This document shows positions 1 through 64,000 of a stretch of 64,000 bases of DNA, one piece after another; within the stretch, counting starts at the first letter, position 1; each line of letters opens with the position of its first letter. The notes under the pieces are model-generated. The model saw only the letters and a program-made list of their open reading frames with translations. It was not told the DNA's origin and ran no database searches. Source of the DNA: Pseudorhodobacter sp. PARRP1 (lineage in GTDB: Bacteria; Pseudomonadota; Alphaproteobacteria; Rhodobacterales; Rhodobacteraceae); assembly GCA_002256245.1 (NCBI GenBank), contig NKIU01000012.1, positions 1 through 64,000 on the forward strand. Reading direction: 5' to 3'. Position numbers and translations under genes: made by a program.

Positions 1-771
1 CATCCAGCCCGAGGCATAGGCGATGACGGGGTCGCGGAAGCGCTGCACCCATGGGCTGGCAAAGGCGGAAGGCGGGGCGAGGATCAGTTGCGCGTCGCCG
101 GGGTCGGTGGCGGATACCAGCGGGCCAAGGTCGATGCCTTGTTCCACATGGTAATCACACAGCCGTTTCAGCGCGCCGTGGATGGCGATGGGGGCGGTGT
201 GGCCTGCCGCGCGGGCAAGGGCGATCACCCGTTGGGCTTTGCCAAGCGCATAAGCGCCCACCAGATGCGGGCGGTCGGGGAATTCGGCCATGCTGGCCAG
301 CAGGCGCGCGGCCTCGGCAATCGGGTCGGGGTGGCGGAAGACGGGCAGGCCAAAGGTGGCCTCGGTGATGAAGATATCGCAGGCCACCGGTTCAAACGGC
401 AGGCAGACCGGGTTCGGCGCGCGGCAATAATCGCCCGAGACAAGGATGCGCGGGCCATTATCCGGCGTGATCAGGATTTGTGCTGACCCCAGCACATGCC
501 CTGCGGGGTGAAAGCTGACGGTGACACCGCCGATGCGGGTGGGTCCTTCGGCGATCTGGCGGGCGGCGGTGAAATCCTCGCCATAGCGGATCGCCATAAT
601 CTCCAACGTTTGGCGGGTGGCCATCACGGCCCCGTTGCCGGGGCGGGCATGGTCGGCGTGGCCGTGGGTGACCAAAGCGCGCGGGACGGGGCGCAAAGGG
701 TCGATGTAGAAATCGCCCGGCGCGCAGTAAAGCCCCTTGTCGGTGGGATAAAGGATGTCTTCGGCGCGCAT
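1..771 (-). CDS. Ligase-associated DNA exonuclease (MBL fold), 3' end cut by window edge
   Basis: This is the N-terminal 257 residues of a metallo-beta-lactamase-fold protein; the rest lies left of the window. It opens MRAEDILYPTDKGLYCAPGD and carries the metal-binding HGHADHA motif near residue 40. Later signatures include SGDYCRAPNPVC and TEATFG. This matches the putative exonuclease family that normally sits beside an ATP-dependent DNA ligase and acts in DNA repair, so a ligase gene may follow to the left of the window (inference). Its ATG overlaps the TGA of the upstream MFS gene as TGATG, which suggests translational coupling. The family assignment is from memory of the motif pattern. 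Confidence 0.85.
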   Translation of the reverse strand, partial: MRAEDILYPTDKGLYCAPGDFYIDPLRPVPRALVTHGHADHARPGNGAVMATRQTLEIMAIRYGEDFTAARQIAEGPTRIGGVTVSFHPAGHVLGSAQILITPDNGPRILVSGDYCRAPNPVCLPFEPVACDIFITEATFGLPVFRHPDPIAEAARLLASMAEFPDRPHLVGAYALGKAQRVIALARAAGHTAPIAIHGALKRLCDYHVEQGIDLGPLVSATDPGDAQLILAPPSAFASPWVQRFRDPVIAYASGWM

Positions 772-2027
772 CAGGGTTCGTGGTCCTTTGACGGCAGGGC
801 GATCACCAAGGCGAGTGCTGCCAGTTTCAGCACGCAGGGGATCACGGCATAGGCGATGTTCAGGGTGCTTAGGGCTTGTGGGCTGTTAACCGCGCCGGGG
901 GTGAAACCGTTCCATTGCAGCAAGGGCATGACGATAAAAGCCGCTAGCGCCAGCCCTAGTTTGCCCGCAAAGGCCCAGATGCCAAAGGCGAGCGAGGCTT
1001 TCAGGCCCGCCCGCGTCAGCGCCACCGAAAACATCGCGGGCAGCAGGATGGTGTCAGACCCGAGTGCTGCGCCTGCTGCAACGCAGATGATCGCAAAGCC
1101 AAGGTAATCGCCGGGCGCCAGATAGGCCGCGCCCGCAAAGCCCGCGATGGCAAGGGGCATCGAGATCATTAGCGTGGTCTTGGCCCCTATCCGCTGGCTG
1201 ATGCGGGTCCAGATCGGCACGCTTAGCCCTGCGCTGAGGAAGAACAGCGCCAGCAACCCCCCTGCCCTGCCCGGCAGTTGCAAACGATCTTCGACGAAGA
1301 ACAAAAACAGGGTCGAGGTGATGGCGACGGGCAGGCTGTTGACCAAGGCCAGCACCAGAATCCGCAAGGCTCCGGCATTGGCGAGACCTGCGAGGGAAAA
1401 GGACTGTCCCATCACCACCGGGCGCTGCCAGATGCTGTAGCTGAGCACGGCAGTCAGCACCGCAAGCCCGCCCAGAGCCAGCCCGAAGGCCGGATAACCC
1501 TGCCCCCCTGCCCCCAGTGCCACCAGCAGCGCAGGCGCAAGGGCGGCCAAAATGACGCCCGCGAGCATCCCGCCCTCGCGCCAAGCGGCGAGGGTCAGCA
1601 GGGCTGCGGGCTCGGGCCGCGCGGCCAAGGTGGCGCTGCGGCCATACAGCAGGATGGTGCCAAGGCTGTAGGCCGAAAACAGCAGGATCAGGGCGGCCAC
1701 CAGTTGTGCTGTCACATGAGGGCCGGGGGAGAGCGAAAACAGCAGCGGAAAGCCCACCGCCAGCCCCGCCACGGCGGCCATGGCGAAGGCGGTTTGCAGG
1801 CGCGGCCAACGGTCTATCGCCCAGCCGATCAGCGGGTCTTGCGCAAGGTCAATCACCCGGATCAGCAGCAAGATGGTGCCGATGGTGCCCAGACTGATGC
1901 CAAGATTGATCGCGGCGAATTGCGGCAGGTGGATGTAAAGCGGGATGCCGGTGGCCGCCAGCAGCAGCGCATACAGGCTGACGCGGGGGTAATGGCTTGT
2001 GCCAGTTGGGGCGCGGTTGGTTGGCAT
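771..2027 (-). CDS. MFS transporter, GPH (sugar:cation symporter)-like
   Basis: A 418-residue integral membrane protein with about twelve hydrophobic segments. The early motif DLAQDPLIGWAIDRWPR resembles the loop 2-3 signature of the glycoside-pentoside-hexuronide branch of the major facilitator superfamily. The start MPTNRAPTGTSHYPRVSLYA was chosen because the first membrane helix follows directly; an upstream in-frame ATG at 2177 would add about 50 non-membrane residues and overlap the neighbouring gene. The substrate cannot be read from the sequence. It is followed, with stop/start overlap, by the exonuclease gene, and preceded by the hydrolase gene 71 bases upstream. Confidence 0.8.
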   Translation of the reverse strand: MPTNRAPTGTSHYPRVSLYALLLAATGIPLYIHLPQFAAINLGISLGTIGTILLLIRVIDLAQDPLIGWAIDRWPRLQTAFAMAAVAGLAVGFPLLFSLSPGPHVTAQLVAALILLFSAYSLGTILLYGRSATLAARPEPAALLTLAAWREGGMLAGVILAALAPALLVALGAGGQGYPAFGLALGGLAVLTAVLSYSIWQRPVVMGQSFSLAGLANAGALRILVLALVNSLPVAITSTLFLFFVEDRLQLPGRAGGLLALFFLSAGLSVPIWTRISQRIGAKTTLMISMPLAIAGFAGAAYLAPGDYLGFAIICVAAGAALGSDTILLPAMFSVALTRAGLKASLAFGIWAFAGKLGLALAAFIVMPLLQWNGFTPGAVNSPQALSTLNIAYAVIPCVLKLAALALVIALPSKDHEP

Positions 2028-2098
2028 GGGGTAGGCCTTTGCAACGGGTTGGCTGTGATATGGGCCGGTTTTGCCGCAGGGCCAGTCGGGCCCTTGGT

Positions 2099-3577
2099 TT
2101 AAGCCGGGGCAAACAGCGGAAAGCTGACGCCAAGCGCCCATGCAAGGCAAAGGCCCAAGCCAACCCCCGCCGCCCAAGCGCCCCCGCGTTGCCCGACCCA
2201 GCGGCCCAACAGGCCATGCACCAGAAAGAACAGCACGAAGACCGGCAGCACGATCAAGACGAAGGTCAGATCATCGGGCCGCAGCAAGGCCGCCACGATC
2301 AGCGAGGCGAACAGCGCCAGCCGCGCCGCCGCCCTGCGCCACAAAGCGGCGCGTCCGGCTTGGGTCAGGTGGCTGTCGGCCAACATGCAGGGGATGGTGC
2401 CCAAGGCAAGGGCTGCGATGATCGGCAGGCGCTGCGCTGTGGGCAGGAAGTTCGCGGCATAACGGTCAAGGGCGAGGCCAAATACCGCGATGCCCCAAGC
2501 CGCGAGGATCAGCGCCGACAGGGCTGCGGCTGTGCCGGGCCAGCGCGGCCACGTCCGCAGGATCGCCAGTTGCAACACACCGAACAGCGCCAGATGCAGC
2601 ATCAGGTAGTCGGCCACCAGCACAGGCAGAAAGTTGCGATAGAATGGTGTGATCAGCAGCGGCGTTACCGCCAGCGGGATCAGGATGGCCAGCAGAAAGC
2701 GGCCCAAAGGGATGGCGGGTGCTGTGGGGCCAGCGGGCAGTTTGGCGGCAAGCGGGGAAAAGCCCAGAACGATGCCGCCCAGCAGCGCGAGTATCCACCA
2801 GCCGCGCGGGGTGGGCTTGGTGGCGCTGGTGTGCTTGAAGCTGGTGTCGAACCAGTCTTGTGCTGTCTGCACCGCGCTGGGGCTGAACAGCACGCCGACA
2901 TGCTCGACGCCCGGGGCCACCATTGTGGCGCGGCGGGTGGGGCCGGAGTGCACCACCGCGCCCTCGGTGGCCGCAGGGTCCACCAGACGGGCGGCGTCCA
3001 GCCCTGCCTTGCGCAGAAAGCTTTCCCATTGCCCCGAAATCACCAGCAACTGCTGCGGGGCCGTGGCTGTCACCGCCTGCGAGAACATCGAAATCGCCAC
3101 CACGGCCTGCACGGGTTGGCCTTGCGCAGTCTCGGCAATACTGGCGCGGATGATGATGTCGGTGGCCATTGAATGACCCAACAGGCCCACACGATTGTCA
3201 CCCGGCAGGCTGCGGGCGTAGGCGATCACCCGGCGCGTCTCGGCCACCAGCAGGGCTGTGGTGCCATCGACCGAGGTGACATCGCCCGACATCGGTTTGG
3301 GGTTGCGGCCATGGCCTTCAAAATCGAACGCCACCACCCGGTAGCCGGCTTGGGCAAGGGCGAGGGAATAGGATTGCATGATCTGACGCGAGCCTGCAAA
3401 GCCATGCGCCACCACGACAATGGGGCCAGTGGCGTCGCGTTGATAGAGGGTGACGGGGGTGGTGCCGATGCGCAGATCGGAAATCTGCAACCCCGCCCGC
3501 GCGCGTTCGAGTTGGAACAGCGCAACAAGGCAAAGCAGCAGCGCCATGATGCCGACAAGGGCGCGAAATCGGATCAC
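2099..3577 (-). CDS. Membrane-anchored alpha/beta hydrolase
   Basis: About 492 residues if the GTG at 3577 is used; an ATG at 3547 and one at 3718 are alternatives and none has a clear Shine-Dalgarno. After an N-terminal hydrophobic anchor (ALVGIMALLLCLVALF) comes an alpha/beta hydrolase domain with an oxyanion-type VVVAHGFAGS, the strand AFDFEGHGRN, and the nucleophile-elbow position GLLGHSMATD. A Ser follows the His, but the pattern is GHSM rather than a classic GxSxG. The C-terminal half holds roughly six to eight membrane segments. The substrate is unknown. It is tandem with the MFS gene on the same strand. Confidence 0.7.
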   Translation of the reverse strand: MIRFRALVGIMALLLCLVALFQLERARAGLQISDLRIGTTPVTLYQRDATGPIVVVAHGFAGSRQIMQSYSLALAQAGYRVVAFDFEGHGRNPKPMSGDVTSVDGTTALLVAETRRVIAYARSLPGDNRVGLLGHSMATDIIIRASIAETAQGQPVQAVVAISMFSQAVTATAPQQLLVISGQWESFLRKAGLDAARLVDPAATEGAVVHSGPTRRATMVAPGVEHVGVLFSPSAVQTAQDWFDTSFKHTSATKPTPRGWWILALLGGIVLGFSPLAAKLPAGPTAPAIPLGRFLLAILIPLAVTPLLITPFYRNFLPVLVADYLMLHLALFGVLQLAILRTWPRWPGTAAALSALILAAWGIAVFGLALDRYAANFLPTAQRLPIIAALALGTIPCMLADSHLTQAGRAALWRRAAARLALFASLIVAALLRPDDLTFVLIVLPVFVLFFLVHGLLGRWVGQRGGAWAAGVGLGLCLAWALGVSFPLFAPA

Positions 3578-3747
3578 ATCGGGGCTTTGCGGTTGGGGCG
3601 CGGGCGGGGCCGCGCGGTGGGATTTGCTGCCCAAGATCAGCCAGCCTGCCGCGCGGCGCAAATGGTTTTTGCAGGGCTGGTGGCAACCCGCGGGGAGGGC
3701 CATTCGCCCCCCCCGCACCCCCCCTGCCCTATCCGGCCCGCGTTTCG

Positions 3748-4731
3748 CTATCCCAAGGCGGCGCAGAACGCGGCGATGGCGGTTTCCAGACGGTTGCGCG
3801 GGGTGTGGGTGAAATCGCGATCCAGCTGCAAGGCGATTTCGCCCGGCGCGATGGTGCAGGTGACGGCCCCGCCGAGCAGGGTCAGCCGGATCATCTCGCC
3901 GCGCGGTTTGGCGGCGGCGTGGCTGCGGGCTTGTCCCCGCGGGGACAGGTGCGCTGTGATCTGCGGGGTTTCAGCGTCGGCTGCGAACAGGCGCAGGATC
4001 TCAAGCTCGGCTGCGGCGTCGCGGTCGGGGTGATCGCGCAGGGCCTTGTGCAGGGCTGCGCTGCGGCCTGGATCGTGCTTGAGCGCCAGATTGAGGTTGA
4101 CGCCCAAGGCGCGCGGGATGGCTTCGGGAAACTCCAGCACCTTTTCCAGCCGGACCATCAGCTCGGCAAAGTGGCGGATGTAGTTGCGCCTTTGCCGACT
4201 GGTCGAGGCGAACAACTCGTCAATCGCGTCATCGAGCGTGGGGCAGGCGATGGCGCGGTCGTAGCGGTAGATGGTGGCAATCCGCCCCATCTCGGCCCAG
4301 GACAGGTTTTTGCGCACCAGATTTTCATCGACCATGCGGCGGTAAAGCTGATCAATCGGGGTGTAGTCTGCAACCGGAATGGCCGCGATTTCGGCAAAGT
4401 TTTCCAATCCGGTTTCGGCATAAAGCGCGCGAAAGGCGGCCAATCTGCGCCAGCCCTGCACCAGTTCAATCTGGCCGGGGCGCGAGATGTCGATGCGAAT
4501 CGGGTTCGACAGGCCGGTGGCGAGAATCGAGGCCTTGAGATCGTCGATTTCGGGGTCGATGTGGCAGGCGCGGTCGCGTTTCAGCTTGGTTGTGGTGATT
4601 GCATCCAGCGGGATGAACAGGATTTGCGGGCCTTGCGGTATCTCTGGGCCTTGCGGGCTGGGGGCTTCGGGTAGGGGCTCGGTTGGGGTTTCGGGGGCGG
4701 GTAAGGCTGTGAAAGGGCGGGTGATCGACAT
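3748..4731 (-). CDS. ParB-like N-terminal nuclease domain protein, divergent from repA
   Basis: A 327-residue protein starting MSITRPFTALPAPETP behind AGGAAA-like spacing (AGGAAACCCG). Residues about 45-150 form a ParB/Srx-type domain with GLSNPIRIDISRPGQIELVQ, GWRRLAAFRAL (compare GERRxxA) and ENLVRKNLSWAEMGR (compare ENxxRxxLxPxE). A putative HTH/linker region follows and then a distinct C-terminal domain. It is not RepB; that gene is separate, downstream of repA. It is transcribed divergently from repA across a 286-bp gap. A TGTCCCCGCGGGGACA palindrome lies in that gap and another inside the gene, encoding LSPRGQ. I infer a DNA-binding or partition-accessory protein. Confidence 0.75.
   Translation of the reverse strand: MSITRPFTALPAPETPTEPLPEAPSPQGPEIPQGPQILFIPLDAITTTKLKRDRACHIDPEIDDLKASILATGLSNPIRIDISRPGQIELVQGWRRLAAFRALYAETGLENFAEIAAIPVADYTPIDQLYRRMVDENLVRKNLSWAEMGRIATIYRYDRAIACPTLDDAIDELFASTSRQRRNYIRHFAELMVRLEKVLEFPEAIPRALGVNLNLALKHDPGRSAALHKALRDHPDRDAAAELEILRLFAADAETPQITAHLSPRGQARSHAAAKPRGEMIRLTLLGGAVTCTIAPGEIALQLDRDFTHTPRNRLETAIAAFCAALG
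3932..3947. repeat. Copy A of 16-bp palindrome TGTCCCCGCGGGGACA
   Basis: A perfect palindrome inside the ParB-like coding sequence. It lacks the TTGTGG/CCACAA arms of the intergenic copies and could be partly forced by codons, but it is identical over all 16 bases. Confidence 0.8.
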
Positions 4732-5017
4732 CGGGTTTCCTGTAAAATAAGCCTCGGGATGTGGATAACTTGGCCGCAAACCGGTTTCAGAAGCTTTCCG
4801 CAGGCGCGCGCTGGGGGGCTTGTGGGTGCTGCCTTTGCGCGAGATTTTGTCCCCGCGGGGACAAATCGCTGGTGATTGTGGTTTTGGGGTAAGCTGCCAC
4901 AAGATACAGAAATGTCTTGCGCGACTCGGATTCCTGCGCCATTCAATTACGGTATAAACGGAAATAACCGATAAATGCCGTAACAAACGGTGTTAGACAC
5001 TAAGTCTGGGCAGGACT
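4732..5017. promoter_or_regulatory. Divergent control region between parB-like gene and repA
   Basis: This 286-bp AT-richer spacer holds palindrome copy B and, at 4947-4983, a cluster of ACGG/CCGT words. An outer TTACGG (4947-4952) pairs with CCGTAA (4978-4983), and an inner CGG (4959-4961) with CCG (4968-4970); another ACGG follows at 4987. TATAAA at 4953-4958 could be a repA -10. RepA-RepB autoregulation of repABC operons is well known; these repeats as the operator is inference. Confidence 0.45.
4848..4863. repeat. Copy B of palindrome, in the parB-like/repA divergent region
   Basis: A perfect TGTCCCCGCGGGGACA lies 117 bases before the ParB-like start codon. On the minus strand it is preceded by CTTGTGGCAGCTTACC, then CCCCAAAACCACAA, then a 12-base spacer ending GATT. 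The same order is found at copy D. Confidence 0.9.
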
Positions 5018-6211
5018 ATGCAGGAAAAAGAGCGCGGGCAGCAGAAAAACCGGATCGACCGTTTGGTCGGCGAACATGCGGCCAAGCTGTCGGAACGGCT
5101 GATGGCGCATCGCACGCAGCTTTTCCCACCCAATGCGCAAAAGCAACTGCGCTCGTTCAGTTCGGGTGAGGTGGCGGGGCTGTTGGGCGTCAAGGATGCC
5201 TATCTGCGCAAGTTGTCGCTGGAGGGGCGCGGGCCGCAACCGCAGACGGGTGCGGGCGGGCGGCGGATGTATTCCTCGCAAGATATCATGGCGTTACGGC
5301 AGATGCTTGAAGTGGGGGCAAAAGCGCCCGGCACCTATCTGCCGGGGCGGCGGGCCGGGGATCACTTGCAGGTGGTGACGGTGATCAACTTCAAGGGCGG
5401 GTCGGGCAAGACCACCACGGCGGCGCATCTGGCGCAAAAGGCGGCGCTGGACGGCTACCGCGTGCTGGCGATTGATCTGGACCCGCAGGCCAGCCTTTCG
5501 GCGCTGCACGGTTATCAGCCCGAGTTTGATCTGGCCGATGGCGGCACGCTGTATGACGCGATTCGCTATGACGATCCGCTGCCGATCCGCGACATCATCC
5601 GGCCCACATACTTTACCAACCTGCATCTGATTCCCGGCAATCTGGAACTGATGGAGTTTGAACATGACACGCCGCGTGTGCTGGCCGAGCGCAGCGCTAA
5701 TCTGTTCTTTACCAGAATTTCCGATGCCTTGGCGCAGGTGGAAGCCGATTACGATCTGGTCGTGATCGACTGTCCGCCGCAACTGGGGTTTCTGACCATG
5801 TCGGCACTGTCTGCGGCCACTTCCGTTCTGGTGACGGTGCATCCGCAGATGCTGGATGTGATGAGCATGTGCCAGTTTCTGCTGATGACCTCGAACCTTT
5901 TGGGCGTGGTGGCCGATGCGGGCGGCAACATGAGTTACGACTGGCTGCGCTATCTGGTGACGCGATACGAGCCGGGCGACGGGCCGCAAAACCAGATGGT
6001 CAGCTTCATGCGCAGCCTGTTCGGCGATCATGTGCTGAACCATACCGTGTTGAAATCAACGGCTATCTCCGATGCGGGGCTGACCAAGCAGACCCTGTAT
6101 GAGGTGGAGAAGGCCGATTTCACCCGCGCCACTTATGAGCGCGCGATGGAAAGCCTGAACGCGGTGAATGGCGAGATTGAGGGTCTTATTCAAGCGGCAT
6201 GGGGGCGGTAG
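5018..6211 (+). CDS. repA: RepABC partition ATPase RepA (ParA family)
   Basis: A 397-residue ParA-type ATPase. An N-terminal HTH-like region (FSSGEVAGLLGVKDAYLRKL, about residues 48-67) is followed by a deviant Walker A, KGGSGKTT, near residues 126-133. Walker A' DLDPQAS and Walker B VVIDCPPQ come next. In repABC replicons RepA drives plasmid segregation with RepB bound at parS and represses its own operon. It is first in the order repA-repB-repC, with repB starting on the base after the repA TAG. The start is the ATG at 5018 and the length fits the family (about 400 residues). Confidence 0.95.
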   Translation: MQEKERGQQKNRIDRLVGEHAAKLSERLMAHRTQLFPPNAQKQLRSFSSGEVAGLLGVKDAYLRKLSLEGRGPQPQTGAGGRRMYSSQDIMALRQMLEVGAKAPGTYLPGRRAGDHLQVVTVINFKGGSGKTTTAAHLAQKAALDGYRVLAIDLDPQASLSALHGYQPEFDLADGGTLYDAIRYDDPLPIRDIIRPTYFTNLHLIPGNLELMEFEHDTPRVLAERSANLFFTRISDALAQVEADYDLVVIDCPPQLGFLTMSALSAATSVLVTVHPQMLDVMSMCQFLLMTSNLLGVVADAGGNMSYDWLRYLVTRYEPGDGPQNQMVSFMRSLFGDHVLNHTVLKSTAISDAGLTKQTLYEVEKADFTRATYERAMESLNAVNGEIEGLIQAAWGR

Positions 6212-7144
6212 ATGGCACGCAAGGATGTGTTGATCGGATTGCTGGCGACCCCTGCCCCCTCGGCAGCGGCACCGCCTCGGGCGCAAAAGGGCGCGATTGG
6301 GGCGGTTTCGCGCTCGATTGCCGATCTGAAAGCCCGCTCGGTGATCGAGTTGGACCCCGATCTGATCGAGGCGGGCGGCTTGCAGGACCGGCTGGAAAGC
6401 GATGCGGTGGACGACAGCGCGCTGGCGCGGTCTATCGGCGAATACGGCCAGCAGGTGCCGGTGCTGGTGCGGCCGCATCCTGACCACGAGGGGCGCTTTC
6501 AGATTGTTTATGGCCGCCGCCGGGTGCTGGCGATGCGGGCGCTGGGGCAACCGGTGAAGGCGCTGGTGCGCGATCTGGATGACCGGGCGCTGGTGCTGGC
6601 GCAGGGGCAGGAAAACACCGCGCGGCGCGATCTGTCGTTTATCGAGAAGGCGAATTTCGCGCGCCAGTTGCAGGAGGCAGGTTACGACCGCAAGGTGATC
6701 TGCGATGCGCTGTCGGTGGATAAAACCCTCGCCTCGCGCATGTTGTCGGTGGCGGGGCGGTTGTCGCCTGCGCTGATCGAGGCGATTGGGGCGGCACCGT
6801 CTGTGGGCCGCGACCGTTGGCTGGCGCTGGCCGATCTGGTTGAGGCGGGCGGTGACGGTGTGGCGGCGGCGGTGGGCGAGACATCTGACGCGCGTTTTCA
6901 GGCGGTGTGGGACCATCTGAGCCAGCCGAAAGCGGGGGCGACCGCCCTGCCCCGGCCTGCCCCGCAAGTGCCGCCGCGTGTGGTGCTGGCGATGGGTGGG
7001 GCGCCGTTGGCCGAGGCCACTTTGGGCACTACAACCATGACATTGAAGCTGCGTCTGGCGCAAACCGCCGGGTTTGAGGACTGGCTTCTGGATAACCTTC
7101 CCGCCCTGCTGCGCGATTGGCAGAACGGCAAGCCCAATGCGTAA
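6212..7144 (+). CDS. repB: RepABC centromere-binding protein RepB (ParB family)
   Basis: A 310-residue ParB-type protein. The N-terminal MARKDVLIGLL resembles the usual RepB opening (M-RK-LL). Residues about 50-150 hold the ParB nuclease-like domain with GRRRVLAMRALGQPVKALV and the ENTARRDLSFIEKANFARQL box. A central HTH follows (YDRKVICDALSVDKTLASRM). It should bind parS palindromes of the form GTTNNNNGCNNNNAAC; two perfect matches lie after repC. It begins immediately after repA, with no spacer, so the two are co-translated. Confidence 0.95.
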   Translation: MARKDVLIGLLATPAPSAAAPPRAQKGAIGAVSRSIADLKARSVIELDPDLIEAGGLQDRLESDAVDDSALARSIGEYGQQVPVLVRPHPDHEGRFQIVYGRRRVLAMRALGQPVKALVRDLDDRALVLAQGQENTARRDLSFIEKANFARQLQEAGYDRKVICDALSVDKTLASRMLSVAGRLSPALIEAIGAAPSVGRDRWLALADLVEAGGDGVAAAVGETSDARFQAVWDHLSQPKAGATALPRPAPQVPPRVVLAMGGAPLAEATLGTTTMTLKLRLAQTAGFEDWLLDNLPALLRDWQNGKPNA

Positions 7145-7177
7145 CCCTGAACCAGAAAGGAGGCACGGCCAGGCATA

Positions 7178-7231
7178 ACAAAAAGCCCCCCGGAACATGA
7201 CATTCCGAGAGGCCCATTCTTGTCTTTGCAC
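7178..7231 (-). ncRNA. RepABC antisense (counter-transcribed) incompatibility RNA
   Basis: In the repB-repC gap the minus strand shows TTGACA at 7261-7266, a 17-base spacer, and CTATTT at 7238-7243, predicting a start near 7231. It ends in a textbook terminator: an 11-bp stem with G-U pairs around the loop TGTCATG, then a T run (the A run at 7180-7184 on the plus strand). The length of about 54 bases and the location match the ctRNAs of repABC plasmids, which pair with the repC leader and limit RepC synthesis. Promoter and terminator are seen; the role is by family analogy. Confidence 0.8.
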
Positions 7232-7312
7232 TTCAAGAAATAGGCTCTCTTGTGTTCGGCTGTCAACCGCTGTTTTCAGCGGCCGGAGCAGTTTTGCCAC
7301 GTGATACCCCAG

Positions 7313-8536
7313 ATGAAGCATATTTCCGTGACGCCCTTTGGGCGGCAAGCGATGACTGCTGGCCTGTTGGCCGCGCGCGCGCTGAGCGATGAGGCCGCCC
7401 TGCCCCAATCTGGTTTGGCCCAGTCTGGTTTGGCCCGCATCGACAAATGGTCACTTTTCAACGACTTGCGCACAGCACGGCTGCGGTTTGGCCTTAGCGA
7501 CCGCGATCTGTCGGTGCTTTATGCGCTGCTGACCTTCCTGCCCGCCAAGGCGCTGGAGGATGCGGGCGATCTGGTGGTGTTCCCCTCGAACGCCGCGCTG
7601 TCAGACCGCGCACATGGCATGGCGGAAAGCACGCTGCGCCGGCATCTGGCGGTGTTGGTCAATGCGGGGCTGATCTGGCGGCAGGATAGCCCGAACGGCA
7701 AACGCTATGCCGCGCGGGATCGGTCGGGGGCGTTGGTGCAGGCGTTTGGGCTGGATCTGCGGCCCCTGCTGCTGCGCGCGGGTGATATCGTAGCGGCGGC
7801 GGCAGAGGTGGCGCAGGCCGCAGACCATCTGCACCGCGCGCGTGAGGCGCTGGTGCTGCGGATGCGCGATGCGGCCAAGCTGCTGGCCTACGGCATCGAG
7901 GCGGGCCTGCCGGGCGACTGGGCGGGGCTGGAGGCGCGCTTGCTGCCGCTGCGGGCGGCGCTGCGGCGCAAGATGGATGCGGATGTCGTGGCAGGGCTTC
8001 TGGGCGAAGCTGGGGATATCCTTCAGGCTTTGCGGGTGATGATTGATGTTAAAGCAGAAAAAAGGAACGGCACTGACGCCCATTCTGAGCGTCACCATAC
8101 GAATTCAAAGCAAGACTCTTATGAATTTGAACCTTGCCTAGAAACAGGCAGGGGCGACGGGACGGCTGCGATTGTGCCTGATCCGGGGGATGGCCCGCAG
8201 ATGCCAAGCGTGCCGCTGGTGTTGGTGTTGAAAGCCTGCCCGGATATTCAGCCCTATGCCCGATCCAACCTGACGCAATGGCGTGATCTGGTGGTGCTGG
8301 CGGCAGAATTGCGCGGGATGATGGGGATCAGCGCCTCGGCCTGGGCGGAAGCGCAGCGGTGCATGGGGCCAGAGACGGCGGCGATTGCGGTCGTGGCGAT
8401 GATGCAGCGGATTGGCAGCATTTCCAACCCCGGCGGTTATTTGCGGGCGTTGTCGGGCAAGGCTGCGGCGGGGGGATTCTCGGCGGGGCCGATGATTATG
8501 GCGCTGCTGAACAGCGAAGGCGCGCGGGCGGCGTGA
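7313..8536 (+). CDS. repC: Plasmid replication initiator RepC
   Basis: A 407-residue protein starting MKHISVTPFGRQAMTAGLLAAR. Typical RepC features follow: KWSLFNDLRTARLRFGLSDRDLSVLYALLTFLP and the winged-helix part SDRAHGMAESTLRRHLAVL. The C-terminal domain (about residues 300-400) has SNLTQWRDLVVLAAELRGMMGIS and the NPGGYLR motif common in this family. RepC is the initiator of repABC replicons, and the origin usually lies inside repC. The N-terminal part holds a tandem 15-base near-duplication (QSGLA QSGLA at about 7408-7437). An upstream in-frame ATG at 7250 was rejected because it falls in the ctRNA promoter region. Confidence 0.95.
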   Translation: MKHISVTPFGRQAMTAGLLAARALSDEAALPQSGLAQSGLARIDKWSLFNDLRTARLRFGLSDRDLSVLYALLTFLPAKALEDAGDLVVFPSNAALSDRAHGMAESTLRRHLAVLVNAGLIWRQDSPNGKRYAARDRSGALVQAFGLDLRPLLLRAGDIVAAAAEVAQAADHLHRAREALVLRMRDAAKLLAYGIEAGLPGDWAGLEARLLPLRAALRRKMDADVVAGLLGEAGDILQALRVMIDVKAEKRNGTDAHSERHHTNSKQDSYEFEPCLETGRGDGTAAIVPDPGDGPQMPSVPLVLVLKACPDIQPYARSNLTQWRDLVVLAAELRGMMGISASAWAEAQRCMGPETAAIAVVAMMQRIGSISNPGGYLRALSGKAAAGGFSAGPMIMALLNSEGARAA

Positions 8537-8537
8537 T

Positions 8538-8553
8538 GTTGACAGCTGTCAAC
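8538..8553. promoter_or_regulatory. parS-type RepB site 1, GTTGACAGCTGTCAAC
   Basis: A perfect 16-bp palindrome fitting the published repABC parS consensus GTTNNNNGCNNNNAAC. It begins two bases after the repC stop codon, a usual place for these centromeres. Confidence 0.85.
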
Positions 8554-8563
8554 CGAAGCCCAA

Positions 8564-8579
8564 GTTGACGGCTGTCAAC
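8564..8579. promoter_or_regulatory. parS-type RepB site 2, GTTGACGGCTGTCAAC
   Basis: A second match to GTTNNNNGCNNNNAAC, 26 bases after the first and differing from it by one base (A to G), so slightly imperfect as a palindrome. A weaker relative, GTGTTCGGCTGTCAAC, overlaps the ctRNA promoter at 7252-7267. Confidence 0.8.
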
Positions 8580-8588
8580 TTTGCCCGC

Positions 8589-10022
8589 TCATGTGGCGGA
8601 AGCCATGGCAGAGGCCAGCCGCAGATCGTCGACCAACTCTTGCCGCGCACGCGCTTGGGCTGTGGCGTCGGGAAGGCGCAGGATGTGGGCCGGGTGCCAC
8701 GACACCAGCACCGGGCCGTTGTGCAGGCCGGTCTGCACCTTGCCGCGCCGGGCGGTCAACGGGCTGGCATCGCCGGTCAGCGCAAACGCGGCCGAGGCAC
8801 CGAGGGCGACGGTCAGGCGCGGTTGGATAAAGCCAATCTCCAGCCCCAGCCACCAGCGGCAATGTTCGATCTCGGCGCGGTCGGGCGATTGGTGCAACCG
8901 CTGCTTGCCGCGTGGGGTGAATTTGAAATGCTTCACCGCATTGGTCAGCCAGACCCTGCCCGCATCCGCCCCCGCCTGCGCCATCGCCTGATGCAGCGCC
9001 TGCCCCGCTGGCCCGACGAAAGGCCGACCGGCAAGGTCTTCCTGATCACCCGGCTGCTCGCCCACGATCATCAGGGCGGCATCCGGCGCGCCCGTGCCCC
9101 AGACGGTTTGCGTCGCAGCCTCGCACAGCCCGCAGCGGCGGCATTGCATTGCGGCGGCGCGCGCCTGATCCAGACTGTCGGGCAGGGCGACCGCTTGCGG
9201 CATGGCGTTGCGGTAGCGGGTTGAAACCGGGGCAGAGCCCGGACGGGCCGCGCTGGCCCCGGCCTCGCGCATCCGCTGCACGCGGGCTTCGGCATCTTTC
9301 AGCATTTCGGGGATAAGGCGGGTTTCGGGCAGGTTTTTCCAGTATTTCAGCGGCATTTCCGACCGCATCGCATCCAACTTGATCCGTGCGGGGTTGAAAA
9401 TATTGGCAAAATACGTGGCCCATAGGGATTCTGACGCATCATCCGGCAGATCGGGCCGTGCGCCTGCGGGGCCGAAATCCAGCACGCCATCGCGGAATTG
9501 TGCGGTAAGGCGCGGTGTTGCGATCAGCCAATCCATATCGGCGAAACGCTTGGCGAAGAACGAACTGCCCGGCTCCAGCGTGTTATGCTCGGGCTCGAAC
9601 CACGCGGCAAAACTGCGGCGGGGGGTGTCAGAGGGCAATTCGCGAAAGCGCACGAAGGCGTGCATCTTGTGGATGTCACGGCTGACGCCCTTGGCCATCA
9701 GATGCAGCCTGCGCCCCAGTGGATCGGTCTGCGACAGCGGGGTGCCGTCGCGCTGATCCAGCCGCCACAGCGCCTGATAGAGCAGCGCAAACCGCTCGGC
9801 GGCCGCGTGCCAGATCACCTGTTCGGCCAGTTTCACAAACTCCTCCGGCACGCGGATCTGATGCGGGCCGGGGGTGTCGGGCAGCGCCTCGGCGGCAAAC
9901 AGACCGCCGCCGCCGTTCCACTCCACCTGATCGGGCGGGATGCGGTGCGAGATCGCGGTGCGCGCCGCATCCCGCCAAGCCGCAAAGGTGCCGCGCGGGG
10001 GCAGGGGGGCGGCATAGCTCAA
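8589..10022 (-). CDS. UdgX-type uracil-DNA glycosylase fused to an N-terminal DUF4130-like domain
   Basis: About 477 residues. The first half (SYAAPLPPRGTFAAWRDAAR ... FAAWFEPEHNTLEPGSSFFAKRF) is the DNA-metabolism domain usually paired with a radical SAM partner. The second half is a family-4-like UDG with cluster cysteines in CRRCGLC, the motif GEQPGDQEDLAGRPFVGPAG, and the loop GKQRLHQSP. That loop matches the KRRIH loop of UdgX, whose His bonds covalently to uracil-DNA; here it reads KQRLH. The start is probably a TTG at 10022 overlapping the TGA of the radical SAM gene (TTGA); the ATG at 10100 would overlap it by 82 bases. Confidence 0.85.
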   Translation of the reverse strand: MSYAAPLPPRGTFAAWRDAARTAISHRIPPDQVEWNGGGGLFAAEALPDTPGPHQIRVPEEFVKLAEQVIWHAAAERFALLYQALWRLDQRDGTPLSQTDPLGRRLHLMAKGVSRDIHKMHAFVRFRELPSDTPRRSFAAWFEPEHNTLEPGSSFFAKRFADMDWLIATPRLTAQFRDGVLDFGPAGARPDLPDDASESLWATYFANIFNPARIKLDAMRSEMPLKYWKNLPETRLIPEMLKDAEARVQRMREAGASAARPGSAPVSTRYRNAMPQAVALPDSLDQARAAAMQCRRCGLCEAATQTVWGTGAPDAALMIVGEQPGDQEDLAGRPFVGPAGQALHQAMAQAGADAGRVWLTNAVKHFKFTPRGKQRLHQSPDRAEIEHCRWWLGLEIGFIQPRLTVALGASAAFALTGDASPLTARRGKVQTGLHNGPVLVSWHPAHILRLPDATAQARARQELVDDLRLASAMASAT

Positions 10023-11251
10023 ATCAGGCGCAACTGTTCGGGCGGCGGGGCAAAGCGCGCGCGCAGGTTGGCGCTGTCGGTCATGCCCGCAGGGGTCCAT
10101 CCCGGCAAGCTGATGAAAGCTTTGGCTTTTTTCATCAGCGCGCCCATGCGCACCAGGTCTTCAAACCGCAGGGCGTGGTTTTTGCGCGCGGCGATAATGC
10201 GGTCAACCGTGCGGGTGCCAAAGCCCGGCACGCGCAGCAGCATGTCGCGGGTGGCGCGGTTCACATCCAGCGGAAACAAGCCGCGATGCTGCAAGGCCCA
10301 GGCGAGTTTCGGATCAAGATCAAGGTCGAGATGCCCGGCTGTGGCCCCGGTGGCGATCTCATCAGCGCTGAAGCCGTAAAACCGCAGCAGCCAATCGGCC
10401 TGATACAGCCGATGTTCGCGCAACAGTGGCGGTTGGATCAGCGGCAGCGCGGCGGACGCATCGGGGATCGGCGAGAACGCCGAATAATACACCCGCCGCA
10501 GTTTATACCCGGTGTAAAGCCGCGTCGCACTGGTCAGGATGGTGACATCATCGGTGCCGTCCGCGCCGATGATCATCTGCGTGCTTTGGCCTGCGGGCGC
10601 AAACCGTGGCGGCTTTTTGCCGGTATGGCTGCGGTCTTTCGCGGCCTCCCCCTCGAGCCGGACCTGCGCCATGGTGGCGCGGATGGTTTCGGGGCGCTTT
10701 TCGGGGGCGAACTGGCGCAGGCTGGCGTCTTGTGGCAATTCCACGTTGATTGACAGCCGGTCGGCATAAAGCCCCGCCGCCTTGATCAACTCGGCCGAGG
10801 CGTCGGGGATGGTTTTCAGGTGGATATAGCCTTTGAAACCATGCACCTCGCGCAGGGTTTGCGCGATGCGCACCATGTCGGCCATGGTCTGATCGGGCGA
10901 GCGGATGATGCCCGACGACAAGAACAGCCCTTCGATGTAGTTGCGGCGGTAAAACTCCAGCGTCAGCGACACCACTTCTTCCACCGAAAACCGGGCGCGT
11001 TCGACGTTGGACGACACCCGGTTGATGCAATAGGCGCAGTCAAAGATGCAGAAATTCGTCATCAGAATTTTCAGCAGCGAGATGCAGCGCCCATCCGGCG
11101 TGTAGGCGTGACAGATGCCGCTGCCGCCAGACGACCCCAAGCCGCCCTTGCGGGAATCGCGCCGCTCGCCGCCCGAGGATGCGCAAGAGGCGTCGTATTT
11201 TGCGGCGTCTGAAAGCACCGCAAGTTTGTCTTGAAGGGTCATGCTTGCCAT
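10019..11251 (-). CDS. Putative DNA modification/repair radical SAM protein
   Basis: A 410-residue radical SAM enzyme with the cluster motif CIFDCAYC (CxxxCxxC) near residues 68-75. It has an early GGERRDSRKG stretch and a C-terminal helix-hairpin-helix-like region (LRVPGFGTRTVDRIIAAR) that suggests DNA binding. It belongs to the family genetically linked to UDG/DUF4130 proteins, and that partner follows directly with a 4-base overlap. The substrate of the family is unknown. A LexA-type box lies 16 bases before the ATG, so the pair is probably SOS-induced. A second ATG nine bases inside (MTLQDKL) is an alternative start. Confidence 0.9.
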   Translation of the reverse strand: MASMTLQDKLAVLSDAAKYDASCASSGGERRDSRKGGLGSSGGSGICHAYTPDGRCISLLKILMTNFCIFDCAYCINRVSSNVERARFSVEEVVSLTLEFYRRNYIEGLFLSSGIIRSPDQTMADMVRIAQTLREVHGFKGYIHLKTIPDASAELIKAAGLYADRLSINVELPQDASLRQFAPEKRPETIRATMAQVRLEGEAAKDRSHTGKKPPRFAPAGQSTQMIIGADGTDDVTILTSATRLYTGYKLRRVYYSAFSPIPDASAALPLIQPPLLREHRLYQADWLLRFYGFSADEIATGATAGHLDLDLDPKLAWALQHRGLFPLDVNRATRDMLLRVPGFGTRTVDRIIAARKNHALRFEDLVRMGALMKKAKAFISLPGWTPAGMTDSANLRARFAPPPEQLRLI

Positions 11252-11266
11252 TAACAGAACATAGGT

Positions 11267-11281
11267 GTTCTGCTTATGTTC
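11267..11281. promoter_or_regulatory. LexA-type SOS box, GTTC-N7-GTTC
   Basis: The plus strand reads GTTCTGCTTATGTTC, a perfect match to the alphaproteobacterial LexA direct repeat GTTC-N7-GTTC. It sits just upstream of the minus-strand radical SAM/UdgX pair, a fitting target for a DNA-damage repressor. The remaining spacer (11252-11349) holds nothing else I recognise. Confidence 0.75.
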
Positions 11282-11349
11282 GTCAACGCAACCCGCAGCC
11301 GATGCGCGAATATGCGGCAGCGGCTGCGGTCACATTGGTGCGGGCGGCG

Positions 11350-14229
11350 CTATTTTCCCAGCACCGCCAGTATCGCCTCGGTCAGTTCGCGGTCGGAGAA
11401 CGGCTTGCCGAGAATGGTGTAGTTCGGCAAATCCTCGGCCCCCGAAACCGAGCGGCCGCCGGTTGCGAAAATCACCGGCAAGGCTGCAAACATCGCCACC
11501 GCGCGCTGTGCGACCTCGACCCCCGAGATATCGGGCAGGCCGACATCGACGATCAGCAGATCAAAGCTTGCCGCTTGCAAGGCCTCAAGCGCCTCGGTGC
11601 CCGACCCCACGCCGGTCACCACGCAGCCGCTTTCCACCAGCCCATCGACCAGATCCATGCGGATCAGCATCTGGTCCTCGCAGACCAGCACCCGCAGACC
11701 CGCGATTGCGGCGGGGGGGGGCGCGGTGTCGGCGCGTGGTGGCGCTGAGATGGGGGCCGAGATTGCAGCGGGGGAGGGCGGTTTGCCCAGCACTTCGCGG
11801 ATTTTCAGCGCCAGTTGCTCTTGCGTGTAGGGTTTGCTGAGCAGTTGCACGCCGGCATCAAGCCTGCCGCCATGCACGATCGAGTTGCGGGTGTAGCCCG
11901 AGGTGAACAGCACCGGCAGATGCGGGATCAGATGGCGCGCGCGGTCGGCCATCTCGCGGCTGGTGACCTTGCCGGGCATCACCACATCGGTGAACAACAA
12001 GTCAATCCGCACGCCGCTTTCGATCACCGCCAAGGCGCGCTCGGCATCGCGGGCTTGCAGCACGGTATAGCCCAGATCGTTCAGCAGATGGGCTGCGGTG
12101 ATGCGCACATCCTCGTCGTCTTCCACCAGCAAGATCGTCTCATTGCCGCCCGCCAGATCATCGACGGTCAGGCTGGGCGGCAGTTCTTCGGCATCCAGCG
12201 AGCGCGGCAGGTAGATTTTCACCGAGGTGCCGCTGCCGATTTCGCTGTAAATCTTGATATGGCCGCCGGATTGTTTGACAAAGCCGTAAACCATCGACAT
12301 GCCCAGCCCGGTGCCACGGCCTTCGGGTTTGGTGGTGAAAAACGGGTCAAACACCCGCTCTATCACATCCGCAGACATGCCTGATCCGGTGTCTGTCACC
12401 GCCAGCATCACATACTGGCCCGGCACCACATCCAGATGCGACCGCGCGTAGGCTTCATCAAGATAGGCATTGCCGATTTCAATGGTCAGCTTGCCGTGAC
12501 CCTCCATCGCGTCGCGGCCATTGATCGCCATGTTCAGCACGGCGCTTTCAACATTGGTGGGGTCCACGCAGGTGTTCCACAACCCACCTGCCACGATGGT
12601 TTCAACCTCAACCCCTTCGCCGATGGCGCTGCGCACGATATTGCCGGCATCGCGCAACAGCCGCCCAAGGTTGATCACCTTCGGCGCCAGTGGTTGCCTG
12701 CGCCCAAACGATAGCAGTTGCGAGGCAAGCGTTGCCCCGCGCTCTACTGCTTTCATCGCCAATTCGATGCGCGGCATCACCTCTGACGCGGGGTCGATGC
12801 GGCGCTTTGCCAGTTGCAGACTGCCGCTGATGGTTTGCAGCAAGTTGTTGAAATCATGCGCAATACCGCCCGCAAGATTGCCAATCGCCTCCATCTTCTG
12901 GCTTTGGCGCAGGGCGGCGTTTACGGTCTCAAGCTCGCGGTTACGCTCGGCCACGCGGTCTTCCAGCGTCTGGTTCATCTGCGCAATCGCGGCTTCGGCC
13001 AGCTTGCGGTCTTCGATATCGGTGTTGGTGCCGACCCAGCGCTCCACCCGGCCCTCGGCGCAATAGATCGGGGCTGCGCGCACGATGAACCACCGATAGG
13101 CCCCGTCATGGCGGCGGATGCGGAATTCGGTCTCGTATTGAGTGCCAGATGCAAGGGCTGCGGCCCAGCTTGCCGCCGCGCCTTCCAGATCATCGGGGTG
13201 CAAAGCCTGCCCCCAGGCCGCGCCGTAAAGATCGCCCTCGGCCAGCCCGGTATAGGCATAGGCCTGATCGTTCAGCCAATCCAACCCACCGTCGGGCCCG
13301 GCTGTCCAGACCTGATTGGGCATCGACTGCGCCATCACGCGGAACCGCTCGCGCGTCTCAAACAGCTCTGCCTCGGCGGCCTTCTGCTTGGTAACGTCAT
13401 GGCCCTGCACGAAAATGCCAGTCGTCAACCCATCCGAGTCGCGCATCGGCTGAAAGATGAAATCAACGTGCCGCTCGATTTCTGCCTCGCCGCCATCCGG
13501 GCGGAACCGCACCAGTGCGCCGCTCTGCGAAAACGGCGTCCCCGAGGCGTAAACCTGATCCAGCAGTTCGAAAAACCCCTGTCCTTCCAGCTCGGGCAGG
13601 GCGGTGCGCACGCTTTTGCCCAACACATCCGCCCGCCCGATCAGGTCTTTGTAGGCGTCGTTGGCCAGTTGGAACACGTGATCCGGCCCCGAGATGATGG
13701 CGATAAAACCGGGGGCCTGATCGAAAATCGTGCGGAAGAATTGCGCGATGCTGCCCAGTTCCAGATTTTGCCGCGCCACCACTTCGGCGCGGCGCACCAT
13801 CGTGGTGTGATCAGCGGGGTTTGCGGCGCGCTCTGCGGCAGAAGCGATGTAAAGCTCGGTCACGTCATTGGTGTTCTGCAGCAGAAACTCTACCGCGCCC
13901 TGCGCATCCAGCAGCGGCGTGTGCGTCGCACTCCAATACCGCGCCTGCGGGGTGCCGTCCGCCGCGACAATCGGATAGGGGATCAGCGGCAAATGATCGG
14001 TGACGGCGGTTTCGAATACCCGCTTGAACGAGGCTTTCAGCATCCGGTCGGCGACTGAATCCGGCGGGGCTGGAAATTCCTCGGTCATGATGCGGCCAAT
14101 GATCTGCGCCCGCGTGCGCCCCGTCACGGCAAGATAGGCGTCATTCGCCCAGATCATGCGCAGATCGCGGTCCACCAGCACGTGCGGCGACGGAGACGAG
14201 GCGAAGATGGCATCCAGATCAATCAACAT
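11350..14229 (-). CDS. Hybrid histidine kinase: PAS-PAS-PAS-HisKA-HATPase-REC-REC
   Basis: A 959-residue cytoplasmic sensor kinase with no membrane segments. Three PAS domains (about residues 1-120, 155-285 and 295-415) precede a coiled coil (QTLEDRVAERNRELETVNAALRQ) and the phospho-acceptor helix GNLAGGIAHDFNNLLQ. The ATPase domain shows NMAINGRDAM, DTGSGM and GTGLGMSMVYGF. Two receiver domains follow, with DDE...TDVVMPG and CEDQ...VDVGLPDISG. None of the PAS domains has the LOV cysteine motif, so flavin photosensing is not supported. It faces the PRC-barrel gene across 187 bases on the same strand, with a terminator between. Confidence 0.88.
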   Translation of the reverse strand: MLIDLDAIFASSPSPHVLVDRDLRMIWANDAYLAVTGRTRAQIIGRIMTEEFPAPPDSVADRMLKASFKRVFETAVTDHLPLIPYPIVAADGTPQARYWSATHTPLLDAQGAVEFLLQNTNDVTELYIASAAERAANPADHTTMVRRAEVVARQNLELGSIAQFFRTIFDQAPGFIAIISGPDHVFQLANDAYKDLIGRADVLGKSVRTALPELEGQGFFELLDQVYASGTPFSQSGALVRFRPDGGEAEIERHVDFIFQPMRDSDGLTTGIFVQGHDVTKQKAAEAELFETRERFRVMAQSMPNQVWTAGPDGGLDWLNDQAYAYTGLAEGDLYGAAWGQALHPDDLEGAAASWAAALASGTQYETEFRIRRHDGAYRWFIVRAAPIYCAEGRVERWVGTNTDIEDRKLAEAAIAQMNQTLEDRVAERNRELETVNAALRQSQKMEAIGNLAGGIAHDFNNLLQTISGSLQLAKRRIDPASEVMPRIELAMKAVERGATLASQLLSFGRRQPLAPKVINLGRLLRDAGNIVRSAIGEGVEVETIVAGGLWNTCVDPTNVESAVLNMAINGRDAMEGHGKLTIEIGNAYLDEAYARSHLDVVPGQYVMLAVTDTGSGMSADVIERVFDPFFTTKPEGRGTGLGMSMVYGFVKQSGGHIKIYSEIGSGTSVKIYLPRSLDAEELPPSLTVDDLAGGNETILLVEDDEDVRITAAHLLNDLGYTVLQARDAERALAVIESGVRIDLLFTDVVMPGKVTSREMADRARHLIPHLPVLFTSGYTRNSIVHGGRLDAGVQLLSKPYTQEQLALKIREVLGKPPSPAAISAPISAPPRADTAPPPAAIAGLRVLVCEDQMLIRMDLVDGLVESGCVVTGVGSGTEALEALQAASFDLLIVDVGLPDISGVEVAQRAVAMFAALPVIFATGGRSVSGAEDLPNYTILGKPFSDRELTEAILAVLGK

Positions 14230-14370
14230 CTACGCGGTCCTTGTGGCATGAGGGGCGGACTGCTGCGCCCTCGGTCAAATGTCGTTACCGGGTTAGAGAA
14301 GCGATAAGTTTTGTCAACACGGTGTTTGCCACGGCTTTGGATAATCCTGTCCTGGCAAAGAAATCGTGCA

Positions 14371-14400
14371 AAAAGGCCCGCCGATTTGGGCGGGCCTTTT
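14371..14400. terminator. Bidirectional intrinsic terminator
   Basis: An 8-bp stem, GGCCCGCC/GGCGGGCC, with a 6-base loop is flanked by AAAA and TTTT. On the minus strand it ends the PRC-barrel transcript 16 bases after its stop codon. The rest of 14230-14416 shows no gene. Confidence 0.85.
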
Positions 14401-14416
14401 GGTGTTTGGCGGGGAT

Positions 14417-15220
14417 TTAGCCTTCGTAGGTCGGCATGGCTTCCAGTTGTTCTTTGGTTTGGCCCAGATAGACCCGCAGATCGTCGCCGTCGGCTTCTTT
14501 CAGGATGTCCACATCGGCCAGCGGCAGGGCGACGGGCTTTTCACCCATGCCAAGGAAGCCACCGACGTCCACGATCACCTGTTCAACCTTGCCATCCGCG
14601 GACAGCACCAGATTGGACACTTCGCCGATCGCGGCGTCGGTGGCGTCATAGACCTTGGCACCGGTCAGCTTTTCCGAGGTCAGCAGGGTGGCATCAGCGG
14701 CGACATAGCCGTCGCGCAGCATCGGCGCGCGGGTGGCCCCTGCGGCCATGGCATCGGTAGCCGGAGCGGCGGCCATCGCATCGCCGTTGGTCGCGCTGTT
14801 CATCGCATAGGGCGGGGCGGCCTCAAAATCGGCGCGCTTGGCGGTCATCACCAGGAAAAAGTCGTCCGGCGCATCGGCGGTGGCGCTGTCGCTGACGAAT
14901 TTGATCGCCTCCATCCCGACGGCGACCTGACGCTCGCCCATCCCCAGAAAGCCGCCGATATCGACCAGAACCGCATCGACCTTGCCATCGCGCGACAGGA
15001 TCACGTCGTTGATCTCGCCGATATCGTCCCAGCCTTGCTGCGCGCCGTTGTATTCGGTGGCATCAATCGCGGCTTCCGAAGCATAGACGCGCATGCCGAT
15101 AAAATCAGACGCGCGCACGTTCAACGGGTCGGCAGCGGCACGGAAGGCCGCGACATCTTGCGCCGCAGCGGCACCGGCAAGACCGGCAAGCAGGGCGGTG
15201 GACAGCAAAAGCTTTTTCAT
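14417..15220 (-). CDS. Exported protein with two PRC-barrel domains
   Basis: About 267 residues. A signal peptide (MKKLLLSTALLAGLAGAAAAQ) ends near residue 22, so the protein is exported. Two PRC-barrel repeats follow, each with the near-identical hallmark VDIGGFLGMGE (first repeat) or VDVGGFLGMGE (second repeat). Between them is an Ala/Met-rich linker. The start was chosen among three consecutive ATGs because GGAG is best spaced to the third. PRC barrels also occur in reaction-centre subunit H (PuhA) and RimM, but this protein is periplasmic and of unknown role. Its position near the PGC may be chance. Confidence 0.8.
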   Translation of the reverse strand: MKKLLLSTALLAGLAGAAAAQDVAAFRAAADPLNVRASDFIGMRVYASEAAIDATEYNGAQQGWDDIGEINDVILSRDGKVDAVLVDIGGFLGMGERQVAVGMEAIKFVSDSATADAPDDFFLVMTAKRADFEAAPPYAMNSATNGDAMAAAPATDAMAAGATRAPMLRDGYVAADATLLTSEKLTGAKVYDATDAAIGEVSNLVLSADGKVEQVIVDVGGFLGMGEKPVALPLADVDILKEADGDDLRVYLGQTKEQLEAMPTYEG

Positions 15221-15567
15221 CATCATCTCCAAGAGCTGCAAAGGTTGCACGCATTCAGCGCTGTCTGAAAAACGCAAGGCCGCGCCGGGTGGTTCCGAAA
15301 TTAATCAGCAAATTCAACGGGAACCATCACGCCCCTGGCGCGTTGCGGCGGGGGTTTGGGGCTAAGATGACGGGCTGCCACAGCCAGCTTTGCGCCGCGC
15401 TGGCCTTTGTTTTAACGCGGCAATGCAGCATTTTACGCCTGTAACTTTTTCAAGAAACCCGTCTTGCCACAATCTTGAAACGTCATATAGTCACAGCCTC
15501 AAAGGCATACGAGGATCGGTGATCTTTCGGCGGGCCATTGACACTGATGGCTTTGGAGGGGGTCAAC
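15221..15567. promoter_or_regulatory. Intergenic region with predicted promoter of the AerR-like gene
   Basis: This 347-bp divergent gap contains TTGCCA (15464-15469), a 16-base spacer and TATAGT (15486-15491) reading toward the AerR-like gene. I found no TGT-N12-ACA PpsR site here, unlike most other PGC promoters. Confidence 0.5.
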
Positions 15568-16392
15568 ATGTCACGCTCTGCTGCAATAGACAGGCGCATG
15601 CTTGAAGTGGCGCTTTCTGAAATAGATGCGGTGCAAAAATCGTTGCCACAGGCCACGCTCAATACCCTTGCGGTTGAGGTTGTCAGCCGTGTTGCCAACA
15701 ATCTGCGCTTTGAGGTGCAGCCCGATCTGCAACCGTCTGCTGATGAGATCGACACGCTTTGCAATGCCTTGGTGTCAGATGATCCGCGTGAGGCTGCGAC
15801 GCTTATCGATCGCGCGCAGATGCGGGGTTCCAGCTATGAAACGCTGTGCCTGCTGTATCTCAGCGTGGCGGCGCGGCGGTTGGGCGAGTGGTGGGACAAT
15901 GACGAGGTCAGCTTTTACCGCGTGACCGTTGCTGCCGGGCGGATCTATGCGATTTTGCGCATCTTGCGGCGCGAACGGCCGCTTGGCACACCAAACCTGC
16001 TGCGGGCCGCTACTTTTGCCTCGGTTCCGGGCGAGAATCACACCTTGGGCATCACCATCGCCAGCGATCTTGCGCGCGAGCGTGGGTGGGATATCGAGTT
16101 GTTTGTCGGGCTGACCCATGACGTGCTGGTGGAAAAGCTGGAACAGCGCCAGCCGATGCTGATCGGGCTTTCGGCCAGTGGCAAGCGGTCGCTGCCGGCG
16201 CTGACACGGCTGATCGTGGCGCTGCGCATCCATAATCCCGGCGCGCGGATACTGGTTTGCGGCCAGATCGCTGCCAGCAACCTGACGCTGGTGGGGGTGA
16301 CGGGCGCGGATGCGGCGGCGGCAGATTTCGACTCGGCGCTGGCGCTTATGGATCGGTTGCTGAACCTGCCGACCAACCGGCTGCCGATCTAG
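15568..16392 (+). CDS. B12-binding AerR/PpaA-like regulator (second copy in the cluster)
   Basis: A 274-residue protein starting MSRSAAIDRRMLEVALSE after a strong GGAGGGGG site. Residues about 60-135 form the helical cap (AARRLGEWWDNDEVSFYRVTVA). The C-terminal cobalamin domain has PGENHTLG with the axial-ligand candidate His at residue 158, matching QHTLG of the PpaA gene at 58685 and His145 of R. capsulatus AerR. AerR/PpaA proteins bind cobalamin and modulate the PpsR/CrtJ repressor in light and oxygen control. This copy lies beside bciA-hemE rather than ppsR. No DNA-binding domain is visible. Function is inferred from homology. Confidence 0.75.
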   Translation: MSRSAAIDRRMLEVALSEIDAVQKSLPQATLNTLAVEVVSRVANNLRFEVQPDLQPSADEIDTLCNALVSDDPREAATLIDRAQMRGSSYETLCLLYLSVAARRLGEWWDNDEVSFYRVTVAAGRIYAILRILRRERPLGTPNLLRAATFASVPGENHTLGITIASDLARERGWDIELFVGLTHDVLVEKLEQRQPMLIGLSASGKRSLPALTRLIVALRIHNPGARILVCGQIAASNLTLVGVTGADAAAADFDSALALMDRLLNLPTNRLPI

Positions 16393-16398
16393 CGGCGC

Positions 16399-17367
16399 CT
16401 AAAACACCGCATGCGCGCCTCGGTCATCCACGGCGTCGCCACGGATAAGGCGCGCGTAATGGTCAAACAGGGTTTCCTTGCCAGTGCTGGGGGTGGCCTC
16501 GGCATCATAGCGGCCGGTGGCGGGGTTCAGCACCAGCATGGATTCGGTGGCATAATAGCGCCCGATCCGCGCGAGTTCTGCCTTGGCGCGCAGCGGCGGC
16601 GCAATCCGCCCCGCAGCACTTAACCCCGCGATAATCGTATCCAGCAGCGCCACCGGCACCTGCCGGAATTTCGGCGGTGTCTCCAGCAGGCGGAACAAGG
16701 CCTCGCCTTGTTGGCGGGGCGTGATCGCAGGGCCGGGGCCGCCGATGGGCAGGATGCGGTTGTGCAGGGCAGGGTCGCCGAGGCAATCGGCCAGATAGCG
16801 GGCAAGGTCGCCATCGCTGATCGGCTTGCAGGCGGTAAGCTGCCCATCGCCAAACAGCAAAAACGGCTTGCCCGCGCGCAGACGGTTCACTTGCCCCGAC
16901 AGCGATTTGAAATAGGCCGTGGGCCGCACGATGGAATAGATCAGCCCCGATCGGGTCAAGGCCTGCTCAAACGCCAGTTTGGCGTGTTGGAAGGCAAGCT
17001 TCGGCCTTTGCACGCAGATCGCCGACAGCAGCACAAACTGGCGCACCCCTGCCGCCTGCGCCACCGCCAGCGCATCGACATGCGCCTTGTGGTCAATCGC
17101 CCAAGCGTCCTGTGGCGCACCTGTGCGCGAGGCAAGGCAGGACACCACGGCATCGAACGGCTCGCCGCGAAAGCCATCGCGGGCCAGTTGGGCAGGGTCG
17201 GTCACATCGCCAAACCGCAGCTCTGCGCTGGTCTGCGCGGCCGCGCCGGGCCGCACAAAACACACCACCTGATGCCCGCGCGCCAGCAGCGCCGCCACCG
17301 TTGCGCGGCCAATCGTGCCGGTTGCGCCCAGCACAAACACCCGCAGGGCAGGGGGCGGCGTGCTCAT
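16399..17367 (-). CDS. bciA: Divinyl (proto)chlorophyllide 8-vinyl reductase BciA
   Basis: A 322-residue NAD(P)-binding protein of the atypical short-chain reductase type. The Rossmann motif [19 protein letters not shown] is at about residues 14-32. BciA/DVR signatures follow: [34 protein letters not shown] and [19 protein letters not shown]. It reduces the C8 vinyl group of chlorophyll intermediates with NADPH. Its ATG overlaps the hemE TGA as ATGA, so hemE-bciA form one operon. It converges on the AerR-like gene with a 6-base gap. Confidence 0.88.
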
Positions 17368-18392
17368 CCCGCCCGCACCGTGTCCACCATCAGCGCCACG
17401 TTGTCGGGGCTGGCGTCGGGTGTGATGCCGTGGCCGAGGTTGAAGATATGCGGGCCGGTTTTGAACGCATCCACAACGCGGCGGGTGGCGTCCACCAACG
17501 CCTGCCCCCCCGTCACCATATGCGTGGGCGAAAGGTTCCCCTGCACACAGCCGCCCGGTTGCACATGCTCTGCCGCCCATTCCGGGCTGACCGAATTGTC
17601 AATCGCCACGCAATCCGCCCCCGTCGCTTGCGCGAAGCCGATGTAGCCCGCGCCTGCCTCTCGCGGGAAGGCGATGATGGGCAGGCCGGGGTGTTTAGCC
17701 TTCAGGGCAGAGATGATCCGCGCGGCGGGCTTCACCGCAAAGTCTTGAAAATCCTGCCCTTTCAGTGACCCCGCCCATGAATCGAACAGCTTCACCACCT
17801 CGGCCCCCGCCTGCACTTGCGCCGACAGATAGTCGATGGTCGCCTCGGTGATCACGTCAATCAGCGCCGAGAAGGTCGCCCGATCCGCCGATTTCAACGC
17901 ATGCGCAGCACCCTGATCCTTGCTGCCGCGCCCGGCGATCATATAGGTCGCCACCGTCCATGGTGCCCCGGCAAAGCCGATCAGAGTCGTCTCGGCGGGC
18001 AATTCCCGCGCCAGAATCCGCACGGTTTCGTAGATTGGCGCGAGGGTGTCATGGATCGCATCCTTCGGTTTCAGCGCCTGCACGCCCGCCATCGTGGTGA
18101 TGGTCGAAAGCCGCGGCCCTTCGCCGGTTTCAAACCACAGATCGGCCCCCAAAGCCTGCGGCAACAGCAGGATGTCGGCGAAAAGAATAGCCGCATCAAA
18201 GCCATAGCGGCGGATCGGCTGCAATGTCACCTCGGCTGCGAGTTCCGAATTATAGCACAGCGACAGGAAATCCCCCGCCTGCGCCCGCGTCGCGCGGTAT
18301 TCCGGCAAGTATCGCCCGGCCTGCCGCATCATCCAAATGGGCGGGGTCGGCAGGGTTTCGCCCGCAAGGGCGCGCAAGATCAGTTTCGACAT
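17364..18392 (-). CDS. hemE: Uroporphyrinogen decarboxylase
   Basis: A 342-residue enzyme that decarboxylates uroporphyrinogen III to coproporphyrinogen III, shared by haem and bacteriochlorophyll synthesis. Signatures include [17 protein letters not shown] near the N-terminus, [14 protein letters not shown], and the C-terminal FNLGHGI. The start [15 protein letters not shown] fits the family; an upstream in-frame ATG at 18419 was not used. It diverges from hemC across a 78-bp gap containing a PpsR site, which places the step under photosynthesis control. Confidence 0.96.
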
Positions 18393-18435
18393 AGACACTC
18401 CAGATACAGAAAGCTGCAAGATTGTTCGCGGGTGT

Positions 18436-18453
18436 TGTCAGCGCAGACTGACA
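18436..18453. promoter_or_regulatory. PpsR/CrtJ site, hemE-hemC promoter
   Basis: TGT-CAGCGCAGACTG-ACA, a perfect TGT-N12-ACA with TGTCA/TGACA half-sites. It is the single perfect site in this divergent gap; a partner TGT-N12-TCA at 18424 is imperfect. Confidence 0.8.
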
Positions 18454-18470
18454 CCGCTATTCCTTCAAAC

Positions 18471-19406
18471 ATGACACATCCGCTCCCCACGCCCGCCCAA
18501 CCCTTCAAGATCGGCACCCGAGGCTCTCCGCTTGCCCTGTGGCAGGCGCATGAGGTGCGGCGCTGCCTGATGGAGGCCTACAGCCTGCCCGTTGAGGCGT
18601 TTGAGGTGGTGGTGATCAAAGTCACCGGCGACCAGATTCAGGATCGCGCGCTGAAGGATATCGGCGGCAAGGGCCTGTTCACCCGCGAGATTGAAGATGC
18701 GCTGCTGGCAGGCGGCATCGACATCGCGGTGCATTCGATGAAAGACATGCCCACCCAGCAACCGGATGGGTTGTGGCTGGATTGCTACCTGCCGCGACAG
18801 GACGTGCGCGATGGGTTTGTGACGTTGAACGGCGGCGGGCTGATGGATTTGCCGCAAGGTGCGGTGGTGGGTTCGTCGAGCCTGCGCAGGCGCGCGCAAC
18901 TGGCGCATCGTCGCCCCGACCTGCAATTGGTCGAGTTTCGCGGCAACGTGCAGACCCGGATGAAAAAGCTGCATGACGGGGTTGCTGCGGCGACCTTCCT
19001 TGCGATGGCGGGGCTGAACCGGCTTGGCATGGCCGAGGTCGCCCGCCCGGTTGAAGTCACCGAGATGCTGCCCGCTGTCGCCCAGGGCGCGATTGGCGTC
19101 GAACGCCGTCAGAACGATCCGCGCGCCGAGGCGATGCTGGCCGCGATTCACCACACCGCCACCGGCCAGCAACTCGCCGCCGAGCGTGGGTTTCTGGCCC
19201 GGCTGGATGGATCGTGTGAGACCCCGATCGCGGGGCTTGCGGTGCTGGAGGGCGATCAGCTTTGGCTGCGCGGCGAGATTTTGCGCCCCGATGGCAGCCG
19301 CGTGATCACGGGCGACATTCACGGCGGCATTGCTGACGCGACCGCCTTGGGGCAAAGCCTTGCCGATGATCTGCTGGGCCGCGCCGGGCATGGGTTTTTC
19401 GCCTAA
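18471..19406 (+). CDS. hemC: Porphobilinogen deaminase (hydroxymethylbilane synthase)
   Basis: A 311-residue cytosolic enzyme that joins four porphobilinogens into hydroxymethylbilane. Signatures are IGTRGSPLALWQA near residue 14, GGKGLFTREIEDALL, AVHSMKDMPT and SSLRRRAQL. The dipyrromethane cofactor cysteine is in DGSCETPIAGLA. The 3' end overlaps the convergent bchO gene by 4 bases (TAA against TAG). Regulated with hemE through the shared PpsR site (inference). Confidence 0.97.
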   Translation: MTHPLPTPAQPFKIGTRGSPLALWQAHEVRRCLMEAYSLPVEAFEVVVIKVTGDQIQDRALKDIGGKGLFTREIEDALLAGGIDIAVHSMKDMPTQQPDGLWLDCYLPRQDVRDGFVTLNGGGLMDLPQGAVVGSSSLRRRAQLAHRRPDLQLVEFRGNVQTRMKKLHDGVAAATFLAMAGLNRLGMAEVARPVEVTEMLPAVAQGAIGVERRQNDPRAEAMLAAIHHTATGQQLAAERGFLARLDGSCETPIAGLAVLEGDQLWLRGEILRPDGSRVITGDIHGGIADATALGQSLADDLLGRAGHGFFA

Positions 19407-20281
19407 GCGCATCGCGGGTTCGCCTTTGTCTCGCGGGCCAGAAAGTCGCGGATCAGGGCGGCGACCTGTTCGGGCGCTTCCTCATGCACCAGATGGCCAA
19501 AGCGGGGCAGGGGGGTCCATTCCGCATGGGGCATCGCGGCTGCGGCGCGTTGTGATACCGCAGGCGGCACGGCGCGGTCGGCGGCTGCTGTGATCAGCAG
19601 ACACGGCACCTTCTGCTGCGGCAGGCGGTTCAGCAAGCCATCCAACTGCCACTGAGACATCATCGCCAAAGTCGCCGCCACATGCCCCGGTTGGCGCAAA
19701 AGGTGCAGATATTGCGCCTCTCCGCCCGCGTCGATGCGCGAGCCGGTTGAGGCCAAAAGCTGATGCACCTGCCGCTGCGTCCCCGCCAGTTTGCTGAACA
19801 GTTGCGGCACCAAGGGCAGGCGTGCCAGCACATTCGCCAGCGCCGGAAACAGCCAGCCCGCCACGCCCTCGAACCCGCCCAAGGCGGCGTTGATACCGAT
19901 GACGGCTTGCGGGGGGGTCATCTCGGCCAGCCGCAGCGCCACGGCGGCCCCGGCGGAGTGGCCAATGATCGCAAAGGGTTGCCAGCCTTGTTGCGCGGTC
20001 AGGGCGGCAATATCCTCGGCCATCGCATCCAGATTGCAGCGCGCGCGGTTGCCAAGGGCGGTAAAGCCTTGCCCCGGCAGATCCAGCGCGATCACCCGAT
20101 AACTGTCGCTTAACAGCGGCATCAGATGGCGAAAGCTGTGCGTCGCGCCGCCCGCGCCATGCAGCAGCAAAACCACCGGGCCTGCGCCCATGTCCTGCAC
20201 ATGCCACAGATGGCCCTTGCCGCGCACCTGCTGCGAGGCATTGCGGTGGGGCCAGTCAGCGGGGATCACCGGCGCCTGCAT
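19403..20281 (-). CDS. bchO: BchO, alpha/beta hydrolase linked to Mg-chelatase
   Basis: A 292-residue alpha/beta hydrolase with LLLHGAGGATHSFRH, DLPGQGFT, the elbow IIGHSAGAAVAL and a late FGHLVHEEAPEQV. BchO is found in nearly all proteobacterial PGCs directly after bchD; its reaction in bacteriochlorophyll synthesis is not established. The ATG lies directly beside the bchD stop codon, so it is the last gene of a crtA-bchI-bchD-bchO operon. Confidence 0.92.
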   Translation of the reverse strand: MQAPVIPADWPHRNASQQVRGKGHLWHVQDMGAGPVVLLLHGAGGATHSFRHLMPLLSDSYRVIALDLPGQGFTALGNRARCNLDAMAEDIAALTAQQGWQPFAIIGHSAGAAVALRLAEMTPPQAVIGINAALGGFEGVAGWLFPALANVLARLPLVPQLFSKLAGTQRQVHQLLASTGSRIDAGGEAQYLHLLRQPGHVAATLAMMSQWQLDGLLNRLPQQKVPCLLITAAADRAVPPAVSQRAAAAMPHAEWTPLPRFGHLVHEEAPEQVAALIRDFLARETKANPRCA

Positions 20282-21928
20282 CTACGCCCCCAATGCCGCT
20301 TGCAGCACGCCCGACAAGCGGTGCGCATCGGCGCGCGGCAGCGGCACATAGGCCGCCCCAAGGCTGGCCGCCATCCGTTGCAAGGCGGCTTGCGGGCGGC
20401 TGGCGATGTCCAAAACCAGCGCCGGAATCGCCGCCGCACAGATCAGCCGCGACAGCCGCTGCGCATCGGCCTCGGCCTCCACCCGGTTGGCGCTGCCATC
20501 GAGGGCGATATTTCCCCGCCCATCGGTCAGCAAAGCAATCGTCGGCGTCATCCCCCGCGCGCGGGTTTGCAGGCCCAGATCAAACGCCATCCTGAGGCCC
20601 GCCGCCAGCGGCGTGCCACCCCCCCCCGGCAAGCCCGACAACCGCCGTTTGGTCTGCACCAGCGACCGGGTCGGCGGTAAAAGCAACTCTGCCGTCACCC
20701 CGCGAAACGCGATCAGCGCGACATGATCGCGCCGCGCATAGGCTTGGGCCAGCAGCAACTCAATCGCCCCCTTCGCCTCGGCCAGCCGCGACAGGGCGGA
20801 CGAGCCAGACGCATCCACCGCAAAGATCAACACCCGGTCCGAGGTTTCTTGATACCGCTTCAACCGCAGATCAGAGGCCCGGATTTCCAGCCTTGTCGCA
20901 TCCGGGCTGCGTCTGCGCAGCGGTTGCCAAGGCGCTGCGGCGCGCAAGGTCGCCACCAGATCAATCCGCTTGCCCGACCCCGGCATGCCGGGGCGCGGTG
21001 GCAAAGGCCTCCCCCGATGGTTGCCCTTGCGCGCGGCCCCCGTGCCACCGCTGCCCTTCGCCGCCCGCGCGGCTTTGCCTGCGGCCAGTCGTGCCAAAAG
21101 GTCAGCGGGCAGGGCGGCGCGCACTGCTTCGAGCAAAATCTCATCCGGGATTCGGTCGGATTGCGGGGTTTGTTGCTCCTCCGCCTCGCCCGGTTCGGGT
21201 GCAGGCGCACTCTCCTGCTCGTCCGCCGCTTCCGGCAAATCCCCCCGATGCGCCAGCGTCAACTCGGCGGCATGGCGCAATGTGTCGTCCGAGGCCACAG
21301 CCTCGCCGCGCCAAGCCGCCAACGCCCGCGCCACGGCAAGCGCCAACAACGGCGCGCGCAGGCTGGCGATGCCCATGGCAAGCGCCACGGTCGTCAGGCT
21401 TTCCAACGCGCCCACGGGCAGGGCTACGCCCGCCAATCGCCCCCGCGCATCCGCAACCTGATCCAGCGCCAGCGCGCCCGCATCCGAATACGCCAAATCC
21501 CCCAGATCAAGGAATAACCCCAGCCGATCCGCCAGCGCCGGGGCCAAAACCTCCTCCGCCTCGGCGCCTTCATCCAGCGCGATCAAACACGGCCCCGCCC
21601 CATCCAACCACCGCGAAAGCCGCGCGGCGAGCGCAGGAGGGCAGCGTTCCGCCATCGTCAGAACCACAGGCTCCGCGCCCGACAAAATCCCCAAACTCCG
21701 CCGCACCGCGCCCGCGCTGAGCGTTGCCGCCAGATCCACCCCACCAAACAGCGCCACATCGTCGATCCCCGGATGTATCCTGCGCGCCACAGGCAGCGCC
21801 TGCATCACCGCATCGCGCACCGGGCCACTCCGCGCCCGCAACCACAGCCCCTTCACCCCCGCCGGATCAACCGCCAGCACCGCCAGCGCAGCCTCAACGC
21901 GGCCCCATGGCGACAGCGGCTCACTCAC
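20282..21928 (-). CDS. bchD: Magnesium chelatase subunit D
   Basis: A 548-residue AAA+/von Willebrand factor A protein. The N-terminal AAA-like half lacks a good Walker A, as expected for BchD. An acidic/proline linker (about residues 235-260) precedes a basic stretch and the integrin-like domain with the MIDAS motif DASGS (FAVDASGSSALSRL) and LTDGRGN. With BchI and BchH it inserts Mg into protoporphyrin IX. Translation starts at a GTG (21928) that overlaps the bchI TGA as GTGA, indicating coupling. Confidence 0.96.
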   Translation of the reverse strand: MSEPLSPWGRVEAALAVLAVDPAGVKGLWLRARSGPVRDAVMQALPVARRIHPGIDDVALFGGVDLAATLSAGAVRRSLGILSGAEPVVLTMAERCPPALAARLSRWLDGAGPCLIALDEGAEAEEVLAPALADRLGLFLDLGDLAYSDAGALALDQVADARGRLAGVALPVGALESLTTVALAMGIASLRAPLLALAVARALAAWRGEAVASDDTLRHAAELTLAHRGDLPEAADEQESAPAPEPGEAEEQQTPQSDRIPDEILLEAVRAALPADLLARLAAGKAARAAKGSGGTGAARKGNHRGRPLPPRPGMPGSGKRIDLVATLRAAAPWQPLRRRSPDATRLEIRASDLRLKRYQETSDRVLIFAVDASGSSALSRLAEAKGAIELLLAQAYARRDHVALIAFRGVTAELLLPPTRSLVQTKRRLSGLPGGGGTPLAAGLRMAFDLGLQTRARGMTPTIALLTDGRGNIALDGSANRVEAEADAQRLSRLICAAAIPALVLDIASRPQAALQRMAASLGAAYVPLPRADAHRLSGVLQAALGA

Positions 21929-22929
21929 GGCAAGACTTCGGCGATGGTGCGGGCGACGCGTGCGCCCGATCCGGCCTCATCCAGCGGATCACGCCGCAAC
22001 CGATGCCCCAAGGCGCTTGCCGCCACGGTGCGCAGATGCACGCGGCTGACCGTATCAGCGCCCTCAAACGCCGCCTGCGCCCGTGCGGCGCGCAAAAGCG
22101 TCAACTCGCCGCGCAACCCATCCGACCCCAATGCGATGCACAAAGCCGCGCAATCATGCAGCACCACCCCCGGCGTTTTCAGCCCCGGCAGCGCCGCGCG
22201 CGCGGCCAGAATCGCCTTGCGCAAACTGCTGTCCTTCGCGCGCCATTTCTTCATAAACGCCGCGTTGTCATTCTCATACGCATCGCGCCTGCGCATCACC
22301 TCGACCCGCGTTTCAATGTCACGCGGGCTTGCCACCTCCACCGACAGCCCAAACCGATCCAGCAGTTGCGGGCGCAACTCGCCTTCCTCGGGGTTGCCCG
22401 AGCCCACCAGCACGAACCGCGCCGCGTGACGGATCGACAGCCCCTCACGCTCCACCACATTCTCACCCGATTGGGCGACATCCAGCAGCAGATCGACGAT
22501 GTGATCCTCCAGCAGGTTGACCTCGTCGATATAGAGATACCCCCGGTTGGCCCGCGCCAGCAGGCCGGGTTCAAACGCCTTTTCGCCGCGCGTCAGTGCG
22601 CGTTCGATATCCAGCGCACCCACCACACGATCCTCGGTCGCCCCCAGCGGCAGATCAATCACCGGGGTCGGGCGCTTGATGATCTTGCCCGATTTTACCC
22701 CCGCCCATTCCGGCACATCAGCCGCGCGGGCCGAGTTCACCGGGCAGCCCTCAACCGCCGAAATCTCGGGCAGCAGCGCCGCCAGCGCCCGCACCGCCGT
22801 CGATTTACCCGTGCCACGGTCGCCAAACACCAGCACGCCGCCGATGCCGGGATCAATCGCGGTCAGCACCATCGCCTGTTTCATCGCGGCCTGACCGACG
22901 ATAGCGGAAAACGGAAAAGGTTGGCTCAT
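21925..22929 (-). CDS. bchI: Magnesium chelatase ATPase subunit I
   Basis: A 334-residue AAA+ ATPase, starting MSQPFPFSAIVGQAAMKQAM. Walker A is FGDRGTGKST near residue 45; Walker B is YLYIDEVNLLEDHIVD. GSGNPEEGELRPQLLDRFGL contains sensor 1 and the arginine-rich part. It forms the motor ring with BchD that powers Mg insertion by BchH. The ATG overlaps the crtA TGA (ATGA), so crtA-bchI are translated together. Confidence 0.97.
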   Translation of the reverse strand: MSQPFPFSAIVGQAAMKQAMVLTAIDPGIGGVLVFGDRGTGKSTAVRALAALLPEISAVEGCPVNSARAADVPEWAGVKSGKIIKRPTPVIDLPLGATEDRVVGALDIERALTRGEKAFEPGLLARANRGYLYIDEVNLLEDHIVDLLLDVAQSGENVVEREGLSIRHAARFVLVGSGNPEEGELRPQLLDRFGLSVEVASPRDIETRVEVMRRRDAYENDNAAFMKKWRAKDSSLRKAILAARAALPGLKTPGVVLHDCAALCIALGSDGLRGELTLLRAARAQAAFEGADTVSRVHLRTVAASALGHRLRRDPLDEAGSGARVARTIAEVLP

Positions 22930-23633
22930 GCAGCGTCCTTCTGGCCAAGCGGACGGATGCCGCCCCACGTGCCCCAATCATCCAAAATCCGAAAGCGGGC
23001 GTAAAGTTCTTCGGAAAACCAGCCCTCGGCCCGCACCGCCTGAATGGCGCGGCCATGCGGCCCGTCGCCGCGCGCGAAATGCGCCATGCTCGCCGCATCC
23101 GGCCAGATCGAAAACGTGATCTGATGCAGCAGCGGCACCTCGCCGATGCCGATTTTGAAGATCACATTCGGGTCTTGCCCGATGGCCGCCGAGATATCCG
23201 GCACCCGCCGCCAGAACCGCAAAAAGGTGGACACCCGCATCGTCGCCCGCGTCAGCGCCACGATGGGGCCAGAGTTCGGGCCGGTGTTGGGCGTATCCGT
23301 CGCGGTGAACGGCGCGCGCCCCGACCATTGCCCGCGGGCCGAGGTCGGCTCCAGCAAAATCGTCCAGTTTTCAGCACTATGCTTGCGCCAGCGCCGGAAC
23401 ACCGGGGCCGCGTCGATCACCCGCCGCGCCGTCGCCGCATCGGGCCAGGTCGCAAGGATAGCCCAGACAGCGGTGTTCGGCTTGGGTGTGAAACCCTCGC
23501 CCGTGCCCGAGCCGCACAGCTTCCAGAACCCCACCTCGGGCATCCGCATGAACGACAGCCGCGCCGCCCCCATTTGCCCGAAAACCCAAAGCCGGGCGGG
23601 CAGGGACGCAAAGCGAAACAGGGAAAGACTCAC
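22926..23633 (-). CDS. crtA: Spheroidene monooxygenase
   Basis: About 235 residues from a GTG at 23633 (VSLSLFRFASLPARLWVFGQ); the longer in-frame ATG at 23729 falls in the promoter region. Recognisable parts are LSFMRMPEVGFWKLCGSGTGEGFTP, TATDTPNTGPNSGPIVALTRAT and FKIGIGEVPLLHQITFS. CrtA adds a C2 keto group to spheroidene under oxygen, giving spheroidenone. It is first in crtA-bchIDO, divergent from crtI, with two PpsR sites between. Confidence 0.92.
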   Translation of the reverse strand: MSLSLFRFASLPARLWVFGQMGAARLSFMRMPEVGFWKLCGSGTGEGFTPKPNTAVWAILATWPDAATARRVIDAAPVFRRWRKHSAENWTILLEPTSARGQWSGRAPFTATDTPNTGPNSGPIVALTRATMRVSTFLRFWRRVPDISAAIGQDPNVIFKIGIGEVPLLHQITFSIWPDAASMAHFARGDGPHGRAIQAVRAEGWFSEELYARFRILDDWGTWGGIRPLGQKDAA

Positions 23634-23672
23634 GGTGTTGATGGCAGACCTCGGGACGCAGGCACGGGGATG

Positions 23673-23690
23673 TGTCAGAATAGTCTTACA
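23673..23690. promoter_or_regulatory. PpsR/CrtJ site 1, crtA-crtI
   Basis: TGT-CAGAATAGTCTT-ACA, a perfect TGT-N12-ACA, closer to crtA. Its centre is 74 bases from site 2, about seven helical turns, which would suit cooperative binding. Confidence 0.8.
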
Positions 23691-23746
23691 GTTTTTGCGG
23701 CGGCTGCAAAGCAAAATGGCGGATTCCACAATGAAAATGTGCGTAT

Positions 23747-23764
23747 TGTAAATTACACTAGACA
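23747..23764. promoter_or_regulatory. PpsR/CrtJ site 2, crtA-crtI
   Basis: TGT-AAATTACACTAG-ACA, a perfect TGT-N12-ACA, ending 15 bases before the crtI ATG. Confidence 0.8.
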
Positions 23765-23779
23765 GTATATCGTGAGTCT

Positions 23780-25342
23780 ATGCTGACAGATTCCCAAACC
23801 CCCCGCACCGCCCTGCCTCGCACGTCCGGGGCCTGCGCCATCGTGATTGGCGCGGGGCTGGGGGGCTTGGCTGCGGCGATGCGGCTGGGTGCCAAAGGCT
23901 ACCGCGTCACGGTGATTGACCGGCTGGATATGCCCGGCGGGCGCGGCAGTTCGATCACCCAAGGCGGCCACCGCTTTGATCTTGGCCCAACGATTGTGAC
24001 CGTGCCGCAGGGCCTGCGCGATCTGTGGGCGGCCTGCGGGCGCGACTTTGACCGCGACGTTGATCTGCGCGCGCTCGAGGCGTTTTATCAGATTCAATGG
24101 CAAGACGGCTCCACCTTCACCGCCCGCCAATCCACCGATGCGATGCGGGCCGAGGTGGCGCGCCTGTCGCCTTCCGACCTTCCCGGCTATGACAAATTCC
24201 TGAAAGACAGTGAGCGGCGCTATTGGTTCGGGTTTGAAGACCTTGGCCGCCGCTCGATGCACCGCTTTGCTGATCTGTTGAAAGTGCTGCCGACCTTCGT
24301 GAAGATGCGCGCTGACAAGTCGGTCTATGCCCATGCGGCGTCTCGCGTCAAAGACGAACGTCTGCGGTTCGCGTTGTCGTTCCACCCGCTGTTCATCGGT
24401 GGTGATCCGTTTCACGTCACCTCGATGTATATCCTTGTCAGCCATCTCGAGAAGGAATTCGGCGTCCATTACGCGATGGGCGGGGTGGCCGCGATTGCTT
24501 TGGCGATGGCAGGGGTGATCACATCCCAAGGCGGCACCCTGCGCCTGAATGCCGAGGTCGATGAAATCCTGCTGGAAAACGGTCGCGCTACCGGCGTCCG
24601 CCTGACCGATGGCGAAGTGATCGCCGCCGATGTCGTGGTTTCCAACGCCGACGCCGGCCACACCTATGACCGGCTGTTGCGCAACCATCCCCGCAAACGC
24701 TGGACCCCTACGAAGCTGGCGCGCAAGCGTTGGTCGATGGGCCTGTTCGTCTGGTATTTCGGCACCAAAGGCACCCGCCTGAAATGGCCCGAGGCGGGCC
24801 ACCACACCATCCTTGTCGGCCCCCGCTATAAAGACCACATCCGCGATATCTTCATCCGGGGCAGGTTGGCTGACGACATGAGCCTGTATGTCCACCGCCC
24901 CTCTGTCACCGATCCGTCCGTGGCCCCCTTGGGCGACGACACCTTCTATGCCCTCTCCCCCGTGCCGCATCTGGGGATTGGCAGCACCGATTGGCAAACC
25001 GAGGCCGAACCCTACCGCCAGAAAATGCAGAAGATGCTGGAAGATCGCCTGCTGCCCGGCCTTGGCGACCATCTGACCGAGCAACTGGTGTTCACCCCCA
25101 ACAGCTTTCAAACCCGCTATCTGTCGCCCTACGGCAGCGGCTTTTCCATTGAACCCCGCATCCTGCAATCCGCCTATTTCCGCCCGCATAACGTGTCGGA
25201 AGAAGCCAAAGGCCTGTTCCTCGTTGGCGCAGGCACCCACCCCGGCGCGGGCCTGCCGGGGGTGATCGCCAGCGCCGAAGTCTTGGGCATCCTTGTCCCC
25301 GACGCCCCCCGCAAGCCCGTCCTAAGGATGGCCGCGGAATGA
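23780..25342 (+). CDS. crtI: Phytoene desaturase CrtI
   Basis: A 520-residue FAD enzyme. The dinucleotide motif VIGAGLGGLAAAMRLGAKGY is near residues 25-45, followed by DMPGGRGSSITQGGHRFDLG. The C-terminal signature (LFLVGAGTHPGAGLPGVIAS) is typical of the family. It converts phytoene to neurosporene (three steps in this lineage). Start ATG at 23780, after the PpsR site. It overlaps crtB by 4 bases (ATGA). Confidence 0.96.
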   Translation: MLTDSQTPRTALPRTSGACAIVIGAGLGGLAAAMRLGAKGYRVTVIDRLDMPGGRGSSITQGGHRFDLGPTIVTVPQGLRDLWAACGRDFDRDVDLRALEAFYQIQWQDGSTFTARQSTDAMRAEVARLSPSDLPGYDKFLKDSERRYWFGFEDLGRRSMHRFADLLKVLPTFVKMRADKSVYAHAASRVKDERLRFALSFHPLFIGGDPFHVTSMYILVSHLEKEFGVHYAMGGVAAIALAMAGVITSQGGTLRLNAEVDEILLENGRATGVRLTDGEVIAADVVVSNADAGHTYDRLLRNHPRKRWTPTKLARKRWSMGLFVWYFGTKGTRLKWPEAGHHTILVGPRYKDHIRDIFIRGRLADDMSLYVHRPSVTDPSVAPLGDDTFYALSPVPHLGIGSTDWQTEAEPYRQKMQKMLEDRLLPGLGDHLTEQLVFTPNSFQTRYLSPYGSGFSIEPRILQSAYFRPHNVSEEAKGLFLVGAGTHPGAGLPGVIASAEVLGILVPDAPRKPVLRMAAE

Positions 25343-26364
25343 TCGCCCCCGCCGACATGGCCCATTGCCGCGAGGCGATCCGCACCGGCTCGCTGTCGTT
25401 CCACGCGGCATCCCGCCTGCTGCCCGCAAATGTCCGCGACCCTGCCCTTGCCCTATATGCCTTCTGCCGCCTTGCCGACGATGCGGTCGATGACAGCGAC
25501 GACAAGGCCCCCGCCGTGCTTGCCCTGCGTGACCGGCTTGATCTTGTCTATGCAGGCCGCCCCCGCAATGCCCCCGCCGACCGCGCCTTCGCCGCCGTGG
25601 TTGAGGATTTCGATATGCCGCGCGCCTTGCCGGATGCGCTGCTGGAAGGCCTCGCATGGGATGCCTTTGGCCGCCAATATCAAACCCTGCCCGATCTGCT
25701 CACCTACTGCGCCCGCGTCGCCAGCGCCGTTGGTGCGATGATGTGCGTGCTGATGCGCGTGCGCGACGCCGACGCTTTGGCGCGCGCCTGCGATCTGGGC
25801 CTTGCGATGCAGCTGACCAACATCGCCCGCGACGTGGGCGAGGACGCGCGGGCAGGGCGGCTCTATTTGCCGCTGGACTGGTTGGACGACGCCCGCCTTA
25901 CCCCCGCCGCCTTCCTGCAAAGCCCGCAAGCCACCCCCGCCATCCGCCAGTTGACACAACGCCTGCTGACCGAAGCCGCGAGCCTTTACCGCGATTCCGA
26001 GGCCGGGATCTCCGCCCTGCCGCTGACCTGCCGCCCCGGCATCTACGCCGCCCGCCACGTCTATGCCGGCATCGGCGGCGCGGTTGCCCGCAACGGATAT
26101 GACAGCATCACCGCCCGTGCCCGCACCAGTGGCGCACAAAAACTCGGCTGGCTGGGCCTGTCGCTGACCCGCAGCGCGGCCTCCACCCTGCTGCCCGGCT
26201 CGGCCACATTGCACGCCCCCGCCCGCCCGGAAACCGCCTTCCTTGTCGAGGCTGCGGCGCGCAAATCCGCCCGCTTCAGCCGGTCCGAGGCGCTTTTTGC
26301 CGCCCTTGCGCAGCTTGAATCCAAAGATCGCGCCCGCAGCCCCTTGGATCGTGCCGGGATTTGA
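25339..26364 (+). CDS. crtB: Phytoene synthase
   Basis: A 341-residue trans-isoprenyl diphosphate synthase of the squalene/phytoene type. Aspartate-rich motifs are RLADDAVDDSDD (about residue 45) and NIARDVGEDARAGRLYLPLD (about residue 160). It condenses two geranylgeranyl diphosphates to phytoene. It is coupled to crtI and followed after 35 bases by tspO. Confidence 0.96.
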   Translation: MIAPADMAHCREAIRTGSLSFHAASRLLPANVRDPALALYAFCRLADDAVDDSDDKAPAVLALRDRLDLVYAGRPRNAPADRAFAAVVEDFDMPRALPDALLEGLAWDAFGRQYQTLPDLLTYCARVASAVGAMMCVLMRVRDADALARACDLGLAMQLTNIARDVGEDARAGRLYLPLDWLDDARLTPAAFLQSPQATPAIRQLTQRLLTEAASLYRDSEAGISALPLTCRPGIYAARHVYAGIGGAVARNGYDSITARARTSGAQKLGWLGLSLTRSAASTLLPGSATLHAPARPETAFLVEAAARKSARFSRSEALFAALAQLESKDRARSPLDRAGI

Positions 26365-26399
26365 CCTAGCTGTCAGTGATCCCTACTGGAGCGATCACC

Positions 26400-26933
26400 A
26401 TGGACTGGCCCCTGTTTTTCACCTTTCTGGCCGCCTGCGGTGCCGCCGCCGCGACGGGGGCGATGTTCAACCCCGGCGCATGGTATGACAGCCTGCAAAA
26501 ACCAAGCTGGACGCCGCGCAACTGGGTGTTCCCGGTGGTCTGGACCATTTTATACCTGTGCATCGCCTATGCCGCGATGCGGGTGGCGGGCGTCGCCGTG
26601 ACGGCGGATGTGACGGGCGGCGCGGCTGCTGCGGGCACCACGCCCTTGCCCGGCTCGGCGGTTTTGGCGGGGAATATCGTGCAGGCCTTGGCGTTCTGGG
26701 CGCTGCAAATCGCGTTCAACACGCTGTGGACGCCGGTGTTTTTCGGCCTGCACCGCCTGCGCGCCGCGATGGTGGTGATGGTCTGCCTGTGGCTTGCGGT
26801 GGCCGCGACCACGTGGAGCTTTTTCGGCGTCGATCTGATCGCGGGCCTGTTGTTCCTGCCCTATCTCCTGTGGGTGACCATCGCAGGCGCGCTGAATTTC
26901 AGCGTCATGCGGCTGAACCCGAACGCGGGCTGA
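26400..26933 (+). CDS. tspO: Tryptophan-rich sensory protein TspO
   Basis: A 177-residue membrane protein of the TspO/MBR family starting MDWPLFFTFLAACGAAAATG after GGAG. Family motifs are WYDSLQKPSWTPRNWVFPVVWTILY split around the first loop, FNTLWTPVFFGLHR, and a C-terminal NPNAG. In R. sphaeroides TspO is an outer-membrane tetrapyrrole-binding regulator that dampens pigment gene expression. It is longer than usual (about 160 residues) because of a Gly/Ala/Thr-rich insertion (ADVTGGAAAAGTTPLPG) between helices 2 and 3. It is the third gene of crtI-crtB-tspO. Confidence 0.93.
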   Translation: MDWPLFFTFLAACGAAAATGAMFNPGAWYDSLQKPSWTPRNWVFPVVWTILYLCIAYAAMRVAGVAVTADVTGGAAAAGTTPLPGSAVLAGNIVQALAFWALQIAFNTLWTPVFFGLHRLRAAMVVMVCLWLAVAATTWSFFGVDLIAGLLFLPYLLWVTIAGALNFSVMRLNPNAG

Positions 26934-27014
26934 TCGCCACCTGTCGCAATGGCCAAGGCCATCGCCTTGGTCACGCGCGGCGGTTGGTGTTTCGGTCGGG
27001 GGCCCAAAGCCCCC

Positions 27015-27073
27015 GGCCAGCGCCCGTCCCGCCGCTGGCGGGCGCTTCTCGCCCACCAGGACGGGCGCTGGCC
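27015..27073. repeat. 15-bp perfect inverted repeat, 29-base loop
   Basis: GGCCAGCGCCCGTCC at 27015-27029 pairs with GGACGGGCGCTGGCC at 27059-27073. No T run follows, so it is not a classic terminator. It may protect or end the crtIB-tspO mRNA. Confidence 0.8.
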
Positions 27074-27210
27074 TATGGCGTGCTGGTGGAAATGGTCTTC
27101 TAGAACCGCTCTCGCGTTGTGCGGGGAAACGCAGGGCGTTTCCTGTTCCGCCCAAGCCAAAGGTGGGCACCGTTCAGCGATGGCAGGCTGACCCTTCTTC
27201 CGAACCGAAA

Positions 27211-27235
27211 GAAAACGCTCCAGTGGAGCGTTTTC
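27211..27235. repeat. Hairpin 1 with CCAGTGG core
   Basis: Twelve-base arms GAAAACGCTCCA and TGGAGCGTTTTC pair perfectly around a central G. It shares the core TCCAGTGGA with 27365-27387, while the outer stem differs on both sides in a compensating way. Confidence 0.8.
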
Positions 27236-27364
27236 CGGTGAGTTGCGCGTAAGGCGGAACGCCGTCGCGCAAGGGGCGTGGTGCCGCGAACCGACGCATC
27301 AAAATCGGGTCGCGCCTGACTGGCTGGCGCGGAAACGCGCCTGCCGAGGGGTGATGAGCGATTA

Positions 27365-27387
27365 GAAATCTTCCAGTGGAAGATTTC
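27365..27387. repeat. Hairpin 2 with CCAGTGG core
   Basis: Eleven-base arms GAAATCTTCCA and TGGAAGATTTC pair perfectly around a central G. It is a relative of hairpin 1, 154 bases away. Confidence 0.8.
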
Positions 27388-27431
27388 AGCGAAGAACGCC
27401 CGGCCCGTGGCCGGGCCGGGTGGCAGGCGCG

Positions 27432-27459
27432 GCCCGATTTGTCACGGGCCAAATCGGGC
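27432..27459. repeat. 9-bp inverted repeat
   Basis: GCCCGATTT and AAATCGGGC flank a 10-base loop, just before palindrome copy C. A further short stem, GCCCGGCC/GGCCGGGC, is at about 27398-27416. Confidence 0.6.
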
Positions 27460-27493
27460 AAGAACTCCTAACGGCCTGCCAAAAACCCAAAAA

Positions 27494-27565
27494 CCACAAC
27501 ATCTTGTGGAAATCCGCCCCAAAATCCCCAAAAACCACAAGTCTGTCCCCGCGGGGACAGATTTT
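27494..27565. repeat. Copy C of the palindromic element with arms
   Basis: The core TGTCCCCGCGGGGACA is at 27544-27559. The 50 bases before it start CCACAACATCTTGTGG and end ACCACAAGTC; GATTTTT follows the core. The spacing from CCACAA to the core is the same as in copy E. It lies just past the crtC stop codon. Confidence 0.9.
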
Positions 27566-27575
27566 TCCGCCTGCC

Positions 27576-28481
27576 CTATGGCCATCCCGCCCGCCGTGGC
27601 ACACGAAACGCCAGCATCGCCTTCACCACTGGCGAACGGAACCGCCCAAGGTCCAACGCCTCATGCACGCCCGTCACCACCTCGCCCTCGATCCGGGTCT
27701 GCACCAGTGATCGGCTGTAAAACGGCGCATCCAGCAGCGCCTTGGTCTGGCGCGGAACGGCCCCCGCATCACAGCGCGTATCGCGCTTGATCCGCCATCC
27801 GGTGCGGGCCAGCGGCGCGAGGGGTGGCGGCGCGATCTGCGCCGCAGACCCATCCGCCGCCACATCCAGCCCAAGCGCCAAGGTCGATCCATCGGCCCTG
27901 ATGCCATCATAAAAACACGTCGTCCCGCCATGCGCGCGCGGATAGCGCCCCCATGTCCAACGCTGAAAATCTGCCTCCAACGCCGCCTGCCCGAAGTTGG
28001 CGTCAAAATAGCCGTGCCCCGTCCAGCGATGCCCCTGCGACAGATCCACCTCGATGCGGGCCGAGGGCGCAAATGGTCGCCAGATATGCCGCGCATCCGG
28101 CGTCAGCATCGCCTCAACTTCCGTCACAGCCGAGGGCGTCAGCCGTATTTGCCCCTGCACCCTGCTGATGATCGGCAGGCCAGACACCTCATTAACATCA
28201 ATCACCAGCGTGCCGTTATGCCACGCCATCCGGCTTGGCCCAATCTGCAACGCATCCCGGCTTTGCCTGAGCGCACTCCGCCCCCGGTCGGTCATCGTGA
28301 ACCGCCCCCCCGGCCCATACGTCACCACGTTGATGCAGCAATGGTTCGCCGGATCGCGCCGCCCTGACCACGCATACCAAGGCGAGAACACCGAGCCGAT
28401 AAAGCCGATCACAGAGACCGCGCGCGTCCCGTCAGCCGAGACACCATCGACATACCACCACGCATAACCGTCCGGGGCCAC
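27576..28481 (-). CDS. crtC: Hydroxyneurosporene synthase (carotenoid 1,2-hydratase)
   Basis: About 301 residues from a GTG at 28481 (VAPDGYAWWYVDGVSADGTR), chosen because homology begins there; no ATG is available upstream in frame. Family motifs are FIGSVFSPWYAW, DPANHCCINV, GHGYFDANFGQAALEADF and WTWGRYPRAHGGTTCFYDG. It hydrates neurosporene at C1-C2. The 5' end overlaps crtD by 73 bases, more than usual, so coupling is likely and the exact start is uncertain. Confidence 0.88.
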   Translation of the reverse strand: MAPDGYAWWYVDGVSADGTRAVSVIGFIGSVFSPWYAWSGRRDPANHCCINVVTYGPGGRFTMTDRGRSALRQSRDALQIGPSRMAWHNGTLVIDVNEVSGLPIISRVQGQIRLTPSAVTEVEAMLTPDARHIWRPFAPSARIEVDLSQGHRWTGHGYFDANFGQAALEADFQRWTWGRYPRAHGGTTCFYDGIRADGSTLALGLDVAADGSAAQIAPPPLAPLARTGWRIKRDTRCDAGAVPRQTKALLDAPFYSRSLVQTRIEGEVVTGVHEALDLGRFRSPVVKAMLAFRVPRRAGWP

Positions 28482-29980
28482 GACGCATCCGAAGTCAGGT
28501 CGCGCAGCATCGCCTCGGCCGCGTGCTTGCCGGATAAGGCCGCCATCGGCACCCCCGCCCCCGGATGCGCGCCGCCCCCCGCCAGATACAACCCCTGCAC
28601 CCGCGTCCGCGCGCCGGGCCGCTGAAAACTCGCCATCAGCCCGTGCGGACTGCGCCCATAAAGCGCCCCCTGCGACCCCGGAAACAGCGCCGCGAACCCC
28701 TGCGGCGTCATCAGGGATTGATCGGGGGGCGGGGGCGAAAATGTCAGGCCGAACCTGGCCAGTTGCGGAAAAGTCTTGGCGCGACATTCGGAAACCTCAT
28801 GCGGGGAAAGGGTCGTCTTGGCGGGGGCGTTCATGATGATCTCAAACCGCTCTGGCCCCGAATCTGGGCCTGCGTTGGGGAAATCGGGCACCGCGCGATC
28901 CTGCGCGCAGATATACAGTGTCGCCTCATCCGGCATCTTGCCTTGGCGGATCGGCCCAAACTCCCGCGCGGGGTCGCTGTTGAAAAACACATTATGATGC
29001 GCCAAATCGAACGGGGCAGGGGTGGCAGCGAACGACCAGACCCAAGCCGACAAACTGCGCGGATGGGCGGCAATCGGTTTCAACGCCTGCTGCGGGCCAT
29101 TGCCCAAAAGCCCCGCCAGCAGCGCCGCCGGATCACCATTGAACACCACGGCATCGCATTTCATCGCGCGGCCGTCTGACAGCACCACCTCTGTCACCCG
29201 GCCCCCCTGCCGAAGGATGCGCAGCGCCGAGGTGCCGTAGCGAATCGTCACCCCCAGCCGGGTCGCGAGCTCTGCCAAGGCACGGGCCAGCTGATGCATC
29301 CCGCCCTTCACCGCCCAAACCCCCTGCGCCTCGGCCTGCCAGATCAGCGCCAGCACCGCAGGCGACAAATCTGGCGCGCCGCCGACATAGGTGGCGTATC
29401 GGCCGAACAACTGCCGCAAGCGGGGGTCGGTAAAGCTGCGCGACAGGTGCCGCGCTAAACTCCGCTGCGGCAAAAGGGCCGGCCAAACCGCAGGCGCGCG
29501 CAAGGCGTTGAGGCCAATGCCCGTAATGTCAGGCCGCATCGCTTGCAGCATTGGCCGCTCAAACGCGTTGTAAAGTTGGGCGGATTGGCGGTTGAAGGCA
29601 TGAAACTCCGCCTCTGCCTGCCCCCCCGCAAATGCCGCAATCGCCGCCCCGCTTTGCGCAGGATCGGCAAACAAATCCAACCGCCCGCCATCCAGCCACC
29701 AATGCCGCGCCAGCAAGGGTTGCGGCACCAGCGTCAGGTGATCGTCCAGACTTTCCCCCGCCACCGCGAACAGATCATCAAACACCGCCCGCAGCGTCAA
29801 AACCGTCGGCCCCGCATCAATCGGCCCCGCCCCCGAGGCCAAACTGCGCATCTTGCCGCCGGGATATCCCTGCGCCTCGACCAGCGTCACCTGCATCCCC
29901 GCTGCGGCCAAGCGGATGGCGGCGGACAGGCCGCCCATACCCGCGCCGATGACGATGATTTTTTGCCCAGCGGTTGCCAT
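28409..29980 (-). CDS. crtD: Methoxyneurosporene/hydroxyneurosporene desaturase CrtD
   Basis: A 523-residue CrtI-type FAD desaturase with IVIGAGMGGLSAAIRLAAAG at the N-terminus, YPGGKMRSLASGAGPIDAGP and the C-terminal LYLAGGGAHPGAGVPMAAL. It introduces the C3-C4 double bond in the spheroidene pathway. It diverges from crtE; two PpsR sites lie in the 117-bp gap. It is first in crtD-crtC. Confidence 0.94.
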   Translation of the reverse strand: MATAGQKIIVIGAGMGGLSAAIRLAAAGMQVTLVEAQGYPGGKMRSLASGAGPIDAGPTVLTLRAVFDDLFAVAGESLDDHLTLVPQPLLARHWWLDGGRLDLFADPAQSGAAIAAFAGGQAEAEFHAFNRQSAQLYNAFERPMLQAMRPDITGIGLNALRAPAVWPALLPQRSLARHLSRSFTDPRLRQLFGRYATYVGGAPDLSPAVLALIWQAEAQGVWAVKGGMHQLARALAELATRLGVTIRYGTSALRILRQGGRVTEVVLSDGRAMKCDAVVFNGDPAALLAGLLGNGPQQALKPIAAHPRSLSAWVWSFAATPAPFDLAHHNVFFNSDPAREFGPIRQGKMPDEATLYICAQDRAVPDFPNAGPDSGPERFEIIMNAPAKTTLSPHEVSECRAKTFPQLARFGLTFSPPPPDQSLMTPQGFAALFPGSQGALYGRSPHGLMASFQRPGARTRVQGLYLAGGGAHPGAGVPMAALSGKHAAEAMLRDLTSDASWPRTVMRGGMSMVSRLTGRARSL

Positions 29981-30008
29981 GTCTGATTGTTGACTTGCGC
30001 GTGGAAAC

Positions 30009-30026
30009 TGTCCAGTATGATTTACA
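30009..30026. promoter_or_regulatory. PpsR/CrtJ site 1, crtD-crtE
   Basis: TGT-CCAGTATGATTT-ACA, perfect TGT-N12-ACA. Starts 24 bases before site 2. Confidence 0.75.
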
Positions 30027-30032
30027 TATAGG

Positions 30033-30050
30033 TGTCATTTAATACTGACA
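30033..30050. promoter_or_regulatory. PpsR/CrtJ site 2, crtD-crtE
   Basis: TGT-CATTTAATACTG-ACA, perfect TGT-N12-ACA, with the favoured TGTCA/TGACA halves. Confidence 0.8.
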
Positions 30051-30097
30051 CTTTTCGCTGCGACCCGCCGGGCTTCCGGCCGTTGAGGAGCTTTCCT

Positions 30098-30979
30098 ATG
30101 AAGATCGACGAACGGCTTGATCGCGCTACTGCGCAGGTTCTGCGCGGTGCCATGGGCGGCGAGGCGCCTGCGCAACTGGCACAGGCGCTGCACTATGCGG
30201 TGACACCGGGCGGCGCGCGGATCAGGCCGACGATTCTGCTGAGTGTGGCGCTGGCCTGCGGCGATGATCGGCCCGGCCTTTCCGATGCCGCGGCGGTGGC
30301 GTTGGAGTTGATCCATTGCGCCAGCCTTGTGCATGACGATCTGCCCTGTTTCGACGATGCCGACCAGCGCCGTGGCAAGGCCACCGTGCACCGGGCGTTT
30401 TCCGAACCGCTTGCGGTGCTGACGGGCGATAGCCTGATCGTGCTGGCGTTTGATGTGCTTGCGGCTGCGGCGGGCAAGGATGCCGACCGCGCTTTGCAGA
30501 TGATCCGCGTGTTGTCGCGCCGCACGGGCATGCCGGATGGCATCTGCGCGGGGCAGGGGTGGGAGAGTGAGGCGCAGGTCAACCTGTCTGCCTATCACCG
30601 CGCCAAAACCGGGGCCTTGTTCATTGCCGCGACGCAAATGGGCGCGCTGGCTGCGGGACAAGATGCCGAGCCTTGGGAAGAACTGGGCGCGCGGATTGGT
30701 GAGGCCTTTCAGGTGGCTGACGATCTGCGCGATGCGCTTTATGATGCCGAAACCTTGGGCAAACCTGCGGGTCAGGATGCGGCGCATGGGCGGCCCAATG
30801 CCGTCACCTCGCTGGGGGTGCAGGGTGCGATCCGGCGGCTGAAGGATATTCTGGGCGGGGCGATTGCCTCGATCCCGTCGTGCCCCGGCGAGGCGATGCT
30901 GGCCGAGATGGTGCGCCGCTATGCCGAACGGATGACCCCGGTCGCGCCAGTTTTGCAGCGGGCTGACGTGCGGCGCTAA
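30098..30979 (+). CDS. crtE: Geranylgeranyl diphosphate synthase
   Basis: A 293-residue polyprenyl synthase. The first aspartate motif is [15 protein letters not shown] (about residue 85) and the second is [13 protein letters not shown]. It makes C20 geranylgeranyl diphosphate for both carotenoids and the phytyl tail. The start [15 protein letters not shown] was chosen for its GAGGAG site. It is followed one base later by crtF and begins the crtEF-bchCXYZ-puf superoperon. Confidence 0.95.
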
Positions 30980-30980
30980 G

Positions 30981-32099
30981 ATGACGGTTTTGCCAAGCCT
31001 GCAACCCTTCCGACGCGGCTGGTTGTTGCGGCTGGCGGCAACGCGCCGCTTTCAGGTGTGGGCGGCGCGTATTCCCTTTGTGCGGCGGATTGCGCGGGCC
31101 GAAGGGGCGGCGCTGTTTGACGTGGTGGCAGGCTTTGTCAACGCGCAGGTGCTGATGGCGCTGGTCGAATTGCGGGTGCTGCATTTGCTGCAAGATGGCC
31201 CGGTGGCGGTGCCGCAAATCGCCGGGCTTTGTGCCGTGCCGCCCGATCGGATGCAGGTTTTGCTGCAAGCGGGGGCGGGGCTTGGCTTGCTGAAACGGCA
31301 CGCGGATGGCCGTTTCGGTCTGGCCTTGCGGGGTGCGTCTTTGCTGGGGGTGCCCGGATTGCAGCAGATGATTCTGCATCACCGCGCGCTTTACGCGGAT
31401 CTCGCCGACCCGGTGGCGTTTTTGCGGGGTGGCCGCGACACCCAGCTTGCGCGATTTTGGCCCTATGTGTTTGGCGCGGCGGGCGCGGTTGATCCGCAGG
31501 TGACGGCGACCTATTCCGAGTTGATGGCCGAAAGTCAGGTGCTGGTGGCCGAGGATACGTTGCGGATGATTCCGCTGGCCGGAGTGCGGCGGCTGATGGA
31601 TGTGGGCGGCGGCACCGGGGCGTTTCTGGCGGCGGTGGGAAGGGCTTATCCGCAGATGCAGCTTGATCTGTTCGATCTGCCCGTGGTGCTGGAAGGCGCG
31701 CGGCAACGGCTGGCCGATTCGGGCTTTGCGGATCGGTTGACGCTGCATCCCGGCAGTTTCCGCGATGATTCCCTGCCCTCGGGTGCCGACGCGATCAGCC
31801 TGGTGCGGGTGCTCTATGATCACGATGATTCGACCGTGCTGCGGCTGTTGCAGGCGGTCTATGCGGCTTTGCCTGCGGGCGGGCGGCTGATCATATCCGA
31901 GCCGATGTCAGGCGGTGCTGTGCCTGATCGCGCGACCGATGTGTACTTTGCAATTTACACTTTGGCGATGCAAACGGGGCGGACCCGATCTGCACAGGAA
32001 ATACAAGCGCTTTTGTCGTCTGCTGGTTTCTCAAGCATCTGTATCCATGCGGGATTTCGGCCATTTATCACCTCTGCCATCACAGCAGTGCGCGGCTGA
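30981..32099 (+). CDS. crtF: Demethylspheroidene O-methyltransferase
   Basis: A 372-residue SAM-dependent O-methyltransferase. An N-terminal dimerisation domain (about residues 45-120) is followed by the SAM motif [16 protein letters not shown] and then [11 protein letters not shown] and [11 protein letters not shown]. It methylates the tertiary hydroxyl made by CrtC to give spheroidene. The bchC promoter region follows. Confidence 0.95.
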
Positions 32100-32122
32100 T
32101 TTCACAGAGAAGTTATGCAGAG

Positions 32123-32140
32123 TGTCAATTTAGTTTGACA
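32123..32140. promoter_or_regulatory. PpsR/CrtJ site 1, bchC promoter
   Basis: TGT-CAATTTAGTTTG-ACA, perfect. Its right half contains the predicted -35 hexamer TTGACA (32135-32140). Confidence 0.85.
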
Positions 32141-32162
32141 GTTTAATATGTCAGTCTAGAAT
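32135..32162 (+). promoter_or_regulatory. Predicted sigma70-type bchC promoter
   Basis: TTGACA (32135-32140), a 16-base spacer, and TAGAAT (32157-32162). Two PpsR sites overlap the two hexamers, the arrangement known for CrtJ repression of the R. capsulatus bchC promoter. The transcript would run into bchXYZ and puf. Confidence 0.65.
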
Positions 32163-32166
32163 GACA
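32149..32166. promoter_or_regulatory. PpsR/CrtJ site 2, bchC promoter
   Basis: TGT-CAGTCTAGAATG-ACA, perfect, covering the predicted -10 hexamer TAGAAT. Confidence 0.85.
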
Positions 32167-32232
32167 TTAAGAGGATAGTGCGGGATTTGGTCTTGGAACA
32201 AGACTCAGGCCATCGCGATCCGGGGAGCGAAC

Positions 32233-33189
32233 GTGAAAACCAATGCCATCATACTTTCCGGTCCAAAGAACCTTTCGCTGGGTCAGCTTTCGCTGACAGC
32301 GCCGGGGCCGGCTGATGTCGTGGTGCAGATCGCGTATTCAGGCATTTCGACCGGCACGGAAAAGCTGTTCTGGTCAGGCACGATGCCGCCGTTTCCGGGC
32401 ATGGGCTATCCGCTGGTGCCGGGCTACGAGGCCGCGGGCGAGGTGGTTGAGGCCGGGCCGGAGTCTGGTTTCCGGGTGGGCGAGCATGTGTTTGTCCCCG
32501 GCGCGAATTGCTTTGAGCCGACCGAGGCGGGCCCGGTGCGTGGGCTGTTTGGTGCTGCGTCGCAAATGCTGGTGACACCCGGCGCACGGGTGACGCGGAT
32601 TGACCGGGCCTTGCGGGCCGAGGGCGCTTTGCTGGCCTTGGCCGCAACCGCGCGTCACGCGCTGGCCGGATTTGACCGCGCTTTGCCGGATTTGATCGTC
32701 GGGCATGGGGTTCTTGGTCGGTTGCTCGCGCGGCTGACCGTGGCCGCTGGTGCGCCGCCGCCGACAGTGTGGGAGACCGATCTGGCCCGCCACGCGGGTG
32801 CCGAAGGCTATCAGGTGATGCTGCCCGAGGCCGATCCGCGCCGCGATTATGCGGCGATTTACGATGCCTCTGGCGCTGCCGATTTGCTCAACAGCCTGAT
32901 CGGGCGGATCAAAAAGGGTGGCGAGATCGTGCTGGCGGGCTTTTACACCGCACCGATTTCCTTCGCCTTCCCGCCTGCTTTCATGAAGGAAGCGCGGTTT
33001 CGCATTGCGGCCGAATGGGCTGCCGATGACATGATCGCTACCCGGCAACTTGTTGAATCTGGTGCGCTTTCCTTGGCGGGGCTGGTCACACACACCTGCG
33101 CTGCAAGCCAGGCGACCGATGCTTATGAGACGGCGTTCACCGATCCGAACTGCCTTAAAATGATACTCGACTGGAAGGGCCACGCATGA
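32233..33189 (+). CDS. bchC: 3-hydroxyethyl bacteriochlorophyllide a dehydrogenase BchC
   Basis: A 318-residue zinc-type alcohol dehydrogenase-like protein. It starts at a GTG after GGGGAG. Motifs include [37 protein letters not shown] and [17 protein letters not shown]. It oxidises the C3 hydroxyethyl to acetyl. It overlaps bchX by 4 bases (ATGA). Confidence 0.96.
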
Positions 33190-34190
33190 CGCTTGATATT
33201 CCGAACCTTGTCGATTTCGACAATCGGCTGCGCGAAGAGGCGCATCAGGAACCGTCGTTGGAAATCCCGCAGGGCGCACCAACCAAGAAAACCCAGATCA
33301 TCGCGATTTACGGCAAGGGCGGCATTGGCAAGTCTTTCACCCTCGCCAACCTAAGCCACATGATGGCCGAGATGGGCAAACGGGTGCTGCTGATCGGCTG
33401 CGATCCGAAGTCGGACACCACCAGCCTGCTGTTTGGCGGCAAGGCCTGCCCGACGATCATTGAGACCTCGTCGAAGAAAAAGCTGGCGGGTGAGGAAGTG
33501 AAAATCGGCGACGTCTGCTTCAAGCGCGGCGGCGTGTTCGCGATGGAGTTGGGCGGGCCGGAAGTGGGCCGCGGTTGCGGCGGGCGTGGGATTATCCACG
33601 GCTTTGAGCTGCTGGAAAAGCTGGGGTTCCACGATTGGGATTTCGACTATGTGCTGCTCGATTTCCTGGGCGATGTGGTCTGCGGTGGCTTCGGTCTGCC
33701 GATTGCCCGCGACATGGCGCAGAAGGTTATCTTGGTGGCCTCGAACGATCTGCAATCGTTGTATGTCGCCAATAACGTCTGCTCGGCGGTGGAGTATTTC
33801 CGCAAGATGGGCGGCAATGTTGGCATCGCGGGGCTGGTGATCAACAAGGATGACGGCACTGGCGAGGCTGCGGCTTTTGCCGATGTGGTGGGCATCCCGG
33901 TGCTGGCGGCGATTCCGCAGGACGATGATCTGCGCAAGAAATCGGCGAATTATCAAATTGTTGGCAGCTACGAATCGCAATGGGGCCCGATGTTTGCGGC
34001 CCTTGCGGAAGCGGTGGAAATAGCGCCGCCGGTGCGCCCGAAGCCCGTCAACCAAGACGGATTGCTGGCCCTGTTCGACGCTGAAACGACCGGCGCGAAT
34101 TTTGTGCTGACGCCCGCAACCGATGCCGACATGCGCGGCAAGAATGCCGTGCTGAAGAAATCGCTGGAAGTGGTGTATGACCATGTTTGA
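33186..34190 (+). CDS. bchX: Chlorophyllide a reductase iron protein BchX
   Basis: A 334-residue NifH-like ATPase. The P-loop is [16 protein letters not shown] near residue 40. Cluster cysteines are expected in the GRGCGGRGI and [15 protein letters not shown] regions. It passes electrons to BchYZ for reduction of the chlorin C7=C8 bond. Its last codons overlap a small ORF (34183-34248). Confidence 0.97.
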
Positions 34191-34248
34191 CCTTGATCGC
34201 CTTGCCGAATTGGAAGCCGCTTTGCGCCGTCTTGTGGGTGCGAAATGA
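34183..34248 (+). CDS. Candidate 21-codon ORF bridging bchX and bchY
   Basis: An ATG within the bchX C-terminus opens a 21-residue frame ([16 protein letters not shown], then five more residues) ending in TGA at 34246-34248. Its end overlaps the bchY ATG as ATGA. The peptide is a charged amphipathic helix. The frame differs from both neighbours. It could couple bchY translation to bchX across a 54-base gap, or be chance. No Shine-Dalgarno is obvious. Confidence 0.4.
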   Translation: MFDLDRLAELEAALRRLVGAK

Positions 34249-35813
34249 CCGAAATCGGCTATGACAGCGCCCATGACGCGCCGCTGACCGAACTTGCGCC
34301 GGGTCAGCCCGAAGCGCAGCAGGTCAGCGCGCCCGTTGATGGCATGGGCTGTCATGCCGGGGCGGCGACGATGGAGGCGGCTGCACGCGCGGCTGGCAAT
34401 TCGGAACTGCTCGACCAATACGCGGCGGATTATCCGCAAGGCCCGCATGACAAGCCGCAAAGCATGTGCCCGGCGTTTGGGTCTTTGCGCGTGGGGCTGC
34501 GGATGCGGCGGGTGGCGACGATTTTGTCGGGGTCGGCCTGCTGTGTGTATGGGCTGACGTTTGTGTCGCATTTCTACGGCGCGCGCCGTTCCGTGGGCTA
34601 TGTGCCCTTCAACTCGGAATCGCTGGTGACGGGCAAGCTGTTTGAGGACATCCGCGACGCGGTGCATGAACTGGCCGATCCGGACCGTTATGATGCGGTG
34701 GTGGTGACGAACCTGTGCGTGCCGACGGCCAGCGGTGTGCCGCTGCGGCTGTTGCCCAGCGAGATCAATGGGGTGCGGATTGTCGGCATTGACGTGCCGG
34801 GCTTTGGCATCCCAACCCATGCCGAGGCCAAGGATGTTCTGGCCGGGGCGATGCTGAAATACGCCCGCGCCGAGATTGAGGCCGGGCCGGTAGCAGCACC
34901 TGCGCAGGGCCGGTCCGATCGCCCGCAAGTGGCGCTGTTGGGTGAGATGTTTCCCGCCGATCCGATGATGCTGGGCGCGATGCTGGCGCCGATGGGCTTG
35001 GCTGCGGGGCCAGTGGTGCCGTGCCGCGAATGGCGCGAGTTGTATGCGGCACTGGATTGCGAAGTGGTGGCTGCAATCCATCCGTTTTACACCGCTTCGG
35101 TGCGCGAATTCCAAAATGCTGGGCGCAAGATTGTCGGCTCTGCCCCGGTCGGGCATGACGGCACGGCGGCTTGGCTGGCGGCGATTGGTGAGGCTTACGG
35201 CGTTGATCCGGCGCGGATTGCGGCGGCGCAAAATGCGTTTTTGCCTGCGATCAAGGGCGCTTTGGCGGCCAATCCGATCAAGGGGACCATCACGCTTTCG
35301 GGCTATGAAGGCTCGGAGTTGCTGGTGGCGCGGCTGCTGATCGAATCTGGTGCGAACGTGCCTTATGTTGGCACCGCTTGCCCGAAAACCCCGTGGAGCG
35401 CCCCCGATCTGGAATGGTTGGAGGCCAAGGGCACGCGGGTGAAATTCCGCGCGTCATTGGAAGATGATGCAAGTGCCATGATGGCGATCCGGCCTGATCT
35501 GGCGGTGGGGACGACTCCGCTGGTGCAGAAAGCCAAAGAACTGGCGATCCCAAGCCTTTACTTCACCAACCTGATTTCTGCGCGCCCGCTTATGGGGCCA
35601 GCGGGGGCGGGGTCTTTGGGGCAGGTGGTGAATGCCGCCATCGCAGGCCGGGGCCGGATGGAGACCATGAAAGAATTCTTTGAAGGTGTTGGCACCGGCG
35701 ATACCGCTGGCATCTGGGAGGGTGCGCCGAACTTGCGCCCCGATTTCCGCGCCGTGCATCAGAAGAAGCTGGATAAACTCGCCCGTGCTGCCAAGGCCGA
35801 GGAGATGATCTGA
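34245..35813 (+). CDS. bchY: Chlorophyllide a reductase subunit Y
   Basis: A 522-residue nitrogenase-like subunit. After a variable N-terminus come [58 protein letters not shown] and [19 protein letters not shown], with the conserved cysteines of the NifD-like fold. With BchZ it forms the catalytic component of chlorophyllide a oxidoreductase. It overlaps bchZ (TGATG). Confidence 0.97.
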
Positions 35814-37291
35814 TGTTGGTGCAGGATCATGACCGGGCAGGGGGCTATTGGGGCGCGGTTTACGCGTTCTGCGCCGTCAAAGGGCTGCAAGTGGTGATTG
35901 ATGGCCCGGTGGGCTGCGAGAACCTGCCAGTGACGAGCGTTTTGCACTACACCGACGCGCTGCCGCCGCATGAGTTGCCGATTGTGGTGACGGGCTTGGG
36001 CGAGGAAGAACTGGGCCGCGACGGCACCGAAGGGGCGATGAAGCGGGCGTGGAAAACGCTCGATCCGGCTTTGCCTGCGGTGGTGGTGACGGGTTCCATT
36101 GCCGAGATGATCGGTGGTGGTGTGACGCCGATGGGCACCAACATCCAACGCTTTTTGCCGCGCACGATTGACGAAGATCAGTGGCAGACCGCTGACCGCG
36201 CGATGACCTGGATTTTCACCGAATTTGCCATGACCAAGGGCCGGATGCCGCCCGAGGTGAAGCGCGCCGAGGGCACAAAGCCGCGCGTTAACCTGCTGGG
36301 GCCGATGTATGGCGTGTTCAACATGGCCAGCGATTTGCACGAGTTGCGCCGTCTGGTTGAAGGCATCGGCGCCGAGATCAACATGGTGATGCCTTTGGGC
36401 GCGCATGTGGCCGAGATGCGCAATCTGGTCAACGCGGACGCCAATGTTGTGATGTATCGCGAATTTGGCCGGGGTTTGGCGGAAGTGCTGGGCAAGCCCT
36501 ATCTGCAAGCGCCGATTGGTGTCGATAGCACGACGAAATTCCTGCGCAAGCTGGGCGAGATGCTGGGGCTGGACCCCGAGCCGTTCATCGAGCGGGAAAA
36601 GCACTCGACCCTGAAACCGGTGTGGGATTTGTGGCGTTCTGTCACGCAGGATTTCTTTGCGACCGCGTCGTTTGCGATTGTGGCGACCGAGACTTATGCG
36701 CGCGGTATCCGCAATTATCTTGAGGCTGATCTGGGCCTGCCCTGTGCCTTTGCCGTGGCGCGGACGCCGGGGCAAAAGACCAACAACGAGGCGATCCGGG
36801 GGCTGTTGAAACAGCACCGGCCCTTGGTGGTGATGGGTTCGATCAACGAGAAAATGTATCTGGCGGAGCTGAAAGGCGGCTTTGGGCCTGCGCCCAGTTT
36901 CATCGCGGCCTCGTTTCCCGGTGCGGCTATCCGCAGGGCCACCGGCACGCCGATGATGGGCTATGCGGGGGCGGTGTGGATCTTGCAAGAGGTGTGCAAC
37001 AGCCTGTTTGACGCGCTGTTCCACATTCTGCCCTTGGGCACCGAGATGGATTCGGCCGCCGCCACCCCCACGACTTTGCGCCGCGATTTCCCTTGGGATG
37101 TCGATGCGCAGGCGGCCTTGGACCGCATTGTGAACACTCACCCGATCCTGACCCGGATCAGCGCCGCGCGGACGTTGCGCGATGCGGCCGAAAAGGCTGC
37201 GCTGGATGCAGGGGCGGAACGGGTGGTGCGCGAAACCGTGGAGGGGCTGCCCGGCGTGGCCCTTTCCTCTGCTTTGGGAGAGAGAACATGA
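35813..37291 (+). CDS. bchZ: Chlorophyllide a reductase subunit Z
   Basis: A 492-residue NifK-like partner of BchY. It begins [20 protein letters not shown], with [21 protein letters not shown] and the later [21 protein letters not shown]. Puf transcription in Rhodobacter starts within or upstream of the bchZ/pufQ region. The last codons overlap pufQ (ATGA). Confidence 0.97.
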
Positions 37292-37509
37292 GCGATTACA
37301 CCGCGAACGGCGATCTGCATCAGGTCAAGCGTTTGAACAAGACCGAGTTCTTTATCTACTTCGCGCTGATCTTCAGCCTGGCCTTGCTGCCGCATGTGGT
37401 GGGCTGGCTGCTGCAAACTGCGCGTCACGCCAAGCTGCCCCGGCTGGGGCCTGTGGCGCGCGCGCTGAAAGATGCGCAGGCCGTCACGCCCATGATTTTT
37501 CGCGGATAA
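37288..37509 (+). CDS. pufQ: PufQ, bacteriochlorophyll-linked membrane protein
   Basis: A 73-residue protein starting [20 protein letters not shown] with one hydrophobic span ([22 protein letters not shown]). PufQ precedes pufBA in Rhodobacter-type clusters and influences bacteriochlorophyll precursor traffic; its mechanism is unsettled. It starts inside the bchZ stop (ATGA). The following 120-bp gap (37510-37629) carries an imperfect hairpin built on GCATTCC/GGAATGC. Confidence 0.92.
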
Positions 37510-37629
37510 CCATCCGCACACGCAATTCGCCTTTCCGGCAACGGAGTGGCGAAACATCGGAGGGGCATTCCGCCCACCGTGGCCCGGCCGCAGGGAATGC
37601 GGCGTCAGTCCGAATATCCGGAGGGTACT

Positions 37630-37779
37630 ATGGCTGATAGAACCGACCTGTCTTTCACAGGTCTAACTGACCAGCAGGCGCAAGAGCTGCACTCGGTCTA
37701 CATGAGCGGGCTTTGGTTGTTCACGACCATTGCCGTTATCGCGCATGTGGCCGTGTTCATCTGGCGTCCGTGGTTCTGA
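37630..37779 (+). CDS. pufB: Light-harvesting LH1 beta subunit
   Basis: A 49-residue antenna polypeptide, [20 protein letters not shown] and then [20 protein letters not shown]. The bacteriochlorophyll-ligand His is in the AHV of the single membrane helix and the C-terminus ends WRPWF, as in LH1 beta. GGAGGG lies before the ATG. It is followed 13 bases later by pufA. Confidence 0.97.
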
Positions 37780-37792
37780 GGGGGATCAAGAT

Positions 37793-37984
37793 ATGAGCAA
37801 GTTCTACAAGATCTGGCTGATTTTCGATCCGCGTCGCGTCTTCGTGGCGCAAGGCGTTTTTCTGTTTCTGTTGGCGGTGATGATCCATCTCGTCCTGCTG
37901 TCAAACCCGGCTTACAACTGGTTCGACATCGCAGCGGCCAAGCATGGCTATGCACCCATGGAAGCTGCGCCTGCCGCTCCCTGA
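37793..37984 (+). CDS. pufA: Light-harvesting LH1 alpha subunit
   Basis: A 63-residue polypeptide, [20 protein letters not shown], with the helix [17 protein letters not shown] that holds the ligand His (MIH). It assembles with PufB around the reaction centre. The C-terminal tail is Ala/Pro-rich (MEAAPAAP). Confidence 0.97.
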
Positions 37985-37999
37985 GAGGGGCATACACTT

Positions 38000-38027
38000 G
38001 GTGCGGGCGGCCCCAGTCGGCCGCACC
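38000..38027 (+). promoter_or_regulatory. Intercistronic hairpin between pufA and pufL
   Basis: GGTGCGG...GGCC pairs with GGCCGCACC around CCAGTC, with a small bulge. In R. capsulatus a hairpin here stabilises the pufBA mRNA segment and raises antenna to reaction-centre ratio; the same role is inferred. Confidence 0.65.
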
Positions 38028-38111
38028 GAATTTCACAGACAAGAACAATAGACGGTCGCGGGGCTTTGCGGATGCAAGGTGGCTGATCCGTCCAACCGCG
38101 GAGAGGGAAGC

Positions 38112-38960
38112 ATGGCACTGCTCAGCTTCGAACGAAAATACCGCGTGCCGGGTGGCACGCTGATCGGCGGGAACCTGTTCGACTTTTGGGTTGGACCGTT
38201 CTACGTCGGCTTCTTTGGGGTCACGACCTTCTTCTTCGCGGCCCTTGGCACCATGCTGATCTTTTACGGCGCGGCGATGGGGCCCACATGGAATCCGTGG
38301 CTGATCTCGATCACGCCGCCGCCGATTGAAAATGGCCTGGGCTTTGCGCCGCTGATGCAAGGCGGGCTGTGGCAGATCATCACCGTTTGTGCGGCGGGTG
38401 CCTTCATCAGTTGGGCGCTGCGCGAGGTTGAGATTTGCCGCAAGCTGGGCATCGGGCTGCATGTGCCGATTGCGTTTGGCGTGGCGATTTTCGCCTATCT
38501 GACGCTGGTGGTGATCCGGCCTATCCTGATGGGGTCTTGGGGTTACGCGTTTCCCTATGGCATTTTCAGCCACCTCGATTGGGTCAGCAACACCGGCTAC
38601 ACCTACGGCAACTTTCACTACAACCCGGTCCATATGATCGCGGTCAGCTTTTTCTTCACCAACTGTTTCGCGCTGGCGCTGCATGGCGGGTTGATCCTGT
38701 CGGCGGCTAACCCTGGCCGCGGCCAGGTTATGAAGACCCCGGATCACGAAGATACCTTCTTTCGCGACCTGATCGGCTATTCGGTGGGCACCTTGGGGAT
38801 TCACCGTCTGGGCCTGCTGCTGGCGCTGAACGCCGGGTTCTGGAGCGCGATCTGCATCATGATCTCGGGCACGATCTGGTTCGACCAATGGGTTGATTGG
38901 TGGAATTGGTGGCTGCAACTCCCGTTCTGGGCAAACATTCCAGGAGGCGTAAATGGCTGA
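38112..38960 (+). CDS. pufL: Photosynthetic reaction centre subunit L
   Basis: A 282-residue protein with five membrane helices, starting [20 protein letters not shown]. Counting from Ala2, the ligand histidines fall at 153 (GIFSHLDW), 168 (GNFHYNP) and 173 (NPVHM), exactly as in the R. sphaeroides L subunit. It binds the special pair, bacteriopheophytin and the quinone. pufM starts within its last codons after GGAGG. Confidence 0.98.
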
Positions 38961-39876
38961 GTATCAGAACATTTTCACCCAAGTTCAGGTGCGCGCAGCG
39001 CCTGAAATGGGGATGGTCGAAAACGTCGATCTGTCAAACCGCACCAAGACCGCAGGCTTTTCGACGCTGATGGGTTGGTTCGGCAATGCCCAGTTGGGCC
39101 CGGTGTATCTGGGCACTTTCGGGGTGATCAGCATGGCCTGCGGGCTGATCTGGTTTATGATCATCGGCTTTTGGTTCTGGCATCTGGCGGGGTTCAACCC
39201 GGCGGTGTTCATGCGTGATCTGTTCTGGATGGCGCTGGAGCCGCCTGCGCCCGAATGGGGCTTGCGGATGCCGCCGATGATGCAGGGCGGGTTGTTTCTG
39301 GTGGCGGGGTTCTTCTTTCTGATCTCGCTGTCGTGCTGGTGGGTGCGCACCTATCTGCGGGCCGAGGCTTTGGGGATGGGCAAACATGTGTCCTGGGCCT
39401 TTGCTGCGGCGATCTGGCTGGTTCTGGTGCTGGGCCTTATCCGCCCGGTGCTGATGGGCAGTTGGTCGGAAGCGGTGCCTTACGGGATTTTCCCGCATCT
39501 GGATTGGACCAACCTGTTCAGCCTGACCTATGGCAACCTGTTCTATAACCCGTTCCACGCGCTTTCGATTGCGTTCCTCTATGGCTCGGCCCTGCTGTTT
39601 GCGATGCATGGGGCGACCATTCTTTCGGTGACGCGCCTTGGTGGCGACCGCGAGTTGGAGCAGATTGTTGACCGTGGCACGGCATCCGAACGGGCGGCCT
39701 TGTTCTGGCGCTGGACCATGGGTTTCAACGCCACGATGGAGGGGATTCACCGCTGGGCCTGGTGGTTTGCGGTGTTGGTGCCGATCACCGGTGGTATCGG
39801 TATTCTGCTGACCGGAACGGTGGTGGATAACTGGTTTGTCTGGGCGCAAGACCACGGCTATGCGCCTTTGAACTAA
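38953..39876 (+). CDS. pufM: Photosynthetic reaction centre subunit M
   Basis: A 307-residue five-helix protein starting [20 protein letters not shown]. The motifs [25 protein letters not shown] and [17 protein letters not shown] (split here) carry special-pair, quinone and iron ligands. No fused cytochrome gene follows. Confidence 0.98.
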
Positions 39877-39904
39877 GCAATAAGATCGTTGGAAAGGATG
39901 GATC

Positions 39905-40135
39905 ATGTCTGACGAGCATTTATACGAGGGCCAAAGCCCGGCGATCCGCATGCGGGTCTGGGCTTTGGGGCAGATGGTCTGGGGCGCGTTTATGGCGGGC
40001 ATCGGTGTGGCCATCGTGGGTGCGATTTTGCTGGCGATCTGGGGTGTCAGCTTGCTGCTGCCCGAGGCAAGCAAGCAAGCGCCGTCGCCTTATGGTGCGC
40101 TGGAAATCAGCCAGCCTGCGGCACGGATCGTATGA
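39905..40135 (+). CDS. pufX: PufX, RC-LH1 core protein
   Basis: A 76-residue single-span protein (MSDEHLYEGQSPAIRMRVWA, helix about residues 22-52 with GQMVWGAFMAGIGVAIVGAI). The Gly/Ala-rich helix with QM..GA..AG spacing and the tail LPEASKQAPSPYGALE match PufX of Rhodobacter relatives. PufX opens the LH1 ring for quinone exchange and, in some species, dimerises the core. It occupies the place held by pufC in other purple bacteria and is a clade marker. Confidence 0.88.
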   Translation: MSDEHLYEGQSPAIRMRVWALGQMVWGAFMAGIGVAIVGAILLAIWGVSLLLPEASKQAPSPYGALEISQPAARIV

Positions 40136-40254
40136 TGAAAACCGGGTCTGGCAGCGCCGCGTTGCCAGACCTGCAACAAGGTTGGGGCCATATGCCGGCC
40201 CAAACTCTGGGCACCTCCACAGCCCGGTTCCCTCCTGAATGGCAACAGGAACCT

Positions 40255-40288
40255 GGTGCCGTGTGTTTGACACCCGGCACCTTTTTTT
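40255..40288 (+). terminator. Intrinsic terminator of the puf operon
   Basis: GGTGCCG and CGGCACC form the stem, with an inner GTGT/ACAC pairing, followed by seven T residues (40282-40288). It lies 120 bases after pufX and 20 bases before the dxs ATG, so some readthrough or a separate dxs promoter is needed. The rest of 40136-40307 has no gene. Confidence 0.85.
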
Positions 40289-40307
40289 CATAGCAAAGGC
40301 CACAGCC

Positions 40308-42215
40308 ATGCCACTGGAAACGCCGCTTCTTGATACCGTGAACACCCCAGCCGATCTGCGCGGGATGAGTGATGATGCGCTTGCCCGTCTGGCCGATGAA
40401 TTGCGCGCCGAGGTGATTTCGGTGGTGTCGGAAACCGGCGGGCATCTGGGATCTTCTTTGGGCGTGGTGGAATTGTCGGTGGCGATCCATGCGGTGTTCA
40501 ACACGCCGGTCGATAAGCTGATCTGGGATGTGGGGCATCAGTGTTATCCGCACAAGATCCTGACGGCGCGGCGGGCGCGGATGCGTAGCTTGCGGCAGGG
40601 CGGTGGGCTTTCGGGGTTCACCAAACGGTCGGAATCCGAGTTTGATCCGTTTGGGGCGGCGCATTCCAGCACCAGCATTTCGGCGGCTTTGGGCTTTACC
40701 ATTGGCCGCGATATGGGGATGCCCACGGGCGATGCGATTGCGGTGATCGGCGATGGCGCGATTACCGCAGGCATGGCCTATGAGGCGATGAACGCGGCGG
40801 GGCACTTGGGCAAGCGGCTGTTTGTGATCCTGAACGACAATGACATGAGCATTGCGCCCCCGGTTGGTGCGTTGAACAAATACCTGAACGGTCTGTCGGC
40901 CCATGCGCCTTTTGCGGCGTTGCGCGGCATGGCCGAGGGGTTCGAGGCGGCTTTGCCCGGCCCCTTGCGCGATGGCGCACGCCGCGCGCGGGCGCTGGTG
41001 ACCGGCACGCCGGGGGGTGGCACCTTGTTCGAGGAGTTGGGCTTTACCTACATCGGGCCGGTTGATGGGCACAACATGCCCGAACTGCTGGCGACCTTGC
41101 GCGCGGCGAAAACGCGGGCGACGGGGCCGGTGTTGATCCATGCGGTGACGGTGAAGGGCAAGGGCTACGGCCCCGCCGAAAGTGCTGCCGACAAGTATCA
41201 CGGCGTGGCGAAGTTTGATGTGATTTCGGGCACGCAGGCCAAGTCGAAATCCAACGCGCCCGCCTATACTTCGGTCTTTGGCCGTGCGTTGACGGATGAG
41301 GCTGCGCGGGATGGGCGGATTGTGGCGGTGACGGCGGCGATGCCTTCGGGCACCGGGTTGGACATGATGGCTGCGCGGTTTCCGGCGCGGGTGTTTGATG
41401 TGGGGATTGCCGAACAGCATGGCGTGACCTTTGCTGCAGGGATGGCGGCCAGTGGGCTAAAGCCGTTTGTCGCGATTTACTCGACCTTCTTGCAGCGCGG
41501 CTATGACCAGATCGTGCATGATGTGGCCTTGCAGGGGCTGCCGGTGCGGTTTGCGATTGATCGGGCCGGGTTGGTCGGGGCGGATGGGGCCACCCATGCC
41601 GGCGCGTTTGACGTAGGGTATCTGGCGAACCTGCCGGGGTTTGTGGTGATGGCTGCGGGGGATGAGGCGGAGCTGGTGCATATGGTGGCCACCGCGGCGG
41701 CCTATGATGCGGGGCCGATTTCGTTCCGCTATCCGCGCGGCGAAGGCGCGGGTGTGCAGATGCCGGAACGTGGTGAGGTGCTGGAGATTGGCCGGGGCCG
41801 GGTGCTGCGCGAGGGCAGCGATGTGGCGCTGCTGTGTTTTGGCGCGCATCTGCCGGAATGTCTGCTGGCGGCCGAGGCTTTGGCGGCGCAGGGCGTGTCG
41901 GTGACGGTGGCCGATGCGCGCTTTGCCAAGCCGCTGGATACCGCGCTGATCGGGCAGTTGGCCCGGCATCATGCGGCGATTATCACGGTAGAACAGGGCG
42001 CGGGCGGCGGGTTTGGCGCACAGGTGTTGCAGTATCTGGCAAATTCGGGCGGCCTGGATCACGGCTTGCGGCTGCGCACGCTGACCCTGCCGGACCGGTT
42101 TATCGAACAGGCCAGCCCGGCGGCGATGTATGCTGATGCGGGGCTGACGGTGGCGGATATTGCAGATGCCGTGCGCAAGGTTTCGCCGCAGCACGGGGTG
42201 GCAAAACGGGCCTGA
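40308..42215 (+). CDS. dxs: 1-deoxy-D-xylulose-5-phosphate synthase
   Basis: A 635-residue thiamine diphosphate enzyme starting [20 protein letters not shown] after AAAGG. Motifs: [44 protein letters not shown] (ThDP site) and [17 protein letters not shown]. It condenses pyruvate and glyceraldehyde 3-phosphate, feeding the MEP pathway for carotenoid and phytol synthesis. Position after pufX is as in R. sphaeroides. A possible longer start at 40239 lies in the puf terminator and was rejected. Confidence 0.97.
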
Positions 42216-42223
42216 ACGGGGGC

Positions 42224-42302
42224 AGATTCTGTCCCCGCGGGGACAAATCTCTGTAGGGTGTGGTTTGGGTATATTCGCATACAACATCTAGCTTGCCACA
42301 AG
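42224..42302. repeat. Copy D of the palindromic element with arms
   Basis: The core TGTCCCCGCGGGGACA is at 42230-42245, 15 bases after the dxs stop. On the minus strand it is preceded by CTTGTGGCAAGC, then ACCCAAACCACA, then a 12-base spacer ending GATT, the same order and spacer as copy B. Confidence 0.9.
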
Positions 42303-42324
42303 CCTGCGCGTGCGATGCAACGCA

Positions 42325-42352
42325 AAAGGCCCCCGCGATTGCGGGGGCCTTT
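42325..42352. terminator. Bidirectional terminator between dxs and cycA
   Basis: AAAGGCCCCCGC and GCGGGGGCCTTT form a 12-bp perfect stem with a 4-base loop (GATT). It serves the convergent dxs and cycA transcripts. Confidence 0.9.
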
Positions 42353-42373
42353 GCATTGGCGAAAGCCAGAGGC

Positions 42374-42877
42374 TTACGGCGTGGTTGCCGGTGCGGGCGC
42401 TGCCGGATCGGCGGGCGCTGCGGCCGGATCAGCCGGGGCTGCGGCGGCACCTGCGTTGGGGCTGAATTGGATCAGATAGGCGTAAACGTCTTCAGCCGCG
42501 GCGGCGTTCTTGACCTTGAACATCATCTTGGACTTCGCGCTTTTGTCGCCCAGAACGGTTTTCCAGTGGTTGGACGGGTCTTGCACGTAATCGACGAAGC
42601 TTGCCTCATCCCAGACCAGCCCGGTTTTGCCAGCGGCAACGATCGAGTCGCCGTATTTGAAATCCGGGTAGCTGCCGACCACGCGGCCAAACACGCCATA
42701 GAGGTTCGGGCCGGTCTTGGCGCCCTTGCCTGCAACGACCTTGCCGGTGTCATCCATCACAGAATGGCAGGTCTGGCACTGTTTGAACAAGGCTTCACCC
42801 TTGGTTGCATCACCTGCCGCGAATGCGGGTGCTGCTGCGGTTGCCAAGACCGCGAATAGGACGAGTGTCGATTTCAT
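42374..42877 (-). CDS. cycA: Cytochrome c2
   Basis: A 167-residue periplasmic c-type cytochrome. Signal peptide MKSTLVLFAVLATAAAPAFA; haem site CQTCH near residue 34; GKGAKTGPNLYGVFGR; the methionine ligand in KSKMMFKVKN. It carries electrons from cytochrome bc1 to the reaction centre. Unusually, the fold ends at about residue 140 and is followed by an Ala/Pro/Asp-rich tail (APADPAAAPADPAAPAPA) of about 27 residues. AGGAGG lies before the ATG. It sits 81 bases after hemA on the same strand. Confidence 0.95.
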   Translation of the reverse strand: MKSTLVLFAVLATAAAPAFAAGDATKGEALFKQCQTCHSVMDDTGKVVAGKGAKTGPNLYGVFGRVVGSYPDFKYGDSIVAAGKTGLVWDEASFVDYVQDPSNHWKTVLGDKSAKSKMMFKVKNAAAAEDVYAYLIQFSPNAGAAAAPADPAAAPADPAAPAPATTP

Positions 42878-42958
42878 CAGGATCCTCCTGTTTCCTTTGG
42901 TAACATTACGCCCGATAGGGCAGATTGGATCACTCCAACTGCATCAAATCAACGTGAT

Positions 42959-44170
42959 TTAAGCCACGGCATGCGAGATTGCGCAGCGGTGCCACAGCGC
43001 CGACAGCGCGTTGGCCAGATGGTCGATATCGGCGTCGGTGTGGCAGGGCGAGGGCGTGATGCGCAAACGCTCGGTGCCTTTGGCGACGGTGGGATAGTTG
43101 ATCGGCTGCACATAGATGCCCCAGTCGCGCATCAGGATGTCGCTGATCATGCGGCATTTCACCGGATCGCCGATCATCACCGGGATGATGTGGCTTTCGT
43201 TGGCCATATGCGGGATGCCCAAACGGTCCAACCGGGCGCGCAGTTTGGCGACCTGTTCTTGCTGGCGCAGGCGCTCGACATTGCTGGTTTTCAGATGCTG
43301 GATCGAGGCGGTGGCGGCAGCGGCCACGGCCGGGGGCAGCGCGGTGGTGAAGATGAAGCCCGACGCAAAGCTGCGGATGAAGTCACACAAAGCGGCAGAG
43401 CCGGTGATATAGCCGCCGACCACGCCGTAAGCCTTGCCGAGCGTGCCTTCGATCAGGTCGATCTGGTCGGCCAGCCCCTCGCGTTCAGACACGCCACCGC
43501 CGCGCGGGCCATACATGCCGACGGCGTGAACCTCGTCGATATAGGTCAAAGCACCATGGGCTTTGGCGACCTGGACGATTTCCTTGATGGGCGCGATGTC
43601 GCCATCCATCGAATAGACGGATTCGAAGGCCACGATCTTGGGGCGGTCTCCGACAGCGGCGAGTTTGCGATCAAGGTCGCGCCAGTCGTTGTGCTTCCAG
43701 ATCACTTTGTCGGCGCGGGAATGGCGCACGCCTTCGATCATGCTGGCGTGGTTTCCGGCATCGGACAGGATCACCACATTCGGAATCCGGCTGCCCAGCG
43801 TCGAAAGCGCGGCCCAGTTTGAGACATAGCCGCTGGTGAACAGCAGCGCCGCGGCCTTGCCGTGCAGATCGGCCAGTTCGGCCTCTAGGAGCAAGTGCTT
43901 GTGATTGTTGCCGGAAATGTTGCGGGTGCCGCCCGATCCGGTGCCGCTGGTCTGCACGCAATCAATCATCGCCTGCACCACGGCGGGGTGTTGGCCCATG
44001 CCGAGGTAATCATTCGAACACCAGACAGTGATTTCGGAAACCGTGCCATCCTTGTGGTTTTCGGCGCGCGGGAAGGCACCGCGTTTGCGTTCCAACTCGG
44101 CGAACGAGCGGTAGTTGCCTTCGGCTTTCAGCGCATCAAGCTGGCTGTGGAAGATCTGTTCAAAGTCCAT
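42959..44170 (-). CDS. hemA: 5-aminolevulinate synthase
   Basis: A 403-residue PLP enzyme that condenses glycine and succinyl-CoA. Signatures: [58 protein letters not shown] and [14 protein letters not shown] with the PLP lysine. It is the entry to tetrapyrrole synthesis and lies between puhE and cycA; it overlaps puhE by 11 bases. Confidence 0.97.
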
Positions 44171-44984
44171 TGGCGTCCTCGAGATGGTCTTTTTGCGGGG
44201 TCAGCGAGAGGGATTTGCGGGCCGGAAGCATCCAGCGCCACAGTTTTTCGTCAGGCAGCGGCAGCACCATGAACCAGTGTTCCAACAGCGCCAGCAGGCA
44301 AAGGCAGGTCAGCAGGGCATAGCCCACCGACATGCCGGGGTGGGTGACGTTGATCGCGCGTTCCAGCAGCAGGGCAGAGCCTACGGTGAGGGCGGAGACC
44401 GAGATCGGGAAGAAGGCGGTGATGCGGCCGATGCGGAAGTAGGTGGCGAGATGCGCAAGCGGACGGGGCAGGAACTGCGTGTTGATGCGCGGCACGCCGA
44501 GGAACAGGTTCAGCTTGGCGAAGACGCGGGCGATGAACAAAAGGGCAAAGGTGCCAAAGGCGAAGGGGTTGGCGGCGTGGAGCGAGGCCAGGCCAAGGGC
44601 TGTCAGGGTGGCGATCAGGGTCAGCTCGTGCCAGGCGATGGTGCCCACGGCGCGCCAGAACCGGTCAGCGGGGGTGATGAAGGCGGGGCAGGGCGCGCGG
44701 TTTGGCCCGGTGATCACGCCGGACAGGAAGGCGAGTTCGATCCATGCCCACAGCGAGAGGGCGGCCAGAAAGGCCAGATAGATGCCGTTGGCTGACAGGT
44801 CGGGCAAGGATGCCCGCGCCGCCGCAAAGCCGATGGCCAGCAGGGGCAGGCCGATGATGACCGAGTTCAGATGATCTTGCGCCGTGCCGTTATCAGCCAC
44901 CCGCACCCGCCACAGAATGACGCCGGTGGAGAACCACCACATGAACAGCGTTGTCGCGGCGGCGAGCCAGGGGTTATCGCTCAT
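44160..44984 (-). CDS. puhE: PuhE, putative photosynthetic complex assembly protein 2
   Basis: A 274-residue membrane protein with about seven to eight helices, starting [20 protein letters not shown]. It has [13 protein letters not shown]-like and [17 protein letters not shown] motifs characteristic of the PuhE family of PGCs. Loss in R. capsulatus affects reaction-centre and bacteriochlorophyll levels; the mechanism is unknown. It lies between acsF and hemA. Confidence 0.9.
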
Positions 44985-45017
44985 GGTGTGTCACCACAAG
45001 GCAACGCTGGAGTCGGG

Positions 45018-45050
45018 CGGGGGCCGGGGCGCGCCCGCCCCGAACCCCCG
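45018..45050. repeat. Strong hairpin between acsF and puhE
   Basis: CGGGGG/CCCCCG outside and CGGGGCG/CGCCCCG inside, separated by a small mismatch, form a GC-rich stem in the 84-bp gap. No T run follows, so it is more likely an mRNA-stabilising or partial-termination structure. Confidence 0.6.
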
Positions 45051-45068
45051 ATTTATGCGGGAAAACGA

Positions 45069-46172
45069 TCAATAGATCGGCTCCAACCGCACGTCTTTAG
45101 GCGGCTCGCGCTTGATCACCGGGATGGAGTAAAGCGCCACGAACGTCGTGGCCGCTTTGACAACGCCCAGCTTGTGCGTGATCCAGCCGCCAAGCCCGCC
45201 CTTGCGCTTGCCCGCATCCATCTGCCCGAAAGCCGCGCGCATCCGGCGCAGGTTGGGCAGCCAGCGGGGGTGGTCGATGTCGATTTCCATCGGAAACACC
45301 TGCCGCGCTATGGTCGAGGTTTTGCGGAACACCTCTTGATCATACCATTCGATATCGACGCCGAGGGCCTTGTGAAACTCGGGGCGCTGATGGTCGCGCA
45401 CGAACATCGTCGAATAAACGGCGGTCAGGAAGAACCTGATCCACAGCTTGTTGGCGAAGCTGGTGGTCAGTTTCGGATCGGTGCGCATCAAAAGGGCAAA
45501 GGCCTCGCCATGGCTGAACTCGTCATTGCACCATTCGCGGAACCATTTGAAAATCGGGTGGAACCGCTGTTCGGGATGCGCTTCAAGGTGGCGGAAAATC
45601 GTGATGTAGCGGGCGTAGCCGATCTTTTCCGACAGGTAAGTGGCGTAGTAGATGAACTTCGGGCGGAAGTAGGTGTATTTCTTGGCCTTGGTCAGAAAGC
45701 CAAGGTTCACCGCAACACCGGCTTCGCGCAGGGCATCGTTGATGAAGCCGGCATGGCGGGCCTCATCGCGGGCCATGTAGTTGAACAACTCGCAAATGTC
45801 GGGGTTGTTGCCGCGGCGTTTCATTTCCTTGTAAAGCACGCAGCCAGAAAATTCGGCGGTGCAGGACGACACCAGAAAGTCGATGAACTCTACCCGCAGT
45901 TTCGGGTCCATGTTGGCCCAATCGGCATCCCATTCGGCGTTTTTCTTGAAATGGCCCTTGTTGGGGTCGGATTTCATCTGGCCGATCAGCTTGTCCCACT
46001 CGGGCCGGATGGACGACACGTCAATACGGTCCATCTCGTCGAAATCGGTGGTGTAAAAGCGCGGGTTCAGCAGGGTGGTTTCGGTCGCCATCGCGGTGGT
46101 ATCGACCGTGGGTGCAACGACGATTTCAGCGTCGAGATGTTCGGGAAACAGGTCTTGCGGGCTGGCGTTCAT
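45069..46172 (-). CDS. acsF: Mg-protoporphyrin IX monomethyl ester oxidative cyclase (diiron) AcsF
   Basis: A 367-residue ferritin-like diiron enzyme. Metal-binding motifs: EFSGCVLYKEM, DEARHAGF (ExxH) and WCNDEFSHGEAFALLM (E...H). It forms the fifth ring of bacteriochlorophyll using oxygen, so pigment synthesis here works under air. The oxygen-independent BchE is not in the window. Its ATG overlaps the TGA of the small upstream gene (ATGA). Confidence 0.97.
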   Translation of the reverse strand: MNASPQDLFPEHLDAEIVVAPTVDTTAMATETTLLNPRFYTTDFDEMDRIDVSSIRPEWDKLIGQMKSDPNKGHFKKNAEWDADWANMDPKLRVEFIDFLVSSCTAEFSGCVLYKEMKRRGNNPDICELFNYMARDEARHAGFINDALREAGVAVNLGFLTKAKKYTYFRPKFIYYATYLSEKIGYARYITIFRHLEAHPEQRFHPIFKWFREWCNDEFSHGEAFALLMRTDPKLTTSFANKLWIRFFLTAVYSTMFVRDHQRPEFHKALGVDIEWYDQEVFRKTSTIARQVFPMEIDIDHPRWLPNLRRMRAAFGQMDAGKRKGGLGGWITHKLGVVKAATTFVALYSIPVIKREPPKDVRLEPIY

Positions 46173-46468
46173 AGCGTCACCTCATCCGAGAACGAGAACT
46201 CGCACAGCTCCATAAAGCCGAAATCACCGGTGGCGCGGGTCCATAGCCGCTCGAACCAGTTAGCGCGGGTGATGGTGGCCTGACGGTCTTCGACGATCAA
46301 CTCGCCATAAGCCGCAAGGATCGGGGCGCCGTGCACCAGCACCTCATCGCCGGGATAGACCACGGCGCCATTGTTGAAACGAACGTGGGCGTGCAGGCTT
46401 TCAAAGCGGTGGCTGACCTCGACGGTGCAGGGCACTTCTTCTGCGATTTTACGAAAAATTGCCATCAT
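46169..46468 (-). CDS. Conserved acsF-linked PGC protein of unknown function
   Basis: A 99-residue soluble protein starting MMAIFRKIAEEVPCTVEVSH after GGGAA. The middle (HAHVRFNNGAVVYPGDEVLVHG, split across the fold) suggests a small beta-barrel. It lies between puhC and acsF and is coupled to acsF by ATGA. I recall similar ORFs at this position in other proteobacterial PGCs, possibly linked to AcsF assembly, but no function is established. Confidence 0.8.
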   Translation of the reverse strand: MMAIFRKIAEEVPCTVEVSHRFESLHAHVRFNNGAVVYPGDEVLVHGAPILAAYGELIVEDRQATITRANWFERLWTRATGDFGFMELCEFSFSDEVTL

Positions 46469-46487
46469 TTGGTTCCCATTATTGTAT

Positions 46488-46952
46488 TCACAGTTGTGAC
46501 ATGAGCCGTTCGAACGCAGCCCTGTTGTCAGACCCGAATGCGCCCAATTCTGCGCTCCACCCGGTGTAGTCGTCTTGTGCCGTAAGGCGACCATTCGCAT
46601 ATTCCACAATACGCAAAGGTTTCAGTTTATCAACGCCCGCGGTCAGGCGGGCGCGTTCCATGCCGTTTTGAATGACGGTGATGAAGCCGCCATGCGGCAG
46701 GTCCATCAGCAGTTTGCCATCGGTTGACAGCACCGTCACCGCCTGCGCGCCGCCGCCTTTCAGGATGATGCTGCGCTCGGCCACGATGGTGGCGGATTTC
46801 GGCACGCCGACGTGATCGCGCCCGGTCAGCACCGAAAAGCTGACGACGGCAAGGCTGGCCAGCACCAGCGCCAGCATGGCCAGCAGCAGGGGCTTGGGGA
46901 TCATGTCTTTGCTGTCAGACGGGCGGGCGCGGGTTTGGGTTTGGCTGACCAT
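46488..46952 (-). CDS. puhC: PuhC, photosynthetic complex assembly protein
   Basis: A 154-residue protein with one N-terminal membrane anchor (PLLLAMLALVLASLAVVSFS, about residues 20-40) and a periplasmic domain ending WSAELGAFGSDNRAAFERLM. PuhC supports RC-LH1 assembly in R. capsulatus. Gene order puhA-puhB-puhC is standard. Confidence 0.9.
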   Translation of the reverse strand: MVSQTQTRARPSDSKDMIPKPLLLAMLALVLASLAVVSFSVLTGRDHVGVPKSATIVAERSIILKGGGAQAVTVLSTDGKLLMDLPHGGFITVIQNGMERARLTAGVDKLKPLRIVEYANGRLTAQDDYTGWSAELGAFGSDNRAAFERLMSQL

Positions 46953-46961
46953 GATCTCCTC

Positions 46962-47597
46962 CTATTCGGCCGCCATGGCCATGCCGGGCATGACGCGGGC
47001 GACGGTGGGTTCACTGATGCGGGTTTCGGCGGCGTCGGCCAGAAGCTTTGCCACGCGGGCGGCATCGGGGATACAGCGCAGGGTGGGTTGGGTTTTGGCA
47101 AAGCGCCACGGGCGGACATGCGGCCAGCAGACCAGATAGGAAATCCGTGTCTCGCCCAAGGTTTCCAAGGCGATGGAGCCTGTGCCATTGCGCTTGGTGG
47201 CCAGCGTTGCCGCCCCCACCTGCTTGAACGGCACGTTCAGCGTGACGGTCAGCGCCGCGCCGATCCGCAAAGCCACCCGCGCGCTGGTGATGGTGTAAAC
47301 CGTGGCGCGGGCCTGAACCCATGCCATCAGATAGAGGATGCCGCAGGCGACCAGACCAATGGCGAGGTAGGGCAGCATCACCGCGATGATTGAGGCCGGG
47401 CTGCCATCCGACACCGCAGACGCCCGCCACACCGCCAGCGCCACGAAATACCCGGCCACCCAAGTGACCTTGAAGGCATCGCGGGCCAGCGCCAAAGCGT
47501 CGGGGCGGCCTTGCCACAGCAGCTCTTCGCCCAAGGGCGGGCGTTCTGGCAGGCCGCGCACGGGTTCGGTGGCGAAGTCGTCGTGGCCCATGCTCAT
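46962..47597 (-). CDS. puhB: PuhB, photosynthetic complex assembly protein 1
   Basis: A 211-residue protein starting [20 protein letters not shown], with [21 protein letters not shown] and two to three membrane helices, then a bacterial-PH-like domain ([20 protein letters not shown]). PuhB acts as an RC assembly factor. Its ATG overlaps the puhA TGA (ATGA); an ATG nine bases upstream is a less likely start. Confidence 0.92.
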
Positions 47598-48367
47598 GGC
47601 TTCCACGCCAACGAGCCGCCCTTGCGCTTGTCGGCTGCGTAAAGCGTGCCGCCGGCGTAATAGGCGCTGATCTTTTCTTCTTCCAGCAGGGTGACTTCGG
47701 TCAGTGATTTGGTGCCCGGCACGCCATCGAACAGATCAGACGACAGCGAGTTGATCCGCACCCGGTCTTTCCAGACCTTGACCATCGGCATCGGCACAAG
47801 GCAGCGGTGGCCCGAGTTCAGGTTGATCTCGAGATAGCGCACCAGTTGCTCGGGCGCATCAACCCACATATCGGCGATGCGGCCGACCACCTCGTTATCG
47901 CCCGCCTGCACTGGCAAGCCGCGCGGATCACGCCCGGCAGAGACCATGAAGGCCGGGGCATGCGCCATCGGCACGATCTTGTTGTGGCCGTGGCCGTCGA
48001 GTTCCGGCACATCGCGGCGCGGGGCCCATGATGCGGGGCCGACGCCATCGACCATCGGATTGCCCAAGGGCGCGTGCGGGAAACCTTCGGACACAGCGGT
48101 GCGGCCCAAGGCCACCTCACGCGCTTCACGCGCGCCGTTCGGCACTGTCACTTCGCCCCGGCCATGCGGCAGGATGAAGGTTTTGGGTTTCGGCAGCGGG
48201 AACGGGCCTTGGTTGGGCGCAGGCGCGCCGTCTTCCAGTTCCAGCGGGTAGCCTTCGCGCATGTTTTCGGTTTGCAGGTAATAGACCAGCAACGCGAAAA
48301 AGCCCCAGAACAGCCAGATGGCCAGCGAAGCAAGGTCAAAGTTGCCAAAGAAAGTGGTGCCCAGCAT
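47594..48367 (-). CDS. puhA: Photosynthetic reaction centre subunit H
   Basis: A 257-residue protein starting [20 protein letters not shown] with one membrane helix (about residues 12-32) and a cytoplasmic PRC-barrel domain. Typical phrases: [34 protein letters not shown] and [18 protein letters not shown]. It caps PufLM and controls proton delivery to QB. Confidence 0.97.
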
Positions 48368-48383
48368 TGGGTGTCCTCCGGGG

Positions 48384-49826
48384 TTAGTTGGGGAAATCGA
48401 CAAGGCCCAGACGGGCGGTGTCGGCTTTGGATTGTGCGGTGAAAAGAGCGACCCGCACCAAGGGGGCAAGGGCGATCAGGGTGACAAACAGAACGACGAT
48501 TTCGATCATGTAAACAACAGAGTAGCCAAAGGCAGGCGCGGCAAACACCGGGCCAAAACCGCCCTGAAGCGCGTAAGCACCAACGCTGTCGCGCAAGCCG
48601 CCACCGACTGCGATCGACAGGCCCGCGGCGGTGGCTTGTGCAGCGCCCCACGCGCCCAGCACCAGCCCGCGCCCGGCGACGCCCTGTTCAGGCAGCGACA
48701 TCGCGGCGGTCAGAGTGGCCACGGCAAACAGGCCCGCGCCCAGACCAATGCTCCACGCGCCGATGTAGAACATCACGGTGGAATGCAGCGGGGCTGCGAA
48801 AATCACCATCAGAAAGGCCACGACGCCGACCAGAAGCCCGCGCGCCGACATGCGGAACATATCCTGCCCGTTTGACATCCAGCGCCCGGCCAGCACAAAG
48901 CCCACCAGCGCGCCCATGGCGTTGCAGGCGGTCAGCCAAGTGGTGGACCCCACCGAAAGCCCAAGGATTTCAGCGCCGTAGGGTTCCAGAAGCACATCTT
49001 GCATCTGAAACGCCATGGTGCCCAGCATCACCACCAGCAGCAAGCGGCCCGCATGGCCGCCCGCCATCAGATCGCGCCAGCCTTCGTGAAAGATCGGCGT
49101 GCTGCGCGCCATTTCCTCGGCATTCATCGGGCGGACTTTTTCCTGTTTCCACAGGGCTGTCAGGTTCAGCAAGATGGTTGCCACGCCGCAGCCTTGCACA
49201 ACGCGGATCAGGCGGATTTCGTCGAAATGGCGCAACAGGAGGCCCAGGATCACGGCAGAAACCGCCATGCCCAGCAGGAACATCACATACAGCATCGCCA
49301 CAACGCGGGGGCGGGTTTCATCCGTGGCGCGGTCGGATGCCAGCGCCAGACCGGCGGTTTGGGTCATGTGCATCCCCACGCCTGTCATCAGAAAAGCCAC
49401 GCCCGCCAAGGCCTTGCCCGCCCATTCCGGCCCATGCACCTGATCACCCGACAGCACGATCAGCGCAAACGGCATGATCGCAAGGCCGCCCATCTGCCAC
49501 AGGCTGCCGAACCACAGGTAAGGCACGCGCTTCCAGCCGATCCAGCTTTTGTGATTGTCAGATTTGTGGCCCAGCAGGGCGCGGAACGGGGCCGAGACCA
49601 CCGGCAGCGCGATCATCAGTGCCACGATAGAGGCCGGCACGCCAAGTTCCACGATCATCACGCGGTTCAGCGTGCCGAGCAGAAGCACCGCCGCCATGCC
49701 GACCGAGACCTGAAACAGCCCCAGCCGCAGCAGTTGCGGCAGGGTCAGGCCTTCGGAGGCGGCATCGGCAAACGGCATCCACCGCGCGCCAAGCTGTTGC
49801 ACATGCTTTGATTTGAAGAAGATCAC
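48384..49826 (-). CDS. lhaA: LhaA, PucC-family LH1 assembly protein
   Basis: A 480-residue twelve-helix MFS-type protein of the PucC/LhaA/Bch2 family, with [31 protein letters not shown] and [21 protein letters not shown] (split). It helps LH1 insertion, perhaps by delivering bacteriochlorophyll. A GTG at 49826 overlapping the bchM TGA (GTGA) is preferred over the ATG at 49844. Confidence 0.93.
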
Positions 49827-50488
49827 GGACGATACTCCAGACATTCCGAGATATAGAACCCGCGGGAGACGCGGTCGATTTTGCTGACCCGGCCTTTGGT
49901 GGCGCGGTTCAGGGTGGCATAGGCGTGCGGCACCATGATCGGGCTGCGGTCGGCGCGCGGGAACAGTTTTCCCATGCTCCAGAACGTCATCAGAAACGCG
50001 GTTTTCGGGGCGACGGTGAACACCACGGCGCGTTCGGTGCGGCTGCCCAAGCGGTCCAACGCGGCGGTGATGTCGGTGGTGCCGTAGTAAATCAGGCTGT
50101 CCATCGCGATCACGTAATCAAAGCGGCCATGGTCGGCGGTCATGTCGCCAGAGGCAAAGCTGACGCGGTGGGCATGTTCGGCGGGCAGGCGGGCAAGGGC
50201 GATATCGACCAAAGCGGGCGAGATATCCACCGCCATCACATCGGCGCCCCGGGCGGCGAGTTCGGCGGTCATTTGCCCAGCACCGCAGCCTGCGTCCAGC
50301 ACGCGCGCGCCGCGCAGATCGGCGGGCAGGCGGGAAAGCATCAGGGCGCGCATCTTGTCGCGGCCTTCGCGCACGGTCTGGCGGATGCGGGAAACGGGGG
50401 CGTCAGAGGTCAGACGCTCCCACACTTTGGTCGCCGAGCGATCAAAGTAGTCTTCCACACGGGTCAGGGTTGCGTCGTAATTGGCCAT
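49823..50488 (-). CDS. bchM: Mg-protoporphyrin IX O-methyltransferase
   Basis: A 221-residue SAM methyltransferase starting MANYDATLTRVEDYFDRSAT. Motif I is VLDAGCGAGQMTAELAARGA; a later [11 protein letters not shown] ends the protein. It methylates Mg-protoporphyrin IX. It starts one base after the bchL stop. Confidence 0.96.
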   Translation of the reverse strand: MANYDATLTRVEDYFDRSATKVWERLTSDAPVSRIRQTVREGRDKMRALMLSRLPADLRGARVLDAGCGAGQMTAELAARGADVMAVDISPALVDIALARLPAEHAHRVSFASGDMTADHGRFDYVIAMDSLIYYGTTDITAALDRLGSRTERAVVFTVAPKTAFLMTFWSMGKLFPRADRSPIMVPHAYATLNRATKGRVSKIDRVSRGFYISECLEYRP

Positions 50489-50489
50489 C

Positions 50490-58364
<7,875 letters not shown>

Positions 58365-58421
58365 GGATTGGCTTTCAAACAACGTATGCTGATGCCAACC
58401 CTAGCCCCGTGATTCCGAATG

Positions 58422-58439
58422 TGTCAACTGAAACTTACA
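58422..58439. promoter_or_regulatory. PpsR/CrtJ site 1, bchF-ppaA
   Basis: TGT-CAACTGAAACTT-ACA, perfect TGT-N12-ACA, 58 bases before the bchF ATG. Its left half includes TGTCAA, a TTGACA -35 on the minus strand. Confidence 0.8.
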
Positions 58440-58565
58440 CTATTGAGGTTGACACACTCTGCGCGTTTTGAGGGGAATCCGCGTTGTTTGCGGCAAAAAA
58501 ATCGGGCTATTATTATTTAGAAACATATACTTGAAATAATGCCGCCAGATGACTAGGCTTAAAGG

Positions 58566-58583
58566 TGTCAATTTTCTTTGACA
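58566..58583. promoter_or_regulatory. PpsR/CrtJ site 2, bchF-ppaA
   Basis: TGT-CAATTTTCTTTG-ACA, perfect, 144 bases from site 1 and about 100 before ppaA. The 320-bp gap between the two genes is otherwise AT-rich with no gene seen. Confidence 0.8.
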
Positions 58584-58684
58584 AAATGTTGGACCTATTA
58601 GAGAGTTAAGGCCAAGGATGACCCCGATCGTGCTGGCATATTCAGGTGGCGATTTTGCGGGTGCCTGTTTGAGGAGCCGGGGCG

Positions 58685-59476
58685 ATGTCAGACTTTCAGC
58701 CTCTCAATCAGGTGCGCACCTTGGCTTCGGACAATTCCGGCGTCAGTTTCTTTGCCTCTCAGGTGGTGTCTCTGCTTGCCGATCGCAGCGTGAAATCCGT
58801 GGTGGAGCCGCGCGAGCAGTTGATCGAAGGGCTGATCGCCGCATCCTTGTCGGGCACAAAGGCGGCGTTTTCGGGCTTGCTGACCGAGGTGAAGCGGGCG
58901 CGGATCAGTCTGGCGGCGCTGTCGGACGTGTATATCCCGATTGCGGCGCGCCGGATGGGGCAATCCTGGCTGGACGACGAGATGTCGTGGATCGACGTGA
59001 CCATCGGCGTGGGGCGGATGCAAAGCCTTCTGCGCGAGATTGGCACGGCTTGGGTGGCGGATCAGGCCGGCGACACCGGCCATGGCACGGTGATGTTGAT
59101 TGTGCCAGAACGCGAGCAGCACACCCTGGGGCCGATGGTGGCCACCGGGCAGTTGCGCCGCTATGGAGTTTCAGTTTGCCTGAGAATTGCGCCAAGTTTC
59201 AACGAATTGCGCAGTTTGATGGCAGCACGGCATTTCGATGGGGTGATGATCTCGGTTGCCACCAAGGAAAAACTCGAATCCGTCACAAAGACGGTGCAAT
59301 TTTTGAAGACCATCATGAGCAGTCCAACACCGATCGTCGTCGGGGGGGCCGTGATGTCAAAAGTGGAGGATCCGGCTTCATGCACAGGGGCTGATTTTTC
59401 ATCCAATGACATTGGCGCTGCGCTGGAGGTTATGGGCCTTAAGTTCGACGCCTTTTGCGTGCTCAAGCGCGCTTAA
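58685..59476 (+). CDS. ppaA: PpaA/AerR, cobalamin-binding regulator
   Basis: A 263-residue protein after GAGGAG. A helical cap (AARRMGQSWLDDEMSWIDVT, about residues 88-107) precedes the B12 domain with PEREQHTLG; His146 corresponds to the axial ligand His145 of R. capsulatus AerR. AerR/PpaA antagonises or assists CrtJ/PpsR depending on light and B12. It sits directly before ppsR, the standard position. Confidence 0.93.
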   Translation: MSDFQPLNQVRTLASDNSGVSFFASQVVSLLADRSVKSVVEPREQLIEGLIAASLSGTKAAFSGLLTEVKRARISLAALSDVYIPIAARRMGQSWLDDEMSWIDVTIGVGRMQSLLREIGTAWVADQAGDTGHGTVMLIVPEREQHTLGPMVATGQLRRYGVSVCLRIAPSFNELRSLMAARHFDGVMISVATKEKLESVTKTVQFLKTIMSSPTPIVVGGAVMSKVEDPASCTGADFSSNDIGAALEVMGLKFDAFCVLKRA

Positions 59477-59527
59477 CATACCGTGGTCCCGGTGAGACGG
59501 GTGGGCGGCAAAAATGGCGAAACTGCT

Positions 59528-60943
59528 GTGAATACTGACACGAAACACTTTTTGACGGGCATGACGATGCCGCTGATTGATCCAGAGATGCTCTCTGAGA
59601 TCGTGTCAACGGCTGCGGACATTTCTTTGTTGATTTCGGGCGATGCACGGGTTGCGGCTGTGATGGTCAATCCGGGGCATCCGGCGTTTGGCCGGCTGGA
59701 CAGTTGGGTTGGCAAGCCGGTGGCGGATATTATCACCGATGAAAGCCATGAAAAGCTGGTCAAGCGGCTGGCGGTGATTGGCAAGCAGGGCTCGCGGGCG
59801 CTGGCGGTTGAGATCAATCATATTGATCAGGCGCTGTGGGAATTTCCGGTGCGCTATTCGATGCACAACATCGGCAAGGACAGAACCATCCTGATGATGG
59901 GCCGCGATATGCGCCCCGTGGCCGAGATGCAGCAGCAGCTGGTGATGGCGCAGTTCGCGCTGGAGCGTGACTATGAAACCCAGCGCGAGATGGACACGCG
60001 CTACCGCGTGCTGATGGAAGCCACGCGCGATGCGGTGGTGTTGGTTGCGATGAATTCGGGGCGGATTTCGGATCTGAACGCGGCGGCGGCGCTGATGCTG
60101 GGCGGCTCGCGGCAAGATCTGGTGGGCGCGGCCATTGCGCAGGAATTTGAGGGGCGGCGGCGCGGCGAGTTTCTGGAAACCTTGTCGAACATCGCCTCGG
60201 CCGATGCGGTCAGCCCGGTGGAGTTGGTGGCGCGGCGCTCGCAGCGGCGGGTGCGGGTGATCCCCAAGCTGTTCCGCGCGGCGGGTGAACGGCTGATGCT
60301 GTGCCGGATTGAGGCACCCGAACAGGCCAATACTCCGAACACCGAAACCAATGAAAATCTGGAACGGCTTTTCCACGAAGGCGTGGATGGCATGGTGTTT
60401 CTGGACCAAGACGGCGTGATCACGGCGGCCAATGATGCGTTTTTGAAGATGACCGACAGCACCCATGTGACCGGCGTGCGGGGCCGTTCGATGGGCGATT
60501 TTCTGGCGCGCGGCGGCGTTGATCTGCGCGTGCTGCTGGACAATGCGCGGCGGGCGCGGCAGTTGCGGATGTATGCGACGCGAATTCTGAACGAGTTCAA
60601 GGGCGAAGTGGCGGTCGAGATTTCGGCCACTTTCCTGAGCGACCGGCCCAACCCCGGCTTTGGCCTGATTATCCGCGATGCCAGCCGCGCCGAGATGCTG
60701 CGCAAGCCCGGCTTTACCGCGGGCGAGGATGGCATGCGATCCGTCATGGAGTTGGTGGGGTCTTCGACGCTGAAAGACATCGTCACCGAGACCACCGATG
60801 TGGTTGAAAAGATGTGTATCCAGACGGCGGTTGACCTGACCCGCAACAACCGCGTGGCGGCAGCCGAGATGCTGGGGCTGTCGCGGCAGTCTTTGTATGT
60901 CAAGCTGCGCAAGTTTGGATTGCTGAGCAAAGACGACGAATAG
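59528..60943 (+). CDS. ppsR: PpsR/CrtJ, redox-responsive photosynthesis repressor
   Basis: About 471 residues from a GTG at 59528; GTG 59483 and ATG 59561 are possible. An N-terminal domain and two PAS domains (about residues 140-260 and 275-390) precede a Fis-type HTH (NRVAAAEMLGLSRQSLYVKL). The two redox cysteines of PpsR are kept: one in RLMLCRIE (about 259) and one in VEKMCIQTAV (about 430). It binds TGT-N12-ACA, of which ten perfect copies are seen in this window. Palindrome copy E follows 37 bases after its stop. Confidence 0.95.
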   Translation: MNTDTKHFLTGMTMPLIDPEMLSEIVSTAADISLLISGDARVAAVMVNPGHPAFGRLDSWVGKPVADIITDESHEKLVKRLAVIGKQGSRALAVEINHIDQALWEFPVRYSMHNIGKDRTILMMGRDMRPVAEMQQQLVMAQFALERDYETQREMDTRYRVLMEATRDAVVLVAMNSGRISDLNAAAALMLGGSRQDLVGAAIAQEFEGRRRGEFLETLSNIASADAVSPVELVARRSQRRVRVIPKLFRAAGERLMLCRIEAPEQANTPNTETNENLERLFHEGVDGMVFLDQDGVITAANDAFLKMTDSTHVTGVRGRSMGDFLARGGVDLRVLLDNARRARQLRMYATRILNEFKGEVAVEISATFLSDRPNPGFGLIIRDASRAEMLRKPGFTAGEDGMRSVMELVGSSTLKDIVTETTDVVEKMCIQTAVDLTRNNRVAAAEMLGLSRQSLYVKLRKFGLLSKDDE

Positions 60944-60974
60944 CCGTCGCGCGATTTAACCGGAAATGCGGCAA

Positions 60975-61046
60975 AATTTCTGTCCCCGCGGGGACAGACT
61001 TGTGTTGTCCGGGCGCTTTTGGCAGATTTTCTACCATATATTGTGG
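60975..61046. repeat. Copy E of the palindromic element with arms
   Basis: The core is at 60981-60996. On the minus strand the preceding 50 bases start CCACAATATATGG and end ACACAAGTC, matching copy C at 34 of 50 positions with no gaps. Both share CACAAGTC directly before the core. Confidence 0.9.
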
Positions 61047-61113
61047 AATTTGTCGATTTTCGGCATTTTCGGATGATTGCGCCGGGGTGCGGAGCCGGGT
61101 GCAGAATTTGCAC

Positions 61114-61142
61114 TTGATCGACTCGCAGTTGTCATGTTTAGT
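61114..61142 (+). promoter_or_regulatory. Predicted bchG promoter, apparently leaderless
   Basis: TTGATC (61114-61119), a 17-base spacer, and TTTAGT (61137-61142). The expected start, 6-7 bases on, coincides with the bchG ATG at 61149, and no Shine-Dalgarno is present. Confidence 0.5.
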
Positions 61143-61147
61143 TGACA
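61130..61147. promoter_or_regulatory. PpsR/CrtJ site at bchG
   Basis: TGT-CATGTTTAGTTG-ACA, perfect TGT-N12-ACA, ending two bases before the bchG ATG and covering its predicted -10. Confidence 0.82.
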
Positions 61148-61148
61148 C

Positions 61149-62057
61149 ATGACCGTATCAGCAAACTTACACATGGCCACCCGCCCGCAGCCCAAAGCCG
61201 TTTTGGAGCTGATAAAGCCGATCACATGGTTTCCGCCGATGTGGGCGTATCTGTGCGGCATCATCTCGGCGGGCGTGTCGCCGTGGTCGTCCTGGCCCTT
61301 GGTGATTTTGGGCGTTGTGTTGGCGGGGCCGGTGGTGTGCGGCATGTCTCAGGCGGCGAATGACTGGTGCGACCGGCATGTGGATGCGGTCAACGAGCCG
61401 CATCGCCCGATCCCGTCGGGGCGGATTCCGGGGCGGTGGGGGCTGTGGATTGCGCTGGCGATGTCGGTTTTGTCGCTGGCTTTGGGCTGGATGCTGGGGC
61501 CGTGGGGGTTTGCCGCGACCGTGGTGGGCGTGCTGGCGGCCTGGGCCTATTCGGCGGAACCGGTGCGGCTGAAGCGGTCGGGCTGGTGGGGGCCGGGGCT
61601 GGTGGGCCTGTGTTATGAGGGGCTGCCGTGGTTCACGGGTGCTGCTGTGCTGTCGCAGACGATGCCGAGTTTTCCGGTTGTGACGATGGCGCTGCTTTAC
61701 GCGTTTGGCGCGCATGGCATTATGACATTGAATGATTTCAAGGCGTTAGAGGGGGATCGTCAGCATGGTGTGCGATCGCTTCCGGTGACGCTGGGGCCGG
61801 AAGTGGCCGCGCGGGTGGCCTGCACGGTGATGGGTGTGGCGCAGGCTTTGGTGATTGCGTTGCTGTTCATCTGGGGCAGGCCGTATCACGCGCTGGCGGT
61901 GCTGGCGCTGCTGGGGGCACAGGTTTGGGCGATGAAAACCCTATTGGCTGACCCCAAGGGGAAGGCGCCTTGGTATAACGCCACCGGCATCGCGATGTAT
62001 GTCAGCGGCATGATGATCACCGCTTTTGCCATCCGCACGTTGGAGGTTGCACAATGA
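61149..62057 (+). CDS. bchG: Bacteriochlorophyll synthase (geranylgeranyl transferase)
   Basis: A 302-residue UbiA-type prenyltransferase with about nine membrane helices. It has LIKPITWFPPMWAYLCG, the aspartate motif NDWCDRHVDAVNEPHRP and a later TLNDFKALEGDRQHGVRSLP. It attaches the geranylgeranyl tail to bacteriochlorophyllide a. It overlaps the next gene by 4 bases (ATGA). Confidence 0.97.
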   Translation: MTVSANLHMATRPQPKAVLELIKPITWFPPMWAYLCGIISAGVSPWSSWPLVILGVVLAGPVVCGMSQAANDWCDRHVDAVNEPHRPIPSGRIPGRWGLWIALAMSVLSLALGWMLGPWGFAATVVGVLAAWAYSAEPVRLKRSGWWGPGLVGLCYEGLPWFTGAAVLSQTMPSFPVVTMALLYAFGAHGIMTLNDFKALEGDRQHGVRSLPVTLGPEVAARVACTVMGVAQALVIALLFIWGRPYHALAVLALLGAQVWAMKTLLADPKGKAPWYNATGIAMYVSGMMITAFAIRTLEVAQ

Positions 62058-63349
62058 CGCATCTGTCGTGGTTTTCCATTGTGCGGCTGGGGTTGGTGCA
62101 ACTGTGTCTGGGCGCGATTGTGGTGTTGACCACCTCGACGCTGAACCGGCTGATGGTGGTTGAGGCGGCCTTGCCCGCGCTGCTGCCGGGGCTGTTGGTG
62201 GCGCTGCATTACGGGGTGCAGATCACGCGGCCGAACTGGGGGTTCCGCTCGGATTCTGGCGGCAATCGCACGCGGTTTATCGTGCTGGGGATGCTGGCGC
62301 TGGCCTTGGGCGGGTTTCTGGCGGCGTTGGGTTTTGTGGTGATGGTGGGGGATTATTGGCCGGGGTTGGCGATTTCGGTGGTGGCGTATGCGCTGATTGG
62401 TGTGGGGGTGGGGGCGTCTGGCACCTCGCTTCTGGCGCTGCTGGCGCAGGCGACGCATCCGCGGCGCAGGGCGGCGGCGGCGACGATCACCTGGCTGATG
62501 ATGATTTTCGGGATTGCGGTGACGGCGACGGTGGTGGGCAAGCTGCTCGACCCCTACACGCCCGCGCGGCTGTTGGAATTGGTCGGCGCGGTGGGGGTCA
62601 TTGCGGTGGCGCTGACCACGGCGGCAATCTGGGGGATTGAGGCGCGGCATGGCGGCGTGGCGGTGCCCGAGGCCAAGCAGGCGTTCCGCGCAGGCATTGC
62701 CGAGATCTGGGCCGAGCCGCGCGCGCGGCATTTCACGCTGTTTATATTCCTCTCGATGACCGCCTATTTCATGCAGGAATTGATCCTAGAGCCTTATGCC
62801 GGGCTGGCGTTTGGGTTCACTCCGGGCCAATCGACGCAGCTTTCGGGCGCGCAGAATGGCGGGGTGTTTGTGGGCATGCTGACGGTGGGGATTGCGGCGA
62901 CTGGATTGCGGATCGGGTCGCTGCGGGCTTGGGTGATGCTGGGCTGTGCGGGGTCGGGGTTGGCGCTGGTGGTGCTGGCTTTGGCGGGGCAGATGGCTGG
63001 CGGTGGTGGGTTGATCCTGCCTGCGACGATGGCATTGGGGCTGTTCAACGGCATGTTCGCGGTGGCGGCGATTGGCTCCATGATGGCGCTGGCGGGCGAG
63101 GGGCGCGGCGCGCGGGAAGGCACCCGGATGGGGCTTTGGGGCGCATCGCAGGCGATTGCGGCGGGGTTTGGCGGGCTGATCGGGGCGGGCGCTGTCGATC
63201 TGGCGCGGCAGTTCACCGATACGGCCAGCGCGTTTGGGGCCGTGTTCGTGCTGGAGGCTGCGCTGTTCGCGGCGGCCTGCTGGATGGCGGCGGTGATCAT
63301 CGACACACAGCGCCAGCCCGGTTTGGGCCATATGGTTGCAGGAGAATGA
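62054..63349 (+). CDS. PucC-family protein of the bchG-bchP operon
   Basis: A 431-residue twelve-helix protein of the PucC/LhaA/Bch2 family (often called bch2 or orf428), starting MTHLSWFSIVRLGLVQLCLG, with GTRMGLWGASQAIAAGFGGL near the C-terminus. It lies between bchG and bchP, suggesting a role in pigment or antenna delivery. It ends one base before bchP. Confidence 0.9.
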   Translation: MTHLSWFSIVRLGLVQLCLGAIVVLTTSTLNRLMVVEAALPALLPGLLVALHYGVQITRPNWGFRSDSGGNRTRFIVLGMLALALGGFLAALGFVVMVGDYWPGLAISVVAYALIGVGVGASGTSLLALLAQATHPRRRAAAATITWLMMIFGIAVTATVVGKLLDPYTPARLLELVGAVGVIAVALTTAAIWGIEARHGGVAVPEAKQAFRAGIAEIWAEPRARHFTLFIFLSMTAYFMQELILEPYAGLAFGFTPGQSTQLSGAQNGGVFVGMLTVGIAATGLRIGSLRAWVMLGCAGSGLALVVLALAGQMAGGGGLILPATMALGLFNGMFAVAAIGSMMALAGEGRGAREGTRMGLWGASQAIAAGFGGLIGAGAVDLARQFTDTASAFGAVFVLEAALFAAACWMAAVIIDTQRQPGLGHMVAGE

Positions 63350-63350
63350 C

Positions 63351-64000
63351 ATGAGCTATGATGTGGTCGTGATCGGCGGCGGGCCTTGTGGGGCGACGGC
63401 GGCGAATGATCTGGCGCGGGCGGGCTGCGATGTGGCTTTTCTGGACAGGGCGGGGCGGATCAAGCCTTGCGGGGGGGCCATTCCGCCGCGGTTGATCGAG
63501 GATTTCTCGATCCCCGCGGGGCAGTTGGTGGCGCATATTCAGACGGCACGGATGATCTCGCCCACGCAGCGCGCGGTGGATATTCCGATTGAGAACGGCT
63601 TTGTCGGCATGGTGGACCGTGAGCATTTCGACGAATTCCTGCGGCTGCGGGCGGTGGAGAATGGGGCCACGCGCCTGACCGGCACCTATCTGCGGCTGGA
63701 GCGGGATGCGGATGGCACCCATGTGATCTACCGCGACAAGGCGACCGGGGACGAGATGCGGCTGGCCACCAAGCTGGTGATTGGCGCGGATGGGGCGCGG
63801 TCTATTGTGGCGAAAACCGAAGTGCCGGGGGGGGACAAGATCCCGTATGTCATTGCGTATCATGAGATTATCAAGGCTCCGGCAGCCAGCAACTCCTATG
63901 ATCCGGGGCGCTGCGATGTGATTTATGACGGCAAGATCAGCCCTGATTTCTACGGCTGGGTGTTTCCGCATGGTGATCAGGTTTCGGTGGGGATGGGCAC
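63351..64000 (+). CDS. bchP: Geranylgeranyl diphosphate/bacteriochlorophyll reductase, 3' end outside window
   Basis: The first 216 residues of a flavoprotein. FAD motif VVVIGGGPCGATAANDLARA is at the N-terminus, followed by RIKPCGGAIPPRLIEDF, GMVDREHFDEFLR and the second FAD motif LVIGADGARSIVAK. BchP reduces the geranylgeranyl tail to phytyl. The ATG follows AGGAG. Confidence 0.95.
   Translation, partial: MSYDVVVIGGGPCGATAANDLARAGCDVAFLDRAGRIKPCGGAIPPRLIEDFSIPAGQLVAHIQTARMISPTQRAVDIPIENGFVGMVDREHFDEFLRLRAVENGATRLTGTYLRLERDADGTHVIYRDKATGDEMRLATKLVIGADGARSIVAKTEVPGGDKIPYVIAYHEIIKAPAASNSYDPGRCDVIYDGKISPDFYGWVFPHGDQVSVGMG

Follow-up and report, generated by a model that had tools for sequence, protein, structure and literature searches.

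Noc is the best-known ParB to have turned into a chromosome-wide organiser and is described for Firmicutes, with its orthologs depicted as restricted to that group (PMC7383237). Its binding site, NBS, is a 16-bp palindrome with a parS-like layout, and specificity is set by a few residues of the DNA-binding domain (PMC4331003, PMC7383237, PMC12704722); about 70 scattered palindromic sites typify Noc in B. subtilis (PMC4331003), and the ParA-binding motif is missing from the protein (PMC12704722). In Rhodobacteraceae plasmids with DnaA-like I replicons, the replicon module is described as sitting within the photosynthesis cluster (PMC6052148). For RepABC, palindromes downstream of RepC and co-evolution of sites with the partition genes are described (PMC5613091), and in Rhodobacterales and Rhizobiales nearly all of its sites are reported to fall within or close to the operon, distant ones being rare (PMC9040568). 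RK2 KorB and VirB, which are CTPases of the ParB type, act as regulators of gene expression (PMC12704722). In the titles and abstract openings searched we found no description of a system like the one presented below (Petersen 2011 on DnaA-like plasmids was not covered), nor was its 16-mer found in the text of the searched literature.

The window (the whole 64,000-nucleotide stretch analysed) lies on C13, a 70,885-bp contig of the source genome G000 (4.35 Mb on 28 contigs), and is photosynthesis plasmid sequence with an orphan parB-like gene beside RepABC (Table 1). In G000 and in its Cypionkella relatives G003 and G012 the gene shares a contig of 63 to 71 kb with a repA-like gene, and the chromosome carries a separate ParAB and parS of its own. 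The 16-bp palindrome TGTCCCCGCGGGGACA was re-found in the window in exactly the five perfect copies given in the preliminary description; no further copy appeared there when up to three mismatches were allowed (0.92 expected by chance), and 100 shuffles of the window yielded no exact copy, in agreement with the earlier estimate of far fewer than one by chance. Independent gene calling reproduced the reported placement of one copy within the parB-like gene and four between genes, with one in the gene's control region (copy B) and three just after stop codons (copies C, D and E, the gene next to copy C being weakly predicted). Copy B is positioned for possible autoregulation of the parB-like gene. 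Palindromic sites with group-specific bases are also a feature of RepB-parS. Assignment of the palindrome to the window's RepB was rejected because RepABC has its own, different palindrome and the 16-mer tracks the orphan ParB.

Table 1. Coordinates of the orphan gene, the palindromes, the accessory elements and RepABC in the window
Feature	Position	Strand	Remarks
Orphan parB-like gene, 327 aa	3748..4731	-	R179-Q180 at start of predicted recognition helix
Palindrome copy A	3932..3947	.	Within parB-like gene, encodes LSPRGQ; equivalent place occupied in G003 ortholog
Palindrome copy B	4848..4863	.	Gap between parB-like gene and repA; 116 bp upstream of parB-like start, 154 bp before repA
Accessory element by copy B, diverged (TTGTGG ... 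CCACAAGATACAG)	4876..4912	+	Beside copy B
repA of RepABC	5018..6211	+	ATPase of ParA type, N-terminus MerR-like; transcribed divergently from orphan gene, as also in G003
repB of RepABC, presumably the replicon's own ParB	6212..7144	+	From translation and position in repABC
GTTGACAGCTGTCAAC, probable parS of RepABC itself	8538..8553	.	Directly after repC
Accessory element by copy C, ACTTGTG-N-CCACAAGATGTTGTG	27495..27542	-	Strict form
Palindrome copy C	27544..27559	.	16 bp beyond predicted stop of weakly predicted minus-strand gene
Palindrome copy D	42230..42245	.	Convergent gap, 14 bp beyond dxs-like stop
Accessory element by copy D, diverged	42246..42297	+	By eye
Palindrome copy E	60981..60996	.	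37 bp beyond stop of PAS-HTH_8 (PpsR-like) gene
Accessory element by copy E	60998..61046	+	By eye

The orphan protein is a member of the ParB family of Rhodobacteraceae plasmids, including the DnaA-like I photosynthesis plasmids. An N-terminal CTPase fold is followed by an HTH domain, and the GxRR and ENxxR boxes are invariant across 34 sequences; CTP binding and hydrolysis are predicted from these motifs. Profile matches to TIGR00180 (E = 6.7e-07, under the curated cut-off) and Pfam ParB_N (PF02195; E = 0.0038, under the cut-off) were accompanied by Noc and Spo0J at ~1e-9 in a PDB profile search, and the nearest PDB folds (Foldseek) were Noc, ParB and KorB (AlphaFold model of the protein, pTM only 0.59). 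The score against the Noc model TIGR04285 was 17.6 bits versus a cut-off of 315, short of the threshold for the Noc family. At the locus, the palindrome of a ParABS system is represented by copies A and B, and the ATPase gene adjoining the parB-like gene is the divergent repA, not a parA in operon with it. A search for a same-strand Walker A motif ahead of the gene in G000, G003 and G012 found none, and in G077 and G048, too, no ParA of the same orientation was found upstream. R173 of Caulobacter ParB bonds with guanine 1 of parS (PMC7383237), which by the numbering would be the G of TGT. By our reading of the HMMER alignment R179 lies one residue off R173, and MAFFT with the host's chromosomal ParB matched R182 instead of R179; because the alignments disagree, R179 is no more than a candidate counterpart of Caulobacter R173.

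G000 as a whole holds 62 copies of TGTCCCCGCGGGGACA, spread over 13 of its 28 contigs. The other 15, 444 kb in total, lack the palindrome (P = 0.002 for none at mean density), and C13 is ~5-fold denser than the remainder (5 in 70.9 kb vs 57 in 4.28 Mb; Poisson P = 0.003), so that clustering on one replicon, raised in the preliminary description, holds only as an enrichment of C13 among copies otherwise scattered over 13 contigs. Most copies lie in convergent gaps (40 of 62), with three in divergent gaps and one inside a gene (coding fraction 0.864). Spacing was more even than random (CV 0.53 vs 0.93; 0 of 5000 random sets as low). With a gene caller trained on G000 throughout, the convergent-gap bias held in Cypionkella (8 of 10 examined loci in G012) and was absent in G048 (1 of 15 examined) and G077 (3 of 12 examined), where divergent gaps were commoner (4 of 15 and 3 of 12 examined, respectively). 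Origin bias in G048 depended on how sites were grouped (P = 0.0014 with 1-kb clusters; P = 0.14 with sites within 10 kb merged). Viral contigs gave no exact match to the extended 21-letter site.

Presence of the palindrome follows the ParB-like gene, a relation that the preliminary description had proposed to check. The 16-mer, hereafter the TGT type, was found in 33 of 394 family genomes (a control sequence had 0 matches), and all 33 are among the 96 that encode a ParB homolog at E ≤ 1e-40 (P = 4e-23). A second type, the 14-mer TTCCCCGCGGGGAA (TT type), was scored against homologs at E ≤ 1e-20; 4 of 46 matching genomes were without one, including G032 with four copies, and single copies are near chance because a reversed 14-mer control also matches singly in 17 genomes. 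A blind palindrome scan returned at least 113 stretches; 19 among those listed encode a ParB homolog, and in these the palindromes sit within parA and parB and in their surroundings. Within Cypionkella, G003 (ortholog 88% identical) has 35 copies of the 16-mer, while G012 (66% identical) has a single TGT-type copy and 22 of TTCCCCGCGGGGAA, which is absent from G000 and G003. Ten of these 22 loci were examined: eight matched the part of the G000 sequence that was covered, and in four the TGT palindrome occupied the same place. The palindrome at copy C is swapped in place in G012 (locus L241), and the orthologous place of copy B there holds TTCCCCGCGGGGAA. The site-type switch is nested inside a Cypionkella clade (support 100/100). 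R179-Q180 was present in 40 of 40 TGT-type rows and R was absent from 9 of 9 TT-type rows, with at least two genes counted twice. In the related species G012, sites and protein appear, on the sequence evidence, to have changed their recognition code together.

The proposal that the palindrome is the site of the extra ParB-like protein, in a distributed system beside RepB-parS, is supported because presence follows the gene, homologous plasmids carry the palindrome in and around parAB, and protein type and site type vary and switch in concert. Taken strictly, a second partition system is unsupported because no ParA is linked to the gene. Binding of the palindrome by the orphan protein is very probable from these comparisons. 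With the sites, the gene, their coupled presence and specificity, and the biases in placement and spacing established by computation, we put at roughly two in three the probability that a plasmid ParB has been domesticated, with the palindrome as nucleation site and dispersed loading that organises the nucleoid, Noc-like by convergence. If the protein behaves like ParB and Noc, each palindrome would be recognised by a dimer, which may then close into a CTP clamp that slides or spreads outward; loading points set at even distances, most of them in convergent gaps, would mark or compact nucleoid and plasmid. Here the protein has no ParA partner of its own, and its sites have dispersed over 13 contigs, to 62 places in all. 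A genome-wide architectural role, rather than control of transcription, is on balance what we would expect.

Relative to DnaA-like I ParAB plasmids (e.g. R. litoralis pRLO149_94), the ParB is homologous and the palindrome is the same, whereas those plasmids have parA directly upstream and clustered sites, and the window protein has no ParA of its own, lacks the N-terminal region conserved in ParA-linked relatives and belongs to a dispersed system. A Phaeobacter member (L326) has, near the operon, only a variant that differs by one base. Loss of ParA and dispersal of sites do not always go together, because Tateyamaria is ParA-linked yet dispersed: T. omphalii KCTC 12333 has at least 10 dispersed site loci, and in 10 of 11 Tateyamaria genomes the ParB has a linked ParA, the remaining sequence being cut too short. 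A strict rule equating orphan genes with dispersed sites was therefore rejected.

The resemblance to Noc-NBS in B. subtilis (a ParB-family protein without a ParA motif, a 16-bp palindrome, tens of dispersed sites) raises the alternative that the orphan ParB is a true Noc analogue that carries its bound DNA to the membrane and so blocks division over the nucleoid. Noc was the best profile and fold match, 62 sites accompany a gene with no linked ParA, and the N-terminus MS[IL]TRPFxAxP is common to the three Cypionkella orthologs. However, the AlphaFold model has no helix in residues 1-36 (low pLDDT), with four prolines in the first 18 residues and no amphipathic N-terminal helix found; N-termini of the other orphans (G048 and G077) are unrelated; and a site-free terminus could not be demonstrated, G000 being draft contigs and GC skew in G048 and G000 too noisy to map the terminus. 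Unlike Noc, moreover, the window protein would have arisen from a plasmid ParB in Alphaproteobacteria, is plasmid-encoded and has a second DNA element beside many of its sites. We regard a true Noc analogue as unlikely.

Quite unlikely, too, is a tether, in which the plasmid-encoded ParB bridges sites on the two replicons and the chromosome carries the plasmid along. The location of the gene on contigs that also bear a repA-like gene in all three Cypionkella genomes, the 5-fold enrichment of sites on C13 and the ParA-linked form on photosynthesis plasmids of R. litoralis and Thalassococcus would suit it, but RepABC, complete with a separate palindrome, is already present on the plasmid, and the orphan gene of G048 sits on a 4.15-Mb contig, ~98 kb from the chromosomal parS. 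Decidedly improbable is a transcription regulator of the KorB/VirB kind working from many operators: KorB is among the nearest folds, the ParB type is shared with both regulators, and copy B lies upstream of the parB-like gene itself, yet KorB and VirB have promoter-linked sites, and the scarcity of copies in divergent gaps relative to convergent ones in Cypionkella is at odds with such a role.

REP/BIME repeats come as imperfect copies that decay, and they do not depend on a DNA-binding partner. A REP-like repeat or bidirectional terminator hairpin, with its likeness to parS due to chance, would fit the 3'-end and convergent placement in Cypionkella, the semi-conserved flanking element, the close pairs of copies 26-33 bp apart, and the T4 run within 12 nt of 19 of 62 copies (nearby background ~6% per strand). 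In contrast, copies are almost always exact (62 exact, three one-mismatch and no two-mismatch in 1.37 Mb of G000 sequence), site type changes with the recognition residue of ParB, with swaps at the same loci, 43 of 62 copies have no such T4 run on either strand, and Rfam gave no window match at gathering threshold. On these grounds a REP or terminator was rejected as the sole explanation, and the hairpin or 3' mRNA structure offered earlier as an alternative leaves the covariation of site and protein unexplained; we consider this reading very improbable. Chromosomal parS copies acting as decoys that exclude same-group plasmids (centromere incompatibility) are scarcely credible, since, although the sites are identical to palindromes at that group's plasmid parAB loci, the host retains the ParB gene and Tateyamaria also has a ParA-linked system. 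Sites of the photosynthesis regulator PpsR have the layout TGT-N-ACA; a PpsR site was set aside because the palindrome recurs throughout the genome, lies mostly between convergent genes and elsewhere clusters at parAB genes.

Beside the palindrome, a composite flank of near-fixed length (ACTTGTG-N26..28-CCACAANATNTTGTG) was identified. The TTGTGG/CCACAA arms previously ascribed to the intergenic copies are real, strict at copy C and looser at copy E, but have diverged at copies B and D. P1 ParB-parS likewise has a composite site, built from two types of recognition element.

Returning to domestication, plasmid ParBs may, tentatively, have given rise to ParA-free, genome-wide Noc-like systems on two or more independent occasions in Rhodobacteraceae, probably three (Cypionkella, the G048 lineage and Actibacterium). 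The Cypionkella code would have switched, probably from TT type to TGT type, along with a single residue of the recognition helix, and swapped and fossil sites would be its traces. If so, centromere proteins are readily domesticated, plasmid ParBs of Alphaproteobacteria having taken this route repeatedly and independently, and natural pairs of close species exist in which protein specificity and dozens of sites changed together, making approachable the open question of how a ParB changes its code when many sites must follow. One-mismatch TT-type sequences number only two in 1.27 Mb of G000, and the accessory element adjoins both.

All five copies of the 16-bp palindrome TGTCCCCGCGGGGACA (TGT-type palindrome) reported in the window by the preliminary description lie exactly where it placed them, and its claim that they are rare also held, none being expected by chance; no additional copies with up to three mismatches were found in the window. 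The window covers bases 1-64,000 of contig C13 (70,885 bp), one of 28 in the 4.35-Mb draft genome of Pseudorhodobacter sp. PARRP1 (G000), in which TGTCCCCGCGGGGACA occurs 62 times (all inspected), several pairs being spaced 26-33 bp apart. Copies are held by 13 contigs, including all ten known to be >100 kb, and are missing from 15 of the 28 (444 kb in total), which is below expectation at mean density; some of these copy-free contigs may represent a replicon without sites. Mismatch classes (1.37 Mb, partly selected around sites) comprised 62 exact matches, three with one mismatch, none with two, four with three and 46 with four, a sharp contrast that fits a selected binding site. Across the 62 copies (both strands pooled) the +1 flanking base was a purine in 116 of 124 cases and the +2 base was A in 102 of 124. 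In the genus mate G003 (genus probably Cypionkella), exact palindromes are interspersed with TGTCCCCACGGGGAC variants at one locus (L152:6932-7085) where the equivalent place in G000 has none, and the variant perfect palindrome TGTCCCAGCTGGGACA (L225:1371-1386) lies upstream of the ParB-like gene where G000 has TGTCCCCGCGGGGACA. Three close copies with different flanks on a Dysgonamonadaceae MAG contig (L133) are probably unrelated.

Scanning public genomes with the palindrome as sole query returned at least 113 stretches; among the matches listed, 19 encode a homolog of the window's ParB-like protein (40-46% identity over 276-292 residues, with one exception cut at 211). Fifteen of these 19 loci have a ParA Walker A motif upstream (the remaining four end too near the gene), and palindromes are found close to where parA ends, at both ends of parB and farther out. 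In a survey of 394 Rhodobacteraceae genomes, with each genus represented by roughly one, the 16-mer was present in 33 (control matches: 0), and every one of these 33 encodes a homolog at E ≤ 1.1 × 10−48, which answers the earlier proposal to test whether 16-mer presence follows the ParB-like gene. Homologs at E ≤ 1 × 10−40 occurred in 96 of the 394 genomes (co-occurrence with the 16-mer, P = 4 × 10−23). The palindrome is a strongly predicted binding site of the ParB-like protein. G000 also has a second, distant ParB-like frame (∼30% identity; L070, contig C24:1005882-1006640), which is interrupted by stop codons within the region aligned.

Homologs without TGTCCCCGCGGGGACA are often flanked by the 14-mer TTCCCCGCGGGGAA (TT-type palindrome). 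The ortholog of genus mate G012 (66% identical) has a TT-type site upstream, which predicted dispersed TT-type sites in that genome; 22 were found, versus none in G000 or G003. Four of ten G012 loci examined match TGT-type places in G000 (window 4848, window 27544, L021 and L019), three match palindrome-free places, one is ambiguous and two lie outside the G000 sequence compared. TT-type sites were present in 46 of the 394 family genomes, 39 of them among the 96 with homologs; the four without a homolog at E ≤ 1 × 10−20 were G032 (four copies) and G116, G120 and G209 (one each), and single copies say little because a reversed control also gave single matches in 17 genomes. Both types co-occur only in G315 (five and one copies). 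One or the other is found in 71 of the 96 homolog genomes, and the remainder may use other codes. The predicted recognition helix opens with R-Q (R179-Q180 in the window protein) in every one of 40 TGT-type rows (at least two genes are represented twice), and P, A or Y replaces the R in all nine TT-type rows. The diagnostic feature is the R-Q pair, since the R is also present, with A or P after it, in some distant homologs that have neither site. In ∼1.27 Mb of G000 there are just two TT-type sequences with one mismatch; both adjoin the accessory element described below, the position expected of relics of a former code. Two homologs (L224 and L220) have Y-T at the recognition position, and CTTACCCGCGGGTAAG lies just past parB in the former (L224:2379-2394), possibly a third code.

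Structure prediction (mean pLDDT 81, pTM 0.59, 34 sequences) gave the helix and strand order expected for ParB, with an N-terminal domain, HTH, flexible linker and C-terminal domain; the closest solved structures were Noc, ParB and KorB. The GxRR and ENxxR boxes, which bind CTP in relatives, are invariant in the alignment. The protein would likely nucleate at the palindrome, close as a clamp with CTP and then probably spread along DNA. Profile comparison does not place it in Noc, and a search of the protein for a Noc-type membrane helix found none; the system also differs from ParABS because ParA is missing. It probably operates in the manner of a dispersed ParB/Noc-type system.

Using our own codon-usage gene caller, 40 of the 62 G000 copies were placed in convergent gaps, 18 in co-directional and three in divergent gaps, and the sole genic copy lies inside the parB-like gene itself. 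Convergent gaps make up 22% of intergenic length (excess, P ∼ 5 × 10−13), and loading there would hold clamps off promoters. The convergent bias recurred in G012 (8 of 10 copies examined) and was absent from two other orphan lineages, G048 (1 of 15 examined) and G077 (3 of 12 examined); in Tateyamaria, 26 of 65 copies are inside genes. Across the four largest G000 contigs (33 clusters, 29 gaps) spacing was more regular than in random placements (CV 0.53 versus 0.93; 0 of 5,000 as low), the largest gap being 150 kb versus 275 kb expected. In G048, 19 of 25 clusters fell in the half nearest chromosomal parS (KS P = 0.0014), a signal that was weak once sites within 10 kb were merged (P = 0.14).

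Many palindromes adjoin a composite element whose length is nearly fixed, the accessory element ACTTGTG-N-CCACAANATNTTGTG (8 in G000, 8 in G003, 10 in G012; none in the remaining 12 genomes of the genus, of which several are incomplete). Its second half had 18 matches with ≤2 mismatches in 1.25 Mb of G000 containing 17 palindromes; eight lie ≤90 bp from an exact palindrome, and decayed palindromes adjoin three of the other ten. No such element was seen beside inspected G048 and G077 sites.

The gene is divergent from repA in G000 and G003, and G012 has the same layout (opposite-strand Walker A motif and DNA synteny); no upstream ParA in the gene's own orientation was found in these three genomes. 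The window protein lacks the N-terminal MAxAIxENA...IRAENDxLAHE region conserved by ParA-linked relatives, and Cypionkella orthologs share MS[IL]TRPFxAxP in its place. Upstream ParA and that region are also both missing from the G077 lineage (79 copies of the 16-mer; Actibacterium sp. 188UL27-1 according to matching coordinates) and from the G048 lineage, which has 33 TT-type copies and carries the gene on a 4.15-Mb contig. In the tree, the G048 protein pairs with a ParA-linked one (100/97) outside the Cypionkella clade (100/100), and the G077 protein forms a long branch of unsure placement. The host retains chromosomal ParAB with four parS copies.

Features of the window's RepABC replicon
Feature	Window position	Remark
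Perfect palindrome GTTGACAGCTGTCAAC	8538-8553	directly 3' of repC; likely parS of the RepABC
Photosynthesis gene region	26376-63349	TspO, dxs-like, CobN/Mg-chelatase, PpsR-like, UbiA/BchG-like; RepABC plasmid

Homologs at E ≤ 1 × 10−20 were found in 324 plasmid records. Photosynthesis plasmids of Roseobacter litoralis and Thalassococcus carry a homolog with palindromes in parA and adjoining bch genes; a Phaeobacter plasmid with a homolog has only a one-base palindrome variant, and a DnaA-domain gene at the opposite end of the record. Given the RepABC on the window's photosynthesis plasmid, the orphan gene could be left over from an earlier partition module, and a photosynthesis RepABC plasmid bearing a relative of a DnaA-like-I-plasmid ParB suggests a replicon swap. 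Contigs of Pseudophaeobacter and Leisingera (L162:5744-7150, L199:4650-6137) carry caspase-domain (Peptidase_C14) and YceI-domain genes in the neighbourhood of parAB.
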